Shown here one piece after another: positions 1-64,000 of a DNA stretch of 64,000 nt. The DNA comes from Imbricaverruca yamaguchii (taxonomy: Eukaryota; Arthropoda; Thecostraca; Neoverrucidae), in NCBI GenBank assembly GCA_034440575.1, contig JAOTOL010001616.1:1192501-1256500 (forward strand), read 5' to 3'. Each line of letters starts with the position of its first letter. Position 1 is the first letter of the stretch. Under the pieces are notes generated by a model. The model searched no databases, was not told the origin of the DNA, and saw only the letters and a list, made by a program, of their open reading frames with translations. The position numbers and the translations under genes are program-made.

Positions 1-946
1 CAGGCGTAGTTATTTGAGCGGTGAGTGGAATATTTCAAAAGTAACTCAAAATGATGCTGGTCGTTTTTCGAATGCCCGAAGAACAATAGTTTCGCGTCCG
101 CTTAACTGAATTGCGCCAGTCGGTGATCACATTGGATTTGTCCGCCTGCTGAACGGAGCCCTTTCGGCCAGTCCCACAACACAGGATGCAACCCAATACC
201 CAGCGCTAAAGGAGTACAGTTTTGCAGACTTTGGGGCTTTCTTCAGGGTTTCACCGGAACAAATGCGATTAGCGTCCAATTGTGGTCAGTTGGCAGTACG
301 GCGGGGACAGTCGTGGTCAATTAGCAATGCGATGATGTTGGTAGTGATTAGGTTCCACGAGTCAGTACTACGGTAAGGGTTGGGTTGCGGTCATTTGGTG
401 GCGGGTTTGGGGTACTTTTAACGGGGAAATTAGTTTTTGACATATGAACCAGTTTGTACCGGTGAGAAGTGGTAAAATACAGGCAAAAATTTGGTGTCAT
501 GTTTACAGTTCCTGGGATATCCGCTGCTTCAGTTTTACTTACTTCCAGGTATTATGCACGGTGTATGATAAGTGACAATACTAGACACATACACAGGAAG
601 TCTTATATATCCGAAAATATCAAGCAAAGTATTTGTAGGACACCTACCGCTAAACACCGGTAAGAACAGTGACATGTATGTTTTATCAGTGGTAAAGAAC
701 CAGTAAGGATATGTTTGGTGGGAAAAACTACCAACCTTGGTTGACAGTACTACGATGATGGTTGTAGTAAGGTGGCAGCATGACGATGATATTTGTGGTT
801 AGGTGGCAGTACGACAGTGATTGTGGTTAGGTGGCAGCATGACGATGATATTTGTGGTTAGGTGGCAGTACGACAGTGATTGTGGTTAGGTGGCAGCATG
901 ACGATGATATTTGTGGTGGCGATATCTGACAGACCTACTTTACTAG
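1..946 (+). other. Rbm19 intron, 5' part of window
   Basis: No coding segment is recognisable here. The stretch precedes the first Rbm19 exon found and is read as intron. From about 300 it carries decayed GGCAGTACG/GTGGTTAG motifs that become a regular tandem array near 752-918. The probable acceptor is the CTACTTTACTAG ending at 946. Confidence 0.55.
752..918 (+). repeat. Tandem repeat, ~30/60-bp unit, next to an Rbm19 exon
   Basis: The motif GTGGCAGCATGACGATGAT alternates with GTGGCAGTACGACAGTGAT, each followed by TTGTGGTTAG. This makes a ~60-bp higher-order unit of two ~30-bp halves. The array ends about 28 bp before the exon at 947. Confidence 0.8.
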
Positions 947-1086
947 CGTCGACCGACTTCAAGGCGAAGAAGGACAAGCAGTTGAAGAAGCAAGCGGGCT
1001 CGACGCACAACTGGAACGCCATGTTTTTCGGCGCGAACGCCGTGGCAGATTTGATGGCGGAAAAATACAACGTGGACAAAAGTGCC
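947..1086 (+). CDS. Rbm19: RBM19 exon: linker before RRM4
   Basis: RBM19 (yeast Mrd1) is a nucleolar protein with six RRMs that binds pre-rRNA and is needed for small-subunit processing. This exon encodes the conserved linker that ends in the HNWNAMFFGANAVADLMAEK segment. Vertebrate RBM19 has the closely similar FHNWNTLFMGPNAVAD there. The acceptor is taken as TAG at 944-946 (a weaker CAG ends at 932) and the exon enters with two bases of a split codon. It ends in frame as Lys-Ser-Ala at a GTGAGT donor. Joining it to the exon at 2290 gives the expected Lys-Ser-Ala/Val-Leu-Asp order. The 5' exons carrying RRM1-3 lie left of the window. Confidence 0.85.
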
Positions 1087-1387
1087 GTGAGTTTTTCAGT
1101 CACGGCAAAACACGTCCGACGACTGAATGCAATTTGTCGTTGGATGGGTTTGCCTGGTAGCTTTGGTGTCATTTTGAGGTTTTTGGTTTGGCTTATGCCC
1201 ACTGCACCCGGAATCCCAGCATGTCTGCCAAATTCCCAAATATGTCGGCGCCGTACCTCGGCATGCTCGTTCCATTCCACAGTATGGGAATGCATTGTTC
1301 AGCAGACTGCTCTACTCCTCAGTATGTCGGGCCACCTGATTACTTAGTTTGCTTGAGCAATTCCCCAGCATGTCAGCATTGTTTGTC

Positions 1388-2265
1388 GGTTGGCGGCCGT
1401 TCCTCAGTATGTATCGGCCGTGCCTTAGTATATATCGGCCGTTTCTCAGTATATGTCAGCCGTTCCTCAGTATATATCGGCCGTTTTTCAGTATATATCT
1501 TCCTTCCTCAGTATTTGTCGGCCATTTCTCAGCATATATCTGCCACTTCTCAGTATATATCGGCTGTTTCTCAGTATATGTCGGCCGTTTCTCAGTATAT
1601 ATCGGCCGTTTCTCAGTATATGTCAGCCGTTCCTCAGTATATATCGGCCACTTCTCAGCATATATCTGCCATTTCTCAGTATGTGTCGGCCGTTTCTCAG
1701 TATATGTCAGCCGTTCCTCAGTATATATAGGCTGTTTCTCAGTATATGTCGGCCGTTTCTCAGTATATATCGGCTGTTTCTCAGTATATGTCGGCCGTTT
1801 CTCAGTATATATCGGCCGTTTCTCAGTATATGTCGGCCGTCTCTCAGCATATATCGGCTGTTTCTCAGTATATGTCGGCCGTTTCTCAGTATATATCGGC
1901 TGTTTCTCAGTATATGTCGGCTGTTTCTCAGTATATATCGGCTGTTTCTCAGTATGTATCGGCTGTTTCTCAGTATATGTCGGCTGTTTCTCATTGTATG
2001 TCGGCTGCGCCTCAGTATATATCGGCTGTTTCTCAGCATATATCTGCCATTTCTCAGTATATATCGGCTGTTTCTCAGTATATGTCGGCCGTTTCTCAGT
2101 ATATATCGGCCGTTTCTCAGTATGTGTCGGCCGTTTCTCAGTATATATCGGCCGTTTCTCAGTATGTGTGGGCCGTTTCTCAGTATATATCGGCCGTTTC
2201 TCAGTGTATGTCGGCTGCGCCTCAGTATATATATCGGCCGTTTCTCAGTATGTGTCGGCCGTGCC
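1388..2265 (+). repeat. 21-bp minisatellite in Rbm19 intron (~40 copies)
   Basis: The unit is CGGCCGTTTCTCAGTATAT plus two bases, with C/T and A/G variants. Because 21 is a multiple of 3, long spurious frames run through it on both strands. Every unit contains TTTCTCAG, a pyrimidine run followed by CAG that resembles a 3' splice site. The array stops about 25 bp before the exon at 2290. Confidence 0.93.
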
Positions 2266-2289
2266 TCAGCACGTGTGTGCCACCACCAG

Positions 2290-2548
2290 GTACTGGACAG
2301 CAGCGGCCAGGGCAGTGCCGCTGTCCGACTGGCGCTGGGAGAGACGCAGCTGGTCTCCGAGACGCGCGACTTTCTGGAGGAGCACGGCGTGCGGCTGGAC
2401 GCGTTCTCCCGGCCGGCGGTGCAGCGCAGCAAAACCGTGATCCTGGCCAAGAACCTGCCGGCCCACACGGCGCCTGCCCAGCTGCGCGAGATGTTCTCCC
2501 GGCATGGCGAGCTGGGCAGGGTGGTGTTGCCGCCTAGCGGCATCACAG
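2290..2548 (+). CDS. Rbm19: RBM19 exon: linker and N-terminal half of RRM4
   Basis: The exon begins after CCACCACCAG and encodes ALGETQLVSETRDFLEEHGV, the conserved segment just before RRM4. It continues into RRM4 with KTVILAKNLP (RNP2) and LREMFSRHGELGRV. Vertebrate RBM19 has SKTVILVKNLP at the same place. It ends with Gly-Ile-Thr plus one base at a GTCAGT donor (phase 1). The next exon supplies the other two bases and continues Ala-Val-Ile-Glu-Phe, so RRM4 is completed without a gap. Codon use is strongly G/C at third positions, unlike the flanking introns. Confidence 0.95.
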
Positions 2549-3061
2549 GTCAGTTGGCGGGGCAGGCGAGCGACGTGAGTGATGGCAGAAGGTAATTTAG
2601 TAAGATGTCGGCGACCGATTAACGGTTGGTATGTTCCCACCAGATCTGTTTTTTTGTTGGTTTTCACCACCGGCAAAACTTGACTTGTCAAGAGAAAAGT
2701 TAGGTTTTTTGTCGGCAAGTCCTCGTGATACTTCGCTTAGGCTTTCTCAGATACGTCAGGCATCCACAATATTGCAACTGGAAATGTTTCAGAGAGTGTA
2801 AACATGGCTTCAATTTTTAGCTTGTTTTTCCAATATTTACCGTTTTTTTACCAGTATGGTTGTCATGACAAAACTAGTTTTTCCCGGTAAAAGCACCAAC
2901 CATGGGCTCATCCTCTGACATTTCTCATTCGGCATGCCAACTCAAATCATGTCGCCGCAAACGTGCTAACCTGAACGTGTACGGGGTAGTTTGATACTGT
3001 GAAGACGAGGGCAAGCAGCCGCGTGGTCCACTGTCCGTGATCTACCGACTCTGTTTCACAG
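2549..3061 (+). other. Rbm19 intron without notable content
   Basis: A 513-bp intron with a GTCAGT donor and a CTCTGTTTCACAG acceptor. I see no coding segment, array or mobile element in it. Confidence 0.75.
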
Positions 3062-3208
3062 CGGTGATCGAGTTCTTCGAGTCGTCGGAGGCGCGCGCCG
3101 CCTTCCGCGCCCTGGCGTACACCCGCTTCAAGAACGGCCCGCTGTATCTGGAGTGGGCGCCGGCGGACGCCCTGGGCGAGCCTCCGGCGGTCAAACAAGA
3201 CCAGACAG
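3062..3208 (+). CDS. Rbm19: RBM19 exon: C-terminal half of RRM4 and linker
   Basis: It encodes AVIEFFESSEARAAFRALAY, which is RNP1 and helix 2 of RRM4, then FKNGPLYLEWAP, the last strand typical of RBM19/Mrd1 RRM4. A short linker begins after that. The exon enters with two bases after the CTCTGTTTCACAG acceptor and leaves in phase 1 at a GTAACA donor. The match to vertebrate VEFLEPLEARKAF...PLYLEWAP is clear. Confidence 0.95.
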
Positions 3209-4646
3209 GTAACAGACGACAGTCTTCGGCACATGCTCACCGCGGGGCACTAGTGCGCCGACGTACCAGCGGATAGGCTGCCTGTCTGACACACATATAC
3301 TGGCTGCCTGCCGGTCTCGTGTCGCTGGCGCCATTGTGGGGGAGGGGCAGTGATAAATTGTTCGTGAAATAGGGTGGAATGCACCACTTTCTGAACACTC
3401 AATCGACATCCTTCTTCGGACTCTCCTTCGACGTCCTGCACCTTGGTGCATGCTTATGAAGGCTTCATGATTCCTTTCTAACAGTATCTCGTTTATAAGT
3501 TACACAAACATTCCGCCCTGCAATTTCAGGTTGAGATTACCTATAATATGACGTGACATACAATGCCAGTTTATAGCATGGTTACTATTCTCCCTATCCC
3601 GAATCTCTTCTTAAATTATGAATTTCAAACAATTGATAAAGGCTCAGCAATAAGTGCCAACACCACTGGCTCAAATTTGAGTCTGTAAGACGCAAAAGCA
3701 TCTTAAATGGCACTAATTCCATGGCAGATTACGACATCCCACTGGGCCCACGTCTCACACCTAACTGGCGGGAGTCGATAGGTGGGACGTCCCGACACTG
3801 GCTGCCCCCGACGGTGTGGTGTCGCTGGTGCCGTTGTGGCGGTGCTGGCTGGCGGGAGTCGATAGGTGAGACGTCCCGACACTGGCTGCCCCCGACGGTG
3901 TGGTGTCGCTGGTGCCGTTGTGGCGGGGCTGGCTGGCGGGAGTCGATAGGTGGGACGTCCCGACACTGGCTGCCCCCGACGGTGTGGTGTCGCTGGTGCC
4001 GTTGTGGCGGGGCTGGCTGGCGGCAGTCGATAGGTGGGACGTCCCGACACCGGCTGCCCCCGACGGTGTGGTGTCGCTGGTGCCATTGTGGCGGGGCTGA
4101 CCGGCGGGAGTCGATAGGCGAATGGTGGGCAGGGTGTTGGCATCGGCAGCGGTCATGTCTCGTGCTTGAGGCCACCGACGCCTGGATTTATGGAGTCGTT
4201 CGAGACTGATTATTGCGGGAGATTGGGGACGTGAATTTATCTGAGCGGTCAAGTGCACAGTAGGAACACTGTCGTTCCGCTGTTGTTCGGGGGTGCCGGT
4301 ACAACTCACGGCGGTGCCGCTCGTGTCCAGTCCCGTAGCTGCGCTGATGTCCCGCACTGCAGGATAACCGTCACAAAACCACTTCATCTCTATGGGTGCA
4401 AAATTATTCGGTAGTAGGCGTACCGTAAATCACCAACCACCGCCGTGTCTGACCCTGTCATGACGCATCACTGCGTTGTACGAAGTAATCCAGCTGCCCA
4501 GTGTACCGTAATGCAGCTGTGACGCATACCATTCTGTTGTACCACGTAATCCCCTCCTCTGAGGAGACTGCGTAGCTAGCCGTAGGTGGCACACGCACCG
4601 TGGAGGTATATGCACGTCTGACTGGTTCACTACTTTGCGGACGCAG
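3209..4646 (+). other. Rbm19 intron containing an 84-bp repeat array
   Basis: A 1.4-kb intron. Apart from the array at 3771-4125 and a decayed related copy near 3298-3345 (CTCGTGTCGCTGGCGCCATT), it shows nothing coding. The acceptor is TGCGGACGCAG ending at 4646. Confidence 0.7.
3771..4125 (+). repeat. 84-bp tandem repeat, ~4.2 copies
   Basis: GGAGTCGATAGG recurs at 3771, 3855, 3939, 4023 (as GCAGTCGATAGG) and 4107, an exact 84-bp period. The copies are nearly identical, so the expansion is recent. Since 84 is a multiple of 3, open frames persist on both strands. Confidence 0.95.
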
Positions 4647-4789
4647 ATGATGCTGGGGACGACGAAAAGCCGGCAGCAAAGCCGACTGGTTCCGATCAGG
4701 AGGATGATAATGAACTGAAGCCAGAGGAGGGTGCTACACTCTTTGTGAAGAACATCAGCTTTGACACAACCGACGAGGACTTGAGAGAG
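4647..4789 (+). CDS. Rbm19: RBM19 exon: acidic linker and start of RRM5
   Basis: It encodes an acidic linker (DDAGDDEKPAAKPTGSDQED) followed by the RRM5 RNP2 strand GATLFVKNISFDTTDEDLRE. Vertebrate RBM19 RRM5 has TLFIKNLNF at this place. The acidic character before RRM5 fits the family. The exon enters with two bases after TGCGGACGCAG and ends on a codon boundary at GAG/GTAATA. The next exon continues His-Phe, completing helix 1 of the RRM. Confidence 0.93.
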
Positions 4790-5018
4790 GTAATATATGC
4801 ACATGCGTGTGCCCGACGCAAAACGTCCAATGAAAGCCGGTAACTCAAACCTAATGAAGTGGAATGCAATCAATTGAAATGTGATCGGATTATGACCTGC
4901 CGAACAACGGCAGCGTGCTAATTGTCAGTACTGGATCAAGGGTGGCGCAGCGACCGTTACGCCGAAGCTGGTCGCCACCGCCTGGTCTAAGTAGGTGTGA
5001 TTATCTGGCTGGTTCACT

Positions 5019-5180
5019 GGCTAGCTAGTAATGAGGTAGTCTGCAAGCGACTAACCCAGCACGGTATGTCGTAGCACCGCGGGGCGCAGCCGGCTGTTAG
5101 CTAGCAATGAGGGGTACCCTGCAGGCGACTAACCCGTCACCGTGCGCCACAGCACTTCGTGGGCTGTGGACGGCTGCTAA
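5019..5180 (+). repeat. Two-copy duplication across the acceptor of the RRM5 exon
   Basis: GCTAGCTAGTAATGAGG...GCGACTAACCC at about 5021-5057 recurs as GTTAGCTAGCAATGAGG...GCGACTAACCC at about 5097-5135. The similarity continues through the splice site. Upstream GTAG/CACCGCGGGG at 5071-5084 corresponds to the real ACAG/CACTTCGTGG at 5149-5162, and GGCTGTTAGC corresponds to GGCTGCTAAGC. The upstream copy is therefore a decayed acceptor plus exon start, about 78 bp away. Confidence 0.6.
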
Positions 5181-5355
5181 GCGCAGTAGTATCGCGCAAG
5201 AAGGACGCGAAGCGGCCCGGCCAGCTGCTCTCCCAGGGGTACGGCTTCGTCAGCTTCCTGCGGCGGAAGGACGCCAAGAAGGCGCTGAAGGAGCTGCAGC
5301 AGGCGATGCTGGACGGTCACTCGCTGGAGCTGAAGGTGTCCAACCGCACCAGCGC
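5153..5355 (+). CDS. Rbm19: RBM19 exon: bulk of RRM5
   Basis: After the acceptor GCGCCACAG the frame reads HFVGCGRLLSAVVSRKKDAK, then SQGYGFVSFLRRKDAKKAL (RNP1 and helix 2) and GHSLELKVSNR (final strand). The family has similar QGYGFVEYxxxxxAQKALKxLQ and GHxLEVRISER segments. The entry phase fits the preceding GAG-ending exon. The exon leaves in phase 2 at GTGAGT. A later CAG at 5184-5186 could be mistaken for the acceptor, but it would delete helix 1 of RRM5. Confidence 0.95.
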
Positions 5356-5699
5356 GTGAGTGTCCCGGCGGCGCGCTAGGCTTCCGTTATACGTCACCAG
5401 CTTGGCAACACTAGTCTGCCACCCACCGGCGCTCCGCTACAGAGTAGAAGATGCTCCAATTTTGGACATTTGTCATGGGCCTGTGCACTTTGTGAGACAA
5501 CGATGGACCCAACGCATGTTGCTTACAGTGTTCAGTTTTCCCCATGCCGGAATCGACTGGCACATACCACATAGTTTACCAACAGATGTCCCATATGGCT
5601 GCACTACTGACGAGCCATTTCGTGTCCGATTTCATTTAAGGCGTTACCTGACTGTCATATGCCTGAAGTACCCGTACAGACACAAATTGTGCAAGTGTG

Positions 5700-6240
5700 G
5701 CGTGGACGTGCAGTCTAGTGTGGCAGTACACTGGGTAGCTGCAGTCTAGTGTGGCGGTACACTGGGTAGCTGCAGTCTAGTGTGGCGGTACACTGGGTAG
5801 CTGCAGTCTAGTGTGGCGGTACACTGGACGGCTGCAGTATAGTGTGGCTGTACACTGGACGGCTGCAGTCTAGTGTGGCAGTACACTGGGCGGCTGCAGT
5901 CTAGTGTGGCGGTACACTGGGTAGCTGCAGTCTAGTGTGGCGGTACACTGGGCAGCCGCAATATAGTGTGACTGTACACTGGACAGCTGCAGTCTAGTGT
6001 CGCCATACAGTAAGCGGCTGCAGTGTAGTGTGGTGATACACTGGGCAGCCGCAGTATAGTGTGACTGTACACTGGACGGCTACAGTCTAGTGTGGCAGTA
6101 CACTGGGCAGCCGCAGTATAGTGTGGCGGTACACTGTGCAGCTGCAGTATAGTGTCTTGGTAGCTGTAGTCTAGTGTCGCCATACAGTAAGCGGCTACAG
6201 TGTAGTGTGGCCCTACAGTGGATGACTGCGGTGCAGTACG
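5700..6240 (+). repeat. 31-bp minisatellite in Rbm19 intron (~17 copies)
   Basis: The unit is GTGTGGCGGTACACTGGGTA followed by GCTGCAGTCTA. Later copies diverge (GGACGGCTGCAGT, GGCAGCCGCAATA). It lies between the exons ending at 5355 and starting at 6346. It contains no exon-derived sequence that I can see. Confidence 0.92.
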
Positions 6241-6345
6241 AACGTGCACGTGGTGGCAACAGTAGTGCGGACGTACGGTGAGTGGTCACAGTGTGTATGT
6301 GTGTGTGTGAAGGTACATTGAGTGACTGAGTGTCCACACCGGCAG

Positions 6346-6462
6346 GCCGGAAGCAACCTCACTACGGAAGAAACAAGATGGAGGCAAGCAGAAATCATCA
6401 AAGATTCTTGTCAGAAACATACCATTCCAGGCAAAGAAAACGGAGGTCGTGGAGCTTTTCAA
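6346..6462 (+). CDS. Rbm19: RBM19 exon: linker and start of RRM6
   Basis: It encodes a Lys-rich linker and KSSKILVRNIPFQAKKTEVV followed by ELF, the RNP2 strand and helix 1 of RRM6. Vertebrate RBM19 has SKILVRNIPFQA there, a diagnostic match. The exon starts after CACACCGGCAG with one base that completes Ala from the previous exon. It ends in phase 2 at AA/GTAAGC, and the next exon supplies the G of Lys. Confidence 0.95.
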
Positions 6463-7691
6463 GTAAGCATTTGACCGTGCTGTCGCTGGCGCCTTTTTCT
6501 TAGAGAACGCTGGTAGTGATGCTCACTTCTTCACTGGTGTTTGTTAGTGCGGAGTGGAAGTATTTTGGCGAGACGATGGGGTATACGTAAGCACTCAAAT
6601 ACTCTACAGCATCCCTAAGGTTATCATGACTCACTGAGTGAGCTAGATTAAGTTTCCAGATACCGCCGGTAATGACTCTTGGAATACTACACTAATATTA
6701 TTTCTATGTAATACTATGTGGTTTTATTTTGGTTCGCGAGCCATATACTATTTGTTAGTCTTCTTTGGCGAAGTTTAACAACAGCACAAACAATTTTCAG
6801 AATAAGTTGTCAGGTTTGTATTTTGGAGTTGCTACAGACGAGGGCGTATCCAAAGCGAGTTCGCTCTCGTATATAGGGCGCACAAGTTCATCTGAGACGC
6901 CCGGTCCAGTCCGGGCACGCTCGGCCCGAGTGCCACCAATTTTGAAACCTCTTCCATTTAGCGGCTAGCGTTCGAATGTCTGCGTCCAGAGTCAGATGTG
7001 CTGTTGAATTTGGAATTTTAACCGTTTTTATTCTAATATCCTTCGGGAAGTGCCCTTGATGTTAGCGCGCAGGAAGATGCTCGCGAAGGCATTTCCTCTA
7101 GTTGACTACTCTTACCAGCGATTTGTGCTGCCAGTATTTTAAATTGCATATGGCTCACTCAGCCAGTCCACTCTTCATTGTGAGCTGGATCAACTCTAAT
7201 CACATTTCTCCAAAGCATTTTCAATTTAAAAAAGGATTTCTGGCGACATTTCCGAACCCTAGCGACTTCTGCACCTCGCACCGCAGTCGGCATCCGCCGT
7301 CCGTCCCGGGCGGTAAGTGGGTCGAGTGTCTGGTTTGTGTTTCAAATTCCCGAGTTATCCCAGGTAGAGGTTGCGTTTTTTCTGCGTGCAATGCAATTCA
7401 GTTAATGAATCGCATCCGAAATCACTCGATCACTGCATCGATGCTTGAAGATATGTGGCTATATTAACACTCAAGGTAGTGTGCCCAAGACGGATATGAA
7501 CGGCTACTTTATGTTGTTGCACTTTTAACAATTGCACTTTTAACACTTGCACTTTTAACCCTCGTTCGTTTATCGAACTTTTTGTATCACAGTTACCGTC
7601 GTATACGGCAGTCAAAGCAAATAACATGGCTATATGCATGCAATAATGGTACAACATTCAAGTGGTTCAAGTCATCATACTCGGCTGACTG
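6463..7691 (+). other. Rbm19 intron, mostly unique sequence
   Basis: This stretch is more A/T-rich than its surroundings. I see no coding exon, tRNA-like head or array before the short repeat that starts near 7692. Around 7528-7560 there is a small triplication of AACANTTGCACTTTT. Confidence 0.6.
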
Positions 7692-7910
7692 TTTTGTCAG
7701 GCGTACTCGGGCTAACGCTCGTTGGTCGGCAGGACGTTCGGTGATCTGTAGAAGTTATTAGACTCGGCTGACACTCGCTGGTTGTCGGGACGTTTGAGAG
7801 CTGTAGAAGTTATTAGACTTGGCTGACACTCGTTGGTAGTCGGGACGTTTGGGAGCTGTACAAGTTATTAGACCCGCCTGACGCTCGTTGGTCGTCAGGA
7901 CGTTCGGTGA
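7692..7910 (+). repeat. ~63-bp tandem repeat containing the RRM6 exon acceptor
   Basis: Four units carry CGTTGGTCGGCAGGACGTTC, TGGTTGTCGGGACGTTTGAG, TGGTAGTCGGGACGTTTGGG and finally the real TGGTCGTCAG/GACGTTCGG. Between them lies GAGCTGTAGAAGTTATTAGAC. The acceptor and the first ~16 nt of the exon at 7899 are thus the last unit of an intronic array. Two of the decayed copies have lost the AG (GGG for CAG). Confidence 0.85.
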
Positions 7911-8011
7911 GCTGGCTGCAGTCAGGCTGCCTCAGAAGATGTCGGGGCTCGGTACTGGCCCGCACAGGAGGTTTCGCCTTCGTCGAGTTCAGCACACGAC
8001 ATGACGCCAAG
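7899..8011 (+). CDS. Rbm19: RBM19 exon: middle of RRM6, with a 1-base frame break
   Basis: After GTCGTCAG the frame reads Lys-Thr-Phe-Gly-Glu-Leu, then AAVRLPQKMSGLGTGPHR, which matches the RRM6 loop of RBM19 (FGELKTVRLPKK...GTGxHRG). At about 7966-7971 (CACAGGAGGTTTCGCC) one extra base shifts the frame. Skipping it restores Gly-Phe-Ala-Phe-Val-Glu-Phe, the RNP1 motif, and then STRHDAK up to the GTGAGT donor. Exon length also shows the excess: 113 nt gives the wrong exit phase for the next exon, while 112 fits. This may be an assembly indel or a real lesion. Confidence 0.88.
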
Positions 8012-9215
8012 GTGAGTCTGTGGCCCTACCGATGGATCTACTGGAATGAGATCGCCCAGATTGCTCGGATTTAAAGGGATGCTAGAGGGATGGGGCATGC
8101 GCATCAATACAAACGATGCACATACAAAAGTAGTAGACCAAAGAACATTGCACTCACCACAGGACGAGGGAAGACCAATATCGCAACCACGTATCAATCA
8201 GATGTATGCATGGAGAAGTGAATCAGGCAAACAGCACAACTGCTAATGAGATAGTTTGTGTCACACGTATTGGTCCCTGCATCCGGCTCCAGGTCTTCGA
8301 TTGAAAATCTAGTGTTCCATAGGATCGATCCTGGTCGACAGGCTGAAGACTACATCAAGGTCTAGGCTTTTTTTGTCGATTTGTGTCCAAGTATGCTGCC
8401 GAATTAAACCCATCCCTGGGTTTCCAAAAGCTTCTAGCTAATCAAGCATTCCTGAAATATGGCCTGGATATCCTGCTAAGTTCAAGGTCTGGCAGTTGTT
8501 TTCGAGAAGAATCGCACACCGTTGGGAGTCGAGGTTCAATTTAATCACGTCAAAATTTGCCCATAATTGTTCCAACTATTGTATTGGGCTTCGGTGATAT
8601 GAAAGGGAGGAAGTTAAGTTCCATTTTGCTATCTTGTCGAATCTCTCAGGATGAGGATGTCGAACAGAACCATTTCATACGCCATGCATAGGCTCTGCTT
8701 GTGGGGATGGATGGTCCTTGGTTTGAGTCTGATATCGGACAGACGTCTTTTACCAGACCTGCAATTTGGAGTGTCTCGCGCGGAGATTAATGACCGCCAA
8801 CGGAATAATGTATCAAGTTTGTAAAATGTTGACGTAAAATTGCGCCAAACGGCGAATAAGGTTTAATGTCGAGAAGGATGCAAAGAACTGCGCCTTGCAG
8901 GAGGCTATCATATATCTACTTCTGGCTCTTGCACTTCTTGGTCTCATGTAAGCGGGGCCGTTTTTTTCTGTTCACCGATTGTGAGGAATTTTGAGTAGAT
9001 AGGCCGTGTGTACGGGTGTTGCGGCAAAGAATCTAACACCAGGGCAATGTGTAGGGCTTTCCCGCAAGAGTACTAAAAACGATGCGTATGCGGTTTAATG
9101 CCGTTTGTGCTCATGCATTTAGAAGCAACTGATAACCACCGCAAGGGTGATTAGTTACTTGCAATTTCAATATAGATGTAGTAAAGCAACTCATTAAAAG
9201 ACAATTAAAAGCACT
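8012..9215 (+). other. Rbm19 intron, unique part
   Basis: No coding exon or mobile element is recognisable. Base composition is mixed, with no tandem structure until the large array that begins near 9220. Confidence 0.6.
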
Positions 9216-9219
9216 AAGG

Positions 9220-11062
9220 TGTGTGTGGCTTTGACCGTCGCCTGTGTATGGACCGTTGACTGTCTGGACTGTGTGCTGACCGTTGACTGTCGGGACTGTG
9301 TACTGACCGTTGACTGTCGGGACTGTGTACTGACCGTTGACTGTCGGGACTGTGTACTGACCGTTGACTGTCTGGACTGTGTGCTGACCGTTGACTGTCG
9401 GGACCGTGTACTGACCGTTGACTGTCGAGACTGTGTACTGACCGTTGACTGTCGAGACTGTGTACTGACTGCTGACCGTCGACTGTCTGGACTGTGCACT
9501 GACCGTTGACTGTCGGGACTGTGTACTGACCGCTGACCGTCTGGACTGTGTACTGACCGCTGACTGTCGGGACCGTGTACTGACCGTTGGCAGTGTACTG
9601 ACCGTCGCCTGTGTACGGACCGTTGACTGTCGGGACCGTGTACTGACCGTCGCCTGTGTGCTGACCGTCGCCTGTGTACTGACCGTCGCCAGTGTACTGA
9701 CCGTCGCCTGTGTACTGACCGTCGCCTGTGTACGGACCGCTGACTGTCGGGACCGTGTACTGACCGCTGACTGTCGGGGCCGTGTACTGACCGCTGACCG
9801 TTGGCAGTGTACTGACCGTCGTCTGTGTACGGACCCCTGACTGTCGGGCTGTGCACTGACCGTCGCCTGTGTACTGACCGTCGCCTTTGTACTGACCGTC
9901 GCCTGTGTACGGGCCGTTGACTGTCTGGACCGTGTACTGACCGTGCCTGTGTCTGACCGTGCCTGTGTACACCGTGCCTATGTACCGTTGACCGCCGATG
10001 TGCCGGCAGCGTGGTTGCCGCGCTTGTTGTGACACATCTGTACGGCCGCCGCAGTGTACTGACCGTCGCTGTCTGACTGTGGCTGTGTACTGACCGTTGC
10101 CAGTGTACTGACCGTCGCCTGTGTACGCACCGTTGACCGCCGATGTGCCGGCAGCGTGCGTTCGCCGCGCTCTGTTCGTCGACACATCTGTACGGCCGCC
10201 GACAGTGTACTGACCGTCGCCTGTGTACTGACCGTCGCCTGTGTACTGACCGTCGCCTGTGTACTGACCGTCGCCAGTGTACTGACCGTCGCCTGTGTAC
10301 TGACCGTCGCCTTTACACGTTGACCGCCTTCGACTGGTTGCGTTGTAAATTGTAGGCGACAGTGTACTGACCGTCGCCTGTGTACTGACCGTCGCCTGTG
10401 TACTGACCGTCGCCTGTGTACGGACCGTTGACTGTCGGGACTGTGTACTGACCGCTGACTGTCCGTGTACTGACCGTGCCTGTGTACTGACCGTCGCCTG
10501 TGTAACCGTTACATTGGACGTTGTGTGTAAATTGTAGGCGCCGACTGTACTGACCGTGCGTGTACTACCGACGTGCACCGCGTGTACTGACCGTCGCCTG
10601 TGTACTGACCGCTGACTGTCGGGACTGTGTACTGACCGTCGCCTGTGTACTGACCGCTGACTGTCGGGACTGTGTACTGACCGTCGCCTGTGTACTGACC
10701 GTCGCCTGTGTACTGACCGTTGACCGTCGCCTGTGTACTGACCCTACTGTCGCTGTGCTGTCGCCTGTGAGCGCCTGTGTACTGACCGTGCCTGTGTACT
10801 GACCGTCGCCTGTGTACGACCGTTGACCGCCGATGTGCAGGTGCGTTGCCGCGCTCTGTTCGTCCACAATGTACGGCCGCCGACTGTGTTGACCGTGCTG
10901 TACTGACCGTCGCCTGTGTACTGACCCCTGCGGCGCCTGACCGTCGCCTGTGTACGGACCAGTGTACTGACCGTCGCCTGTGTACTGACCGTCGCCTGTG
11001 TACTGACCGTCGCCAGTGTACTGACCGTCGCCTGTGTACGGACCGTTGACCGCCGATGTGCC
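9220..11062 (+). repeat. 18-bp minisatellite (1.8 kb) with embedded partial exon copies
   Basis: The basic unit is GTACTGACCGTCGCCTGT (18 bp), mixed with TGACCGTTGACTGTCGGGAC variants. Three interruptions (about 9985-10050, 10135-10200, 10815-10880) are partial copies of the downstream exon at 11068. Each has CCGTTGACCGCCGATGTG and a CGGCAG-like acceptor, then decayed GCGTTCGCCGCGCTCTGTTC and ACATCTGTACGGCCGCCG. Indels are frequent between 10,740 and 10,960. Confidence 0.92.
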
Positions 11063-11067
11063 GGCAG

Positions 11068-11194
11068 CGTGCGTTCGCCGCGCTCTGTTCGTCCACACAT
11101 CTGTACGGCCGCCGGCTGGTGCTGGAGTGGGCGGCCGCCGACGACGACGTCGACACGCTGCGGCTCAAGACGGCCGCGCACTTCGGCGGCGACG
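11068..11194 (+). CDS. Rbm19: RBM19 exon: end of RRM6 and C-terminal tail
   Basis: After GATGTGCCGGCAG the exon encodes RAFAALCSSTHLYGRRLVLE and Trp, then an acidic stretch and LRLKTAAHFGGDG. Vertebrate RBM19 has KRAFNALCHSTHLYGRRLVLEWA and RRKTAAHF at the same places. It starts on a codon boundary, as expected once the extra base in the previous exon is ignored. It ends in phase 1 at GAC-G/GTGAGT. The first ~50 nt are also present as three imperfect copies in the upstream array. Confidence 0.95.
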
Positions 11195-11299
11195 GTGAGT
11201 CCGTCACGGCGTCACGCCCACCGACCGGGTCACACTGCGCGGTCAAGCACACGCTTCACCACCGGCCGCGTCTGTCGACGGAGCAAAACACGACGAACG

Positions 11300-11490
11300 C
11301 CTGGGGGCGGGGATGGCCGAGTGATTAAGGTGTCGGGCTATGGGTACCAAAGGTCCCAGTTTCGACTCTAGCGCCACTCAGGACATTTCCCAATCCCGTG
11401 GCCCACCGGCGAAACAGTGTGGGCGGCGCCATTAGCCATCAATGTGCATAAAGTGTGTCGTGAACCAACCAATAAACAAACAAACAAACG
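11300..11490 (+). mobile_element. tRNA-derived SINE
   Basis: GGATGGCCGAGTGATTAAGG resembles a type-II tRNA (Ser/Leu) A box. AGTTTCGACTC near 11360 resembles a B box. The stems do not close as a functional tRNA. About 100 bp downstream is a short-repeat tail (AACCAACCAATAAACAAACA). A tRNA head, unrelated body and simple tail make a SINE in the last Rbm19 intron the best reading. Confidence 0.65.
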
Positions 11491-12254
11491 ACGAACGCCT
11501 GAGTTCACTCCGTCCAGTCCCTCAGTGTAAAAACTCGCGGTGCGCTGTCGGTCTGCAGGCATGTGGGACCGCGCAGAGAGTGTCACTGTGCGTAGACTTG
11601 GCGGCTCGCGCCCGTGACTCCGACCCGTTCTTTCAGCTGGGACTGATGCTAGGTGTGTTAGGAGGACGCTCGGGTGTCCCCCGTTGGTCAGGGACCCATT
11701 CAAGGGAAATGCCGAGGTGTGGGCGATTGGTCACATTGATGATTGGATTTGTCTCGGTGAGGTGATATAATATGATAAATGTATCTGGATTGTTTGTTGC
11801 CGCACCTAACCCAGCTGGCGGATGAACATGGATGGTGTTGACACAGTAGCATTCGTGTTACGGAACGCTCGGTCCATTGGCTGTTGTCGGGCATTGTCAC
11901 AGGTGCTGGAGCTGACATTGCTGAGTGATGTTGCACATATTGGCACGCTTCTGTGGCCACGACACATGGAAAATCCCACATTGATAACGTTAGGCATGTT
12001 TGTTCTTGTGTGATTGGTCTTGGAATATGCTCTCCCCTTTCTCCCACTGCCTCTTTGTCCCCATTTCCATTGTTCGATCAATCCCGCTCCCACCTCCCGA
12101 ACTTGCACTACCACTTGCCCCCTCCAAACTCCCACGAGGGATGCTAAGAAAATGCGAGTGGATCTTCCATATCCTCTCCGTCCATGGGTTCTACCTGATC
12201 GGAAAGAGGTGGAGGGAGAGTGCGGCGGGGAACATCACCCTGTAGACGTCCTCC

Positions 12255-12480
12255 CATCGCAATCTCACTCCCTCTCCCCATCTCTCACTATCCCTCCCTC
12301 TTCTACTCACTATCCCCCTCCCTCCTTCTACTCACTATCCCTCCCTCTCTCCTTCTCCTACTCACTATTCCTCCTACTCCCTCCTTCTACTCACTATTCC
12401 TCCTACTCCCTATCCCTCCATCCCTCCCTCTCCTACTCACTATCCCTTCCTCCCTCTCCTACTCCATTTTATCCTTAATT
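12255..12480 (+). repeat. Pyrimidine-rich degenerate repeat
   Basis: CTACTCACTATCCCTCC-like units repeat with C/T-rich spacers. The stretch lies about 200 bp before the final Rbm19 exon. Confidence 0.8.
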
Positions 12481-12681
12481 ATCCCCCCGATATGGAATGT
12501 CCACAAGTTTTACTCTTCGAACCCGGGATTCCCAAGCAGATGAAACCCTTCTCTCACCTCACACTACCTCCTGATGCAGGTGGGAGGAAGGGAGAGAAAA
12601 TTTGGTGGTGGAGGGAAAACTTCCTTCATCTCCCACTCCCTCATGATGCGCCTCCTTACAATGGCTTCTCTCGCACCACAG

Positions 12682-12728
12682 CGCCGTCTAAGAAGAGGGT
12701 CAAGATGGACGACGAAGGCCAGAGCTGA
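12682..12728 (+). CDS. Rbm19: RBM19 final exon with stop codon
   Basis: After TCTCGCACCACAG two bases complete Ala. The frame then reads PSKKRVKMDDEGQS and stops at TGA 12726-12728. A basic KKKR-type motif soon after RRM6 is also present near the C-terminus of vertebrate RBM19 (PPKKKRS). This protein ends much sooner after it than human RBM19. The short tail fits the phase exactly. I see no AATAAA in the following ~900 bases, so the poly(A) site is not assigned. Confidence 0.85.
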
Positions 12729-14908
12729 AGTCTGCTGGTGTGACTGGTCCAGCCGCCAGGTGGCCGACCAGCGGTCCTCTGAGCTGGACCACGGGCCGCC
12801 GCCGCGATGCCTGCGGCAGACAGACGTTACGTGACCACATTGTCGTGTGAAGCGTGGGCGGTGACAGGGGCGTGGCCAGCTGGGCCCGGCCCGGCTATGA
12901 GCGACAACACCTGAACTGACCTGTGGCGATGCAATACAATGCCGAATGCGACGTTGTTGGGCAGATGCCGGCGCCGTGGGCGACGCTCCACTGACTGACT
13001 ACGAGCTCAGTTTGACGTGCCGTGGCGTGACCTTTAGCTCTGAAGGTCCGATCGCGGTGATTGGTCGAAGGCGCTCACCCGCATGGTTGGCGACACGGCG
13101 GGGGTGTCAGTCGCGTGCTCGGTGTCGCAGCGGCAGCTGCCTCGTCAGCTGGGGATCGGTGACACACCGTAGTTCGGCGGTTGGGAGTCGCAGACCCACA
13201 GGATGGAGGTGTACCGGCAGCCCGGGCTATTGGCAGCCATGCTCGCTGTCCTGTGGTGGGCCCAAGGTACGCATGGTGCCGCCAAAGGCTCGCATTCGTA
13301 AGCTTCGCAATATGCCGTTCAGGTGTGTAACGTTAAAGTCTAGGTGGTCATGCAGGTACAAACTGAGTTCTGGGACACTGGAATTTGGTTGTTTACGTAC
13401 AACGAGGATATATGTGAAGCCAAGTCGAGAGCATGACAACTTTCCTTCACGGTTGAACGGGCACCCACAAACATGCTGTGTGCACACAAAAAGTCGCGTT
13501 GCAAATTATGTTCTATTAGCCGTTAAAGCTGTTCCAATGCAGTTGCAACCCGTGATACTTCACGGGTTGCAACTGCATTGGAACAGTGTGTAGATTTGGC
13601 AAAATGTCGGCCTCTTACTCGAGCTTTCACTAATTATTCACATTTAATCCCAAGCCTTAGAACAAAATGCTTCTTACAATACCAAGGCCAAAACTGCAAG
13701 TGAAAGCGTTTCACAAAGCACACTTGTGCAAAGTGCACCCACAATTATTTCTGTTAATATCGCACCCCCGTAAATGGATATTAACATAAATGAATATCGC
13801 ACAACGTTGCTTTGTGGGAACATGCAAATGTATCGAATGGAAGGTAGAAAAAAGTATAAATCGAAGAAAAGAAAACTAATCTGGTGAGCACTGAAAGCAA
13901 TCGGTTCACGCTGTGACGAGCTATACGAGTTTAAGAACGAGGTGCATATGCATGCACGTTCGGGGGCATATTTATTGGAGAAATCTTACTCGTGCCTCGC
14001 CTTCTCTTGCAATAGCATTCAGGGACATTCATCGGTGTTCGACTGAGGCCACCATGATCACTGGGATGCCCCAGACGCGAAGTCAGCAATGTACTCACCA
14101 GCACGTGCCTCCGGACATGTCCTAAAGCCCCCCTCAAAATTAAGCCGGGTGCCTATTAGAAGGAACTTTTTGCCACTCGGGATTAGTTAATTATTGGGGT
14201 TTAAGGGCGCACCGACTGCGTCAATCATGCAGTCCCCCTCGGGATTAAATGTGGCACCCCTTTTGGCGCTATGTCGGTCTTCTCTGATTTCATATCGTCC
14301 CTGTGAATCTATTGATGCCCCTCCTCAGCTACGGAACGTCCCGTGCAATGTTTAGGGAACAGTCGGGGCCGTTTTTTGAGGTCTCGAAAAGCCCCTGTAA
14401 TTGTTGCATTGCGCCTCCTTGATATCGGAACTCTCCTCTGGAGTTGCCAGTGCCACGGCATACAACTGCAGCTACCTTGCGCTAGCTAGTTGGATATGCG
14501 AGAACACCAACATAAGGGTCACGTGGCGGTGTTGAACCAGGGCGCACTCTGAGCCCACCAGTACGCCTGCCACTGACCTCTTGTCCCTGCGCTATTCGAG
14601 ACTTAAAAAAAAACTCAGCGGGCCCTGGAAACAAAGTGACGCCCTGCAAATGCTTTATGAAACTTCGGCACGCCGTTCTGAAGATATTCTCACTGTCCCA
14701 ACTCTACAGGGCGCTCCTCTGAAGTGGCTTAGTGTGTCCCTTGATGGGTGGAACACATCGAGGATCCTGGTTACCGTTAATTCTGGTACACCCTCCAGAT
14801 GCCAATGTGGGTTTCCGTAGTTACGCAATGGGTGCCACTGTAACTACCAACTCCCCGACAATTTTCGCCGACACCAGCCGCCACAGAACTTGACCTAACC
14901 CGTCTTGA
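12729..14908. other. Intergenic region between Rbm19 and the SVWC gene
   Basis: No gene is recognised. A 215-codon open frame at 12,946-13,593 has no recognisable motif and no clear codon bias. The main structure is the perfect hairpin at 13,529-13,586. From 14,120 to 14,580 the phrase CTCGGGATTA recurs twice, without forming an array. Unseen 5' exons of the SVWC gene could lie here. Confidence 0.5.
13529..13586. other. Perfect 27-bp inverted repeat (hairpin)
   Basis: Arms 13,529-13,555 and 13,560-13,586 are exact reverse complements separated by TACT. Outside the perfect arms a G-T pair follows and then pairing ends. As RNA this would be a very stable fold-back in the size range of small hairpin precursors. 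As DNA it could be a short fold-back insertion. Confidence 0.95.
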
Positions 14909-14917
14909 TCAGGTCAG

Positions 14918-15099
14918 ATGGCTCACGAGACCATGACACCGGATATGGTGTTCTACGGGTGTTCGCCGTTCGTCATGGCCAGTCGACGGCTGCCAGTGAC
15001 GCTGCTGTACAACCAGCGGGTCAACGATCCGGGCCACTGCGCCGAGTACGCCTGTCTGCGCAGTCGGCACAGCGGCGTGTACCGCGTGGTCAGACGCAG
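14918..15099 (+). CDS. SVWC-domain protein, exon with first half of domain
   Basis: The frame reads MAHETMTPDMVFYGCSPFVM, later LPVTLLYNQRVNDPGHCAEY, and ends HSGVYRVVRR plus AG. The DPxxCxxYxC pattern is typical of the N-terminal half of single-domain von Willebrand factor C proteins, which are secreted arthropod factors including Vago-like immune peptides. There is no signal peptide, so this is probably an internal exon. It is entered at CAG/GT (14912/14913) or CAG/ATG (14917/14918); an in-frame TGA lies at 14906. It ends in phase 2 at CGCAG/GTGAGC and joins the exon at 19,078 perfectly. The last ~27 nt plus donor are repeated ~45 times in the intron. Confidence 0.75.
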
Positions 15100-17553
15100 G
15101 TGAGCCTGTCTGCCCGGGACACACAGTGGCCTGTACCGCGTGGTCAGACGCAGGTGAGCCTGTCTGCCCAGTGGCCTGTACCGCGTGGTCAGACGCAGGT
15201 GAGCCTGTCTGCCCGGGACACACAGCGGGCTGTACCGCGTGGTCAGACGCAGGTGAGCCTGTCTGCCCAGTGGCCTGTACCGCGTGGTCAGACGCAGGTG
15301 AGCCTGTCTGCCCGGGACACACAGCGGCCTGTACCGCGTGGTCAGACGCAGGTGAGCCTGTCTGCCCGGGACACACAGCGGCCTGTACCGTGTGGTCAGA
15401 CCCAGGTGAGCCTGTCTGCCCGGGACACACAGCGGCCCGTACCGCGTGGTCAGACGCAGGTGAGCCTGTCTGTCCGGGACACACAGCGGGCTGTACCGCG
15501 TGGTCAGACGCAGGTCTGCCCGGGACACAGTGGCCTGTACCGCGTGGTCAGACGCAGGTGAGCCTGTCTGCCCGGGACACACAGTGGCCTGTACCGCGTG
15601 GTCAGACCCAGGTGAGCCTGTCTGCCCGGGCACACAGCGGCCCGTACCGCGTGGTCAGACACAGGTGAGCCTGTCTGCCCGGGACACACAGCGGCGTGTA
15701 CCGCGTGGTCAGACGCAGGTGAGCCTGTCTGCCCGGGACACACAGCGGCTTGTACCGCGTGGTCAGACGCAGGTGAGCCTGTCTGCCCGGGACACACAGC
15801 GGGCTGTACCGCATGGTCAGCCTGTCTGCCCGGGACACACAGTGGCCTGTACCGCGTGGTCAGACGCAGGTGAGCCTGTCTGCCCGGGACACACAGCGGC
15901 TTGTACCGCGTGGTCAGACGCAGGTGAGCCTGTCTGCCCGTGACACACAGTGGCCTGTACCGCGTGGTCAGACGCAGGTGAGCCTGTCTGCCCGTGACAC
16001 ACAGTGGCCTGTACCGCGTGGTCAGACGCAGGTGAGCCTGTCTGCCCGGGACACACAGCGGGCTGTACCGCATGGTCAGCCTGTCTGCCCGGGACACACA
16101 GTGGCCTGTACCGCGTGGTCAGACGCAGGTGAGCCTGTCTGCCCGGGACACACAGCGGCTTGTACCGCGTGGTCAGACGCAGGTGAGCCTGTCTGCCCGG
16201 GACACACAGCGGCCTGTACCGCGTGGTCAGACGCAGGTGAGCCTGTCTGCCCGGGACACACAGTGGCCTGTACCGTGTGGTCAGACCCAGGTGAGCCTGT
16301 CTGCCCGGGACACACAGTGGCCTGTACCGCGTGGTCAGACGCAGGTGAGCCTGTCTGCCCGGGACACACAGCGGGCTGTACCGCGTGGTTAGACGCAGGT
16401 GAGCCTGTCTGCCCGGGACACACAGCGGGCTGTACCGCGTGGTCAGACGCAGGTGAGCCTGTCTGCCCGGGACACACAGTGGCCTGTACCGTGTGGTCAG
16501 ACCCAGGTGAGCCTGTCTGCCCGGGACACACAGTGGCCTGTACCGCGTGGTCAGACGCAGGTGAGCCTGTCTGCCCGGGACACACAGCGGGCTGTACCGC
16601 ATGGTCAGCCTGTCTGCCCGGGACACACAGTGGCCTGTACCGCGTGGTCAGACGCAGGTGAGCCTGTCTGCCCGGGACACACAGCGGGCTGTACCGCGTG
16701 GTTAGACGCAGGTGAGCCTGTCTGCCCGGGACACACAGCGGGCTGTACCGCGTGGTCAGACGCAGGTGAGCCTGTCTGCCCGGGACACACAGCGGGCTGT
16801 ACCGCGTGGTCAGACGCAGGTGAGCCTGTCTGCCCAGTGGCCTGTACCGCGTGGTCAGACGCAGGTGAGCCTGTCTGCCCGGGACACACAGCGGCCTGTA
16901 CCGCGTGGTCAGACGCAGGTGAGCCTGTCTGCCCAGTGGCCTGTACCGCGTGGTCAGACGCAGGTGAGCCTGTCTGCCCGGGACACACAGCGGCCTGTAC
17001 CGCGTGGTCAGACGCAGGTGAGCCTGTCTGCCCGGGACACACAGCGGCCTGTACCGCGTGGTCAGACGCAGGTGAGCCTGTCTGCCCGGGACACACAGCG
17101 GCCTGTACCGCGTGGTCAGACGCAGGTGAGCCTGTCTGCCCGGGACACACAGCGGGCTGTACCGCGTGGTCAGACGCAGGTGAGCCTGTCTGCCCGGGAC
17201 ACACAGCGGGCTGTACCGCGTGGTCAGACGCAGGTGAGCCTGTCTGCCCGGGACACACAGCGGCCTGTACCGCGTGGTAGAGAGGTAGCCTTTGTCTGCC
17301 CAGTGGCCTGTACCGCGTGGTCAGACGCAGGTGAGCCTGTCTGCCCGGGACACACAGCGGGCTGTACCGCGTGGTCAGACCCAGGCGAGCCTGTCTGCCC
17401 GGGACACACAGCGGGCTGTACCGCGTGGTCAGACACAGGTGAGCCTGTCTGCCCGGGACACACAGCGGCCTGTACCGCGTGGTCAGACGCAGGTGAGCCT
17501 GTCTGCCCAGTGGCCTGTACCGCGTGGTCAGACGCAGGTGAGCCTGTCTGCCC
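15100..17553 (+). repeat. 54-bp array of exon end plus splice donor (~45 copies)
   Basis: Each unit holds CTGTACCGCGTGGTCAGACG then CAG/GTGAGCCTGTCTGCCC then GGGACACACAGCGG. This is the last ~27 nt of the SVWC exon, its donor, and a pyrimidine stretch ending in CACAG. The main unit is 54 bp. A 45-bp variant lacks the CGGGACACA stretch, and a few units are shorter. The units are nearly identical, including the GTGAGC, except for minor forms such as CAGACCCAG. Long frames in all registers are repeat artefacts. Confidence 0.95.
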
Positions 17554-17584
17554 GGTTCGGTTTACGATAAACGGATTTGCGTAC

Positions 17585-18294
17585 ATTTGTCCGGTTGCGT
17601 ACATAACCGGACAAATCTACGTAAGAAAATGTACGTATGGCAATCGTACGTAAGCGTAGTTGTACGTACGGCTAATGAACGTTAGCGCAAATATACGCAA
17701 ATATACGCGCAAATGTACGTATGCCCAATTGCACTTAAGCGCAAAAGTACGTGTGCGCAAATGTGCGTAAGCGCAAATGTGTCCAAGGGCAAATGTATGT
17801 AAGCGTAAAAGTACGAAGTGCACGAAGTACCCAAGCGCAACAATACGTAAACGTAAAAGAATGCAAGAGCAAATGGAAGTATGAGCCAATGTTCGTACAT
17901 TTAGGCATACGTGCCTTTGTATTCAAGCACATTTTGTTAGGTGCATATGCCATGCATACATTTGCTTGTACGTACATTTGTCACACGTACATTTGTGCAT
18001 AAGTACTTTTGCGGATACGCACTTTTGCGTATACGCACATTTGCTCGTACATGCATTTGCGCTTACGTATATTTGCTCTTGCGTATTTCTATGCATACGT
18101 ACATTTGCGCTTACGTACTTTTGCGCATACGTACTTTTGCGCATACGTACATATGCGCTTACGTACATTAGCCATATGTACATCTGCGCTTACGTACAAT
18201 TGCCACACGTACATCAGCGCTTACGCACATGTGTGCGTACATTTTCGTGCGTACGTCTGCCATACGCACATATGCCATACACATTTGTCCGGTT
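17585..18294. mobile_element. Fold-back element with inverted internal sub-repeats
   Basis: The left half (about 17,604-17,930) consists of degenerate GCGCAAATGTACGTAA-type units. The right half (about 17,950-18,290) has the reverse complement, TTACGTACATTTGCGC. The ends carry AACCGGACAAAT (17,605-17,616) and ATTTGTCCGGTT (18,283-18,294), each bordered by TA. A second ATTTGTCCGGTT at 17,585-17,596 makes a small hairpin with the left end. There is no transposase, so it would be non-autonomous. It sits inside the SVWC intron, directly after the 54-bp array. Confidence 0.65.
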
Positions 18295-18837
18295 ACCCAC
18301 GGGAGTATGTTCCCATATACCCTTACTGTGGCCGGCCACCAGGCATGTAGGCGGTGCCGCTTCACAGAAAGTATTGGTAAGCTGCGCCGTTTTACAGTTA
18401 GGCGTTGTGGGAGTGCCTACCAGGTTGACTACGGGCCAGTGTCTCAGCCATAGGAATCCGCTTGTGTGGTCGTCACATGTACATGTGCCCTGCAGCCATG
18501 AAGTGAGAAACACGCTGTTCCCGCCTTGCATTCCTCAGTCGGCCAAATAACACTGGCAGTTTTAATGAGATACAGCTGAGATACAGATACAGCTGGATAC
18601 AGCTGGCCAACAAGCAACAATTGATTGCTATGAATTTCGAACTTTGACAACACAGAAAAAGCTGGAAATGTTGGAAGCAGCACGGTTGCAAAATATGTAG
18701 CTAAAGAAGAGGGAAAGTTCGTGGCATTAATGAAACACTCGCTTGCCCTGAAATAATGACAGAATTCCCACTTGTACACTTTAAAAAGAAATTTAGTTCA
18801 AATTCTTGCCTGGCAGGTTTCATGGACTCAGATCAAA

Positions 18838-18950
18838 TTGCTCAGCAAAGCTTGTTGCGTGAATCCTAATGTCGCACCACCTGACCCATACATTGCAGTT
18901 CTGGGGTACCTGGCGGGACCTGTGTCGCGTGGTCAGTCACAGGTGAACAT
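18838..18950 (+). repeat. Dispersed-repeat core followed by a decayed exon-end copy
   Basis: AGCTTGTTGCGTGAATCC...CACCACCTGACCCATACATT matches the elements at about 35,505-35,560 and 59,883-59,930. Immediately after it, CCTGTGTCGCGTGGTCAGTC followed by ACAG/GTGAAC resembles the array unit CCTGTACCGCGTGGTCAGAC plus GCAG/GTGAGC. A stray copy of the SVWC exon end therefore lies about 130 bp before the next exon. Confidence 0.6.
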
Positions 18951-19077
18951 GGCACGATCTCCTCAGCAACCTGTGCCACGCAGTCAAGGTCGCGGTCAGC
19001 CGCCGCCGGCATACCGTCGTGGCATACAAAAGACCACTTGTCATGCGTAATTTTAGCACGATTCATCATGTTTTCAG

Positions 19078-19483
19078 GTGCGTTCATCGAAGGCGCAACG
19101 GCTGCCATCCCAACTACCGCCTCCGCTACCCCGAGTGCTGCGAGCGACCCATCTGTCGAAACGGGGCCGAGACTGGTGCTGCTCGCAATCGCGACTGGTC
19201 TGCTTCTGCTGTCGCGCCAACGTCCACCATGTCTTCGCCGCCCGGATCGTCGACACCGGCTGCGAGTGGGTCCGCGGCGGTCGGGGCCGACAGAGTCGAC
19301 ACGGCGGAGGCCGACCGTGCTCGCCGAAGATCGTTCCGGCGGCGCGGTGAAGCCAACAGTGATCAAGCCTCTATCAGCTCCAGCCCTCGCGCGAACCGCC
19401 GGCGATCCAGTTGGACCTGCTGCTATCGCCGCTTCAAAAACCTCCACTGCTGTCGATCGCACAGCCACCGCCACCGACAATGA
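19078..19483 (+). CDS. SVWC-domain protein, exon with second half of domain
   Basis: After ATGTTTTCAG one base completes Arg, then the frame reads CVHRRRNGCHPNYRLRYPEC, CERPIC. The CxxxxxxGCxxxxxxxxYPxCCxxxxC pattern completes the SVWC domain begun at 14,918-15,099. SVWC proteins are small secreted factors, and some are antiviral or nutritional cytokine-like signals in insects and shrimps. In the same frame a Ser/Ala/Thr-rich tail follows and stops at 19,483. From about 19,320 the +1 frame looks better (see the 19,320-21,162 entry), so the true C-terminus may differ. Confidence 0.72.
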
Positions 19484-20517
19484 GGTACACGAGGTGCAAC
19501 CGACAGGCAACAGGTTCGGTGATGCACTGAAGCCTGACGGAAGTACGGCACTTAATACATCTCTTACGAAGCCAACCAAACCACCTGACGTTCACGACAA
19601 GCCAACCAAACCACCTGATATTCGTAGCAAGCGAGCCACACCAACGGATGTGGCGGGTGCAGCGCGCGCGACACAAACCGCAGCCAACGAACCGAAGCTG
19701 AACACGCCATTAGAGCGACCAGCTGGTGGTCCCAGACAGAGGGCTGGCCAGCCGCCAGAGGCACGCGCTGGCAGTCGCCCACCGCCGCCACTGAAGCCCA
19801 CTGTTACGGAGCCAGCTAAACGACCCTCAGCGGCCGCTAAGGCGGCCGCAGCCAACGTGAGCACGGCAGCCATGGACGGGTCTCCTCAGCCGGAGGTGCG
19901 GTCCGCACCATCGACTTCTCGCACTCAGAAGCTCCCTAGCACAGTGGCGCCACCTGCAAACCCGGCGCTGGCCGAGCCGACACAGGTTCCACCTGTGGTC
20001 ACGGGCCCGGCACCTCCCGTGGCGACGTCGCCGGCGCCAGATGTGGTGCTGCCACGCCCACCGACGGTACGTGACAACTCGGCCACCAAGCGATCGGGAA
20101 ACTCCCGGGGATCAGCCTGCGCAACCCTCTAAACCGAAACTTGACCCGACTTCTGGAAGTGCCAGCACAGCATCTCCGAAACCCGCATCGGCCCTCGATC
20201 GCAGGAGAAGAAGTGCACCCGACCCAATTTCCGGGAACAAACCGCTGCCCGCCTCGTCCTCTGACGCAACGCTCAACGTCCCAGCTGGAGGACCTGTAGA
20301 CACGCAAACGTCGGCTCCCAATGTCGTTAAAACCCCGCGCCGCAGACGCAACGTCACGTCCACCGAAGCCCATGGACCTACACAGAGACCAAGACCGCAC
20401 AGCCGCCGGTCTCACTCGGAGCCCGACGGCGGACAAACGGCGCCCGCCACGGGGTCGTCCAGCTCGACCGAGTCGCCAGCCAACTCGGACGCGGCGCTGG
20501 CGGGCTGGCCCACCGCG

Positions 20518-20592
<75 letters not shown>

Positions 20593-21162
20593 ATGCCGAC
20601 GCCGACGCCGCCGTGGACCTTCATACTGCTGCAGTCGGCGCCGGCCGGCCACGAGGGCGGCATCAGCTATCGCAGCGGCATCCGCTACGGCAGCGGCAGT
20701 CATCGTCAGGGCAGCGTGCACGTGTTCGACGTACGCGTCGACATGCGGTCAAAACTGCGGGTGGCGGTGGAGGCGGCGCCGCCACCACCACCGCCACCGC
20801 CGCCGCCCGCCTTGCTGCCCCACGGCACCGTGCGAACCTGGGTGGTGCGCCTGCCCACCTTCAGATTGGCGCGGAAACGACGGCCGCCTAGACTACAGTC
20901 GGGCAGTCCGCCAGTGTCTGTGGACGAAAGACGACCTGTCCGGTCAGCCAATGCGTCAGCGACCGTGGACAAGAGACCACCCGCCTGGCCGAGTCGTCCG
21001 TCGACCTCGATGGGCGATCAGTCGCCCAACGCCTTCGATCCGATGAGCCCCGACCTTGACCCGCAACTTAATCCGGACGGAATTCGTGCTCCGAAAATAG
21101 CAAACAACACCAGGATGTTTGATATATTCGTTCCACACGGCACCTTTCGGTCCAAACCGTAG
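19320..21162 (+). CDS. Long Pro/Ala/Thr-rich coding-like region, frame-broken
   Basis: Two overlapping frames together look like one protein tail. The first runs from about 19,320 to 20,066 (KPTVIKPLSAP, the doublet KPTKPPDVHD/KPTKPPDIRS, RPPPPLKPTV). The second runs from 20,116 to the stop at 21,162 (QPSKPKLDPT, two poly-Pro runs, RMFDIFVPHG near the end). G/C-rich third positions and low-complexity composition suggest a disordered extension of the SVWC protein. Moving from the SVWC frame into the first frame needs a shift near 19,320. Between the two frames, GTACGT at 20,067 and GATCAG at 20,115 would define a 49-bp phase-0 intron. No known domain is recognised. It could be a separate gene or a decayed frame. 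Confidence 0.4.
20521..20592 (+). repeat. (CCG)24 trinucleotide run
   Basis: An uninterrupted CCG repeat. In the frame ending at 21,162 it encodes about 24 prolines. The other frames give poly-Arg and, on the minus strand, poly-Gly, which are artefacts. A shorter Pro-coding run lies at about 20,777-20,812. Confidence 0.95.
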
Positions 21163-21205
21163 CGGGCAGACGTTAGCGGGCAGACGTTAGCGGGCAGACG
21201 TTAGT
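21160..21205 (+). repeat. Short ~16-bp tandem repeat after the Pro-rich stop
   Basis: TAGCGGGCAGACGT occurs three times in a row, starting with the stop codon of the Pro-rich frame. It is another array that begins at a coding boundary. Confidence 0.85.
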
Positions 21206-22072
21206 ACCTCGACACGCCGACTGTTTGGTGGAGGCACGTGTGGGTGTTGAAGAGAAGAGAGCGACGTAGCACCGCACAGGACCTGTGCAGCCGCAGCGTA
21301 TGCCGATAGTTCGACGATGGTTGCGCCGATATGACGTCACAGCTTCCTCACTGAAAACTCAGGGGTTAGCAACTGGGCACAATGCTGGCACTTCCAGTTG
21401 CTTCCTGGGTAGACAATACTATGTACTTTGACGTGCTTTCGTGACGTCACGATCCGCCACCTGATTGGCTAGGGGAACTGGACTGAGGACGACAGCTGAC
21501 TGAACGTCCTCAGTCATCAGGCCTTGTTCATCCAATGACAAGCTACGCCAATCATAGCCAAGGACGAGGTAGCGTCGTTAAAATAGCCAGTGTGGTCGAA
21601 AAGCTGCTAATTGTAATTGTGTCATCGCTTTTGAAGCATATGGGCGTCAACATAAAAATACACGGCGGACGCGACGGAAGTCTCATTCGTGCAGCCCAGA
21701 TCTTAAGATATTTCTGTTACCAAGTCGCAGATCTGCTTCTGGTACGGTCTGGTATGAATACAGGCGCTCCCAGCTTCACAGAAGTTTTCAATTCCGCCCA
21801 ATGTTATATCGGGATAAAATGGTTTATCGCGACATCAACATGGGTCGTTATAAACTTGGCTCTCGACCAATCATGTCTTACAGCAAAAGTTTCAATTTAT
21901 CGCAACAAAAATGTCGGGATAAGTTGAAATATTTGGAAAATCCAGTCCATTACAACAAAATGTCGCGATACGTGGGGAAAGCTCATACATTAGTGGCAGC
22001 ACTGCTTCCGTATAATAAGGAAGACAATGTAAGAAGTTTTGTAAGCGTGGCAACGACAAACTAAGAAACCAT

Positions 22073-22345
22073 ATGAATTTCATGCGGTTTTGGAAATACG
22101 ACGCATCTTTGCAGACAGTCAAGGTGTCCCTGAAGTGGATCCAAGACTATTTTGAATGTCGCTTGATGTCCTGTGGAACCAAGTTCGCATGGCAAGCCAA
22201 CTCACCAGATATCGCCCCATGTATTTCTTCCTATTGGGTCATCTCAAAGGCCAGTGGGAATCCAAAAACCTCTGCGACCTCAAGGTGATCGCGGCGCAGC
22301 TGTGTAGGCCATACCGACAGACATGTGCTGCCGAGCCGTTGAGTC
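22073..22345 (+). pseudogene. Decayed mariner/Tc-like transposase fragment
   Basis: One frame reads KWIQDYFECRLMSCGTKFAW then QANSPDIAPC. After a one-base shift near 22,225 another frame reads YFFLLGHLKGQWES then LCDLKVIAAQLCR. Together they follow the WPxxSPDLxPxDFFLWGxLK block common in arthropod mariner/Tc-type transposases. Only the C-terminal part remains and it is frame-broken, so it is not functional. Confidence 0.5.
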
Positions 22346-24842
22346 AGCAAAGCCGCGGGCCCAGCTGCACCTCTCTCGTTACGGTGCTCTCGTAGAATAG
22401 GTGCTGTAAGCAGTCATCAGAATGTGTACACTGGCTGTCGCTAGCCGAAGCATAATGTCCACAAACGTGTTTTTCGAACATGCCCTTGCGAAGCGCCTAC
22501 TTGCAATAATGCACGTATTCTTTCAAACCTTGGCAACATCCTCCATAATAGATGTTGCTATCCACTTTGTTCCACCCGGCACATGCTGGTAGCTCGCGGA
22601 CCCTAGATGCACCCACCACAAACGACAGTTGGCATGGCGGGTGTGGGGTTTCGTCTGCATGAGCGGATTGTTTCACTGTTGTCACTGAAAGCCATTGACG
22701 AAGGAAACAGCTCAGAGAACAGCATAAAGGGCAGCTGCGCTCCAAGTCGTGAATCATGCAATACTCTGATAGTGCTCGTGTATGGTACCTGGATCGTGAC
22801 AGATTATACTTCAATACTACCCCAGATCCAACTATCTGTGTTTTATTAGTCAAAGCCAAAACCGAAACCCAAACCAAAACCTCTCTTCTTAGATCTTCAA
22901 TCAAATGAACCGCAAGCTATCGTCTAATCATGAAGCGCCAAGCCACCCAGCCGACGTAGATAGGATTTGTTTTATTCCGCGATGTTGTTAACAAATGTCG
23001 ATGGCAAGATATTTGTGTTTTCCTGTATATTGGTCTTCAACAAAACATGCTTACTCTTCGTGACACCTGTATTGTAAGTAATCCTTTTCTCTTACCCAAA
23101 ACTGTTTTTGTGTACCATTTTCAGAATGCTCACAGTCTTAAAAATACTGTAAGTTAGGATATATGTTCTTCAATCAGCATAGAGACAAAAACGCGCAAGG
23201 CCCGACTCATGTTTTTCCAATATTGCGCTTAAGATTATGGATCTTTTGTTATTCCCAGTCAGGTATAAGTTAGTCAGTTAATTATTTGGGCTTCAGGGCG
23301 CTTCATCCAGAATTGATCATTCGGGCTCAAATTAGGCTTAAGAATGACACCTTAAAACACCCAATGCAGGACATATGGGCAAATTAATTTCACTAAGGTT
23401 ATGATTAGCTTCTCTTTGGTCCAATTTGCTTCGCAACGTTGTTTGTCATCGTCTACTGGAGGTAGATCGAATTAAAAATCATATTTTGGTCAGACGGAGT
23501 ACCCGAAGTATATTTTTTTCCAACCCACTTTGCATTTATATCGTGTTTCACTAAACAGGTTGCATCTGCCGCTGCTATTTGTGTATCTTATGCTCATGCA
23601 TTTTATTACGCTGTATGATCATTTTCATCATTACGCTGCATAATCAATTTCATTTGTCTCTCTACATCCTCTACAAAGTTATGATTGGATGGAAGCATGT
23701 ATACTACGATCCATGCTGTTCGCAAAATTAGTTTCGAAGTGAAAATAACATGATCCGCGAGGTAACAGCACATTTAATATCAATGCAGAGTAAGCAAGTG
23801 CCTTTGGTAGTTGTTTTCTCAAAAATGAACATGTCCAATCGACGTTCGTTAGATAATTTTACCGTTGAAGAACGTAATCCTTTTCTTTGAAGTCTCAGTA
23901 TAACTAACAGCAAGGCATGATATTGTCTGTAGAAGGGAAAACATTTTCAAATATTGACGGTTCTGTTAATGAGGTAGTTAATAACTTGGCATTAAGTTAG
24001 TGTGATAAATTGTGCAATATACCTGCCAATAATATATTCTTCCGCCTGGCGTACGTCTACTAAAAACTATCCCGAAATTAAATGCGTACCTACGTCCCTA
24101 CGCCTGGAGTCTCCGTGAGCAAATTAACCCGCTTTCTTCAAACCAATTCAGAGTTTCCGAGTCATGCAGTCTTCGTAGGTCTTGGAGTTATTTTTCTTTT
24201 TAAAATGACATGTCACATGAGGCTTGCGTTGCATCAGCCAGCAGTACAGTTATTCGTTCCTTTTGAACAGCTGATTTTGTGGTCCTTTTACAGTCCAAGT
24301 TTAAAGATACTTAATCTAGAAATATAATAAATAATCAAAAGGAAACTCGGCAGTTATATGCTTGTTTCCCTCCCGCGACTGCACAAGAATGAGCCCCAGC
24401 ACAAGATAGATCAGCATGACTCCCTCCACAATGCTCAGAAATTCCGATAAATTACGTCGCTATAAAGACATTTCTACTCGCCAAGAGCGATCACACGCTC
24501 GTGACATCGCGGCTTCTTCAAAATTATAAATTATGAAGACTAAATTGTTAATCATTGATTGATATACATGATTTTCATTTTCCACCAATGAAGTTGACAG
24601 GGTGGACGCGGAATAGCACTCTACGATAGCGTGCCGAGCCGACGCGATTGTCGGGGGCCGATCGACCGACTCTGCCTGTTACAATACCTACATTTACCTG
24701 TAGAAGGGACTTTGTTCTTACTCACAGCGAAGGATACCAAAAATACCATAATGCGCACGAACATTATGATCAGCGGTGGTTGTTGGTTTTACGACACGTC
24801 GACCGTTGAGTCATGTAGCGTCGCCAATCTCTCACGCCGATT

Positions 24843-24945
24843 GGTCGCAGGCGAAGAGTAGCGTCAGGTGAGACTGGAACCAATAATCTTTCGATCGTGA
24901 GACGGGTGGGTAACTTACCCTTAGACTATTCGTCCCCGAAAATTT
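24843..24945 (-). mobile_element. Possible tRNA-derived SINE remnant
   Basis: On the minus strand GAATAGTCTAAGGGTAAG resembles an A box, and GGTTCCAGTCTC about 45 nt later resembles a B box. The stems do not fold into a proper tRNA. No tail was identified, so this is a weak call. Confidence 0.3.
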
Positions 24946-25151
24946 ATAATCAAATGAAATTCTTGCCGAATCCCAAGCAAAACCAGCATATCAATTCAAA
25001 GCACTTTGTTATGCATACAGCTATGTGCACAGGATACGGAAAACGTTGGCTCACCTTCGGTACGATCTAATGATCTGCTATCCGTCCGGATAAGTCCATC
25101 GCCGGCCGGCTCGGCCTACCAGTCCTCACCTCGCCTCACCTGGTCCTTATC

Positions 25152-25330
25152 GTGGTCCCAGCTGCGGCCTCGTCGGACCTGGTGGCCAGCCAGTCGCAGA
25201 CGCTGCCGACACCGCCGACACCGCCGCTCAGCTCCTCTGACCCCGACGGCGACTTGGACAGAGCGGCGGGCTCCACAGACCCACGAGCAGACTGCGCGGC
25301 CGTGGTCCAGGTGCTCCGGCACTGCGGTCG
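25152..25330 (+). CDS. Unassigned exon-like open segment
   Basis: After CGTGGTCCCAG (about 25,163) a G/C-rich frame reads SSDLVASQSQTLPTPPTPPL then SSSDPDGDLDRAAGSTDP. The TPPTPPLSSSD motif is seen in several transcription factors, including CREB3/CrebA-like proteins, but no bZIP or other diagnostic domain is visible and no donor is clear before the array at 25,335. It may be a lone exon, a duplicated exon fragment or non-coding GC-rich sequence. Confidence 0.25.
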
Positions 25331-25334
25331 CTGT

Positions 25335-25880
25335 CACGGGCGGCGTCAGACCGCGGCCACGGTGGGGATGACCGTTGTCACGGGCGGCGTCAGACCGCGG
25401 CCACGGGCGGCGTCAGACCGCGGCCACGGTGGGGATGACCGTTGTCACGGGCGGCGTCAGACCGCGGCCACGGTGGGGATGACCGTTGTCACGGGCGGCG
25501 TCAGACCGCGGCCACGGGCGGCGTCAGACCACGGTGACGGTGGGGATGACCGTTGTCACGGGCGGGGGCAGACCGCGGCCACGGGCGGCGTCAGACCGCG
25601 GCCACGGTGGGGATGACCGTTGTCACGGGCGGCGTCAGACCGCGGCCACGGTGGGGATGACCGTTGTCACGGGCGGCGTCAGACCGCGGCCACGGTGGGG
25701 ATGACCGTTGTCACGGGCGGCGTCAGACCGCGGCCACGGTGGGGATGACCGTTGTCACGGGCGGCGTCAGACCGCGGCCACGGGCGGCGTCAGACCGCGG
25801 CCACGGTGGGGATGACCGTTGTCACGGGCGGCGTCAGACCGCGGCCACGGTGGGGATGACCGTTGTCACGGGCGGCGTCA
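25335..25880 (+). repeat. 44-bp minisatellite with 23-bp sub-unit
   Basis: The unit is CGGGCGGCGTCAGACCGCGG then CCACGGTGGGGATGACCGTTGTCA (44 bp). Three units lack the second half. As 44 is not a multiple of 3, the frames rotate. The right border passes directly into the transposase-like fragment: CGTCAGACCATGGTCACGCGG resembles the array's CGTCAGACCGCGGCCACGG. Confidence 0.93.
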
Positions 25881-26159
25881 GACCATGGTCACGCGGAACA
25901 GGGCCCGGTACGCCAATTCGGCCTGGTAGCAGAGGCATACCACTCTGGTGAGTGGTCGGTCAAGAAGTGCCTCCAGCTTAGCCATCCAGCCGCCGCTGTA
26001 CCCCACCACCGAGTTGGTCCCATCCCCTCCCGCAATGTGCACCTTGGCCAGGTCGATGCCCCGCTCCCCGAGGAAGCTGGCGAGCTGGTTCGCCAGCGCC
26101 TGACCTGTGTGTCGACCACTGCAGCTGAAGCGGCCGACAAAGACATCGCCGAGATGCAT
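25878..26159 (-). pseudogene. Transposon-protein fragment truncated by the array
   Basis: The minus frame reads LASFLGERGIDLAKVHIAGG, DGTNSVVGYSGGWMAKLEAL, RPLTRVVCLCYQAELAYRAL and Phe. I recall similar GxDGTxxxTGxxGGxxxxLExxLxRPLxxxxCLLHANELPxRHLF proteins, uncharacterised and probably transposon-derived, in many arthropod genomes. The remembered family has Leu-Asp-Gly after this point. Here the frame is cut off at the start of the 44-bp array, and nothing upstream of 26,159 is recognisable. I cannot name the superfamily. Confidence 0.55.
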
Positions 26160-26691
26160 GTTTAAGTCACAATCCGATCAGATTACTCGGCAATAACACG
26201 AAATGTCAGGAGGGTACACACATCCCAGGGTAAAATGCTAACCATTACGAAATACAAGTGACAGACCATGGTAATCTTGCTACCCATTTCATGTCTCGTG
26301 CTATTGGGTCGGTAACCTTACTTGAAGACTTTTGGTGTGAAAGAAGTATAACATGTTCGATAAGTTTCGAAGAAAGTGTTTCTTTTTCGTCAATTTTGTT
26401 GAATAGAAGTGCAGAACATTTCGCCTTGCTTTGGTGACATTACTTTTTCCTGAACACGATCTGCTTCGAAAATCGTCATTTTCAACAGCTCACCACATAT
26501 TGAACTTGAACAGATCGGTGGCCTCGACTTTTGCGCCTGCATAATGTGAGAGAACATCTTCGGCCTGCACACCAGCAATATTGAAACGCTTCATCGTCTT
26601 TGTTCCACGAACAGGTTCTGAAAACCATGCCGAAGACCAAGCGACTGACCGCACCTCGACATTGATCTGATTGAACTGATCTCGCAGGTCA

Positions 26692-26868
26692 ACCAAAGGG
26701 GATTGGGGTGGATTGGATTGGATTGTGGCTTTACCACGACCTCAGCAGCTGAGGCGGTATGGCGTCGCCTGCCTCTCACCCTGGCAGGAAGGGCGGGCAT
26801 CGCGGGGAATCGAACTCCGTACCTCCGGCGTGCCAGACGCTCAGCTTAACCACTGAGCTACCGATGCC
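26692..26868 (-). mobile_element. tRNA-derived SINE
   Basis: On the minus strand the head begins GGGCATCGGTAGCTCAGTGG and contains GGAGTTCGATTCCCC. GGGCATC and GATGCCC can pair as a 7-bp acceptor stem. The anticodon arm does not form a normal 5-bp stem and 7-nt loop, so it is not a functional tRNA. A ~90-bp body and an (AATCC)-type tail (plus strand TTGGATTGGATTG) follow. Head, body and tail are all present, so the call is fairly firm. Confidence 0.75.
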
Positions 26869-28410
26869 CTTAACCGAAGCGAAGATAACAATGTTCCAAG
26901 TAACTGTTAGTTCAATGATGAAGCTACGTGATGTCCTTAATCGCATGTCTCCATCCAGTTCAGAACAAATGTTAATTAGGGTAGATGTATCATTATGCTT
27001 CACCTCCCACGCAATGCGAGCGGTAGGAAATTCTTCCGCACTTTGATGGCATAGGGCAGGTGACCGATAGCGCGCGCGTATGATCTCGAAAGTGAAGCAT
27101 AATGACAATACATGGAACACTGTCATTTGGGTGCTACTGCACTCGCTGTAAGACGACGAAGGCACTACTGTCCAACGGATGTTGTTGCCCAGGTTTCGAG
27201 GAGTTGGTAGATATAAAAATACTGGCCCTTTCAAAAGCACTTAAGGCATTGTACACTTATCAGGTAGGGGATTCCACCCGCTGTGCTTTTCCTTCTGCCA
27301 TTCCCTAATTCGTCCTGATACGAACACCCAATCAGGTAGCTTTTCCTAACATTTTTTTTTTTATTCGTACAAACATCGTAACTGCGTAAGGCGGCTCCAG
27401 AAGCGAATATTTGTAGACACTTGCCACATATTTCTGCGGAACTTACGAAAAACCAATGCATCTGAATTTGTGTCCTTATTTTGTTTCCTGCCGCACGAAA
27501 ATGTATATTCTGAGCCTAATCATGTCCGGCTCGGACGAAGGAAATAACAAATAATGGCAGGTCTTCTCAAAGCGGTATCATTTATGTTGCCATCGGAAGG
27601 ATGGGAGAGTTCAGCGAATTCAGCACAGACGGCAATAATGCACCACAAGCAGTGGCAGAGCCAGAATATTGTCCCAATGGCGCGACGACGGTGACACAGA
27701 AGCGACTCGCATTATATATTCATGCATGTAAGAATTGAAAAAATGATGGTGTTTGTAACCCTAATTGCGAAGAGGGACCAATCACAAAAACCATTCTACC
27801 CCTCCTTAGGCTCCTGTACACGCCATTAGCTATTGTAAGTGTGCATGCATGGACATACAATGGTGCTTTGACCATGAAGTCCATCCATGCACAACAATAC
27901 ACTCAGGTGAACGATACTGAGTATAAAATACACTCAGTGTCAAATGATTTTGTATAAAGTTCCCACAATGATTTGCCTGCTGACCGCTCTTTTGCTAAAC
28001 GTTAATTGTTCGCGCTCTGAATGCATAGTGCAGACTAGTAGAATTCGCTTGAGCTATAGCGTGCCCCGTTTTGAAATCAGCCCAATAGACTCAAAGATCT
28101 GAGATGGGTGTGGGAGGGGCCGAATCCGCCTCTTACTGATTCAAGTCCAGAACATCCCTACCGTAACGGGATTAAGCGAGAACCCGGTTAATGGAAGGCT
28201 GGGCTTTGGAGCGCATCACCGGCTACTGGTTATGTAGCGGCTAACTGAAGGCGCCCCAAAATCGAATGACAGTGCTTGAAGAAAACGAACGACAGATTTC
28301 GATTAAAATAACATATTCGTATTGAGGGCACGCACTATTTTCTAATACGATGTCTCGTCTTTGCAGTTTTCGAAGTTCTTCTAAGAAACTGTGGAAGGCG
28401 CAACAGATTA
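26869..28410. other. Intergenic region without recognised features
   Basis: A/T-rich unique sequence. Open frames are short and lack motifs. No array or tRNA-like element was seen. Confidence 0.55.
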
Positions 28411-28415
28411 TCACC

Positions 28416-28530
28416 ACATCCAGCTACGCATGGATCCACGCATCCAACTACGCATGGATCCACGCATCCAACTACGCAGGGATCCACGCATCCAACTACG
28501 CAGGGATCCACGCATCCAACTACGCAATGG
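28416..28530 (+). repeat. 24-bp tandem repeat, ~4.5 copies
   Basis: The unit is AACTACGCATGGATCCACGC plus ATCC, with CAGGG variants in the later copies. It encodes Asn-Tyr-Ala-Trp-Ile-His-Ala-Ser in one frame by chance. Confidence 0.9.
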
Positions 28531-28608
28531 CGTTACTTGGCATATTTGTATTCACACAAATGCACACCCAAGCACCCACGCACACATACATGCATACACA
28601 CACATAAA

Positions 28609-28844
<236 letters not shown>

Positions 28845-29099
28845 CTGCATATGTGGGTGTGTGCATGTGTGTTGTGGTACAGGCTTACTCCTCGGTGTAG
28901 CCACATTACAATATAACTACATGTCTCTGTATTAGCATACGCATATCTATTTACACAACACTTTCAGGGAAGATAACGAAAGATGATGCCAATGCTAGCC
29001 AACTCTCTGAGAACATTATGACGTCACCCTGCGCTTCCGCCAGCCTGTCCAAGCACACATGTAATCCGCCGCCGGCCGCCTCTCGTACGATGACTCACA

Positions 29100-29565
29100 T
29101 CAGCTAACACGAACTGGTAGATGCTGGCAGCTGCCGTGCTGGGACGAACAACACTCTACTCTACGTGAAAATACTGTCGGCAGGTGGTCGAAAATCGGAC
29201 ACATCGCCACTAACATGCGCGCGAGGTCGGCCGTCGGCGACCTGCGGCCGTTTGGTAGCACGAGCGCGGCGCCACCCGCCGGGCGACACCAGTTCGCGGC
29301 GTAGCGTCTGCACGTCGGGTACCACATCTACGTCATGCGCCAGATTTGGCCGCTTGTCGGCGGCGCGCGCCGAGTTCGGCCGAACACGTGCGACACGTGG
29401 GCGGTCGCGCTGCACGTGACGGCACGCGGGGCCGGCGCTACAAACCGCTGACCAGTTAGACGCCTTACAAGCTAGAAACAATGCACTCGAGTGAGATTCT
29501 GCTGCGGTCACACAATCGCTGGTGGGTTGCCATTTTCGCCTGGTGAGGTCGTCCCTGACCATCAG
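29100..29565. other. G/C- and CpG-rich block of unknown nature
   Basis: A 133-codon minus-strand frame and overlapping plus frames are open, but none has a known motif and no splice structure could be fitted. It lies between the transposon remnants and the Wnt16 3' end. It could be distal 3' UTR, a regulatory island or a decayed exon. Confidence 0.3.
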
Positions 29566-30084
29566 ACAAAGTCACTCCTGACCATCAGAGGTGGTCCCTG
29601 GCCGTTAGACAGCTTCTCTCTAACCAGCATGCATGTCCTAACTGACCATCAGACATAATTTTCCCGACCATGAGGCCGGGCCTCCATGAGGTGGTCATGA
29701 GAAAGCTGCCCCTGACCATCAGACAAGGTCGCTCTGCCTATCAGACATGGACTCGCCAGCCATCAGACAGTGCCTCCCTGACCATCAGACAGGGCCTCCC
29801 TGACCGACAGGCAGGGCAGTCCTGGGCTCCATTCTCGGCCGCTGGACAAGGTCACACACCGTCAGATATTGCAGCAGCCACGAGGCAGTCGGTCGACCGT
29901 CGGCGACACTGCGACAGGCCGGCTGAGCAGCAGCCACGAGGCGGTCGGTCGGGCGTCAGCGACACTGCGACAGGCCGGCTGAGCAGCAGCCGCACCAGAG
30001 GCGGGCGGTCGACCACACGACACGGCGGGACAGGCCGACTGAGCGGCAGCGGCGGCGGTCGGCGCACACTGCGACAGGCGACGG

Positions 30085-30290
30085 CCACAGCCGCCGCACC
30101 ACTCGACGGACGGCGGGTGGCCACAGCCGCCGCACCACTCGACGGACGGCGGGCGGCTACAGCCGCCGCACCACTCGACGGACGGCGGGCGGCCACAGCC
30201 GCCGCACCACTCGACGGACGGCGGGCGGCTACAGCCGCCGCACCACTCGACGGACGGCGGGCGGCCACAGCCGCCGCACCACTCGGCGTT
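30085..30290 (+). repeat. 36-bp array immediately after the Wnt16 stop
   Basis: The unit is CAGCCGCCGCACCACTCGAC then GGACGGCGGGCGGCTA, with T/C alternation in the last bases, in about 5.5 copies. In Wnt16 orientation it starts about 16 nt after the stop codon and so would be transcribed as 3' UTR. A looser GGTCGG/ACAGGCCG repeat precedes it at 29,880-30,080. Confidence 0.9.
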
Positions 30291-30305
30291 AAAGCGTCGC
30301 ACCGA

Positions 30306-30407
30306 CTATTTACACGTGTGAGTGTCCAGCAGGGTGATGCACGTCTTGCAGTGCACCTTGCAGCACCAGACGAACTTGCAGTGACACCGCTCGGCCCTCC
30401 GGGTCAC
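30306..30407 (-). CDS. Wnt16: Wnt16 last exon (C-terminal Cys-rich end)
   Basis: On the minus strand, after CTGTCCGACAG the frame reads [20 protein letters not shown] then [13 protein letters not shown] and stops at TAG (plus 30,306-30,308). This is the universal Wnt C-terminus, with RCxCKFxWCCxVxCxxC and HTCK, and it forms part of the Frizzled-binding C-terminal domain. It enters on a codon boundary, matching the CAG that ends the upstream exon (33,854). A Cys-rich Wnt end split into its own exon is less usual than a single large final exon. Confidence 0.95.
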
Positions 30408-31621
30408 CTGTCGGACAGCGGCACAGGTCAGGCTCGCACGCGGCCCCGGTCACACACCATTGGCACGGTGGGATGGGGAGTGACATCAAGCTGGGAACAA
30501 CTGTCCACTGCTGAATTATATCATGATCAATAATTGATCATCCACAAATTTTCATCCTCATTTGCAGAACATTGAAACCAACTGTAAGATGCACTGATCA
30601 GAAAATGTCATCTTGTAAACTTGCATCCTTACAATTCACATTAAGATGAACTAGATATCAGAAATGCTGGGCTACACTTCTTCTTAATACTCGCAGTGTC
30701 AGGAAGGGAAGCGAGGGAGGGAGATATGACCACCTCGGAGGTTTTCTGAGATGCCTCTTATGCTGGTCAAGGCTCGCTTTTAAACTTGGCATGCCTTCCA
30801 ACAAGTTATGAGTGCACCCAGGGTGCAAAAACAGAGGTCCACTCTATCGAAATTGTGGAGCTGGAACTGGAACTGAAGCTGGAAGGCAGGTCACTCCATT
30901 ACACTAAGGTCTCTAGGCGTACGGTGAAGCATGTCTCATGGAAACACCTTATAAGATGCATCACAAAATGACAGACGGGTATGTGCACGATTACATTCAA
31001 TGAAAAACAATAGAAACCTGACCTCAGACGAAAGCACCAGGTCCAGTGGAGGATTATACTGTAGAACATGTTTTATGCATAGCTTTGTGAAAATTAATAT
31101 TTCCAAGAAATCACATCCTAAGTAATGGTCCGGTAAATATTTCGAGTATAATTACATGACTTTGGCTTGGCATGATTACTTGATCTTGACTTTTGCAAAC
31201 GTCAGTGTGTTAGAATAATCTTCATTTTATATCATAGAGAGTGGAGGACCACATCACATTCATTAAAAAGCCAAAGGTAGACAACTATGACGAAGACCAG
31301 GTGACTGGCTGCACCTGACATTGACTTTACCTTAACCTGACCTGGAAGGCCAACCAGAAGAGGTAGAGAGAAATGTCACAAGCAACTTTGAACTTCCAAA
31401 GATGGAACTACATGATGTCGCTTAGAACAAAAGGTATTGTAGGGCTAATTTTCCCCTGCACTACCATGGCTATGAAATTCTGCGGCACTGCAAGGGCTTC
31501 CACCATTAGAATATCTTCTCAAAGAACTATTTTCCCTCCGACACACCTTCAAAATAGACATTGGAATGATGCTCAACCGTGTATGATACAGGTCAAACCA
31601 GCGTAAGTGGAGCTTCCTCTA

Positions 31622-31720
31622 TTTTTTTTCTCACTCACTCACTCACTCACACACTCACTCATTCACTCACTCACTCTCTCTCTATCTCACACTCTCTCCT
31701 CTCTCTCTCTCTCTTTATTC
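31622..31720 (+). repeat. CTCA/CT microsatellite
   Basis: CTCACTCACTCACTCACACA-type repeats run into CTCTCTCTCT, in the last Wnt16 intron. Confidence 0.9.
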
Positions 31721-32689
31721 GGGCACGAATCTCTATGGAATATTCAGTCAAGTCCATATGCTCGATTACGCCCCAAAGCAATTCCAAATTGTAATATTGG
31801 AACCCATGGGCCCGCCCCTTCAAACCGCTTGCCAAACCGATCAGCTTTACCGTAGCAGAGATTCCCATCTAGTTTCCAATACTTCGTTCTTGGGTGCCGG
31901 ACTGTAAATATATCCAGCTTTGCCAGCCGACAAATGTGAGCGATATATAAAAGGTTTATTTTGGTTCAAGTATATTTAATTCTGCTTTGGGACCAAAGGA
32001 GAAGGGGCCGTGACTGCAAAGGTTATTTTGTGTTTCTTGGAAGAATGTTATTATAATCATAGCTTACCTCTCATGGCATATATCTTAACGTCATTGCCAA
32101 AACAATTATTCCAATGATAACTTACGTCTTACGGTGCATTTTCATTCTAACATCATGTAAACAACATAATACCAACTTGATGAGAGAGCAAGCAGAGTTC
32201 AGTTGATCACTGAATGTGGAAAAGGGTGGGGTTCCCACATCGCCCCACCCGGTGCAGCCGCTACCGCATGCGTGGGCTGATGGCTGGCGGCACAAATTCC
32301 CCCGCAGTATTAAGCGTGTAACCCTAGGCTGTGTGGGCATCCACAGGCTCTCCTGGGGACCCTCCTCCGTCGCGTCACCTCTACAGCCTGATCCAGACCA
32401 CCGCAGTGAAGAGTCTCTGACACGAGGGAACTGTGACCGCCTGCAGCCGGTGCGGCGTCAAGCCTCAGCAATCTATCTCATCAGTCAGTAACGCGGCCAA
32501 GGGAAGTCGGAGTGGACCCACCCCTGTCACGTTTTGATGAGAATATACAATACTGGCCCGAGCGCTTCAATCGCATGGGGAATGGCTGATGAAGAGGATG
32601 ATCAATGGGCGGTCTATCTGAACCTGCACGGGACAAAGACGCCACCTGGTGAATTATTTTACTGATCTGAACTGGGGCCACCTGTTTAG

Positions 32690-32765
32690 CGATCGCAGCG
32701 ACACCTACATAACATACCTGTGTGCCGCATCCCCGACCGCAGCGACACCTACACAACACGCTTAT
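32690..32765 (-). repeat. Decayed copies of the Wnt16 exon-end repeat
   Basis: GCAGCGACACCTACATAACA and TACCTGTGTGCCGCATCCCC, then GACCGCAGCGACACCTACAC, resemble the 44-bp unit at 33,475-33,853. They lie about 700 bp from it and appear to be an older outlier of the same family. Confidence 0.6.
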
Positions 32766-33474
32766 GTGTCTGTTCCCGTGGTTCCACTAACCTCCACAAA
32801 CCTCCACTGGTCGTTCCCGTGGCCAACCCAGTGGAGATTTTTCCCCCCCCCTCCACCAGTGGAGCAAAAGCTCCACCAGCCGAGGAACAGGGTCAATTGT
32901 GATTTTTCAGTGGAGTTCAATCATGGCGCACTTGTTTCATATATTTGGCGTAAACAAAGTCCTCCGTCATATGTATATCATCTGCATGCATCAACTGAAT
33001 ACCAGGATCATCCTTCGCAAAGGAAATATGAAATTACAACTATGAACAATAATCGAAGTAACAGATGCAGGCCACATCACACACTTGTGTGGCCGTTGAT
33101 CTACGTCATTCGTCTAAAGGGGAAGATGTTACTTTACCGGCGGGACCGCCACAATCTCCGTGCCGCAACTGCCGCAATGCGGCGTCAATAAGATTCCACT
33201 CGAGCCCGATCGACGAGGTCGAGCAAGTTGAGATGGACAAAAGCCAGCATCAGGCAGATGAGCATCTCTGGGCCCAGGTAGCCAGACACCAGATTATATG
33301 CTGTACATTAAGAAGGTAGGCTAAAAAAATAAAAAAAAGGAAAAGAGGGGAAAGAGATTGCTTGGTTCATCCTACGGGAAAAGAACATCTGTTCTCCCGC
33401 AGTCCCTAAGGGCACATATATTGCTAGAAAAAAAGAAAACTTATGGGACTTTGTATCATAAGTCAGACCATATA

Positions 33475-33853
33475 CATTGTGCGATCATCTACACAACATG
33501 ACTGTGTGTTGTAGCCTCGACCGCAGCGACATCTACACACCATACCTGTGTGTTGTAGCCTCGACCGTAGCGACATCTACACACCATACCTGTGTGTTGT
33601 AGCCTCGACCGTAGCGACATCTACACAACATGACTGTGTGTTGTAGCCTCGACCGTAGCGACATCTACACAACATAACTGTGTGTTGTAGCCTCGACCGC
33701 AGCGACATCTACACACCATACCTGTGTGTTGTAGCCTCGACCGCAGCGACATCTACACACCATACCTGTGTGTTGTAGCCTCGACCGCAGCGACATCTAC
33801 ACACCATACCTGTGTGTTGTAGCCTCGACCGCAGCGACATCTACACACCATAC
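33475..33853 (-). repeat. 44-bp array of Wnt16 exon end plus splice donor (~8-9 copies)
   Basis: On the minus strand each unit is CTGCGGTCGAGGCTACAACA then CACAG/GTATGGTGTGTAGATGTCG. The first 25 nt equal the last 25 nt of the exon at 33,854-34,084, and GTATGG is its donor. Copies farther from the exon have C/T changes (GTATGG to GTCATG). Confidence 0.93.
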
Positions 33854-34084
33854 CTGTGTGTTGTAGCCTCGACCGCAGCAGAGCAGGTCGCAACTGTCGG
33901 GGCCGTTGGAGTTTTTGCTGCACTCGCGGCCCTGTGTGCCCAGGATGCCCATCTTGGGGTTGTGCAGACAGTAGTTTGGACTCTGGTCAATGTAGACCAG
34001 CTGTCGACGCTTGGGAGACTGCTGGCTGCGCCGGCCTCGTCCCCGGCGACGTTTGCGGCGCAGTCGTCGCCGCTTGCTGGCCAC
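33854..34084 (-). CDS. Wnt16: Wnt16 exon with linker and NYC...GRGYNT region
   Basis: The minus frame starts [20 protein letters not shown], a very basic insert, then [29 protein letters not shown]. Vertebrate WNT16 has KSPNYC, GIPGTQGREC and [12 protein letters not shown] at these places, the best subfamily match I recall. The exon is exactly 77 codons, phase 0 at both ends, with acceptor GTCGATACAG and donor CACAG/GTATGG. The basic stretch corresponds to the Lys/Arg-rich linker of WNT16, here Arg-heavy. WntA or Wnt4 are the alternatives. Confidence 0.93.
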
Positions 34085-34135
34085 CTGTATCGACAGCGTG
34101 AGTTGTGAGTTTCTCAGCAACTGCCCATGATAGCT

Positions 34136-34170
34136 GCCGTCCTACGGCACAGCACGTGCTGTAGGACGGC
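34136..34170. other. Nested palindrome upstream of a Wnt16 exon
   Basis: GCCGTCCTAC (34,136-34,145) pairs with GTAGGACGGC (34,161-34,170). Inside lies the 14-bp palindrome ACAGCACGTGCTGT, centred on the E-box CACGTG. It sits about 50 bp from the acceptor of the exon at 34,084, in the intron. Confidence 0.85.
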
Positions 34171-37100
34171 CCATCACGATGCTGGTGAATCAGCTGACCC
34201 GTCCTCAGGAAGACGAACCTTTGCGCATAAACTATGCTATACGCCTCCTGCTATATTTTGGGAGTATAGAGCACGATGAAATACCTAAGCATAGCTTGCA
34301 AAATAGGTCTTCAGTTTTGATATTCAAACGAATAGTGATGGAGGAGATGTCATGAATGATGACCCAGTCCCTCTGCGGCCCAACTCTCTCCACCTTGCCC
34401 CTGAAACAATTCTTCAGTTGCAGCACTTCTCAGTTGAGACACCCCTTTCTCATGAGGAATACTGCTTGCAGGCAGTTCCCTCGGAGCTAAGTCGTTGCTA
34501 CGTCACCGATTACAACTATTTTTGGGATGCTCACGCAAGTTAATTCACAAAACGACAGCATGAAGCTGAAATCAGTCATGAATGCTGCACCACCCGGACT
34601 TAACGTAGGGCCAGACTGGAACTTTGGGGACAGACTGGAACTACGGGACTCTACTGATAATGCAAATGACACATGTCATTATGACTAAACGTGGGAGTAG
34701 ACTGGAACTGTGTGGGCAGACTAGAACTGTGGGGCTGTACTGCTGTTACAAACTGCTCCAAAGGTGGAACATTCTCCATTAACGGGGGCAGCAAAATGTA
34801 CTGCAATGATCATTTTGTAGATACACATATCCCGTAAGTGCTGGCTTGATTCCTCACCATCTGATAAGTACAGGATGGGGTGAAACCTGCCAATCTACTC
34901 GCGACGGGGAAACACTAGCTCACTGGTCAAACAGAGTTGGTAATGTAGTCGCCTATTTTCACCGGTTGCGGACAGAACAATGCATCTTGACAACGGTTGA
35001 ACTACGGCTTTGATACCCGTACATAGGTGGAGTTTGCTATCTCATCCGAGGGACTCGAGCCCTCCAATGCCCACCGAGCCTGTGATTCTTACGTGAGGCA
35101 CTATGGGCCAGGCCTCTCCAATGCCTGTTAAGCTGGAAAGCTTTAGCGTTGCTGCGTCTACCGATAAGGTCTTTAAGGCTTCTGTTCCTGTATACAGCTG
35201 AAGATCGAGGGACATAAAAGACCGCTAGGAAGCTTCATGGAATGTGGGTCTTCAATGCCAGGCCCTTGGCGTAGCAAGCCCATCCTTCTCGCACGTGTGG
35301 CTGAGTGGTCGGCGACCCGACCCACCCTCAGACGGCGACGATGTCGGAATCACCAGGTGGGACTCTCAAGTCTGCAGGACGTACTCTTGGTGGACACACA
35401 CCACCAGGAGAGGTCTGACCAACGTCCCCAGGACGGCGCTCTATTACAAAGAAATTCGAGCCGAATGGAGTAGCTTTATGTACCAGGATCCTACTGCCAA
35501 TCAGAGCTCGTTGCGTGAACTGTGACCCCACCACCCGATCCATTAATTTCATTACGACGGCAGCATTTTGGCGGAGAGCTTAACGTGCCGTCAATGCGCC
35601 GGGCCGGGCATTCAGGTGCTACTGTATCCACTATGTGCCCGACAATGTGTATAGAGTGCAGAATATTTAGTGAAGGTTATAGGCGTAGTTTTAAATTGCT
35701 TTGGGCAAGACCATGGACCATGGGCGGGGGATCCAGGAAAAAAACCCATTAAGTCCGTACCCATGAACACCCCGTCTTGCTATCTGTGATGAGACGCGCT
35801 CGGAAAGAGAGCGGAAGGGTTAATGAACACACGGGTATATAAGCTTCCGCAAGGAAAACGTTCACTAGCATACGAATTCCGCGTCTGGATATAATTGGTA
35901 TATACTTATCTCTTATCTGCTGGGCATAGACATATATCTGCCAAGTGACAGGAGCCTCCGTAGCGATAGAAGCCTCTATCTCACGACGCGGCCCGCGGCC
36001 AGCTGACTGCTAGTCTCGGCTGCCTGCCGTACCCCCCCCCCCTCCGCTTCAGCCGCCCCCGCTGGCGACGCGCCTAATTCACGTGCGCATTGAGCAGTCG
36101 CCACACAATCTCCATGTCGTTCTCTATGGTCGGGACGAGGCCACGTCGGTATATGGTCATAAGTCCCAGGTTGTTCTGACCGTCGGTAAGAGATCCCTTA
36201 GCGGGAAATGAACGTAGCTGAAAATATTACAACTGCACCACAACAACACGCACAATTTAGACACATCGGGTGGGCGATTAACCCGTCTACACCGGAACCT
36301 GTCACCTGAATTTCCCGCATCGTCGCACTGGGAACGGATTTACCAGCCCATGTGCACACCTGAAAGTCCAACGGAAAATTCGAATCGAGGCCGACGGTGA
36401 ATCCCTGTCCGTCCCTGCGAGTGAACAGATCATCCGTTTGTGAACAGATTTCGATCGTATTTTCTCTGGAGATGAGACGGCTCAGCGATTGTGGTGCGCA
36501 CCACTTATTCCTGAAAACGATGCTTTCGAAAGGAAATTGAAACTCCCCATGCGATTTTCAAGCAACCACTAGGACAATGAGCAATCTTAATGGAAGCCAA
36601 AACAGATAGATGTGACAGATTGAAAGGCAGATGATAGTATGCCCAAACGAACAGCACAAGCAATAAGTCACGCCTGCTCCATGACGAAAACGAATCTATG
36701 AAATGACCGAGAAGGTATAATCTAGCGCGGGTCGGTAGTCACGCGCTCGTCGACAAAGACACAACCTCGGGATTGGCTAACTCATTGAAAATCTGACACG
36801 GGTCGGTAGTTTCCAGTTCACCGACCAACACACATCCGTGGGATCAACGGGCCCAAGGCCATGGGCGACCCTGCTTGTATTTTACACTGCACATTTGTAG
36901 CAGCTACGTCGGATATGTCAGTAATCCGTTCATTATCCGGATCTTCGTTCTGACAAGTCGGGCGCGCATCATCCCAACGAAATTAGATTTCGCCCTTGTA
37001 AACACTGAGCGTTCAGTGGAATAAGCCGCTCCTCTCATAATTCAAGTTTCCTCCGTCCCACGCCCATGTGAACGGTTTGGGTGGAATGCCAAGACAAGGT

Positions 37101-37250
37101 GGTGCTAAGTGATCGCTGTCCCGTTGTGGGACGCTAGTGGCAAGTGGGATGCTAGCACCACCAGCCGTGCTCTTGTTAAGCTAAGGTTTACCGTAGAGCC
37201 ACGCCAGTTTGGCAGGACCGCTGGGGCTCAGCTTTCCACCTTGCTGCCGT
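34171..37250 (-). other. Wnt16 intron, mostly unique sequence
   Basis: No coding exon is recognised. The dispersed repeat at 35,240-35,630 and a C13 run near 36,030 are the only structures noticed. Confidence 0.55.
35240..35630 (+). mobile_element. Dispersed SINE-like element
   Basis: GAGCTCGTTGCGTGAACTGT...CCACCACCCGATCCATTAAT...TTAACGTGCCGTCAATGCGC matches the minus-strand SINE at 59,880-60,155 and partly the copy at 18,838. A tRNA-like stretch (GTGTGGCTGAGTGGTCGGCG) lies at about 35,298 and may be the head of this or an adjacent element. Confidence 0.5.
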
Positions 37251-37254
37251 GACT

Positions 37255-38480
37255 GCTACAAGTGAGCTGAGGCACTGTACTGCCGGCACATGAGCCCTGT
37301 GTGGTACAGTCTGTGTCACTGTACTGCCGGCACATAAACCCTGTGTGGTACAGTATGTGTGGTACAGTCTGTGTGGTACAGTCTGTGGCTCTGTACTGCC
37401 GGCACATGAACCCTGTGTGGTACAGTCTGTGTGGTACAGTCTGTGGCACTGTACTGCCGGCACACGAGCCCTGTGTGGTACAGTCTGTGGCACTGTACTG
37501 CCGGGACACGAGCCCTGTGTGGCCCTGTGTGGTACAGTTGTGTGGCACTGTACTGCCGGCACACGAGCCCTGTGTGGTACAGTCTGTGTGGCACTGTACT
37601 GCCGGCACACGAGCCCTGTGTGGTACAGTCTGTGGCACTGTACTGCCGGCACACGAGCCCTGTGTGGTACAGTCTGTGTCACTGTACTGCCGGCACACGA
37701 GCCCTGTGTGGCAGTATGTGTCACTGTACTGCCGGCACACGAACCCTGTGTGGTACAGTCTGTGGTCACACTGTCTGTGTGGTACAGTCTGTGGCACTGT
37801 ACTGCCGGCACACGAGCCCTGTGTGGTACAGTCTGTGGCACTGTACTGCCGGCACACGAGCCCTGTGTGGTACAGTCTGTGGTCACTGTACTGCCGGTAC
37901 ATCTTGTGGTACAGTCTGTGGCTCTGTACTGCCGGCACACGAGCCCTGTGTGGTACAGTCTGTGTGGTACAGTCTGTGGCACTGTACTGCCGGCACACGA
38001 GCCCTGTGTGGTACAGTCTGTGGCACTGTACTGCCGGCACACGAGCCCTGTGTGGTACAGTCTGTGGCACTGTACTGCCGGCACACGAGCCCTGTGGGGT
38101 ACAGTCTGTGGCACTGTACTGCCGGCACACGAGCCCTGTGTGGTACAGTCTGTGTGGTACAGTCTGTGGCACTGTACTGCCGGCACACGAGCCCTGTGTG
38201 GTACAGTCTGTGCACTGTACTGCCGGCACAGGTGTGTCTGTGTGGTACAGTCTGTACTGCCGGCACACGAGCCCTGTGTGGTACAGTCTGTGTGGCACTG
38301 TACTGCCAGCACACGAGCCCTGTGTGGTACAGTCGGTGTGGCACTGTACTGCCGGCACACGAGCTCTGTGTGGTACAGTCTGTGTCACTGTACTGCTGGA
38401 ACACGAGCTCTGTGTGGTACAGTCTGTGGCACTGTACTGCAGGCACACGAGCCCTGTGTGGCACAGTCTGTGGCACTGCA
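37255..38480 (-). repeat. 44-bp minisatellite in Wnt16 intron (~27 copies)
   Basis: Plus-strand unit: ACTGTACTGCCGGCACACGA then GCCCTGTGTGGTACAGTCTGTGGC. A TGTGTGGTACAGTC sub-unit is sometimes duplicated and some units are shortened. The minus strand of every unit contains TACCACACAG, an acceptor-like motif. No exon copy was recognised in the unit. Frames read through on both strands. Confidence 0.94.
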
Positions 38481-39224
38481 GGTGGGTTGGGTCGGGCGGC
38501 TGTCTGTTGTGAACGGGCGCCGCCTAGCCCTGATGCCGGCCAGCATTTATTACCGCCGAGCATGACATCCATATCGCGACTCCAATAACATGGAGATTAG
38601 TCAGAAGTCGGCCCGTCCGCGGCGCCCGTCCGGCAGCACGGGCGCGCACATTGTGCAAATCTGCGTGAAATGAAGACCCTAAGCACCCGGCACACACCAG
38701 CAACTGTGTCCCCGGCCTGACAGTAAGGCCGGCCATTGCCAGTCGGATTGTGTAGCAGAGCGGACGGGAAGCAGGCGGAACACTCTTAAGTGCATGGGGT
38801 ATTAGTGGAGAACTGAAAAATGGACTACGGGTGATTGCGTATGTTACATCATGAGAAGCCTAAGATAGTAATGGGCACTCATCCATATGGTTTCATGCTA
38901 ATTTTACGGCCACTTTAAGAGCATAAGGGATGACGAAGCATTCCCAAAAGCGTTCAATGATTCACCGGTGGGGAGATTGGCAACAGAACTTGGCAACCAC
39001 TGAGTTGGCCTGACTCACACCAGCCATCATATTTCGCGCCATTAGAAAGTCGCGCGACATGCAGGTCAGCACATCCCAATCACTATGCCTGTCACTCGCA
39101 TGGTTCGGTCGGCCGGCGTCGCCAGCCCAGGGTGTGACGTCACACATGTATGGTGCATTATTCGCGGCGTGCAGCCGGTGCAGAAAATGCCTTGGAGCAA
39201 ACACCGAAAGGATTCATGCATTCA

Positions 39225-39313
39225 TTCATTCATTATCTCTCTCGTTCTCTCTCTCCCTCTCCTCTCTCTCTCTCTCTTTCTCTTTCTCTTTCTCTTTCTC
39301 TTTCTCTGCATGC

Positions 39314-39347
<34 letters not shown>

Positions 39348-39352
39348 TATAC
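39225..39352 (+). repeat. CATT, CT/TTTCTC and TA microsatellites in series
   Basis: CATTCATTCATTCATT, then about 70 bp of CTCTCT/TTTCTC, then a TATATA run ending near 39,352. Confidence 0.95.
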
Positions 39353-40041
39353 CTCGGCTATATATACATATACATTCGTGTTCTTAAGTAGCCAGTCCTC
39401 CTCAATACATGTTAAATGAAAGGATATTTAACTTTTTACTTTCACCGAAGAAGAAGGGAGAAAGAGACAGCTAGTCTACTGATGCGAGACAGTCCCGCTC
39501 GGAAATCGGACAAGTTGAAAGCCACCAATATTATATATATTCGCATGTCCACGTGGGGATTGCAGGCCCATAACGTACAATACCTTGGTGAACAACTACT
39601 ACTTCTTCGCGATGTCTGATGATGCACACTTAAGGGACGAGGCACTAGCCACGCACATGCTGCAGAAGCACGACATGTCCCTAACCAGAGAGACAATGCC
39701 AGACAATACATGGATTTTGAAAGTGGGGTCGGTCGACGCGCCCCCAAACTTCGCCAAATTTAACGCTACACCTATGGCATTGCATGGAAACAATCGACCA
39801 AAAGACCCCTTCGCCCCGCCCCTATCCTAATCGTAAGGTAACGCCCATGCCCATGTGCCCTGGGTTTCTGGAAAAGGAAATGTGTCCGCAGATTGGATTG
39901 GCTCTCCAAATTATGAAGACATGGGTACATGTCAGGTGTCACTGTCTCGTGAGGTCTTATCCGGACGGAAACCACATGGCAGAACAGAGTCCCATAGCAG
40001 CGGACCGGCGACATCGTGGCGACAGGAGGAGACCAGCTCAC

Positions 40042-40182
40042 CTCCACCGACCGCCTGTAGCGCCTCTTCAGGAAGTCGCCGATGGTGTTGAAGGAGGGCA
40101 TCGTCCGCCAGCACGTCTTGAGCTCGCACGAGCCGGAGACGCCGTGGCAGCGACACTGCATCTTCATCAGGGATCGCACCGC
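40042..40182 (-). CDS. Wnt16: Wnt16 exon with the acylated serine motif
   Basis: The minus frame reads [20 protein letters not shown] then [33 protein letters not shown] is the invariant Wnt motif whose Ser is palmitoleoylated by Porcupine and inserts into Frizzled. WNT16 also has CRCHG rather than CKCHG, and KTCWKTMxSFxxIG. The exon is 47 codons, phase 0 at both ends, with acceptor GATGTTGCAG and donor GAG/GTGAGC. It joins the upstream HNNEAGRL and the downstream VASK without a gap. Confidence 0.96.
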
Positions 40183-42868
40183 CTGCAACATCATCGGTCA
40201 CGAGGTCACCAGCAGGCCCCGTGCCGCTGCAGTCAGGCCGACACGGGCGAGGGTGGGACAGCTGAACACAGGTGTGAAGCGCACGGCCGAGAATCGGACC
40301 AGATGCGAATTCGAGCGTCGCTGCTTGAGAAGGAGCGCATAGCCCTGAAGCCTACGGCATGCTACGAGTAACCTGATGTGGCTATTCGACTACACTCGCC
40401 ATCAACGAACCTCTGTTTTCAGGATTATACAGCCGAGGTATGCCGGTACGTGCATGCATCTGCACTATCAACCTACCGAGACAGACATAATAGTACGAAC
40501 CTTGTTTGGTATAGGACTTGGGTAAAATGCTAGATGAGAAGCGATTCGCAAGTAAGACCAAAGCAACCTAGATATATTCATATTTTGAAGGTTTTAGGCT
40601 TAAATCATCACAGGAGAGGTAATGTGACATAATATATAGCCCAGGCACAGTACATGACAGGTTGACATGGCACCACCCACTATCCTCGGCTCCTTCCTGC
40701 CACCCGGAAACCGTCCTTCCATCCCTGGCTCTCTCCTCCTAACCCTGCTTCAATCCCTGATCCCCTCCCACCAATCTCGACCCGATCCATATCACCATGC
40801 TCAGCTTCCACCCACCATCCCCGGCTCTCTCCCGTCACCGGGACACCGCCCCCATCCCTGGCCCTCTCCTCTCATCCCTGCTGCCTGCTCCCTGCTCCCC
40901 GCTGCCGTCCCGGCCCCCTCCTGCCCGGTGGTAGCTGGCGGCCGGGAGTCGGCGACCTCCACTCGTTGTGTGGCGATTTTCCACTGGCTGCGTCGGCGCC
41001 CTTCGCTGCGGCGACAGCCCAATGCCTGCCCGGCCGGCGCTCAATGTGCGCACCTATCGGTAGCTAATGCACGAGTTTGACGGCGTCTAGCGCGCGCTGA
41101 ATATCAGCCGGCGACGTCTGAATGGTCGGCGGGCGCCGTCACTCACCCGCCACAATTATCATGCTAATGTGAGCGGCGCGCCAGGGCCGAGATGCGCGCC
41201 AATATTCCGCGCCAGGAGAAGGCGCCAGTGGGACAGGGGTGGTGTCACCGGGGGCCAGGGGTGGGTCAGATGCCCGGCGGTGAGACAGGGGGTAAACAAT
41301 ATTTCAGCACGCCATGCAAATTCAGGAGACTGCAGATGCTTTTCCAATAGGCCGGCTCAACAAAGGAAGCCCTGGTGAGTGCGCGAGGATGTGTTATTGC
41401 ACTTTAGCTATGATTATTCTACAATATACCACAGCATAGCACACTGGGGGCTTACTTTTCACACAGGTGCTGTCAACGAAGAACCCTAGCATCAGGGAGG
41501 CCACAGACATTGATAGGAGGCCCATACGTTTTACTGACCGCCAAGCAGATTATCGGTGATCCCAGGCTGAAAGGGAACCGTCAAATCTGATAGGAGGCCA
41601 ACGCTATTCACCATGAGGTTTCAGCGCTCCAAGTTGCGGCAGATTGGTCAGAAGCTCAAGGCCAGGCGGAGACCCAGCCAGGTTCGGTGCAGTGTTTTCC
41701 GGCAAGGGGTGGAAGGAGGGGTTCACGCCGCTCCAGTGAAGGCAACGACCGTCAGAAAGACGGTCCAAACTGATGAACGTGGCTAATTCACGTTGGCAGG
41801 GTGAATGTAGCAGATGCGGCTTAAAAAGTACTGACACTGAGCAGCTTTCAATATGAAAATAAGACAAATGGCCTCATGGGATACCGGGGAGAGGGATGGG
41901 GGCTCCACGTGCCGGATATATTGGTTTCAGTGGCATCCACCAAAGCCCTATAACCCGTCCGCTCCCCTCGCTTGTCCAGCGCCCCTAACGATCACTTATA
42001 CTGGTACACGTATACGTGCATTCGACCAGGGTTTATGGAGGGTCTATAGAAGATTTATGGAGCGGTGACTGATGAAGAATGGAGTCACATGAATGGTACA
42101 CGGAACACCTGCCCTCTCTACAACAAACTATGTGCTCCAGGCCTTTGTCGGCTTGTATGAAGTCTACATTGTACTGAAAATGTACACGCCATCTTGCTTC
42201 CCTTCCACGTATCAACCTAAAGATCGTGTTCACGTTCACGGGGTACAGTGCATTAATACAGAGGAAGGAGTTAGGGGTGCGAGGGTAGTATGAATCACTG
42301 CATGCAGCATTACCAATTCATTGATCACTTCCGGAGTTTCCTCCAACAGCCCAAAATCCCACGGATGACATGATTCTTAAGCTCGAAAGAACACAGTTAA
42401 AACCAATGGAAAGTGCAATAATACTTCGGAGAAGCGAAAGACAGTCATGCATTCCTTCCATTGTTATCCATGTCCCATGGTCGTGTAATTGATGAAGCAA
42501 CGGACCAGAAACCTGGTCAGATTATGGTTGAATAACGTAAACATGAAAATGTTTAGGTTCCTTTCCTTACGTGTGAAAAAGGATGCTTAGGAAGATAGTA
42601 CACTACCGGAAAATTATCCACTTTAAAAATGCCATACTTTTAAGTGCAGCGTGCATACATGCTCAAAGGAGCGGTTGAATGCCCGTTGATAAATGGTTGT
42701 CACCATAAGAGCATTCTCTATCGAAAGATCGTATTCTGGCACCACCCGGCCTATTCGGTGTGTGACCAGGTACTAGGTCAACCACTCGGCGTGCCCCAGT
42801 TCACTGGACATCGGCTGGTTGCCAGAACAACGGCGGCGGGAGCCGAACTGGAACAACTGCGCTCTCAC
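40183..42868 (-). other. Wnt16 intron
   Basis: There is a C/T-rich low-complexity stretch at 40,670-40,960, then a CpG-rich patch at 41,030-41,260 that contains ATTATCATGCTAATGTGAG, a POU/homeodomain-like A/T core. No coding exon or array was found. Confidence 0.5.
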
Positions 42869-42989
42869 CAGTCTCCCGGCCTCGTTATTATGCAGGTTCA
42901 TCAGCTTGCGCGAGTCGTAGTCCTTCAGCGCCCGGTCCGGAGCGTCCACGAACTGTCGCGCGAAGTTGATGCCGAACCGCACGTCGTCA
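42869..42989 (-). CDS. Wnt16: Wnt16 exon: SDDVRFG to HNNEAGRL
   Basis: The minus frame reads (S)[20 protein letters not shown], then [15 protein letters not shown]. The family has WGGCSDDVxFGxxFSRxFxDxxE and [10 protein letters not shown]. The exon begins with T, which completes Ser after the CTGCAACAG acceptor, and ends on a codon boundary at CTG/GTGAGA. Joining to 40,182 gives [14 protein letters not shown], as in WNT16 (HNNEAGRQAVAKLM). Confidence 0.96.
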
Positions 42990-42999
42990 CTGTTGCAGC

Positions 43000-43110
43000 A
43001 GGCACGTCGTTAATGTTCATCAACACGCCACCGGTGTCTAATTAACACGTCGTCAGTGTCCGGCAAACACGCAATCGGCGTCCGACAAACACGCCACCAG
43101 CGTCCAACCG
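43000..43110 (-). repeat. Degenerate ~22-27-bp repeat before a Wnt16 exon
   Basis: On the minus strand GGACGCTGGTGGCGTGTTTG, GGACGCCGATTGCGTGTTTG, GGACACTGACGACGTGTTAA and GACACCGGTGGCGTGTTGAT follow each other. One unit (ACACTGACGACGTG) resembles the exon start (ACAG/TGACGACGTG). This is a weak case of exon-edge similarity. Confidence 0.45.
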
Positions 43111-43982
43111 CATAACCTCCGATGTCCACAAATCGCACCAGCAGCCGCACTCCACCATCTCATGACGTGGGGAAGGCCTCTTTCCTCACCACTCCGTCTA
43201 TCCATTGATACAACCTAAGTACCCTGGATTGTCTGTAGTGTTCATATGTCCTAGTCACACACCCTTGGACCCGCAACCGCCACCAATATTGCTCTAGATA
43301 ATGTAGGCTTTTATTTTCCCCACAGCACCGCTCCAATAATTTAGACGATAAATGCATTGTAATTCGTTCACATACACACATGACGTATCGACTGTTCGAT
43401 AATAGCAGTCTAAAAGAGCCCATAATTCAATTTACGCTGAGAGGGTGGTAAGAGTGAGTCGCATGATGTTCGCTGGGGCTTTTTCGCCATATTTTCGCAA
43501 TTATTGTGAAATCCTTACCCCGACCACCCTTATGGCCCAGATCTGATTCCGTCAGCCAAGCCAAGACAACGCAATAACTGTAAGCAGTCTCAGCAGCGCA
43601 ACCACCAGACTGGAGCGTAAAAAGCGGCTAGCAACGTCGTGCTAATTTTACTTCACGTTAGGTATATCGCTAACTCAGCCAAAGTACCAAATACGCATTT
43701 TCGTACTATTCCTACTCGATTGAACTTATTTTGGCACCATACACCAGTCTGTCTATCAACACCAGTCTTACACCAGCTTGACTACCATAATGTAAGGTTT
43801 TTAGACCTAAGATTTATTCATTCATCCATATATCAATCCATTCATTCATGCATTCATTTACTAGCTCACTTATTCAATCACCATCTACTCGGTCACCCTT
43901 TCACTCAATCACACACTGACCCATTCCCTCCCTAGCTCACACGCCCAGTCACTAGACCTGCTTGGCTTTGGTCACCACTTGC

Positions 43983-44139
43983 CTGCATCCTCCCCACTTC
44001 CAGCCTTGAGGTGTCGACCTGCCCTCCGAGGTGGCGTCACACGTGCACTCGGTCAAGTTGCCGGAGCTGCACGCCTGTGTGACGGCATGCACCACACCGG
44101 CCGACGTCACCGCGTACACGAACGCCGTCTCCTTGCTCC
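43983..44139 (-). CDS. Wnt16: Wnt16 exon: [18 protein letters not shown] to GWKWGGC (GC donor)
   Basis: The minus frame reads [41 protein letters not shown]. All are core Wnt blocks, and NLTEC carries a potential N-glycosylation site. It is entered with GG after GTGCCGCAG (phase 1 from the exon at 58,017). It leaves as TGC-AG/GCAAGT. The donor is GC, not GT, and is otherwise a perfect match to the GC-AG consensus. The next exon begins with T to give Ser-Asp-Asp, so the junction is secure. Confidence 0.95.
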
Positions 44140-44357
44140 CTGCGGCACGGGTCACAATGTCAGGTCGTCAGGTCACGGGGTCAGCCAAGCGCGGCGCATG
44201 GCACTGCTCACAGGTCACAGGTCGCAGGTCACAGGCGAATGGCGGCAGTGAATGTGACAACGGTCCGACTGCGGTGGCACGTCGTGCATACCAACCATTT
44301 CGCCAGGAAAAACACCGCCACGGCACCGTTCCCGCTCCCGCACGTGGACAATGCCGG

Positions 44358-44415
44358 CACAATGGTCGCGTCTCCGCGTGCGGGTAGTGGAGCCGCACCC
44401 TGTGAGGACCGGCTC
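44358..44415 (+). repeat. Dispersed duplicate, copy 1
   Basis: GCACAATGGTCGCGTCTCCG...CCCTGTGAGGACCGG is similar to 45,293-45,352 (GCACAATGGTCGGGTCTCGG...CCCTGTGAGGATCGG). They are two diverged copies about 935 bp apart, possibly from a short interspersed element. Confidence 0.7.
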
Positions 44416-44918
44416 TCAGCTTTTCAGACCCCACGACCATTGATCTGTTCCGTGCCGTTGGAGCTCCGACGGCGGTTCGCCCGGCAGTCCACGCCGACCC
44501 GAGTCTGTGCCAGCGTGTCTTCGTGTCTGTGGTGGTGTGGTAAGAGACCACGATCAAGTCAGAGAGGAATAAGCTTGCGAGTCAATGAGTCAGAGTTGGA
44601 TCCTGGTCAGCCATACCCTGTGGATTTGAGAGGGGACTAGAAGAGTTATGGAAACTATAGATCGCAAACGACTTGGGACATTCCGGGTCGTGACCTGAGG
44701 CGCCCAGGGCTCCGAACTGTGCGTGGATTCTGTGCTGTAGATGATTTGTGGAACATACGAGCTACCGACACGATCAGGATAACTGAGGTGTCCAAGAAGT
44801 GGACGCGTGATTCAGCCCTTTCAAGACGTTTTTTTGTGTGTATATGTGGGGTGAGAGGAGTGGGGGTGGGGTTTGGGGGACTATGACTCTCCATATCTTT
44901 AAAGATACGGACATGGCA

Positions 44919-44945
44919 TCGGCTTTTGAATCTATCATTCAAAAG
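44919..44945. other. 13-bp perfect hairpin followed by partial copies
   Basis: TCGGCTTTTGAAT and ATTCAAAAGCCGA flank CTATC. The same CTTTTGAATCTATC phrase repeats twice more up to about 44,992, so this is a small fold-back and tandem cluster. Confidence 0.85.
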
Positions 44946-45292
44946 CCGAAAGGCTTTTGAATCTATCATTCAAACTTTTGAATCTATCAAAAGTTCATCT
45001 ATCGCTTTTGAAAGTACTTTTCACTTTCAGAATAAATTGCGTGACATTTTATAACATGTTCCCCCGAAAACATCAGGATTAATCCCGCACCAAAATAGGT
45101 GGTGGCGGGGAAGCGCGAGAGGAGCCAGAGCCTCTGTCCTGTGACGCTTGGAGCACTTTAATATGTTAATCGTTTGTGGCTGCGGAAGCATACTTCTACC
45201 CAAGTGAATATTAATAATCAAAATGCTTAATTAGTTGGACTCACTCTGGGCAAAGCGAAAACTACTTCAACCAATACTTTCATTGCCCTCTA

Positions 45293-45352
45293 GCACAATG
45301 GTCGGGTCTCGGCGTGGGGGTAACGGACCGCCCCCTGTGAGGATCGGCAATA
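45293..45352 (+). repeat. Dispersed duplicate, copy 2
   Basis: The partner of 44,358-44,415, with about 80% identity by eye and one small gap. Confidence 0.65.
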
Positions 45353-45879
45353 AAGACCGAAGTACTGGCTGGAATACTTCTCTCTTTACGCAGAGTGAGT
45401 CCGATTAATCAAGCATTTTGATCGGTAATCGCTTGACAATGAAGAAAATATGCAACCCACAAACGTCTCCTGTCGTTCCAGCATTCAAGGCGTCCGACCT
45501 CATTTCCAAAAGCTCTTCGGACACAATCGTGCGGCCACCCTCTCAGTCACCCCTGGGCGAACCCCCGCCGACCGCCGCCCGCATGGGTGGCCCGGCAGTG
45601 TAAACGGTCGCATGAGAAACGGCTCCCTCGCCCGGCGATTGTTCGGGGACACACAGACACCCCGGCAGACGACGCGGCCGAGCCGCCGCCGCATTCGCCA
45701 CGCAGCTGATTCCGTGCGCCGCTTTCGTCACGGTGACGGGGGCAGCCGTTATCGCGGTGCGGCGGGGAGCGGCATCGACAGATGTTTTGGCGGGGCGCGC
45801 CGCCACACCGCCCCCATACGGGGGCCGGTTATCACCGCCACAGGATTCATACACCGGGACCGCGTATCACTGTCACGAG

Positions 45880-46640
45880 ATCCTCACCAGAGTACCGTCA
45901 CACCAGGGCCGTCACATCAGGATCATACTGGACATCAGGACCGCACACCAGGACCTTACTAGACATCAGGACCGCACACCATAACCACACATCAGGATCA
46001 TACTGGACATAGAACAGCATACCAGGACCGCACATCAGGACCGCACACCAGGACCTTACTAGACATCAGGACCGCACACCATAACCACACATCAGGATGT
46101 TACTAGACAACAAAGCCACACATCAGGACCGTCACATCATGACCGCAAGCCAGGACCGTCACACCAGGATCATACCAGACATAAAACAGCATATCAGGAT
46201 CGTACACCAAGACCGCACATCATGACCGTAAACCAGGACCGAACATCATGACCTTACTAGACATCAGGACCGCACACCATAACCACACATCAGGATCGTA
46301 CTAGACAGCAAACTCGCACATCAGGACCACACACCAGAACAGGTACATGACGATCTTACTATACATCGGGACCGCAAATCAGGACCTCCACATCAGTATC
46401 GTACTACACATCAAAACCGCACATCAAGACTGCATACCAGAAGAGTCACATCAGGATCTTACTAGTCGTCAGGATCGCACACCATAACCACAAATCAGAA
46501 CCGTCACACCAGGACCGTGACCTCATGATGACATCAGTCACATCAAGATCGTCACATCAGGACCAGGATCACACACCAGGGCCACACACCAGGACCACAC
46601 ACCAGGACCACACGTCAGGACCGCACATCACTGCCACACT
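45880..46640 (+). repeat. Degenerate 20-25-bp minisatellite (CAGGACCGCACA)
   Basis: Units of ACATCAGGACCGCACACC and ATAACCACACATCAGGATC alternate irregularly. A longer unit of about 110 bp (ACCTTACTAGACATCAGGAC to the next) recurs. It is older and less regular than most arrays in the window. Confidence 0.9.
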
Positions 46641-46734
46641 AGCACAGCCGATCACTTCGTACCAGCATAATAGGACAAGCATTGCTGTCAAGCGCTTCAA
46701 CCCACACCACGGAGTGGGAAGTGGTGTTTGGTGG

Positions 46735-47440
46735 CACCACGTGAGGGGTGTCATGCTGGGTGAAACCACAGCAGGGGTGTCATGTTGGGTGGCACCACCG
46801 CAGGGGTGTCATGTTGGGTAGCACCACGTCAGGGGTGTCATGTTGGGTGACACCACCGCAGGGGTGTCATGTTGTCATGTTGGGTGTCACCACGGCAGGG
46901 GTGTCATGTTGGGTGACACCACCGCAGGGGTGTCATGTTGTCATGTTGGGTGGCACCACGGCAGGGGTGTCATGTTGGGTGGCACCACGGCAGGGGTGTC
47001 ATGTTGGGTGGCACCACCGCAGGGGTGTCATGTTGGGTGTCACCACGGCAGGGGTGTCATGTTGGGTGTCACCACGGCAGGGGTGTCAAGTTGGGTAGCA
47101 CCACGGGGTGTCAAGTTGGGTGTCACCACCGCAGGGGTGTCGTGTTGGGTGGCACCACCGCAGGGGTGTCAAGTTGGGTGTCACCACGGCAGGGGTGTCA
47201 TGTTGGGTGGCACCACGGCAGGGGTGTCAAGTTGGGTAGCACCACTGTAGGGGTGTCATGTTGGGTGGCACCACGGCAGGGGTGTCAAGTTGGGTGTCAC
47301 CACGGCAGGGGTGTCATGTTGGGTGGCACCACGGCAGGGGTGTCATGTTGGGTGGCACCACCGCAGGGGTGTCATGTTGGGTGGCACCACGGCAGGGGTG
47401 TCATGTTGGGTGGCACCACCGCAGGGGTCTCATGATGGGT
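46735..47440 (+). repeat. 29-bp minisatellite (~23 copies)
   Basis: The unit is GTCATGTTGGGTGGCACCAC then GGCAGGGGT. Variants have AAG for ATG, TAG/TGT for TGG, and CCG for CGG. Three units make 87 nt, so a 29-residue pattern recurs in every frame. Confidence 0.95.
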
Positions 47441-48225
47441 GGCAGCAATGGGGACGTGATGCCAAAAGCATCCACTGAATCGAACGGTTGCACACCGTAA
47501 TGGTGATGTCACCATCTTGAGTGATATTACAACACACTCTTGATTTGCATTCTCATTGCCTGAAAGCGAGTGGGGCCTGGTTTGAGCGTTATTTACAGAG
47601 CCAATTAGCCCCTTCTTGCCAATGCATGTCTTTAATGACAGACAAATCGGAACAAAGTTAATGAAACTGTTCAGAAAGGCACCATGCTTCTTACGAACTA
47701 TCCGACCGATGCAACGTTGGCATGAAATAATCATTAGAATACGACTACCTACACACAGATGTGTAGCATCTGTTTCATACAGGACCGAGCATGCAGAATA
47801 GCCCGTCCAACCACTTGCTAGGTTACAAGGCAAGGCAACCAATGTATTCCCAGCTACATGGCCAATTTACGCATGAATTTATCGTGCTATTCAATAATGG
47901 AGGTCTGGATGTAGGACATGAATGCAAAGGAATTTCAATTAATTCCGCGAGACGACATTAATGAGGACACATTATTGTGATCAAGATTGCAGTGGGCCGT
48001 AAGATACGGGGCCGGCTGGTCGGCGTTGCCGTTAATCACTGCCAACACCATCCGCGCCACGCTCTAACACTCCGCCGCCATCATCGCTACCAGGTGAAAT
48101 AGAACCGGCCCGACGCCCGCTCATTGGCACCTATTTATGGCGCGACCATTTTGCTGTTGGATCTAGCGGACAAAATAATTTTATCGTGATCACCAGGTCC
48201 ACGGAAGATAATCAGCAAACAATTT

Positions 48226-48404
48226 TCGGAGAGAGAGAGATAGGGAGAGAGAGAGAGGCAGAGAGAGGTAGAGAGAGAGGGAGAGAGAGAGGGAGAGAGG
48301 GAGGGAGAGAGAGAGGGAGAGAGAGGGAGAGAGAGGGAGAGGGAGAGGGAGAGGGAGAGGGAGAGGGAGAGGGAGAGGGAGAGGGAGAGCGAGAGCGAGA
48401 AATA
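48226..48404 (+). repeat. (GA)n / GGGAGA microsatellite
   Basis: A purine-only run of GAGAGA and GGGAGA units, about 180 bp. Confidence 0.97.
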
Positions 48405-49044
48405 GATATTGAAGGGACGTAAATAGAATAATTTTAAATTACATGCACTTGAGAATAGCTACGAGGAGCGTTTTGTCCCGTCAATTATGCCACATATTTT
48501 CAAAACACTGTGCTGTACATGCAGACGAATTAGGGACAATGAGGGGCACAAGATGAGTGACAGCAAGTGCTGAAGGCGCGGCGTACGCGGATGCAGCTCC
48601 TCCGTGTGCATCGGGGGGGTACATATGCGAACATTAGGGATACGGGTCTGAAAATTATGGATACTGATCTGAATACCAGAAATCCAACTCTGAATATCAA
48701 GGATATGTGTCGGAATATCAGACACACAGGGTTGAACATTATGGGAAAGGTTAGAGTATCAGGGATACAGGTGTGAATATCGGACACGGGGCCAAATACG
48801 ACCTGAATGACAGACGCCCTTTTCTCTCGCACATAAATATGGACTTGCACCCCCACTCCACCACCCACCCCAATCTCAGACCTAGGATTCGTGGAGGACA
48901 GAGCTCTAATGGGATCGGAGTTTGATTTAACTCCAACCACGGCTCATTTGAACAGAATCACTGCAAGACGTGGCCAAAGCTTGACTAATATTATCTTCCT
49001 AGGGCTGTCTTGGCCCGTGTAACGGCCGCCGGACTGCCGATTTC

Positions 49045-49485
49045 CCCGTCAGCCAGGGCGCCACACTCCACCAGCCAAGGCGCCACACTCCACCAGCCAA
49101 GGCGCCACACTCCGCCAGCCAAGGCGCCACACTCCACCAGCCAAGGCGCCACACTCCACCAGCCAAGGCGCCACACTCCGCCAGCCAAGGCGCCACACTC
49201 CGCCAGCCAAGGCGCCACACTCCACCAGCCAAGGCGCCACACTCCGCCAGCCAAGGCGCCACACTCCGCCAGCCAAGGCGCCACACTCCGCCAGCCCCCA
49301 GCCAAGGCGCCACACCCGCCAGCCAAGGCGCCACACTCCCCAGCCCAAAAGGCGCCACACTCCGCCAGCCAAGGCGCCACACTCCGCCAGCCAAGGCGCC
49401 ACACTCCGCCAGCCAAGGCGCCACACTCCGCCAGCCAAGGCGCCACACTCCACCAGCCAAGGCGCCACACTCCGTCAGCCAAGAC
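49045..49485 (+). repeat. 22-bp minisatellite (~20 copies)
   Basis: The unit is CCAAGGCGCCACACTCCRCC plus AG, with R = A or G. Irregular units lie at 49,290-49,350. Confidence 0.95.
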
Positions 49486-49559
49486 ATTAATGGCGTGCCA
49501 CGGAACGATCGTATTTCTCGTCCGGTTTGACTAAGCGTCTTCACGCGGAGATAGACAGA

Positions 49560-50290
49560 CGAGATATCCTTCGCGACGGAACAACAGCGGCAAGACACGC
49601 CGGCTTCGCGGGTGTCGCGTGTTCGCCCCGCCAACACTCAACAGCGCACGGTGTTCGCCGCACGGCCCCGCCTGAAAACCCCCCCGCGGCGTGGCCGACT
49701 CGCACCGGCGCCGGAAAAGGCGCGCGGCCGGCATCGCACCGGGCCTGAATCACCACCGCCGGCCGGCCCAGCTGGCCGCCGCGATCGCCGCCGGCCGGCA
49801 CAGCTGGCGCGCCGCGATCGCCGCCGCGCGTCAGATAGCATCTCCGGCCGGCCGGCGCGCGCACTAATTCACTAATGAGCTGCTGGGCGCGCCGGTCGGG
49901 CCAGCGGCGCGCCACCGCCGACAGCTGTCGTGACCGACGACGGCCGGGCGCCGCCCTGCGTCCCGTGGGCGCGTCCCGGGCCGGCCAGACGACACGGACA
50001 GGGTCAGTGTCACGCCCGCGCGGTGACAGCGAGCCCCGGGGCGCCGGCACCTGGCGCGGCCAGAGAGCGGCCGGCGCGCTAATGGCGGGCGTAGTCTCCG
50101 AGTGTGAACGCTGCGTGGAGTTTATGGATGTTAGTTATGGTGTTATCACACCGGCCGGCCGGCTCAGTGAGCAACGCTGTTCGTCGAAGCCGGCTATTAG
50201 GGGCATCACCATAAAAAGGGCATACGTTGAGGTTTTTGCCGCCGATTGGATTCCTTTATCGCCTACCACTGCCATAAATACTACTGACTA
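49560..50290. other. CpG-rich block inside the Wnt16 intron
   Basis: Very high G/C with many CpG, GGCGCGCC and CCGGCCGG motifs, contrasting with its A/T-richer flanks. Several frames are open but none has recognisable motifs. CACTAATTCACTAATGAG at about 49,863 is an A/T island inside it. It could be a CpG island with regulatory function or simple compositional bias. Confidence 0.4.
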
Positions 50291-50419
50291 AATTCCACTA
50301 CTCGCGCGCCGGCTTGAAATGCATATCACGGAGTGCAGTTCAAGTGTAATTCAAGTGGAGTGTAACTTCAAGATTCAAATACACATGTTAGGAAGTCACT
50401 TGAATCCAGGAAAGGACAT

Positions 50420-50790
50420 AGGCTGAGTCCGACATGACACAGCAACACATCGGGCCAAGCTGACATCAGACAACACCACATCGGGCGATATTGTCATTAG
50501 ACATTAGACAACACAGGTCGATACCGACATTAGACAACACATCGGCCGATATTGTAGACAGTTACGACAACACCACATCGGCCGATATTGACATTAGACA
50601 ACACACATCGGCCGATATTGACATTAGACAACAACCACATCGGCGATATTGACATTAGACAACACCACATCGGCCGATATTGACATTAGACAAACAACAC
50701 ATTGGCCGATGCGATATTGACATTAGACAACAACACATCGGCCGATACTCACACTAGACAGCAACACATTAACCGATACTAGCAGGCATA
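50420..50790 (+). repeat. ~30-bp minisatellite (ACATCGGCCGATATTGACAT)
   Basis: The unit is ACACATCGGCCGATATTGAC then ATTAGACAAC, about 11-12 copies with small indels. The core ATCGGCCGAT is palindromic. Confidence 0.93.
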
Positions 50791-52519
50791 ATGAAACACA
50801 AGCCAACTAACATGAGTAACATCTAAGAAAACAACTAATAGTGCTCAGACAGTTATATATGCCTTGAAATCGTCTTTTAAGAAATGATTGCACAAAACTA
50901 ACCCCGCTTCAACAAGAGGACAACCACTATGCAACAACTCACTGCCACACCTGCAACACCACCTCAGGCATAGGCCACATCTCGCTAGACTGTATTAGCC
51001 TCGACGTTCAAAGACAACCACTCAAGGCCTTCTGCCAGAAAGAGGGCAACACCCTCTCGCTTCCGTCGCTTCCGGATGACAAACATCCAGAACTTCTCTG
51101 ATTACTATTTGGCTATCTGCACGTCACCGTACTGGCAGGGACATTGTAGACACTATACTACCAACACGCACAACACGCATCCCAACACGCACTGTATTAC
51201 CTCGCATACACTCGTAACAGTAAGATAAATAGCCATCTACGAATAGCCATCTACGGACGTGAATGAGCAGACTCACTTTCCAATTCGAAGTAAATTGCTA
51301 CCTAGTGGTGCTTGCGGACGGAAGCTAGCCGACTTCCTTTACAAATCAGCATAACGTAAAACGTTAACCCAGCGGTGGCATCGGACATACGTGAGTCAAC
51401 TTGCCTAGCAATTCACAGCGTAAAACGATTATCCAGAGGCACAGCGAAGGTAGATGAGCCAAATTGCAAAGCACATCACCAACCTTACACACAGCCCCGC
51501 ATGGAAGCACGCTTCTTCCGGCCACTACTAACGACTAGCACGCAGCAGCCGACATGACAGGTGGTGCGAACATTACCTCTTCGCCGCACGGTAAAGATAC
51601 CTCGCTGCTTTTCTACCAGAGTAGGCTAATCCCGGCACCTTGACAAAAGAAACTTTCTCGTCAACCCCCTGCCCAAACTACAAAATATCTTACGGCGGCT
51701 CCAAGTAAACTACAACTTTCAACGTTCGAGAGATGTTCCCCCGACTACCCTCACCTTCAGCACCTTAACGCCACATACATCATCACGTAGGACTCCTATA
51801 AGGTAAATGCAACTTGACTTGCTTGCAATGCAACCTTCTTGCACAATACTGAGTTGCGCTAGGAGAGCTAGGTGCGCATTTGCGCTATGTGATGGAAATG
51901 ACCCTATGGTCCGGCACACCTACAAGCACACTCACCCACCCTTGGTCTGGATGCACTGACACGTAGGATGTGCTTGAGAAATGCCTGGCGCTTATGCTCT
52001 GTATTCCACAAGCTAATGCTCCATTTCGACACGTTTATAGGGCATCATCACTTTCGGAATGTTTTCGCAAAAGTAGAGTAGAAGATAGAAGGCAGTGTCC
52101 AAGCAATTATTGGTAGTCCTTCTGTAAGAGACAACACCACATTCGCCATCTGAAAGATAAAACATCACATTCACCGTTTGATAGAGCCACTTCATTTACG
52201 GTACTTTCAAGAAAAGAGCACATCTGTCGTCTGCCAGAGACGGAGTACATTGACACCATATTCACCATCTGCCAGAAGCAACGCTGCATTTGCATTCTGA
52301 AACAGACAAAACCACATTCTCTTCCTGCCAGAGACACCGTCTGCCAGAGACAACACCGCACTCTGTCTGTAAGAGACGCCATCTGCCAGATACGCCGCCG
52401 TTCAGGGACAACACAGCATTCTTCTTCTGCCAGAGACAGCACCACATTCCCAGTCTGTCAGAGGCACCGTCTGCCAGAGACACCCTCTGCCAGAGTCCCC
52501 CGGCCCCCTCAGGCACCTT

Positions 52520-52950
52520 CGACCGGCGAGCCGTCGGCTTGAGTGAGCTCGACACCCGGCGGAGGAGCCGCCACGGCGACCGCCCACAGTTAGCCGGCCC
52601 GCGGTCCGCGCGGCGAGCCGTCGGCCTGAGTGAGCTCGACACCCGGCGGAGGAGCCGCCACGGCGACCGCCCACAGTTAGCCGGCCCGTGGCCCGCGCGG
52701 CGAGCCGTCGGCCTGAGTGAGCTCGACACCCGGCAGAGGAGCCGCCACGGCGACCGCCAAGTTAGCGGCCGGGCGGCGAGCCGTCGGCCTGAGTGAGCTC
52801 GACACCCGGCGGAGGAGCCGCCACGGCGACCGCCCACAGTTAGCCGGCCCGCGGCCGGCGCGGCGAGCCGTCGGCTTGAGTGAGCTCGACACCCGGCGGA
52901 GGAGCCGCCACGGCGACCGCCCACAGTTAGCCGGCCCGTGGTCCGCGCGG
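52520..52950 (+). repeat. 87-bp tandem repeat (~5 copies)
   Basis: GAGTGAGCTCGACACCCGGC recurs about every 87 bp, with one shorter unit near 52,770. The rest of the unit is GGAGCCGCCACGGCGACCGC plus CCACAGTTAGCCGGCCCG and CGCGCGGCGAGCCGTCGGC. It is followed by GCTAATTAAACC. Confidence 0.94.
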
Positions 52951-53229
52951 CGTGCCGTCGCGCCACTATCGCCTCGGCAGGATCGCAGCTAATTAAACCG
53001 GCGCACGCGGCCGTCACGGCGCCGCCACCCGCGCCACACTTGTCGCGCGTACACAGATCTGCAGCTCAACTCTGGCGGAGCTGTCACATTCGATGACATC
53101 AGAAGCGGAAACTTCTTAGAATAGCCATAGAGACCAACACAATTGTACAGAAACAGCGAAATATTACACCTGGAGTGGATTTGATGCACGAACAGGGGTG
53201 CTGCTTATATACGTTTTAGGGGACAACTG

Positions 53230-53590
53230 TCCCTCAATGTTGGCTTTGCTCCCCCAATAATTTCAATTTGTAAAATGGGAGCCGATGGAGTCTGCCTTCT
53301 CAATCTATTTTGGTCTGCCCGTTACCTTCATGTATTTTCTCCCACCAATAATTTTCAAAGATCAACATTTCTGTACACGATAAATTACAACTCATTCGTA
53401 AGTAAGCTTTCTGTGTCGCGTTCGCGTTTGGGTGGGAAGTGCCACCCAATAATTTCAACGTTTGGTTGGCTTTGCTCCCCAAATAATTTCAACTTTTCAC
53501 ATGGGACCCCGTGGAGTGTGTCCCCAATCTGCCAATTGCCTTCACGCATTCCCCAAACAATTTTCAGAAATCACCACCAAGATTCCAACC
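53230..53590 (+). repeat. Two diverged copies of a ~125-bp segment
   Basis: GTTGGCTTTGCTCCCCCAAT at 53,239 and GTTGGCTTTGCTCCCCAAAT at 53,465 begin parallel stretches. These run through ATGGGANCC, GGAGTNTG, CAATCT, CCTTCA and CAATTTTCA/AATTTTCA to about 53,360 and 53,585. Confidence 0.75.
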
Positions 53591-55039
53591 CTTCACGCAC
53601 CAGCCGTAACCGGAAACCTATTGGTGCCTCCTGTCTGTACACCCATCACTGACGGCTGCGGAGACAAGTTGACCCCGAAGCTGTGGTCTCTGGCCCACCC
53701 AGCCTTGGCTCCCGTCCGAGGCGCCTCCTCAGTCAGGTCTGTCCCAGCGTGTCCGGTGGCACCGCCGGGCGGCTGGGGAGCAGCGCCCTCGACGGCGCCG
53801 GCGACATCAGCGGCTCATCATTCACCGCCGTTCGACAGCAGCAATCAAACACGCACACAAGGCGGTCGTGTAGTTCATGAGCGGCGCGGCTCTGTCGGTA
53901 CTCCGCGGCGGCCGGCGGCGTTTGCCCGCGGGCGACGAACGACGCGCGCTGCCCAGCTCGATCCGGCCCTCATATGCTGGTCAGGAAGGGGGAGGGGAAG
54001 GGAGGAAGTGCAAGCGTTTCACACACTATGCACTCTGAGAAAGCAAACGATGATGTCTTAATAACACCCGTTAAGATTATATGAATCCATGGCTCAGAAG
54101 GCAGTTTGTTTATGCGTGTTACATCGAAGGCCCCAAAGCCCCGTTCGTGCTCCTAACTTTCCTTTTGGTGGCACCGTTGATCTCTCCAGCTATGCCACAA
54201 ACACAACTACATTCTCTTGGTTTTTCTGTCCTGTTGTTGCACCCTGAAGTATTTGGCTAGACGCAAATACTACGTACACATCGTGGAAGGTGACATATTC
54301 ACCAGTTGTGATGCTGTTATAGAAACAATATGGTAGCCAGAGGTTGTGGATAATGTGGCTATAAGTTGATCCAGTTTCCCAGAGACGCCTCTCGGTGCTC
54401 GTACTTCAAGTTATTGTACAACGGAATCAGTAGCCTTAACGAGGGGACGAATGACGGGGGACGATTGTCCATGTCGTGAATGCTGCTTGTGACGTTATAA
54501 TACATGTGGATTGTGATTAAAATAATATGGAGAATGTAGCTTTTCAATAATTGTGATAAATGTGATTGATGAGACTAATTGTATTCTAATTCATTCATAT
54601 TTCCCAAAAAAAAACATTGTGTGTGTGCCAAATATGTATTGCGTAGGCATCAACAACCACACATGACTTCGTGTCGTGAAATCTATAGATGGGCCCAGCA
54701 GATTCGTGACACGCATGTGTATTTAGGGGAAGACTCCCCTTGTCACAGCCCATGCAAACATCGATACATGTAATGGACTAATCAGGTCGAGCTATTGTTC
54801 AACCTTGATGGAGCTCGCCGTGAGTGCCTTCCGAGGTTGATGTTTTTGATTAGATTATCGGCGACATGGTCGCGTTCGGCGTGACATCACGACCAATAGC
54901 CAATCATCGGCACGCTCAGCCCGCGACCCCGGAACACCGTCAGCATCTCCGGCAGGTAATTAGTCACAATACCCGCCCAGAGAGTTTGCTCGTTATCGGG
55001 CGCGCGCGGCTGGTAGCGACGGCTGAGAGGCCGCCGGCG

Positions 55040-55460
55040 GTTGTCCCGCCACGAGCACCTGGTAGCGGCGGCGGCGGTGGTGGCGGCGACGGCGGTGGCG
55101 GTGGCGGCGGCGGTGGTGGCGGCGGCGGTGGCTCGCTAGGCTCGGCCAGGACGAGTGATTGCAGCTAGGCTCGGCCAGTACGAGTGATTGTTCGCTCGGC
55201 TCGGCCAGTACGAGTGATTGCTCGATAGGCTCGGTCTGGACGAGTGATTGCTCGCTCGGCTCGGCCAGTACGAGTGGTGGCTCGCTAGGCTCGGTCTGAT
55301 CGAGTGGTGGCTCACTCGGCTCGGCCAGTACGAGTGATTGCTCGCTCGGCTCGGCCAGGACGAGTGGTGGCTCGCTAGGCTCGGCCAGGACGAGTGATTG
55401 CTCGCTGGGCTCGGTCTGATCGAGTGGTGGCTCGCTCGGCTCGACCTGGACAAGGGTGCC
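55040..55460 (+). repeat. 30-bp minisatellite with GGC/GGT-rich leader
   Basis: A (GGCGGT)-rich stretch at 55,066-55,130 leads into GCTCGGCCAGTACGAGTGAT then TGCTCGCTCG units, with TCTGGAC/TCTGATC variants, about 11 copies. Confidence 0.93.
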
Positions 55461-56639
55461 ACCAACCTCGGACCGCTGCCAGCGCGCGACGTGGTGGTAA
55501 ACTTGCAAAATACATCATTACCATCGCGTTATGCAAAGCTGATGGTTTTCTAATAGGCGTTCGCCGGGACCGCCGGTCGAAGTGTTGGCGGTCAGTAATC
55601 AGTTAAACTTTTATTGGTGCCGGCCCACCCGTCCAAGCTGCCGTAAACAAACATGGCCGCCCACGGTGGGGTTGACACGAGCCTAGGGCCAGTCTGCCAG
55701 GCCTGCCGGGCCCCCGGGCCCGGGCCGGGCCTGACGGGCCGCCGCCCGCTCAGGCGGCGCCAGCCATGGTCCACTTTAGAGGCGGCAAATGCCAAGTATT
55801 TCGGGACCGAAGGATGGGACCAGTCGGTCGGATGAGACCAAGCCCGGCTGAGACCCGGTCATATAAACTGAAGCCCGGTCAAATGATCAGTTCCTTAAAC
55901 ACGTTAACGATTTTTGCACATAAAGTAGTACCATTACTTTTCTTTTGTTTACTTAAGTTCCAAGAGGCACTTACAGCATTTTGGAAGGCCTTGTCCTCTC
56001 CCAGAAGGTGGATTGAAAATAAACCTCTTATCAAGACTTCCTTTCTCCAATTGAAGGCATTGATGACAACAGCATGAAGGTGGCTTGGCTGCAAAACAAT
56101 ACTTACAACACGTAGGCTGACCCCCATTACTAATAGTCATCGATCAAGGAAGCAGCATAATTATAACTAGGTACGTACATACCCGGCTTTTAATCATTCG
56201 GAATTCGGTTATCTGTAAAATGCTGAATTATGTATTAAATGAGCACGCCATACCATTGCCAGGTTCTGATATCCAAACTGTAATATTCTTCAGCCTCCAA
56301 ACATGATGGCATTATACTCTAAAAGCAATACACCTATTGCTTACATTACACGTAAACTACGTACTTTCCTGCATATTTTAGCAACATGTGATATAAAATA
56401 TATTCGTATATGTGATCAGTGTATTGTATCATAGTGCCTCTTTCGCTTATTTTTTAGGTGCGTACCTAGGACTAGGACTTAGGACACCTTGTCGACTGAC
56501 GTTACGGCTGCCATGCTTCGGCTCTCCCGTTTGATGAGAGCTCCCACGCTCGGTTAACCGATGCGTCAGCGACTGGCGACGGGACTATTTAATTTCCGAT
56601 TTTCCAATTTCATCGCCAATTATTCCATGTGAAGATATG

Positions 56640-56805
56640 CTGATGAGATGTGCGTCGCAATGGTGGGATGTGCGCCGCAGTGGTGAGATGTGCGCCGCAG
56701 TGGTGAGATGTGCGTCGCAGTGGTGAGATGTGCGGCGCAGTGGTGAGATGTGCGCCGCAGTGGTGAGAATTGCGTCGCAGTGGTGAGATGTGCGTCGCTA
56801 TGGAA
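56640..56805 (+). repeat. 20-bp minisatellite (8 copies)
   Basis: The unit is GATGTGCGCCGCAGTGGTGA, with CGTCGC and CGGCGC variants. Confidence 0.94.
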
Positions 56806-56884
56806 CCGCAGCGGCGGCTTCGCCTGCACTGAGAGCGCCGCCATGTTCTATCTGCTGGAGGCGTGGCACTCAACGGCACATGGA

Positions 56885-57112
56885 ATGCATGTAGCCTACA
56901 GCCTACAGCCTACAGCCTACGGCCTACGGCCTACAGCCTACAACCTACAGCCTACAACCTACAACCTACACCCTACAGCCTACATCCCACATCCTACAGC
57001 ATACAGCTTACAGCCTGCAGCCCACGACATGCGGCCTACAACATACAGCCTACATCCTACAGCTTACAGCCTGCATCCTACAGCCTACAGCCTACAGCCT
57101 ACAGCCCCATGT
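56885..57112 (+). repeat. 7-bp repeat (CCTACAG)n
   Basis: About 32 copies of CCTACAG, with CCTACAA, CCTACGG and ATACAG variants. Confidence 0.95.
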
Positions 57113-57375
57113 GACGACGTATCTGCTACGCCACGGATTTCCATTAATACTGGAAAATCTTGCTGGGGTTAGCGAACTTGGTCAGCTCCAATCAAAGGCC
57201 CATGCTAGACGTCCACACACACAATTAATCAAGGCCTAATATTCGAGGTAAAGATACAGAGACAGGGACAATTCGGGGTCTTCGACTGACATACATGGAT
57301 GGTATCAAAGCGTACGACAATGTTTTCTTATCAGCACTCTTCTCGCTGCGTGTACATACATACTTCCACGTCCAA

Positions 57376-57377
<2 letters not shown>

Positions 57378-57452
<75 letters not shown>
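57378..57452 (+). repeat. (AT)n microsatellite, ~75 bp
   Basis: An uninterrupted AT dinucleotide run in the large Wnt16 intron. Confidence 0.98.
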
Positions 57453-57454
<2 letters not shown>

Positions 57455-58016
57455 AGAAAACTCCGGACATAATATATACGGATATTTATATGTACATATA
57501 TTAATATATATTTTATCAGGAGCTTTATGAAGAAGAATGGCAACAACAATGTTCCACCCTCAAAACAAAGTTATTGTCCTTATTTTTATATATCCCATGA
57601 ATACAAGATATTGCAACACACCGATCCCAACATTTATTGTCCTTGCAGTGGTAGAGTCAGTGCAAATAGTTGATTGATTCTAATAGTTACTTGATTTTAC
57701 ATTCTTTCACATCAGTCTTCGAATATGTGGAACGCATCCCGACTGAGTGGACACAGTGGCGGCTTCGATGCCGGCAACGTGGACGGCATGACAGAGGCCC
57801 GTCCGCAACGAGTTGGCGTGCAGCATCGGTTCTGCTAACATGTCCGTACAACATTTCAGTGGCCATGCATGCACATGCTGCATAAAAGTGGATTTCAAAG
57901 ACTTCGCGACCGTTACGAAAATTGCAGCGATGTTGCACCCCTGCACGCACCAGGCGTTCCGACGACACGTGCTCGCTCGGTCCGCGCCGGCTGACGTGAC
58001 CGCGCGGCGGACTCAC

Positions 58017-58170
58017 CTCGCTGCAGCGTGTACCTGAAGACGTTCTGGTCGCTGTCCGACGTGGTGGTACAGTTCCAGCGTTCGTTGCGGAACTGCCACT
58101 GACACTCCTGGATGCCCTTGCGCGCGCCGTCCGACACGGACGGAATGGCCGCCGGGTGGGTCTGGCACAC
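58017..58170 (-). CDS. Wnt16: Wnt16 exon: first Cys cluster and ERWNC
   Basis: The minus frame reads VCQTHPAAIPSVSDGARKGI, QECQWQFRNERWNC, then SDQNVFRYTLQRG. The GIQECxxQFRxERWNC block is close to vertebrate WNT16 (GARLGIQEC..QFRHERWNC) and supports this subfamily over WntA or Wnt4. It enters on a codon boundary after GCATGCCGACAG and leaves with one base at CGA-G/GTGAGT. Joined to 44,139 it gives LQRG-SKETAF, as in WNT16 (LSSG-TKETAF). No residues appear to be missing. Confidence 0.95.
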
Positions 58171-58179
58171 CTGTCGGCA

Positions 58180-58760
58180 TGCGAAAACGGTCTCAGCGGG
58201 CGCCCAGACGGTCCTCAGTGGCACGCACACGGTCTCAGCTGGAGCACAGACGGTCCTCAGTGGCACGGACACGGTCTCAGCTGGAGCACAGACGGTCCTC
58301 AGTGGCACGCACACGGTCTCAGCTGGAGCACAGACGGTCCTCAGTGGCACGCACACGGTCTCAGCTGGCGCACAGACGGTCCTCAGTGGCACGCGTACGG
58401 TCTCAGCTGGCGCACAGACGGTCCTCAGTGGCACGACACGGTCTCAGCTGGCGCATATACGGTCCTCAGTGGCACGCGTACGGTCTCAGCTGGAGCACAG
58501 ATGGTCCTCAGTGGCACGCACACGGTCTCAGCTGGAGCACAGACGGTCCTCAGTGGCACGCACACGGTCTCAGCTGGAGCACAGACGGTCCTCAGTGGCA
58601 CGCACACGGTCTCAGCTGGAGCACAGACGGTCCTCAGTGGCACGCACACGGTCTCAGCTGGAGCACAGACGGTCCTCAGTGGCACGCACACGGTCTCAGC
58701 TGTCGCGGCGCAGTCTCTGGTCCTCAGTGGCACACACACGGTCTCAGTTGGCGTATAGAC
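58180..58760 (-). repeat. 42-bp minisatellite beginning 10 bp from a Wnt16 acceptor (~13 copies)
   Basis: Plus-strand unit: GGCACGCACACGGTCTCAGC then TGGAGCACAGACGGTCCTCAGT. The exon-proximal unit is GGCATGCGAAAACGGTCTCA, so the intronic sequence next to the acceptor of the exon at 58,170 is the first, slightly different unit. As 42 is a multiple of 3, long frames run through. Confidence 0.95.
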
Positions 58761-59879
58761 GGTCCTCGATAGTACACGGATGGTCCTCAATGGTATGCAG
58801 ATTGTATCAGCTGGCGCACTGTCGAGCTCCTTTGATATGGCGACAGACATCGCAGCGTGGGTGCGGCGTAGGTCGCACTGGCGACAGGCAAGAACTGTCG
58901 TGTGGCTCTTATCGTGTGCCCGTGCGCGTGCAGACAACTTGCCATGTCATGCTTGGGTTTGTGTTATACACCATATCAGCCGAACCAGTCGGAATCTTTT
59001 AGTTTCGTCTCTTCATAGGCGGTACAATGGACGAGGGCCGAAGAGTCTGACGAAAATGATCTTGCATGGCATGCACAGCTGCAGACATTATGAACAGAGC
59101 AGCCTCCAACAAATCTCATTTCACAAATGGTCACAATGAAAGCAGCCTGCTACTTAATAAAGACAACTACCATAGGTGTCACCTTACGAAAAACATTTGG
59201 GGATGGGCAGTGACTGCGCAAGTGAAATCTGCGAAATGGCTAGACTACCATCCCCATATTTTATGGTCCATTTCTTGGTGTCACAGTGTGAAAGCTTCAT
59301 TAGGTTTTAGGCAGCGGGTAGATTCATCCACCACTTGATCACATTTGGGCATATGTGAGTTGTGTGGTGGGGTAGGCATATCCAAGATCAACATGATAAA
59401 GGTATACAACACAGAGGGCAACCACCTTCAAGCAAGTTTGGAAACACGAACTGCGGAAAATACAAGCATGGAGGATGGTGAGTGACTATTAAGCAATTGT
59501 GGGGGGAACGAAGAGTGGACATTTGGAGGTGACAGTGCCACATTAGCGTATACTAAGTGGTACGCCTGACAGCTACAATGGGAATATGAAAGTTTCCCCA
59601 TGTTCTATTGTATATTCCTAACACGAGCTTTGTGGCAGAGGCATTTTTTCTGGAGAAGCAAATAGAAACATGATATACACGCTTCGACGAAATGAAAAAA
59701 GCTCAACATAAGCTTGCACTTTCATTGAAGGCAACCACTGGAAGGCCCACCTCATCTTTCCAGTTTTACCAGGGAGTATGTACGTGTTGGTGCACGCAGG
59801 TGATTATATATATATATTTTTAAAACTAAATTTAGTCTGAGTTGTTACTCGCGTGGCTTTAGGAGCCAGGGTTCCATTG
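58761..59879 (-). other. Wnt16 intron, unique sequence
   Basis: No coding exon, array or tRNA-like structure was found until the SINE at 59,880. A short TATATATATA run lies near 59,808. Confidence 0.55.
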
Positions 59880-60155
59880 CTAAGCAGAGCTTGTTGCGTG
59901 AACCCTGGCGCCACCACACAATCCATGAAGTCCAGTTCAACGGCAGAATTTTGATCGAAAGTTTAACGTGCCGTCAATGCACCGACACGGCCGCCCGGTA
60001 GCTGGTCCCCGGCCGTATCGGGCCAGCTGCCAACTGACCCTCCCGGCCGGGGGCTGAATGCGAACGCGCGAAGCGACTCGAACCCTGCGTTGCCAGGGCA
60101 GGGGAGACCAGAGCAGGCCAGCGCTCTAACTAACTGAGCTACCGGGGCGGCAAAC
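59880..60155 (-). mobile_element. tRNA-derived SINE
   Basis: On the minus strand the head reads GCCGCCCCGGTAGCTCAGTT then AGTTAGAGCGCTGG, with GGGTTCGAGTCGC as B box. The head lacks a 3' acceptor half. Its body ends in the GCGTGAACCCTGGCGCC region (plus strand), shared with 35,505-35,625 and 18,838-18,900. Three related copies and a tRNA head define a dispersed SINE family. Confidence 0.72.
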
Positions 60156-61654
60156 GGTAAGCCCATTGATAATTCCCGAAGCTTACACATCACAGTGAAA
60201 CATTCAAATTATTTTCTGTCGCACTGCAGGCTGCTCCAACTAATTTCTCTTGCGTTTTCCCAAGTTCGGCACCAGCTGCCACGATCTTGAGTGGGCCCCG
60301 CTGATTCAGGACGCACCACTAGGGCGTTTGACTTACGACAGCGTACAAAATCAGCCTGGCGGTACCCTTTTAATCCTGTTTCCAAACCTCTTCTGGTGAC
60401 CCAGCAATACTGCAATCACAAAGCCCACCACATATATTTTGATACCGAACTATTTGTACTAAATGGGTTTGTGTGTGTGTGGTAAGGTGGTGGAGGGTGG
60501 AAGTTCTCCCTGACAATGTTCCACTTTTTACCATTGACATTGCCACGGCAGGGATGACCTCAGGCAAGAAACTCACACACCTTCTCCATCTCCGTCGAAT
60601 TCGGGGACAATCAGCATGTGGTGCATATCATTCTCCTCTCCTCTCTTCCTTTCCCTTCCATCTTTCTCTCCTCTTCCTTTCTATTTCCATTTCGATTTCC
60701 ATCTCTTTTTCCCTCTCCCTCTCCTCGCTTTTCCCCTCACCTGTATCTGACTTTATCGGCATCGGCAGTGCTTTTCAATCTAACCTCAAGCTAAAGTCCA
60801 AGTCTATATGAAATAATTGCGAGGGTTGGTCGTAGGTGTGATGCCCTCTCGGCCAACATAACTATTGAAGTGAATACGTCAACCTCTAATTATCTGGTGT
60901 TCGATGGGCTGAAAAATGATTATATATCAAAATGTATAATGAAATATTAATCAGTGGAAAGAAAATGTGGCATTAATGACGCAATATAATGAAAAACGCC
61001 AGGCTTGCTTCCTGGCTGGAAACTTTTAGCGTTTCCTGTGACCTGGTGATTATTAAATGCCTTGAGACCGGGTGCAACGGACTTTGAATAATTGCCTGAA
61101 CTTTCCACCACGTATTCAGTAGGATTTCAGTCATAAACATTGATTCAGTAGATTCACCACACAAGCAGGTGCAGTCTCCTAGGCTTAGTTCAGGGATACA
61201 TTTATGTTAAAGTAGAAAGACGACAAACAGACTAATGGAAAATACGCCAGGTGTCAGCACAGCACAGATGCAAAATATTTCGTCGGCGAGCAGAATCGAA
61301 AGATCTCATTTCGCGACTGCAGTGACTCGACTTACATGCTGACCAGTACACTAGTCAGAATGGAAGTAGAGTAGTCTGCTTGTGCATGGAGTATTCGCAC
61401 TTTCTATTTCCGTAACCCATTCGAGGTGGGTTATATGTGTTCACCTGGCACATCCTGTACATCGATTCCATGATATGAAAATCATAAGGCAGCTCAAGTC
61501 AGCAAAACTCACTACCTGGCTTCCTGTCCGGAGAAGAAGCGCGAGGGGAGGTGGACATGGTGGTCGAATGGCCCAGACCTGTCGGGTCACCAGGCCAACA
61601 GCTGACTGTCGAACTCGACAGGGAACCGCCGACTGATCGGAACACACCAAATAT
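60156..61654 (-). other. Wnt16 intron without recognised features
   Basis: Unique sequence. It has a C/T-rich tract at 60,635-60,730 and no exon or array. Confidence 0.55.
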
Positions 61655-61815
61655 GACCGACTCGACTGACCGACTGACTCGACAAGCTGACTGACTGACT
61701 AGCTGACTCGACTGACCTTTATGTGTATCGATGCATCGAATGGCCTTCGTGTGATTCAGAAAAACGAAGTGTCCCTAAAAAGAATCGACCGACTCGACCG
61801 ACTCGACCGACTCGA
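61655..61815 (+). repeat. Degenerate GACTCGACC/GACTGACTC repeat
   Basis: ACCGACTCGACTGACCGACT-type motifs recur irregularly. The regular copies at 61,790-61,815 run right up to the donor (GTCAGTCGAG on the minus strand) of the Wnt16 exon at 61,821. Confidence 0.85.
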
Positions 61816-61820
61816 CTGAC

Positions 61821-61953
61821 CTCGATCTGGCGGGCCACCAGGCCAGGCAGGGCGGCGCAGATGGAGCGGGCGTGCTCCTCGGGCGTCTCGAAGTAGGGCT
61901 GGTCGGACGACATCTGAGTACCGCTCTGTCCGGCGCCCACCATTCCCAGGTAC
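61821..61953 (-). CDS. Wnt16: Wnt16 exon: N-terminal region after the signal peptide
   Basis: The minus frame reads YLGMVGAGQSGTQMSS, YFETPEEHARSICAALPGLV then ARQIE. ICAALPGLxxRQIEVC, continued by the next exon, corresponds to WNT16 CANLPLNSRQKELC, the start of the mature conserved region. It begins with one base after TTGTTGCAG and ends on a codon boundary at GAG/GTCAGT, in phase with 58,170. The signal-peptide exon is not in the window. The acceptor and first ~44 nt are repeated ~30 times upstream, so this copy, the only one with a full exon behind it, is taken as genuine. Confidence 0.9.
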
Positions 61954-64000
61954 CTGCAACAAGTGACGCTCAGTCACATCAGTACCTCTCTGTCCGGCGC
62001 CCACCATTCCCAGGTACCTGCAACATGTGCCGCTCAGTCACATCAGCACCTCTCTGTCCGGCGCCCACCATTCCCAGGTACCTGCAACAAGTGCCGCTCA
62101 GTCACATCAGCACTCTCTGTCCGGCGCCCACATTCCCAGTACCAGCATGGTGACGCTCAGTACATCAGACCTTCTTCCCCCCACCATTCACCCGCATGTG
62201 ACGCTCATACATCGTACCGTCCGGCGCCCTTGGCAAAAGTGACGCTCGGTCATCAGCACCTCTGTCCGGCGCCCACCATTCCCAGGTACCTGCAACAAGT
62301 GACCTCAGTACATCAGACCTCTCGCCCGCGCCCACCATTCCGGTACCTGCAACAAGTGACGCTCAGTCACATCAGTACCCTGTCCGGCGCCCACCATTCC
62401 CGGTACCTGCAACATGTGCCGCTGTCACATGTCCGGCGCCCACCATTCCAGGTACCTGCAACATGGGTGACGCTCAGTCACATCAGTACCTCTCTGTCCG
62501 GCGCCCACCATTCCCAGGTTCCTGCAACAAATGACGCTCAGTCACATCAGTACCTCTCTGTCCGGCGCCCACCATTCCCAGGTACCTGCAACAAATGACG
62601 CTCTCAGTACATCAGTACCTCTCTGTCCGGGCCCACCATTCCCAGGTACCTGCAGCATGGGTGACGCTCAGTACATCGTCCGGCGCCTACCATTCCCGGT
62701 ACCTGCAACAGTGACGCTCGGTCACATCAGTACTCTCTGTCCGGCGCCCACCATTCCCAGGTACCTGCAACATGTGACGCTCAGTCACATCAGACCTCTG
62801 TCCGGCGACCACCATTCCCAGGTACCTGCAACAAGTGACGCTCAGTCACATCAGTACCTCTCTGTCCGGCGCCCACCATTCCCAGGAACCTGCAACATCG
62901 GTGACGCTTAGTCACATCAGTACCTCTCTGTCCGGCGCCCACCATTCCCAGGTACCTGCAGCATGGGTAACGCTCAGTCACATCGGTACCTCTCTGTCCG
63001 GCGCCCACCATTCCCGTACCTGCAACAGTGACGTGTCACATCAGACTCTGTCCGGCGCCCCCATTCCCGGTACCTGCAACAATGACGCTCGTCACATCAG
63101 TACTCTCTGCCCGGCGCCCACCATTCCCGGTACCTGCAACATGGTGACGCTGTAATCAGTACCTTCTGTCCGGCGCCCACCATTCCCAGGTACCTGCAAA
63201 ATGACGCTCAGTACATCAGTATTTGTCCGGCGCCCACCATTCCCGGTACCTGCAACAATGCGCCTCGTCACATCAGTACCTCTGTCCGGCGCCCACCATT
63301 CCCGGTACCTGCAGCATGGGTGACGCTCGTCACATCGTCCCGCCACCATTCCCAGTACCTGCACAAGTGACGCTCGGTCACATCAGACTCTGTCCGGCGC
63401 CCACCATTCCCATACTGCAAAAGTGACGCTCATCACATCAGACTTCTGTCCGCGCCCACCATTCCCAGGTACTGCAACATGAGTAATAGACTTTCGCGAC
63501 ACATTCCGTACTAAATGTCAAGATTCCCCCACCATTCCCGTACCTGAAAGTGCCCTCATCACATCTCTCTCCGCACCCCATCCACTGCAACAGTGACGCT
63601 CAGTACATCGACTCGTCCGGCACATCCCGGTACCTGCAACAAGTGACGCTCAGTCACATCAGTACCTCTCTGTCCGGCGCCCACCATTCCCAGGTACCTG
63701 CAGCATGGGTAACGCTCAGTCACATCAGTACCTCTCTGTCCGGCGCCCACCATTCCCAGGTACCTGCAACAAGTGACGCTCAGTCACATCAGTACCTCTC
63801 TGTCCGGCGCCCACCATTCCCAGGTACCTGCAACAAGTGCCGCTCAGTCACATCAGCACCTCTCTGTCCGGCGCCCACCATTCCCAGGTACCTGCAGCAT
63901 GGGTGACGCTCAGTCACATCAGCACCTCTCTGTCCGGCGCCCACCATTCCCAGGTACCTGCAGCATGGGTGACGCTCAGTCACATCAGTACCTCTCTGTC
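61954..64000 (-). repeat. 64-bp array of Wnt16 exon start plus acceptor (~30 copies, runs off window)
   Basis: On the minus strand each unit holds CACTTGTTGCAG/GTACCTGGG, AATGGTGGGCGCCGGACAGA then GAGGTACTGATGTGACTGAG. The acceptor and the following ~44 nt match the exon at 61,821-61,953 with few changes (AGAGAGGTACTGATGT against AGAGCGGTACTCAGATGT). Units at both ends are clean. Those from about 62,120 to 63,620 are full of one- and two-base deletions. Confidence 0.95.

Follow-up and report, generated by a model that had tools for sequence, protein, structure and literature searches.

A minisatellite with multiple splice donors was reportedly described in the human gene IFI6 (6-16) by Turri in 1995. 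On that account, the arrays described here, from a 64-kb window of Imbricaverruca yamaguchii (the whole stretch of DNA first examined), likewise place a donor site within minisatellite units at an exon end, but IFI6 is a single human gene whose donors are called splice donor sites in the title, whereas ours are candidate sites. In amphioxus, minisatellite-like repeats termed mirages lie across exon–intron boundaries of Adh3, the globin genes BflGb6 and BflGb9, PGBD5 and troponin C (PMC3087553; PMC3902484), and RT–PCR shows splicing at the intact copy (PMC3087553). As those reports present them, mirages resemble the present arrays in having units that carry the end of an exon together with the adjacent AG or GT, at both 5′ and 3′ boundaries; in retaining the dinucleotide in many but not all units (221/263 copies at 23 junctions here); and in combining homogenising copies with an authentic exon alongside (PMC3087553; PMC3902484). 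The number of mirage copies also varies, between haplotypes, and may do so here. The genomes differ, and the mirages are described gene by gene in these accounts, whereas our count over 251 junctions gives a four- to fivefold excess of arrays next to exons. A further parallel is intron gain by tandem duplication. This process, described for ATP2A1, potato RdRp and fission yeast, also involves a short genomic tandem duplication carrying splice signals (PMC4974935); as described there, such duplications create a new intron, whereas the present arrays lie in introns beside intact exons. The kind of structure is therefore already in print, as amphioxus mirages, and what is new is another genome and a frequency count; no arthropod case of such repeats was found in the literature searched, judged by title or abstract opening.

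Models of the Rbm19, SVWC and Wnt exons were rebuilt from the sequence of the window itself. The Wnt gene has an open frame across seven exons as far as the stop (PF00110, E = 1e-123), and the Rbm19 product matches solved RBM19 domains. The third gene weakly matches SVWC, an arthropod domain (PF15430, E = 0.0039, under the family cut-off).

Copies of an exon edge had been noted at six junctions in these genes, and they are present at all six (15,099; 33,854; 61,953; 5153; 7899; 11,068), with copy numbers close to the earlier estimates of about 45, 8–9 and 30 for the three largest. At SVWC exon 2 (14,913–15,099, +), whose donor edge is the source of the array, a 54-bp unit that joins the last 32 bp of the exon (to 15,099) to 22 bp of intron with GTGAGC is repeated 47.9 times over 15,068–17,555 (+) according to TRF. 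The donor edge of the Wnt exon at 33,854–34,084 (−) is copied in an array of 9.0 copies (TRF; 33,481–33,879, −), the 44-bp unit of which holds the exon end (33,854) and GTATGG. On the acceptor side, the edge of the Wnt exon at 61,821–61,953 (−) is copied in an array at 61,920–64,000 (−), whose 64–66-bp units hold TTGTTGCAG plus the first ~27–43 bp of the exon; 32 copies were found, and the array continues beyond the window end. Three Rbm19 exons have copied acceptor edges. Exon 7899–8011 (+), which also carries a 1-bp frameshift, has an array of 55-bp units (7705–7904, +) with three upstream copies of the acceptor region and exon start. Exon 11,068–11,194 (+) is the source of three copies of its acceptor and exon start (about 9989–10,050, 10,130–10,200 and 10,820–10,881; two of the three within a 6-edit limit), embedded in an upstream array of 18–27-bp units at 9242–11,046 (+). 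The acceptor edge of exon 5153–5355 (+) is copied once, as a single decayed copy of 5106–5179 (acceptor plus exon start) at 5030–5099 (+), the score of which (59) was reached by 0/1,000 shuffles (best shuffle, 46).

Other arrays lie close to exons, and the earlier observation that these halt 10–30 bp from an exon was borne out in four places but not in the fifth. One array (752–917, +) ends 29 bp before Rbm19 exon 947, a 21-bp array (1394–2269, +) ends 20 bp before Rbm19 exon 2290, 16 bp separate Wnt exon 58,170 from a 42-bp array upstream of it (58,187–58,767, −), and a 36-bp array (30,082–30,285, −) comes within 20 bp of the stop codon of Wnt at 30,306, which is not a splice edge. The 9-bp array at 61,785–61,825 (−), by contrast, overlaps the Wnt donor at 61,821 by 5 bp.

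We then counted junctions with a tandem array that crosses the junction or begins within 30 bp on the intron side (near or spanning arrays), using myosin and kinesin exons from the same 767-Mb genome (217 junctions, 140 myosin and 77 kinesin; 251 with the 34 of the window) and, as the main null, uniform placement of arrays in the non-coding flanks. Near or spanning arrays occurred at 40/217 sampled junctions against 8.5 expected, a ratio of 4.7 (bootstrap 3.7–6.0), with excesses in both myosins (27/140 versus 5.9) and kinesins (13/77 versus 2.6), and they were found on 22 of the 31 contigs sampled. Under the same null, the window had 9/34 such junctions against 3.1 expected (P = 5e-5). TRF arrays spanned 16/217 sampled and 5/34 window junctions, and in the window and myosin loci combined, short gaps made up 24/103 exon–array intervals versus 1/55 array–array intervals. 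In this sample, arrays are thus four to five times as frequent at exon edges as at other non-coding positions. The predicted clustering of array borders within 30 bp of splice junctions therefore stood in the myosin and kinesin genes, but failed in the window under random shifting: a plain circular shift revealed no enrichment of window junctions inside arrays (5/34 versus 8.7 expected, P = 0.94) or within 30 bp of them (9/34 versus 10.1, P = 0.68). Because shifted exons can land inside arrays, this test was replaced as the main test and is kept as a contrary result. Clustering extends beyond the window to the myosin and kinesin genes, so the lack of enrichment that the original prediction had named as counting against it did not occur in this sample. 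Near arrays that do not span the junction were not significantly enriched in kinesins (4/77 versus 2.6, P = 0.26; GC-matched, 4/68 versus 1.9, P = 0.12) or, by the flank-placement test, in the window (4/34, P = 0.31); with GC matching, the window gave 4/29 versus 0.9 (P = 0.014).

The junction itself is also copied in excess. Across sample and window, at least two further junction copies lay near 23/251 junctions (6.9 expected, P = 6e-7) and at least one near 29/251 (12.5 expected); without the window, these counts were 18/217 (P = 2e-5) and 23/217 (P = 6e-4), respectively, and in myosin genes alone the excess of junctions with at least one copy was not significant (11/140 versus 7.5, P = 0.13). 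Acceptor as well as donor boundaries carry copies. As foreseen, spanning units align to the adjacent exon, with exon and adjoining intron in genomic order, an arrangement that goes against another suggestion made at the outset, insertion of partly spliced cDNA; none of 16 spliced exon–exon 30-mers was found copied in the window with 3 edits or fewer.

Several confounders were tested and rejected. GC content is higher beside exons (0.59 over the first 30 bp of intron, compared with about 0.50 at 200–400 bp), but the GC-matched expectation was 7.3 against 28/230 observed. Uncertain junction calls do not account for the excess, which remains among confident junctions of the myosin and kinesin genes (27/155 versus 6.2 expected). 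Nor does splice-like sequence: intronic decoys scoring 2 or more were near an array in 20/1,090 cases for acceptors and 21/844 for donors, versus 19/118 and 9/112 for the real sites.

We consider the best explanation, in which we place moderate confidence, to be that these are minisatellites from small genomic duplications that are unusually frequent at exon edges, were then expanded, and whose extra sites are ignored by the spliceosome. The process would start with small genomic tandem duplications, with units of about 24–120 bp, straddling or abutting exon–intron junctions. Where such a duplication began in the exon and ended in the intron, or the reverse, one exon would stay intact and the intron would gain partial exon edges with a splice site, as the units display. 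Unequal exchange or slippage would then raise copy number on the intron side; consistent with this, two copies of one kinesin gene, either alleles or paralogues and separated by 570 kb on a single contig, differ in repeat copy number (10.6 versus 9.6 and 8.3 versus 10.1). By analogy with the amphioxus RT–PCR, splicing would normally use the copy attached to the complete exon, and the extra sites would be tolerated. Compared with the rest of the intron, exon edges may see such duplications begin, or become established, about four to five times as often. On this reading, the excess would reflect a bias of origin.

The strongest rival, which we nevertheless regard as unlikely, is that duplications arise evenly in introns and those adjoining exons persist longer, because large deletions or insertions there are selected against. 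Exon edges limit deletions on general grounds, and near arrays are indeed longer (median 338 versus 147 bp). However, age, as judged by array identity, was rejected as the cause: the most homogeneous arrays cluster at junctions no less sharply (among those of at least 92% identity, 9 span a junction, 8 lie at 0–30 bp and only 4 at 31–130 bp), and junction copies are in excess although exon sequence is copied. Because homogenisation can give an old array a young appearance, this evidence is not decisive. A bias of origin at the junction must also be weighed against the somewhat less likely idea that arrays are drawn or halted wherever a constrained or transcribed stretch ends, the splice site itself being irrelevant. 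The array that comes within 20 bp of the Wnt stop fits such a rule, and the non-spanning arrays at 0–30 bp are consistent with a barrier, but a pure barrier predicts few arrays entering exons, in conflict with the 23/251 junctions that have at least two further copies. Arrays also adjoin intronic decoys (about 2%) no more often than ordinary non-coding positions (2.4%), a comparison that bears on splice-like decoys alone.

That the overlap is coincidental, in a genome rich in minisatellites, is very improbable: array coverage is 25% in the window and 21% in the myosin loci, and the shift test was negative in the window, but the flank-placement null was exceeded by two gene families outside it, which already contradicts chance within the sample. 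Equally improbable, in our judgement, is that the copies are retained because they provide alternative or decoy sites for splicing. GT or AG is kept in 221/263 copies, as such use would favour, but variation in the copies (46/526 positions at splice dinucleotides, 330/3,419 in exon columns and 347/2,893 in other intron columns) showed no difference big enough to indicate use or purging, and read-through past the true SVWC donor reaches a stop at once. Collapse or stutter of long reads at repeats is scarcely credible, because copies differ by many substitutions and the arrays recur on 22/31 contigs, as well as in each of the two kinesin gene copies, although a deletion-rich stretch at about 62,100–63,600 and the frameshift in Rbm19 exon 7899 suggest residual errors.

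If splice junctions do seed tandem duplications, then transcription or splicing would be linked to mutation, new introns and alternative exons could arise by this route, and the present genome would offer many replicates for testing junction seeding. A bolder and more doubtful proposal is that, in two or more distant animal lineages, short tandem duplications arise at mutational hotspots located at exon–intron junctions, probably through coupling to transcription or splicing; roughly one junction in ten would carry duplicated splice sites in genomes of this kind, and these sites might serve as a reservoir from which new introns and alternative exons are drawn. In practice, gene finders, read mappers and splice predictors have to deal with real exons that lie next to tens of almost identical splice sites. 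Separate searches of the genome for possible control edges without splice sites returned 21 tRNA gene matches, 4 of which scored more than 70 bits, and 37 histone matches, 14 of which lie on one contig.

The exons of the three genes bearing arrays were rebuilt from sequence alone, yielding a total of 34 splice junctions. For Rbm19 (forward strand), which matches solved RBM19 domains, the window holds nine exons between 947 and the stop at 12,728; a 1-bp frameshift inside the exon at 7899–8011, around which the coding sequence is still recognisable, is probably a residual assembly error. The SVWC gene (forward strand; 13,203–13,266, 14,913–15,099 and from 19,078) has a weak match to PF15430 (E 0.0039, under its cut-off). 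In the window, the Wnt gene (reverse strand; PF00110, E 1e-123) comprises seven exons running from 61,953 to the stop at 30,306, and its exon at 43983 closes on a GC donor (CAG/GCAAGT). A tRNA-Pro (TGG) lies on the reverse strand at 26792–26869.

All six places where the original prediction saw repeat units containing an exon end with its splice site were present in the sequence (6/6). At the SVWC donor (15,099), a 54-bp unit comprising 32 bp of exon, GTGAGC and intron recurs about 48 times, and a 44-bp unit at the Wnt donor at 33,854 recurs nine times. At the Wnt acceptor (61,953), where the array continues past the end of the window, 32 copies were found; the units at 62100–63600 are rich in small deletions, suggesting either insufficient polishing of the long reads or decay of the block, and those at 63,625–64,000 are cleaner. 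Among Rbm19 acceptors, 7899 has three copies, 11,068 has three copies of about 60 bp embedded within an array of a different unit, and 5153 has a single decayed copy, matched by 0 of 1000 shuffles. Other arrays had been described as stopping 10–30 bp from exons, which held except at 61,821, where array and donor share 5 bp. One array lies 20 bp from the Wnt stop codon, a warning that array pile-up may extend beyond splice sites.

Merging the 127 overlapping TRF rows by hand and leaving out units below 7 bp gave 45 arrays, which occupy 25.4% of the window. Plainly shifting window junctions against arrays, a null that permits exons mid-array, revealed no enrichment, either inside arrays (5/34 vs 8.7 expected) or within 30 bp (9/34 vs 10.1). 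A second null, which scattered arrays randomly over the non-coding flanks, predicted 3.1 junctions spanned by an array or within 30 bp of one, and 9 of the 34 were observed (P 5e-5); under this null, the four non-spanning near arrays were not significant alone (P 0.31).

Beyond the window, we sampled two gene families in the 767-Mb, 1430-contig genome. Myosin-head exons gave 72 matches, 71 of which were used (one long single-frame match was dropped); 46 of 126 kinesin matches entered (30 fetched plus 16 neighbours), and kinesin junctions were kept where the flank was at least 150 bp. Junctions were predicted from splice-site scores beside the profile match, with no candidate at 2 of 142 myosin ends. 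Arrays spanned or lay within 30 bp of 27 of 140 myosin junctions (5.9 expected) and 13 of 77 kinesin junctions (2.6 expected) after one copy of a duplicated gene on contig C1362 was removed (15/83 vs 3.1 before removal). Together this amounts to 40/217 against 8.5, a ratio of 4.7 (bootstrap by contig, 3.7 to 6.0), with such junctions on 22 of 31 contigs; confident junctions only gave 27/155 vs 6.2. The proposal that some process seeds duplications at exon–intron junctions is partly supported by this clustering in the sampled loci (40/217 vs 8.5). In those from myosin genes, minisatellites (period of at least 7) account for 21% of the sequence, at about one array per kb of collapsed non-coding sequence.

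Myosin and kinesin genes elsewhere also harbour arrays that repeat coding sequence plus GT or AG many times, for example with 20 copies of a donor at C1307:909178 and 12 of an acceptor at C1376:1869393; in one kinesin exon on contig C1362, acceptor and donor each have their own array. Counting further matches to the junction 26-mer (up to 6 edits, within 1 kb; each array counted once in the control), we obtained, for 251 junctions across window, myosin and kinesin genes, 29 with one or more copies (12.5 expected) and 23 with two or more (6.9 expected). With the window left out, the counts were 23/217 (P 6e-4) and 18/217 (P 2e-5), respectively. Myosin alone was not significant for at least one copy (11/140 vs 7.5, P 0.13) and gave 8 vs 3.7 expected for at least two (P 0.03).

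A barrier or retention effect at exon edges is a possible explanation of the pile-up, but a barrier does not predict the excess of arrays crossing into exons. Among arrays with an identity of 92% or more, 9 cross a junction and 8 begin 0–30 bp away, compared with 4 at 31–130 bp, which disfavours retention of old arrays beside exons; the contrast is weaker below 85% identity (8, 10 and 12, respectively), and homogenisation could mask array age. GC content does not account for the pile-up: among junctions outside arrays (n=230), an array starts 0–30 bp into the intron at 28, compared with a GC-matched expectation of 7.3, although kinesins alone were not significant (4/68 vs 1.9). Nor does splice-like sequence, as decoys scoring 2 or more were near an array less often than real sites, at both acceptors (20/1090 vs 19/118) and donors (21/844 vs 9/112). 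General crowding of arrays was rejected in the window and myosin loci, where gaps of 30 bp or less made up 24 of 103 exon–array but 1 of 55 array–array intervals. Insertion of partly spliced cDNA, one of the origins originally suggested, found no support, as the 16 spliced 30-mers built from window exons had no copy with fewer than 4 edits (0/16).

Human IFI6 reportedly contains a minisatellite with donor sites, an arrangement related to the exon-edge arrays here. The closest match found was the amphioxus 'mirages', which two reports describe as tandem repeats across exon–intron boundaries in Adh3, globin and other genes (PMC3087553; PMC3902484), and whose defining structure, as given there, is present in this genome too. 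Tandem duplication creating introns, as outlined in another report (PMC4974935), is also related. Judged by titles and the starts of abstracts, the papers listed in literature searches included no arthropod report or genome-wide count of such repeats; the structure is therefore of a known kind, already described in amphioxus, and the new part is the count of junction arrays.

We propose that duplicating a short genomic segment that runs between an exon and its intron would leave the exon whole and place a partial edge in the intron, and that repeated exchange or slippage would then extend the array on the intron side. Two kinesin gene copies 570 kb apart (G000:C1362, about 849–852 kb and 1,419–1,422 kb), either a recent duplication or unmerged haplotypes, have junction arrays in common with unequal copy numbers (10.6 vs 9.6 and 8.3 vs 10.1 units), differences that fit changing copy number. 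By analogy with amphioxus, splicing would use the copy attached to the intact exon; there, RT-PCR supports splicing at that copy (PMC3087553). Across 23 junctions, GT or AG was kept in 221 of 263 copies. Splice dinucleotides varied at 46 of 526 positions, compared with 330/3419 exon and 347/2893 other intron positions, a comparison biased by the choice of copies for likeness. Because these dinucleotides vary no more than their surroundings, the copies look tolerated, neither purged nor kept.

Separately, two arrays of 16-bp units at 17612–18230 are inverted relative to each other (157-nt arms with 72% complementarity, and up to 88% in shorter arms) and are accompanied by CCGGACAAAT near 17,607 and ATTTGTCCGG near 18,283; this arrangement could represent a fold-back transposon whose inverted ends are array-like.
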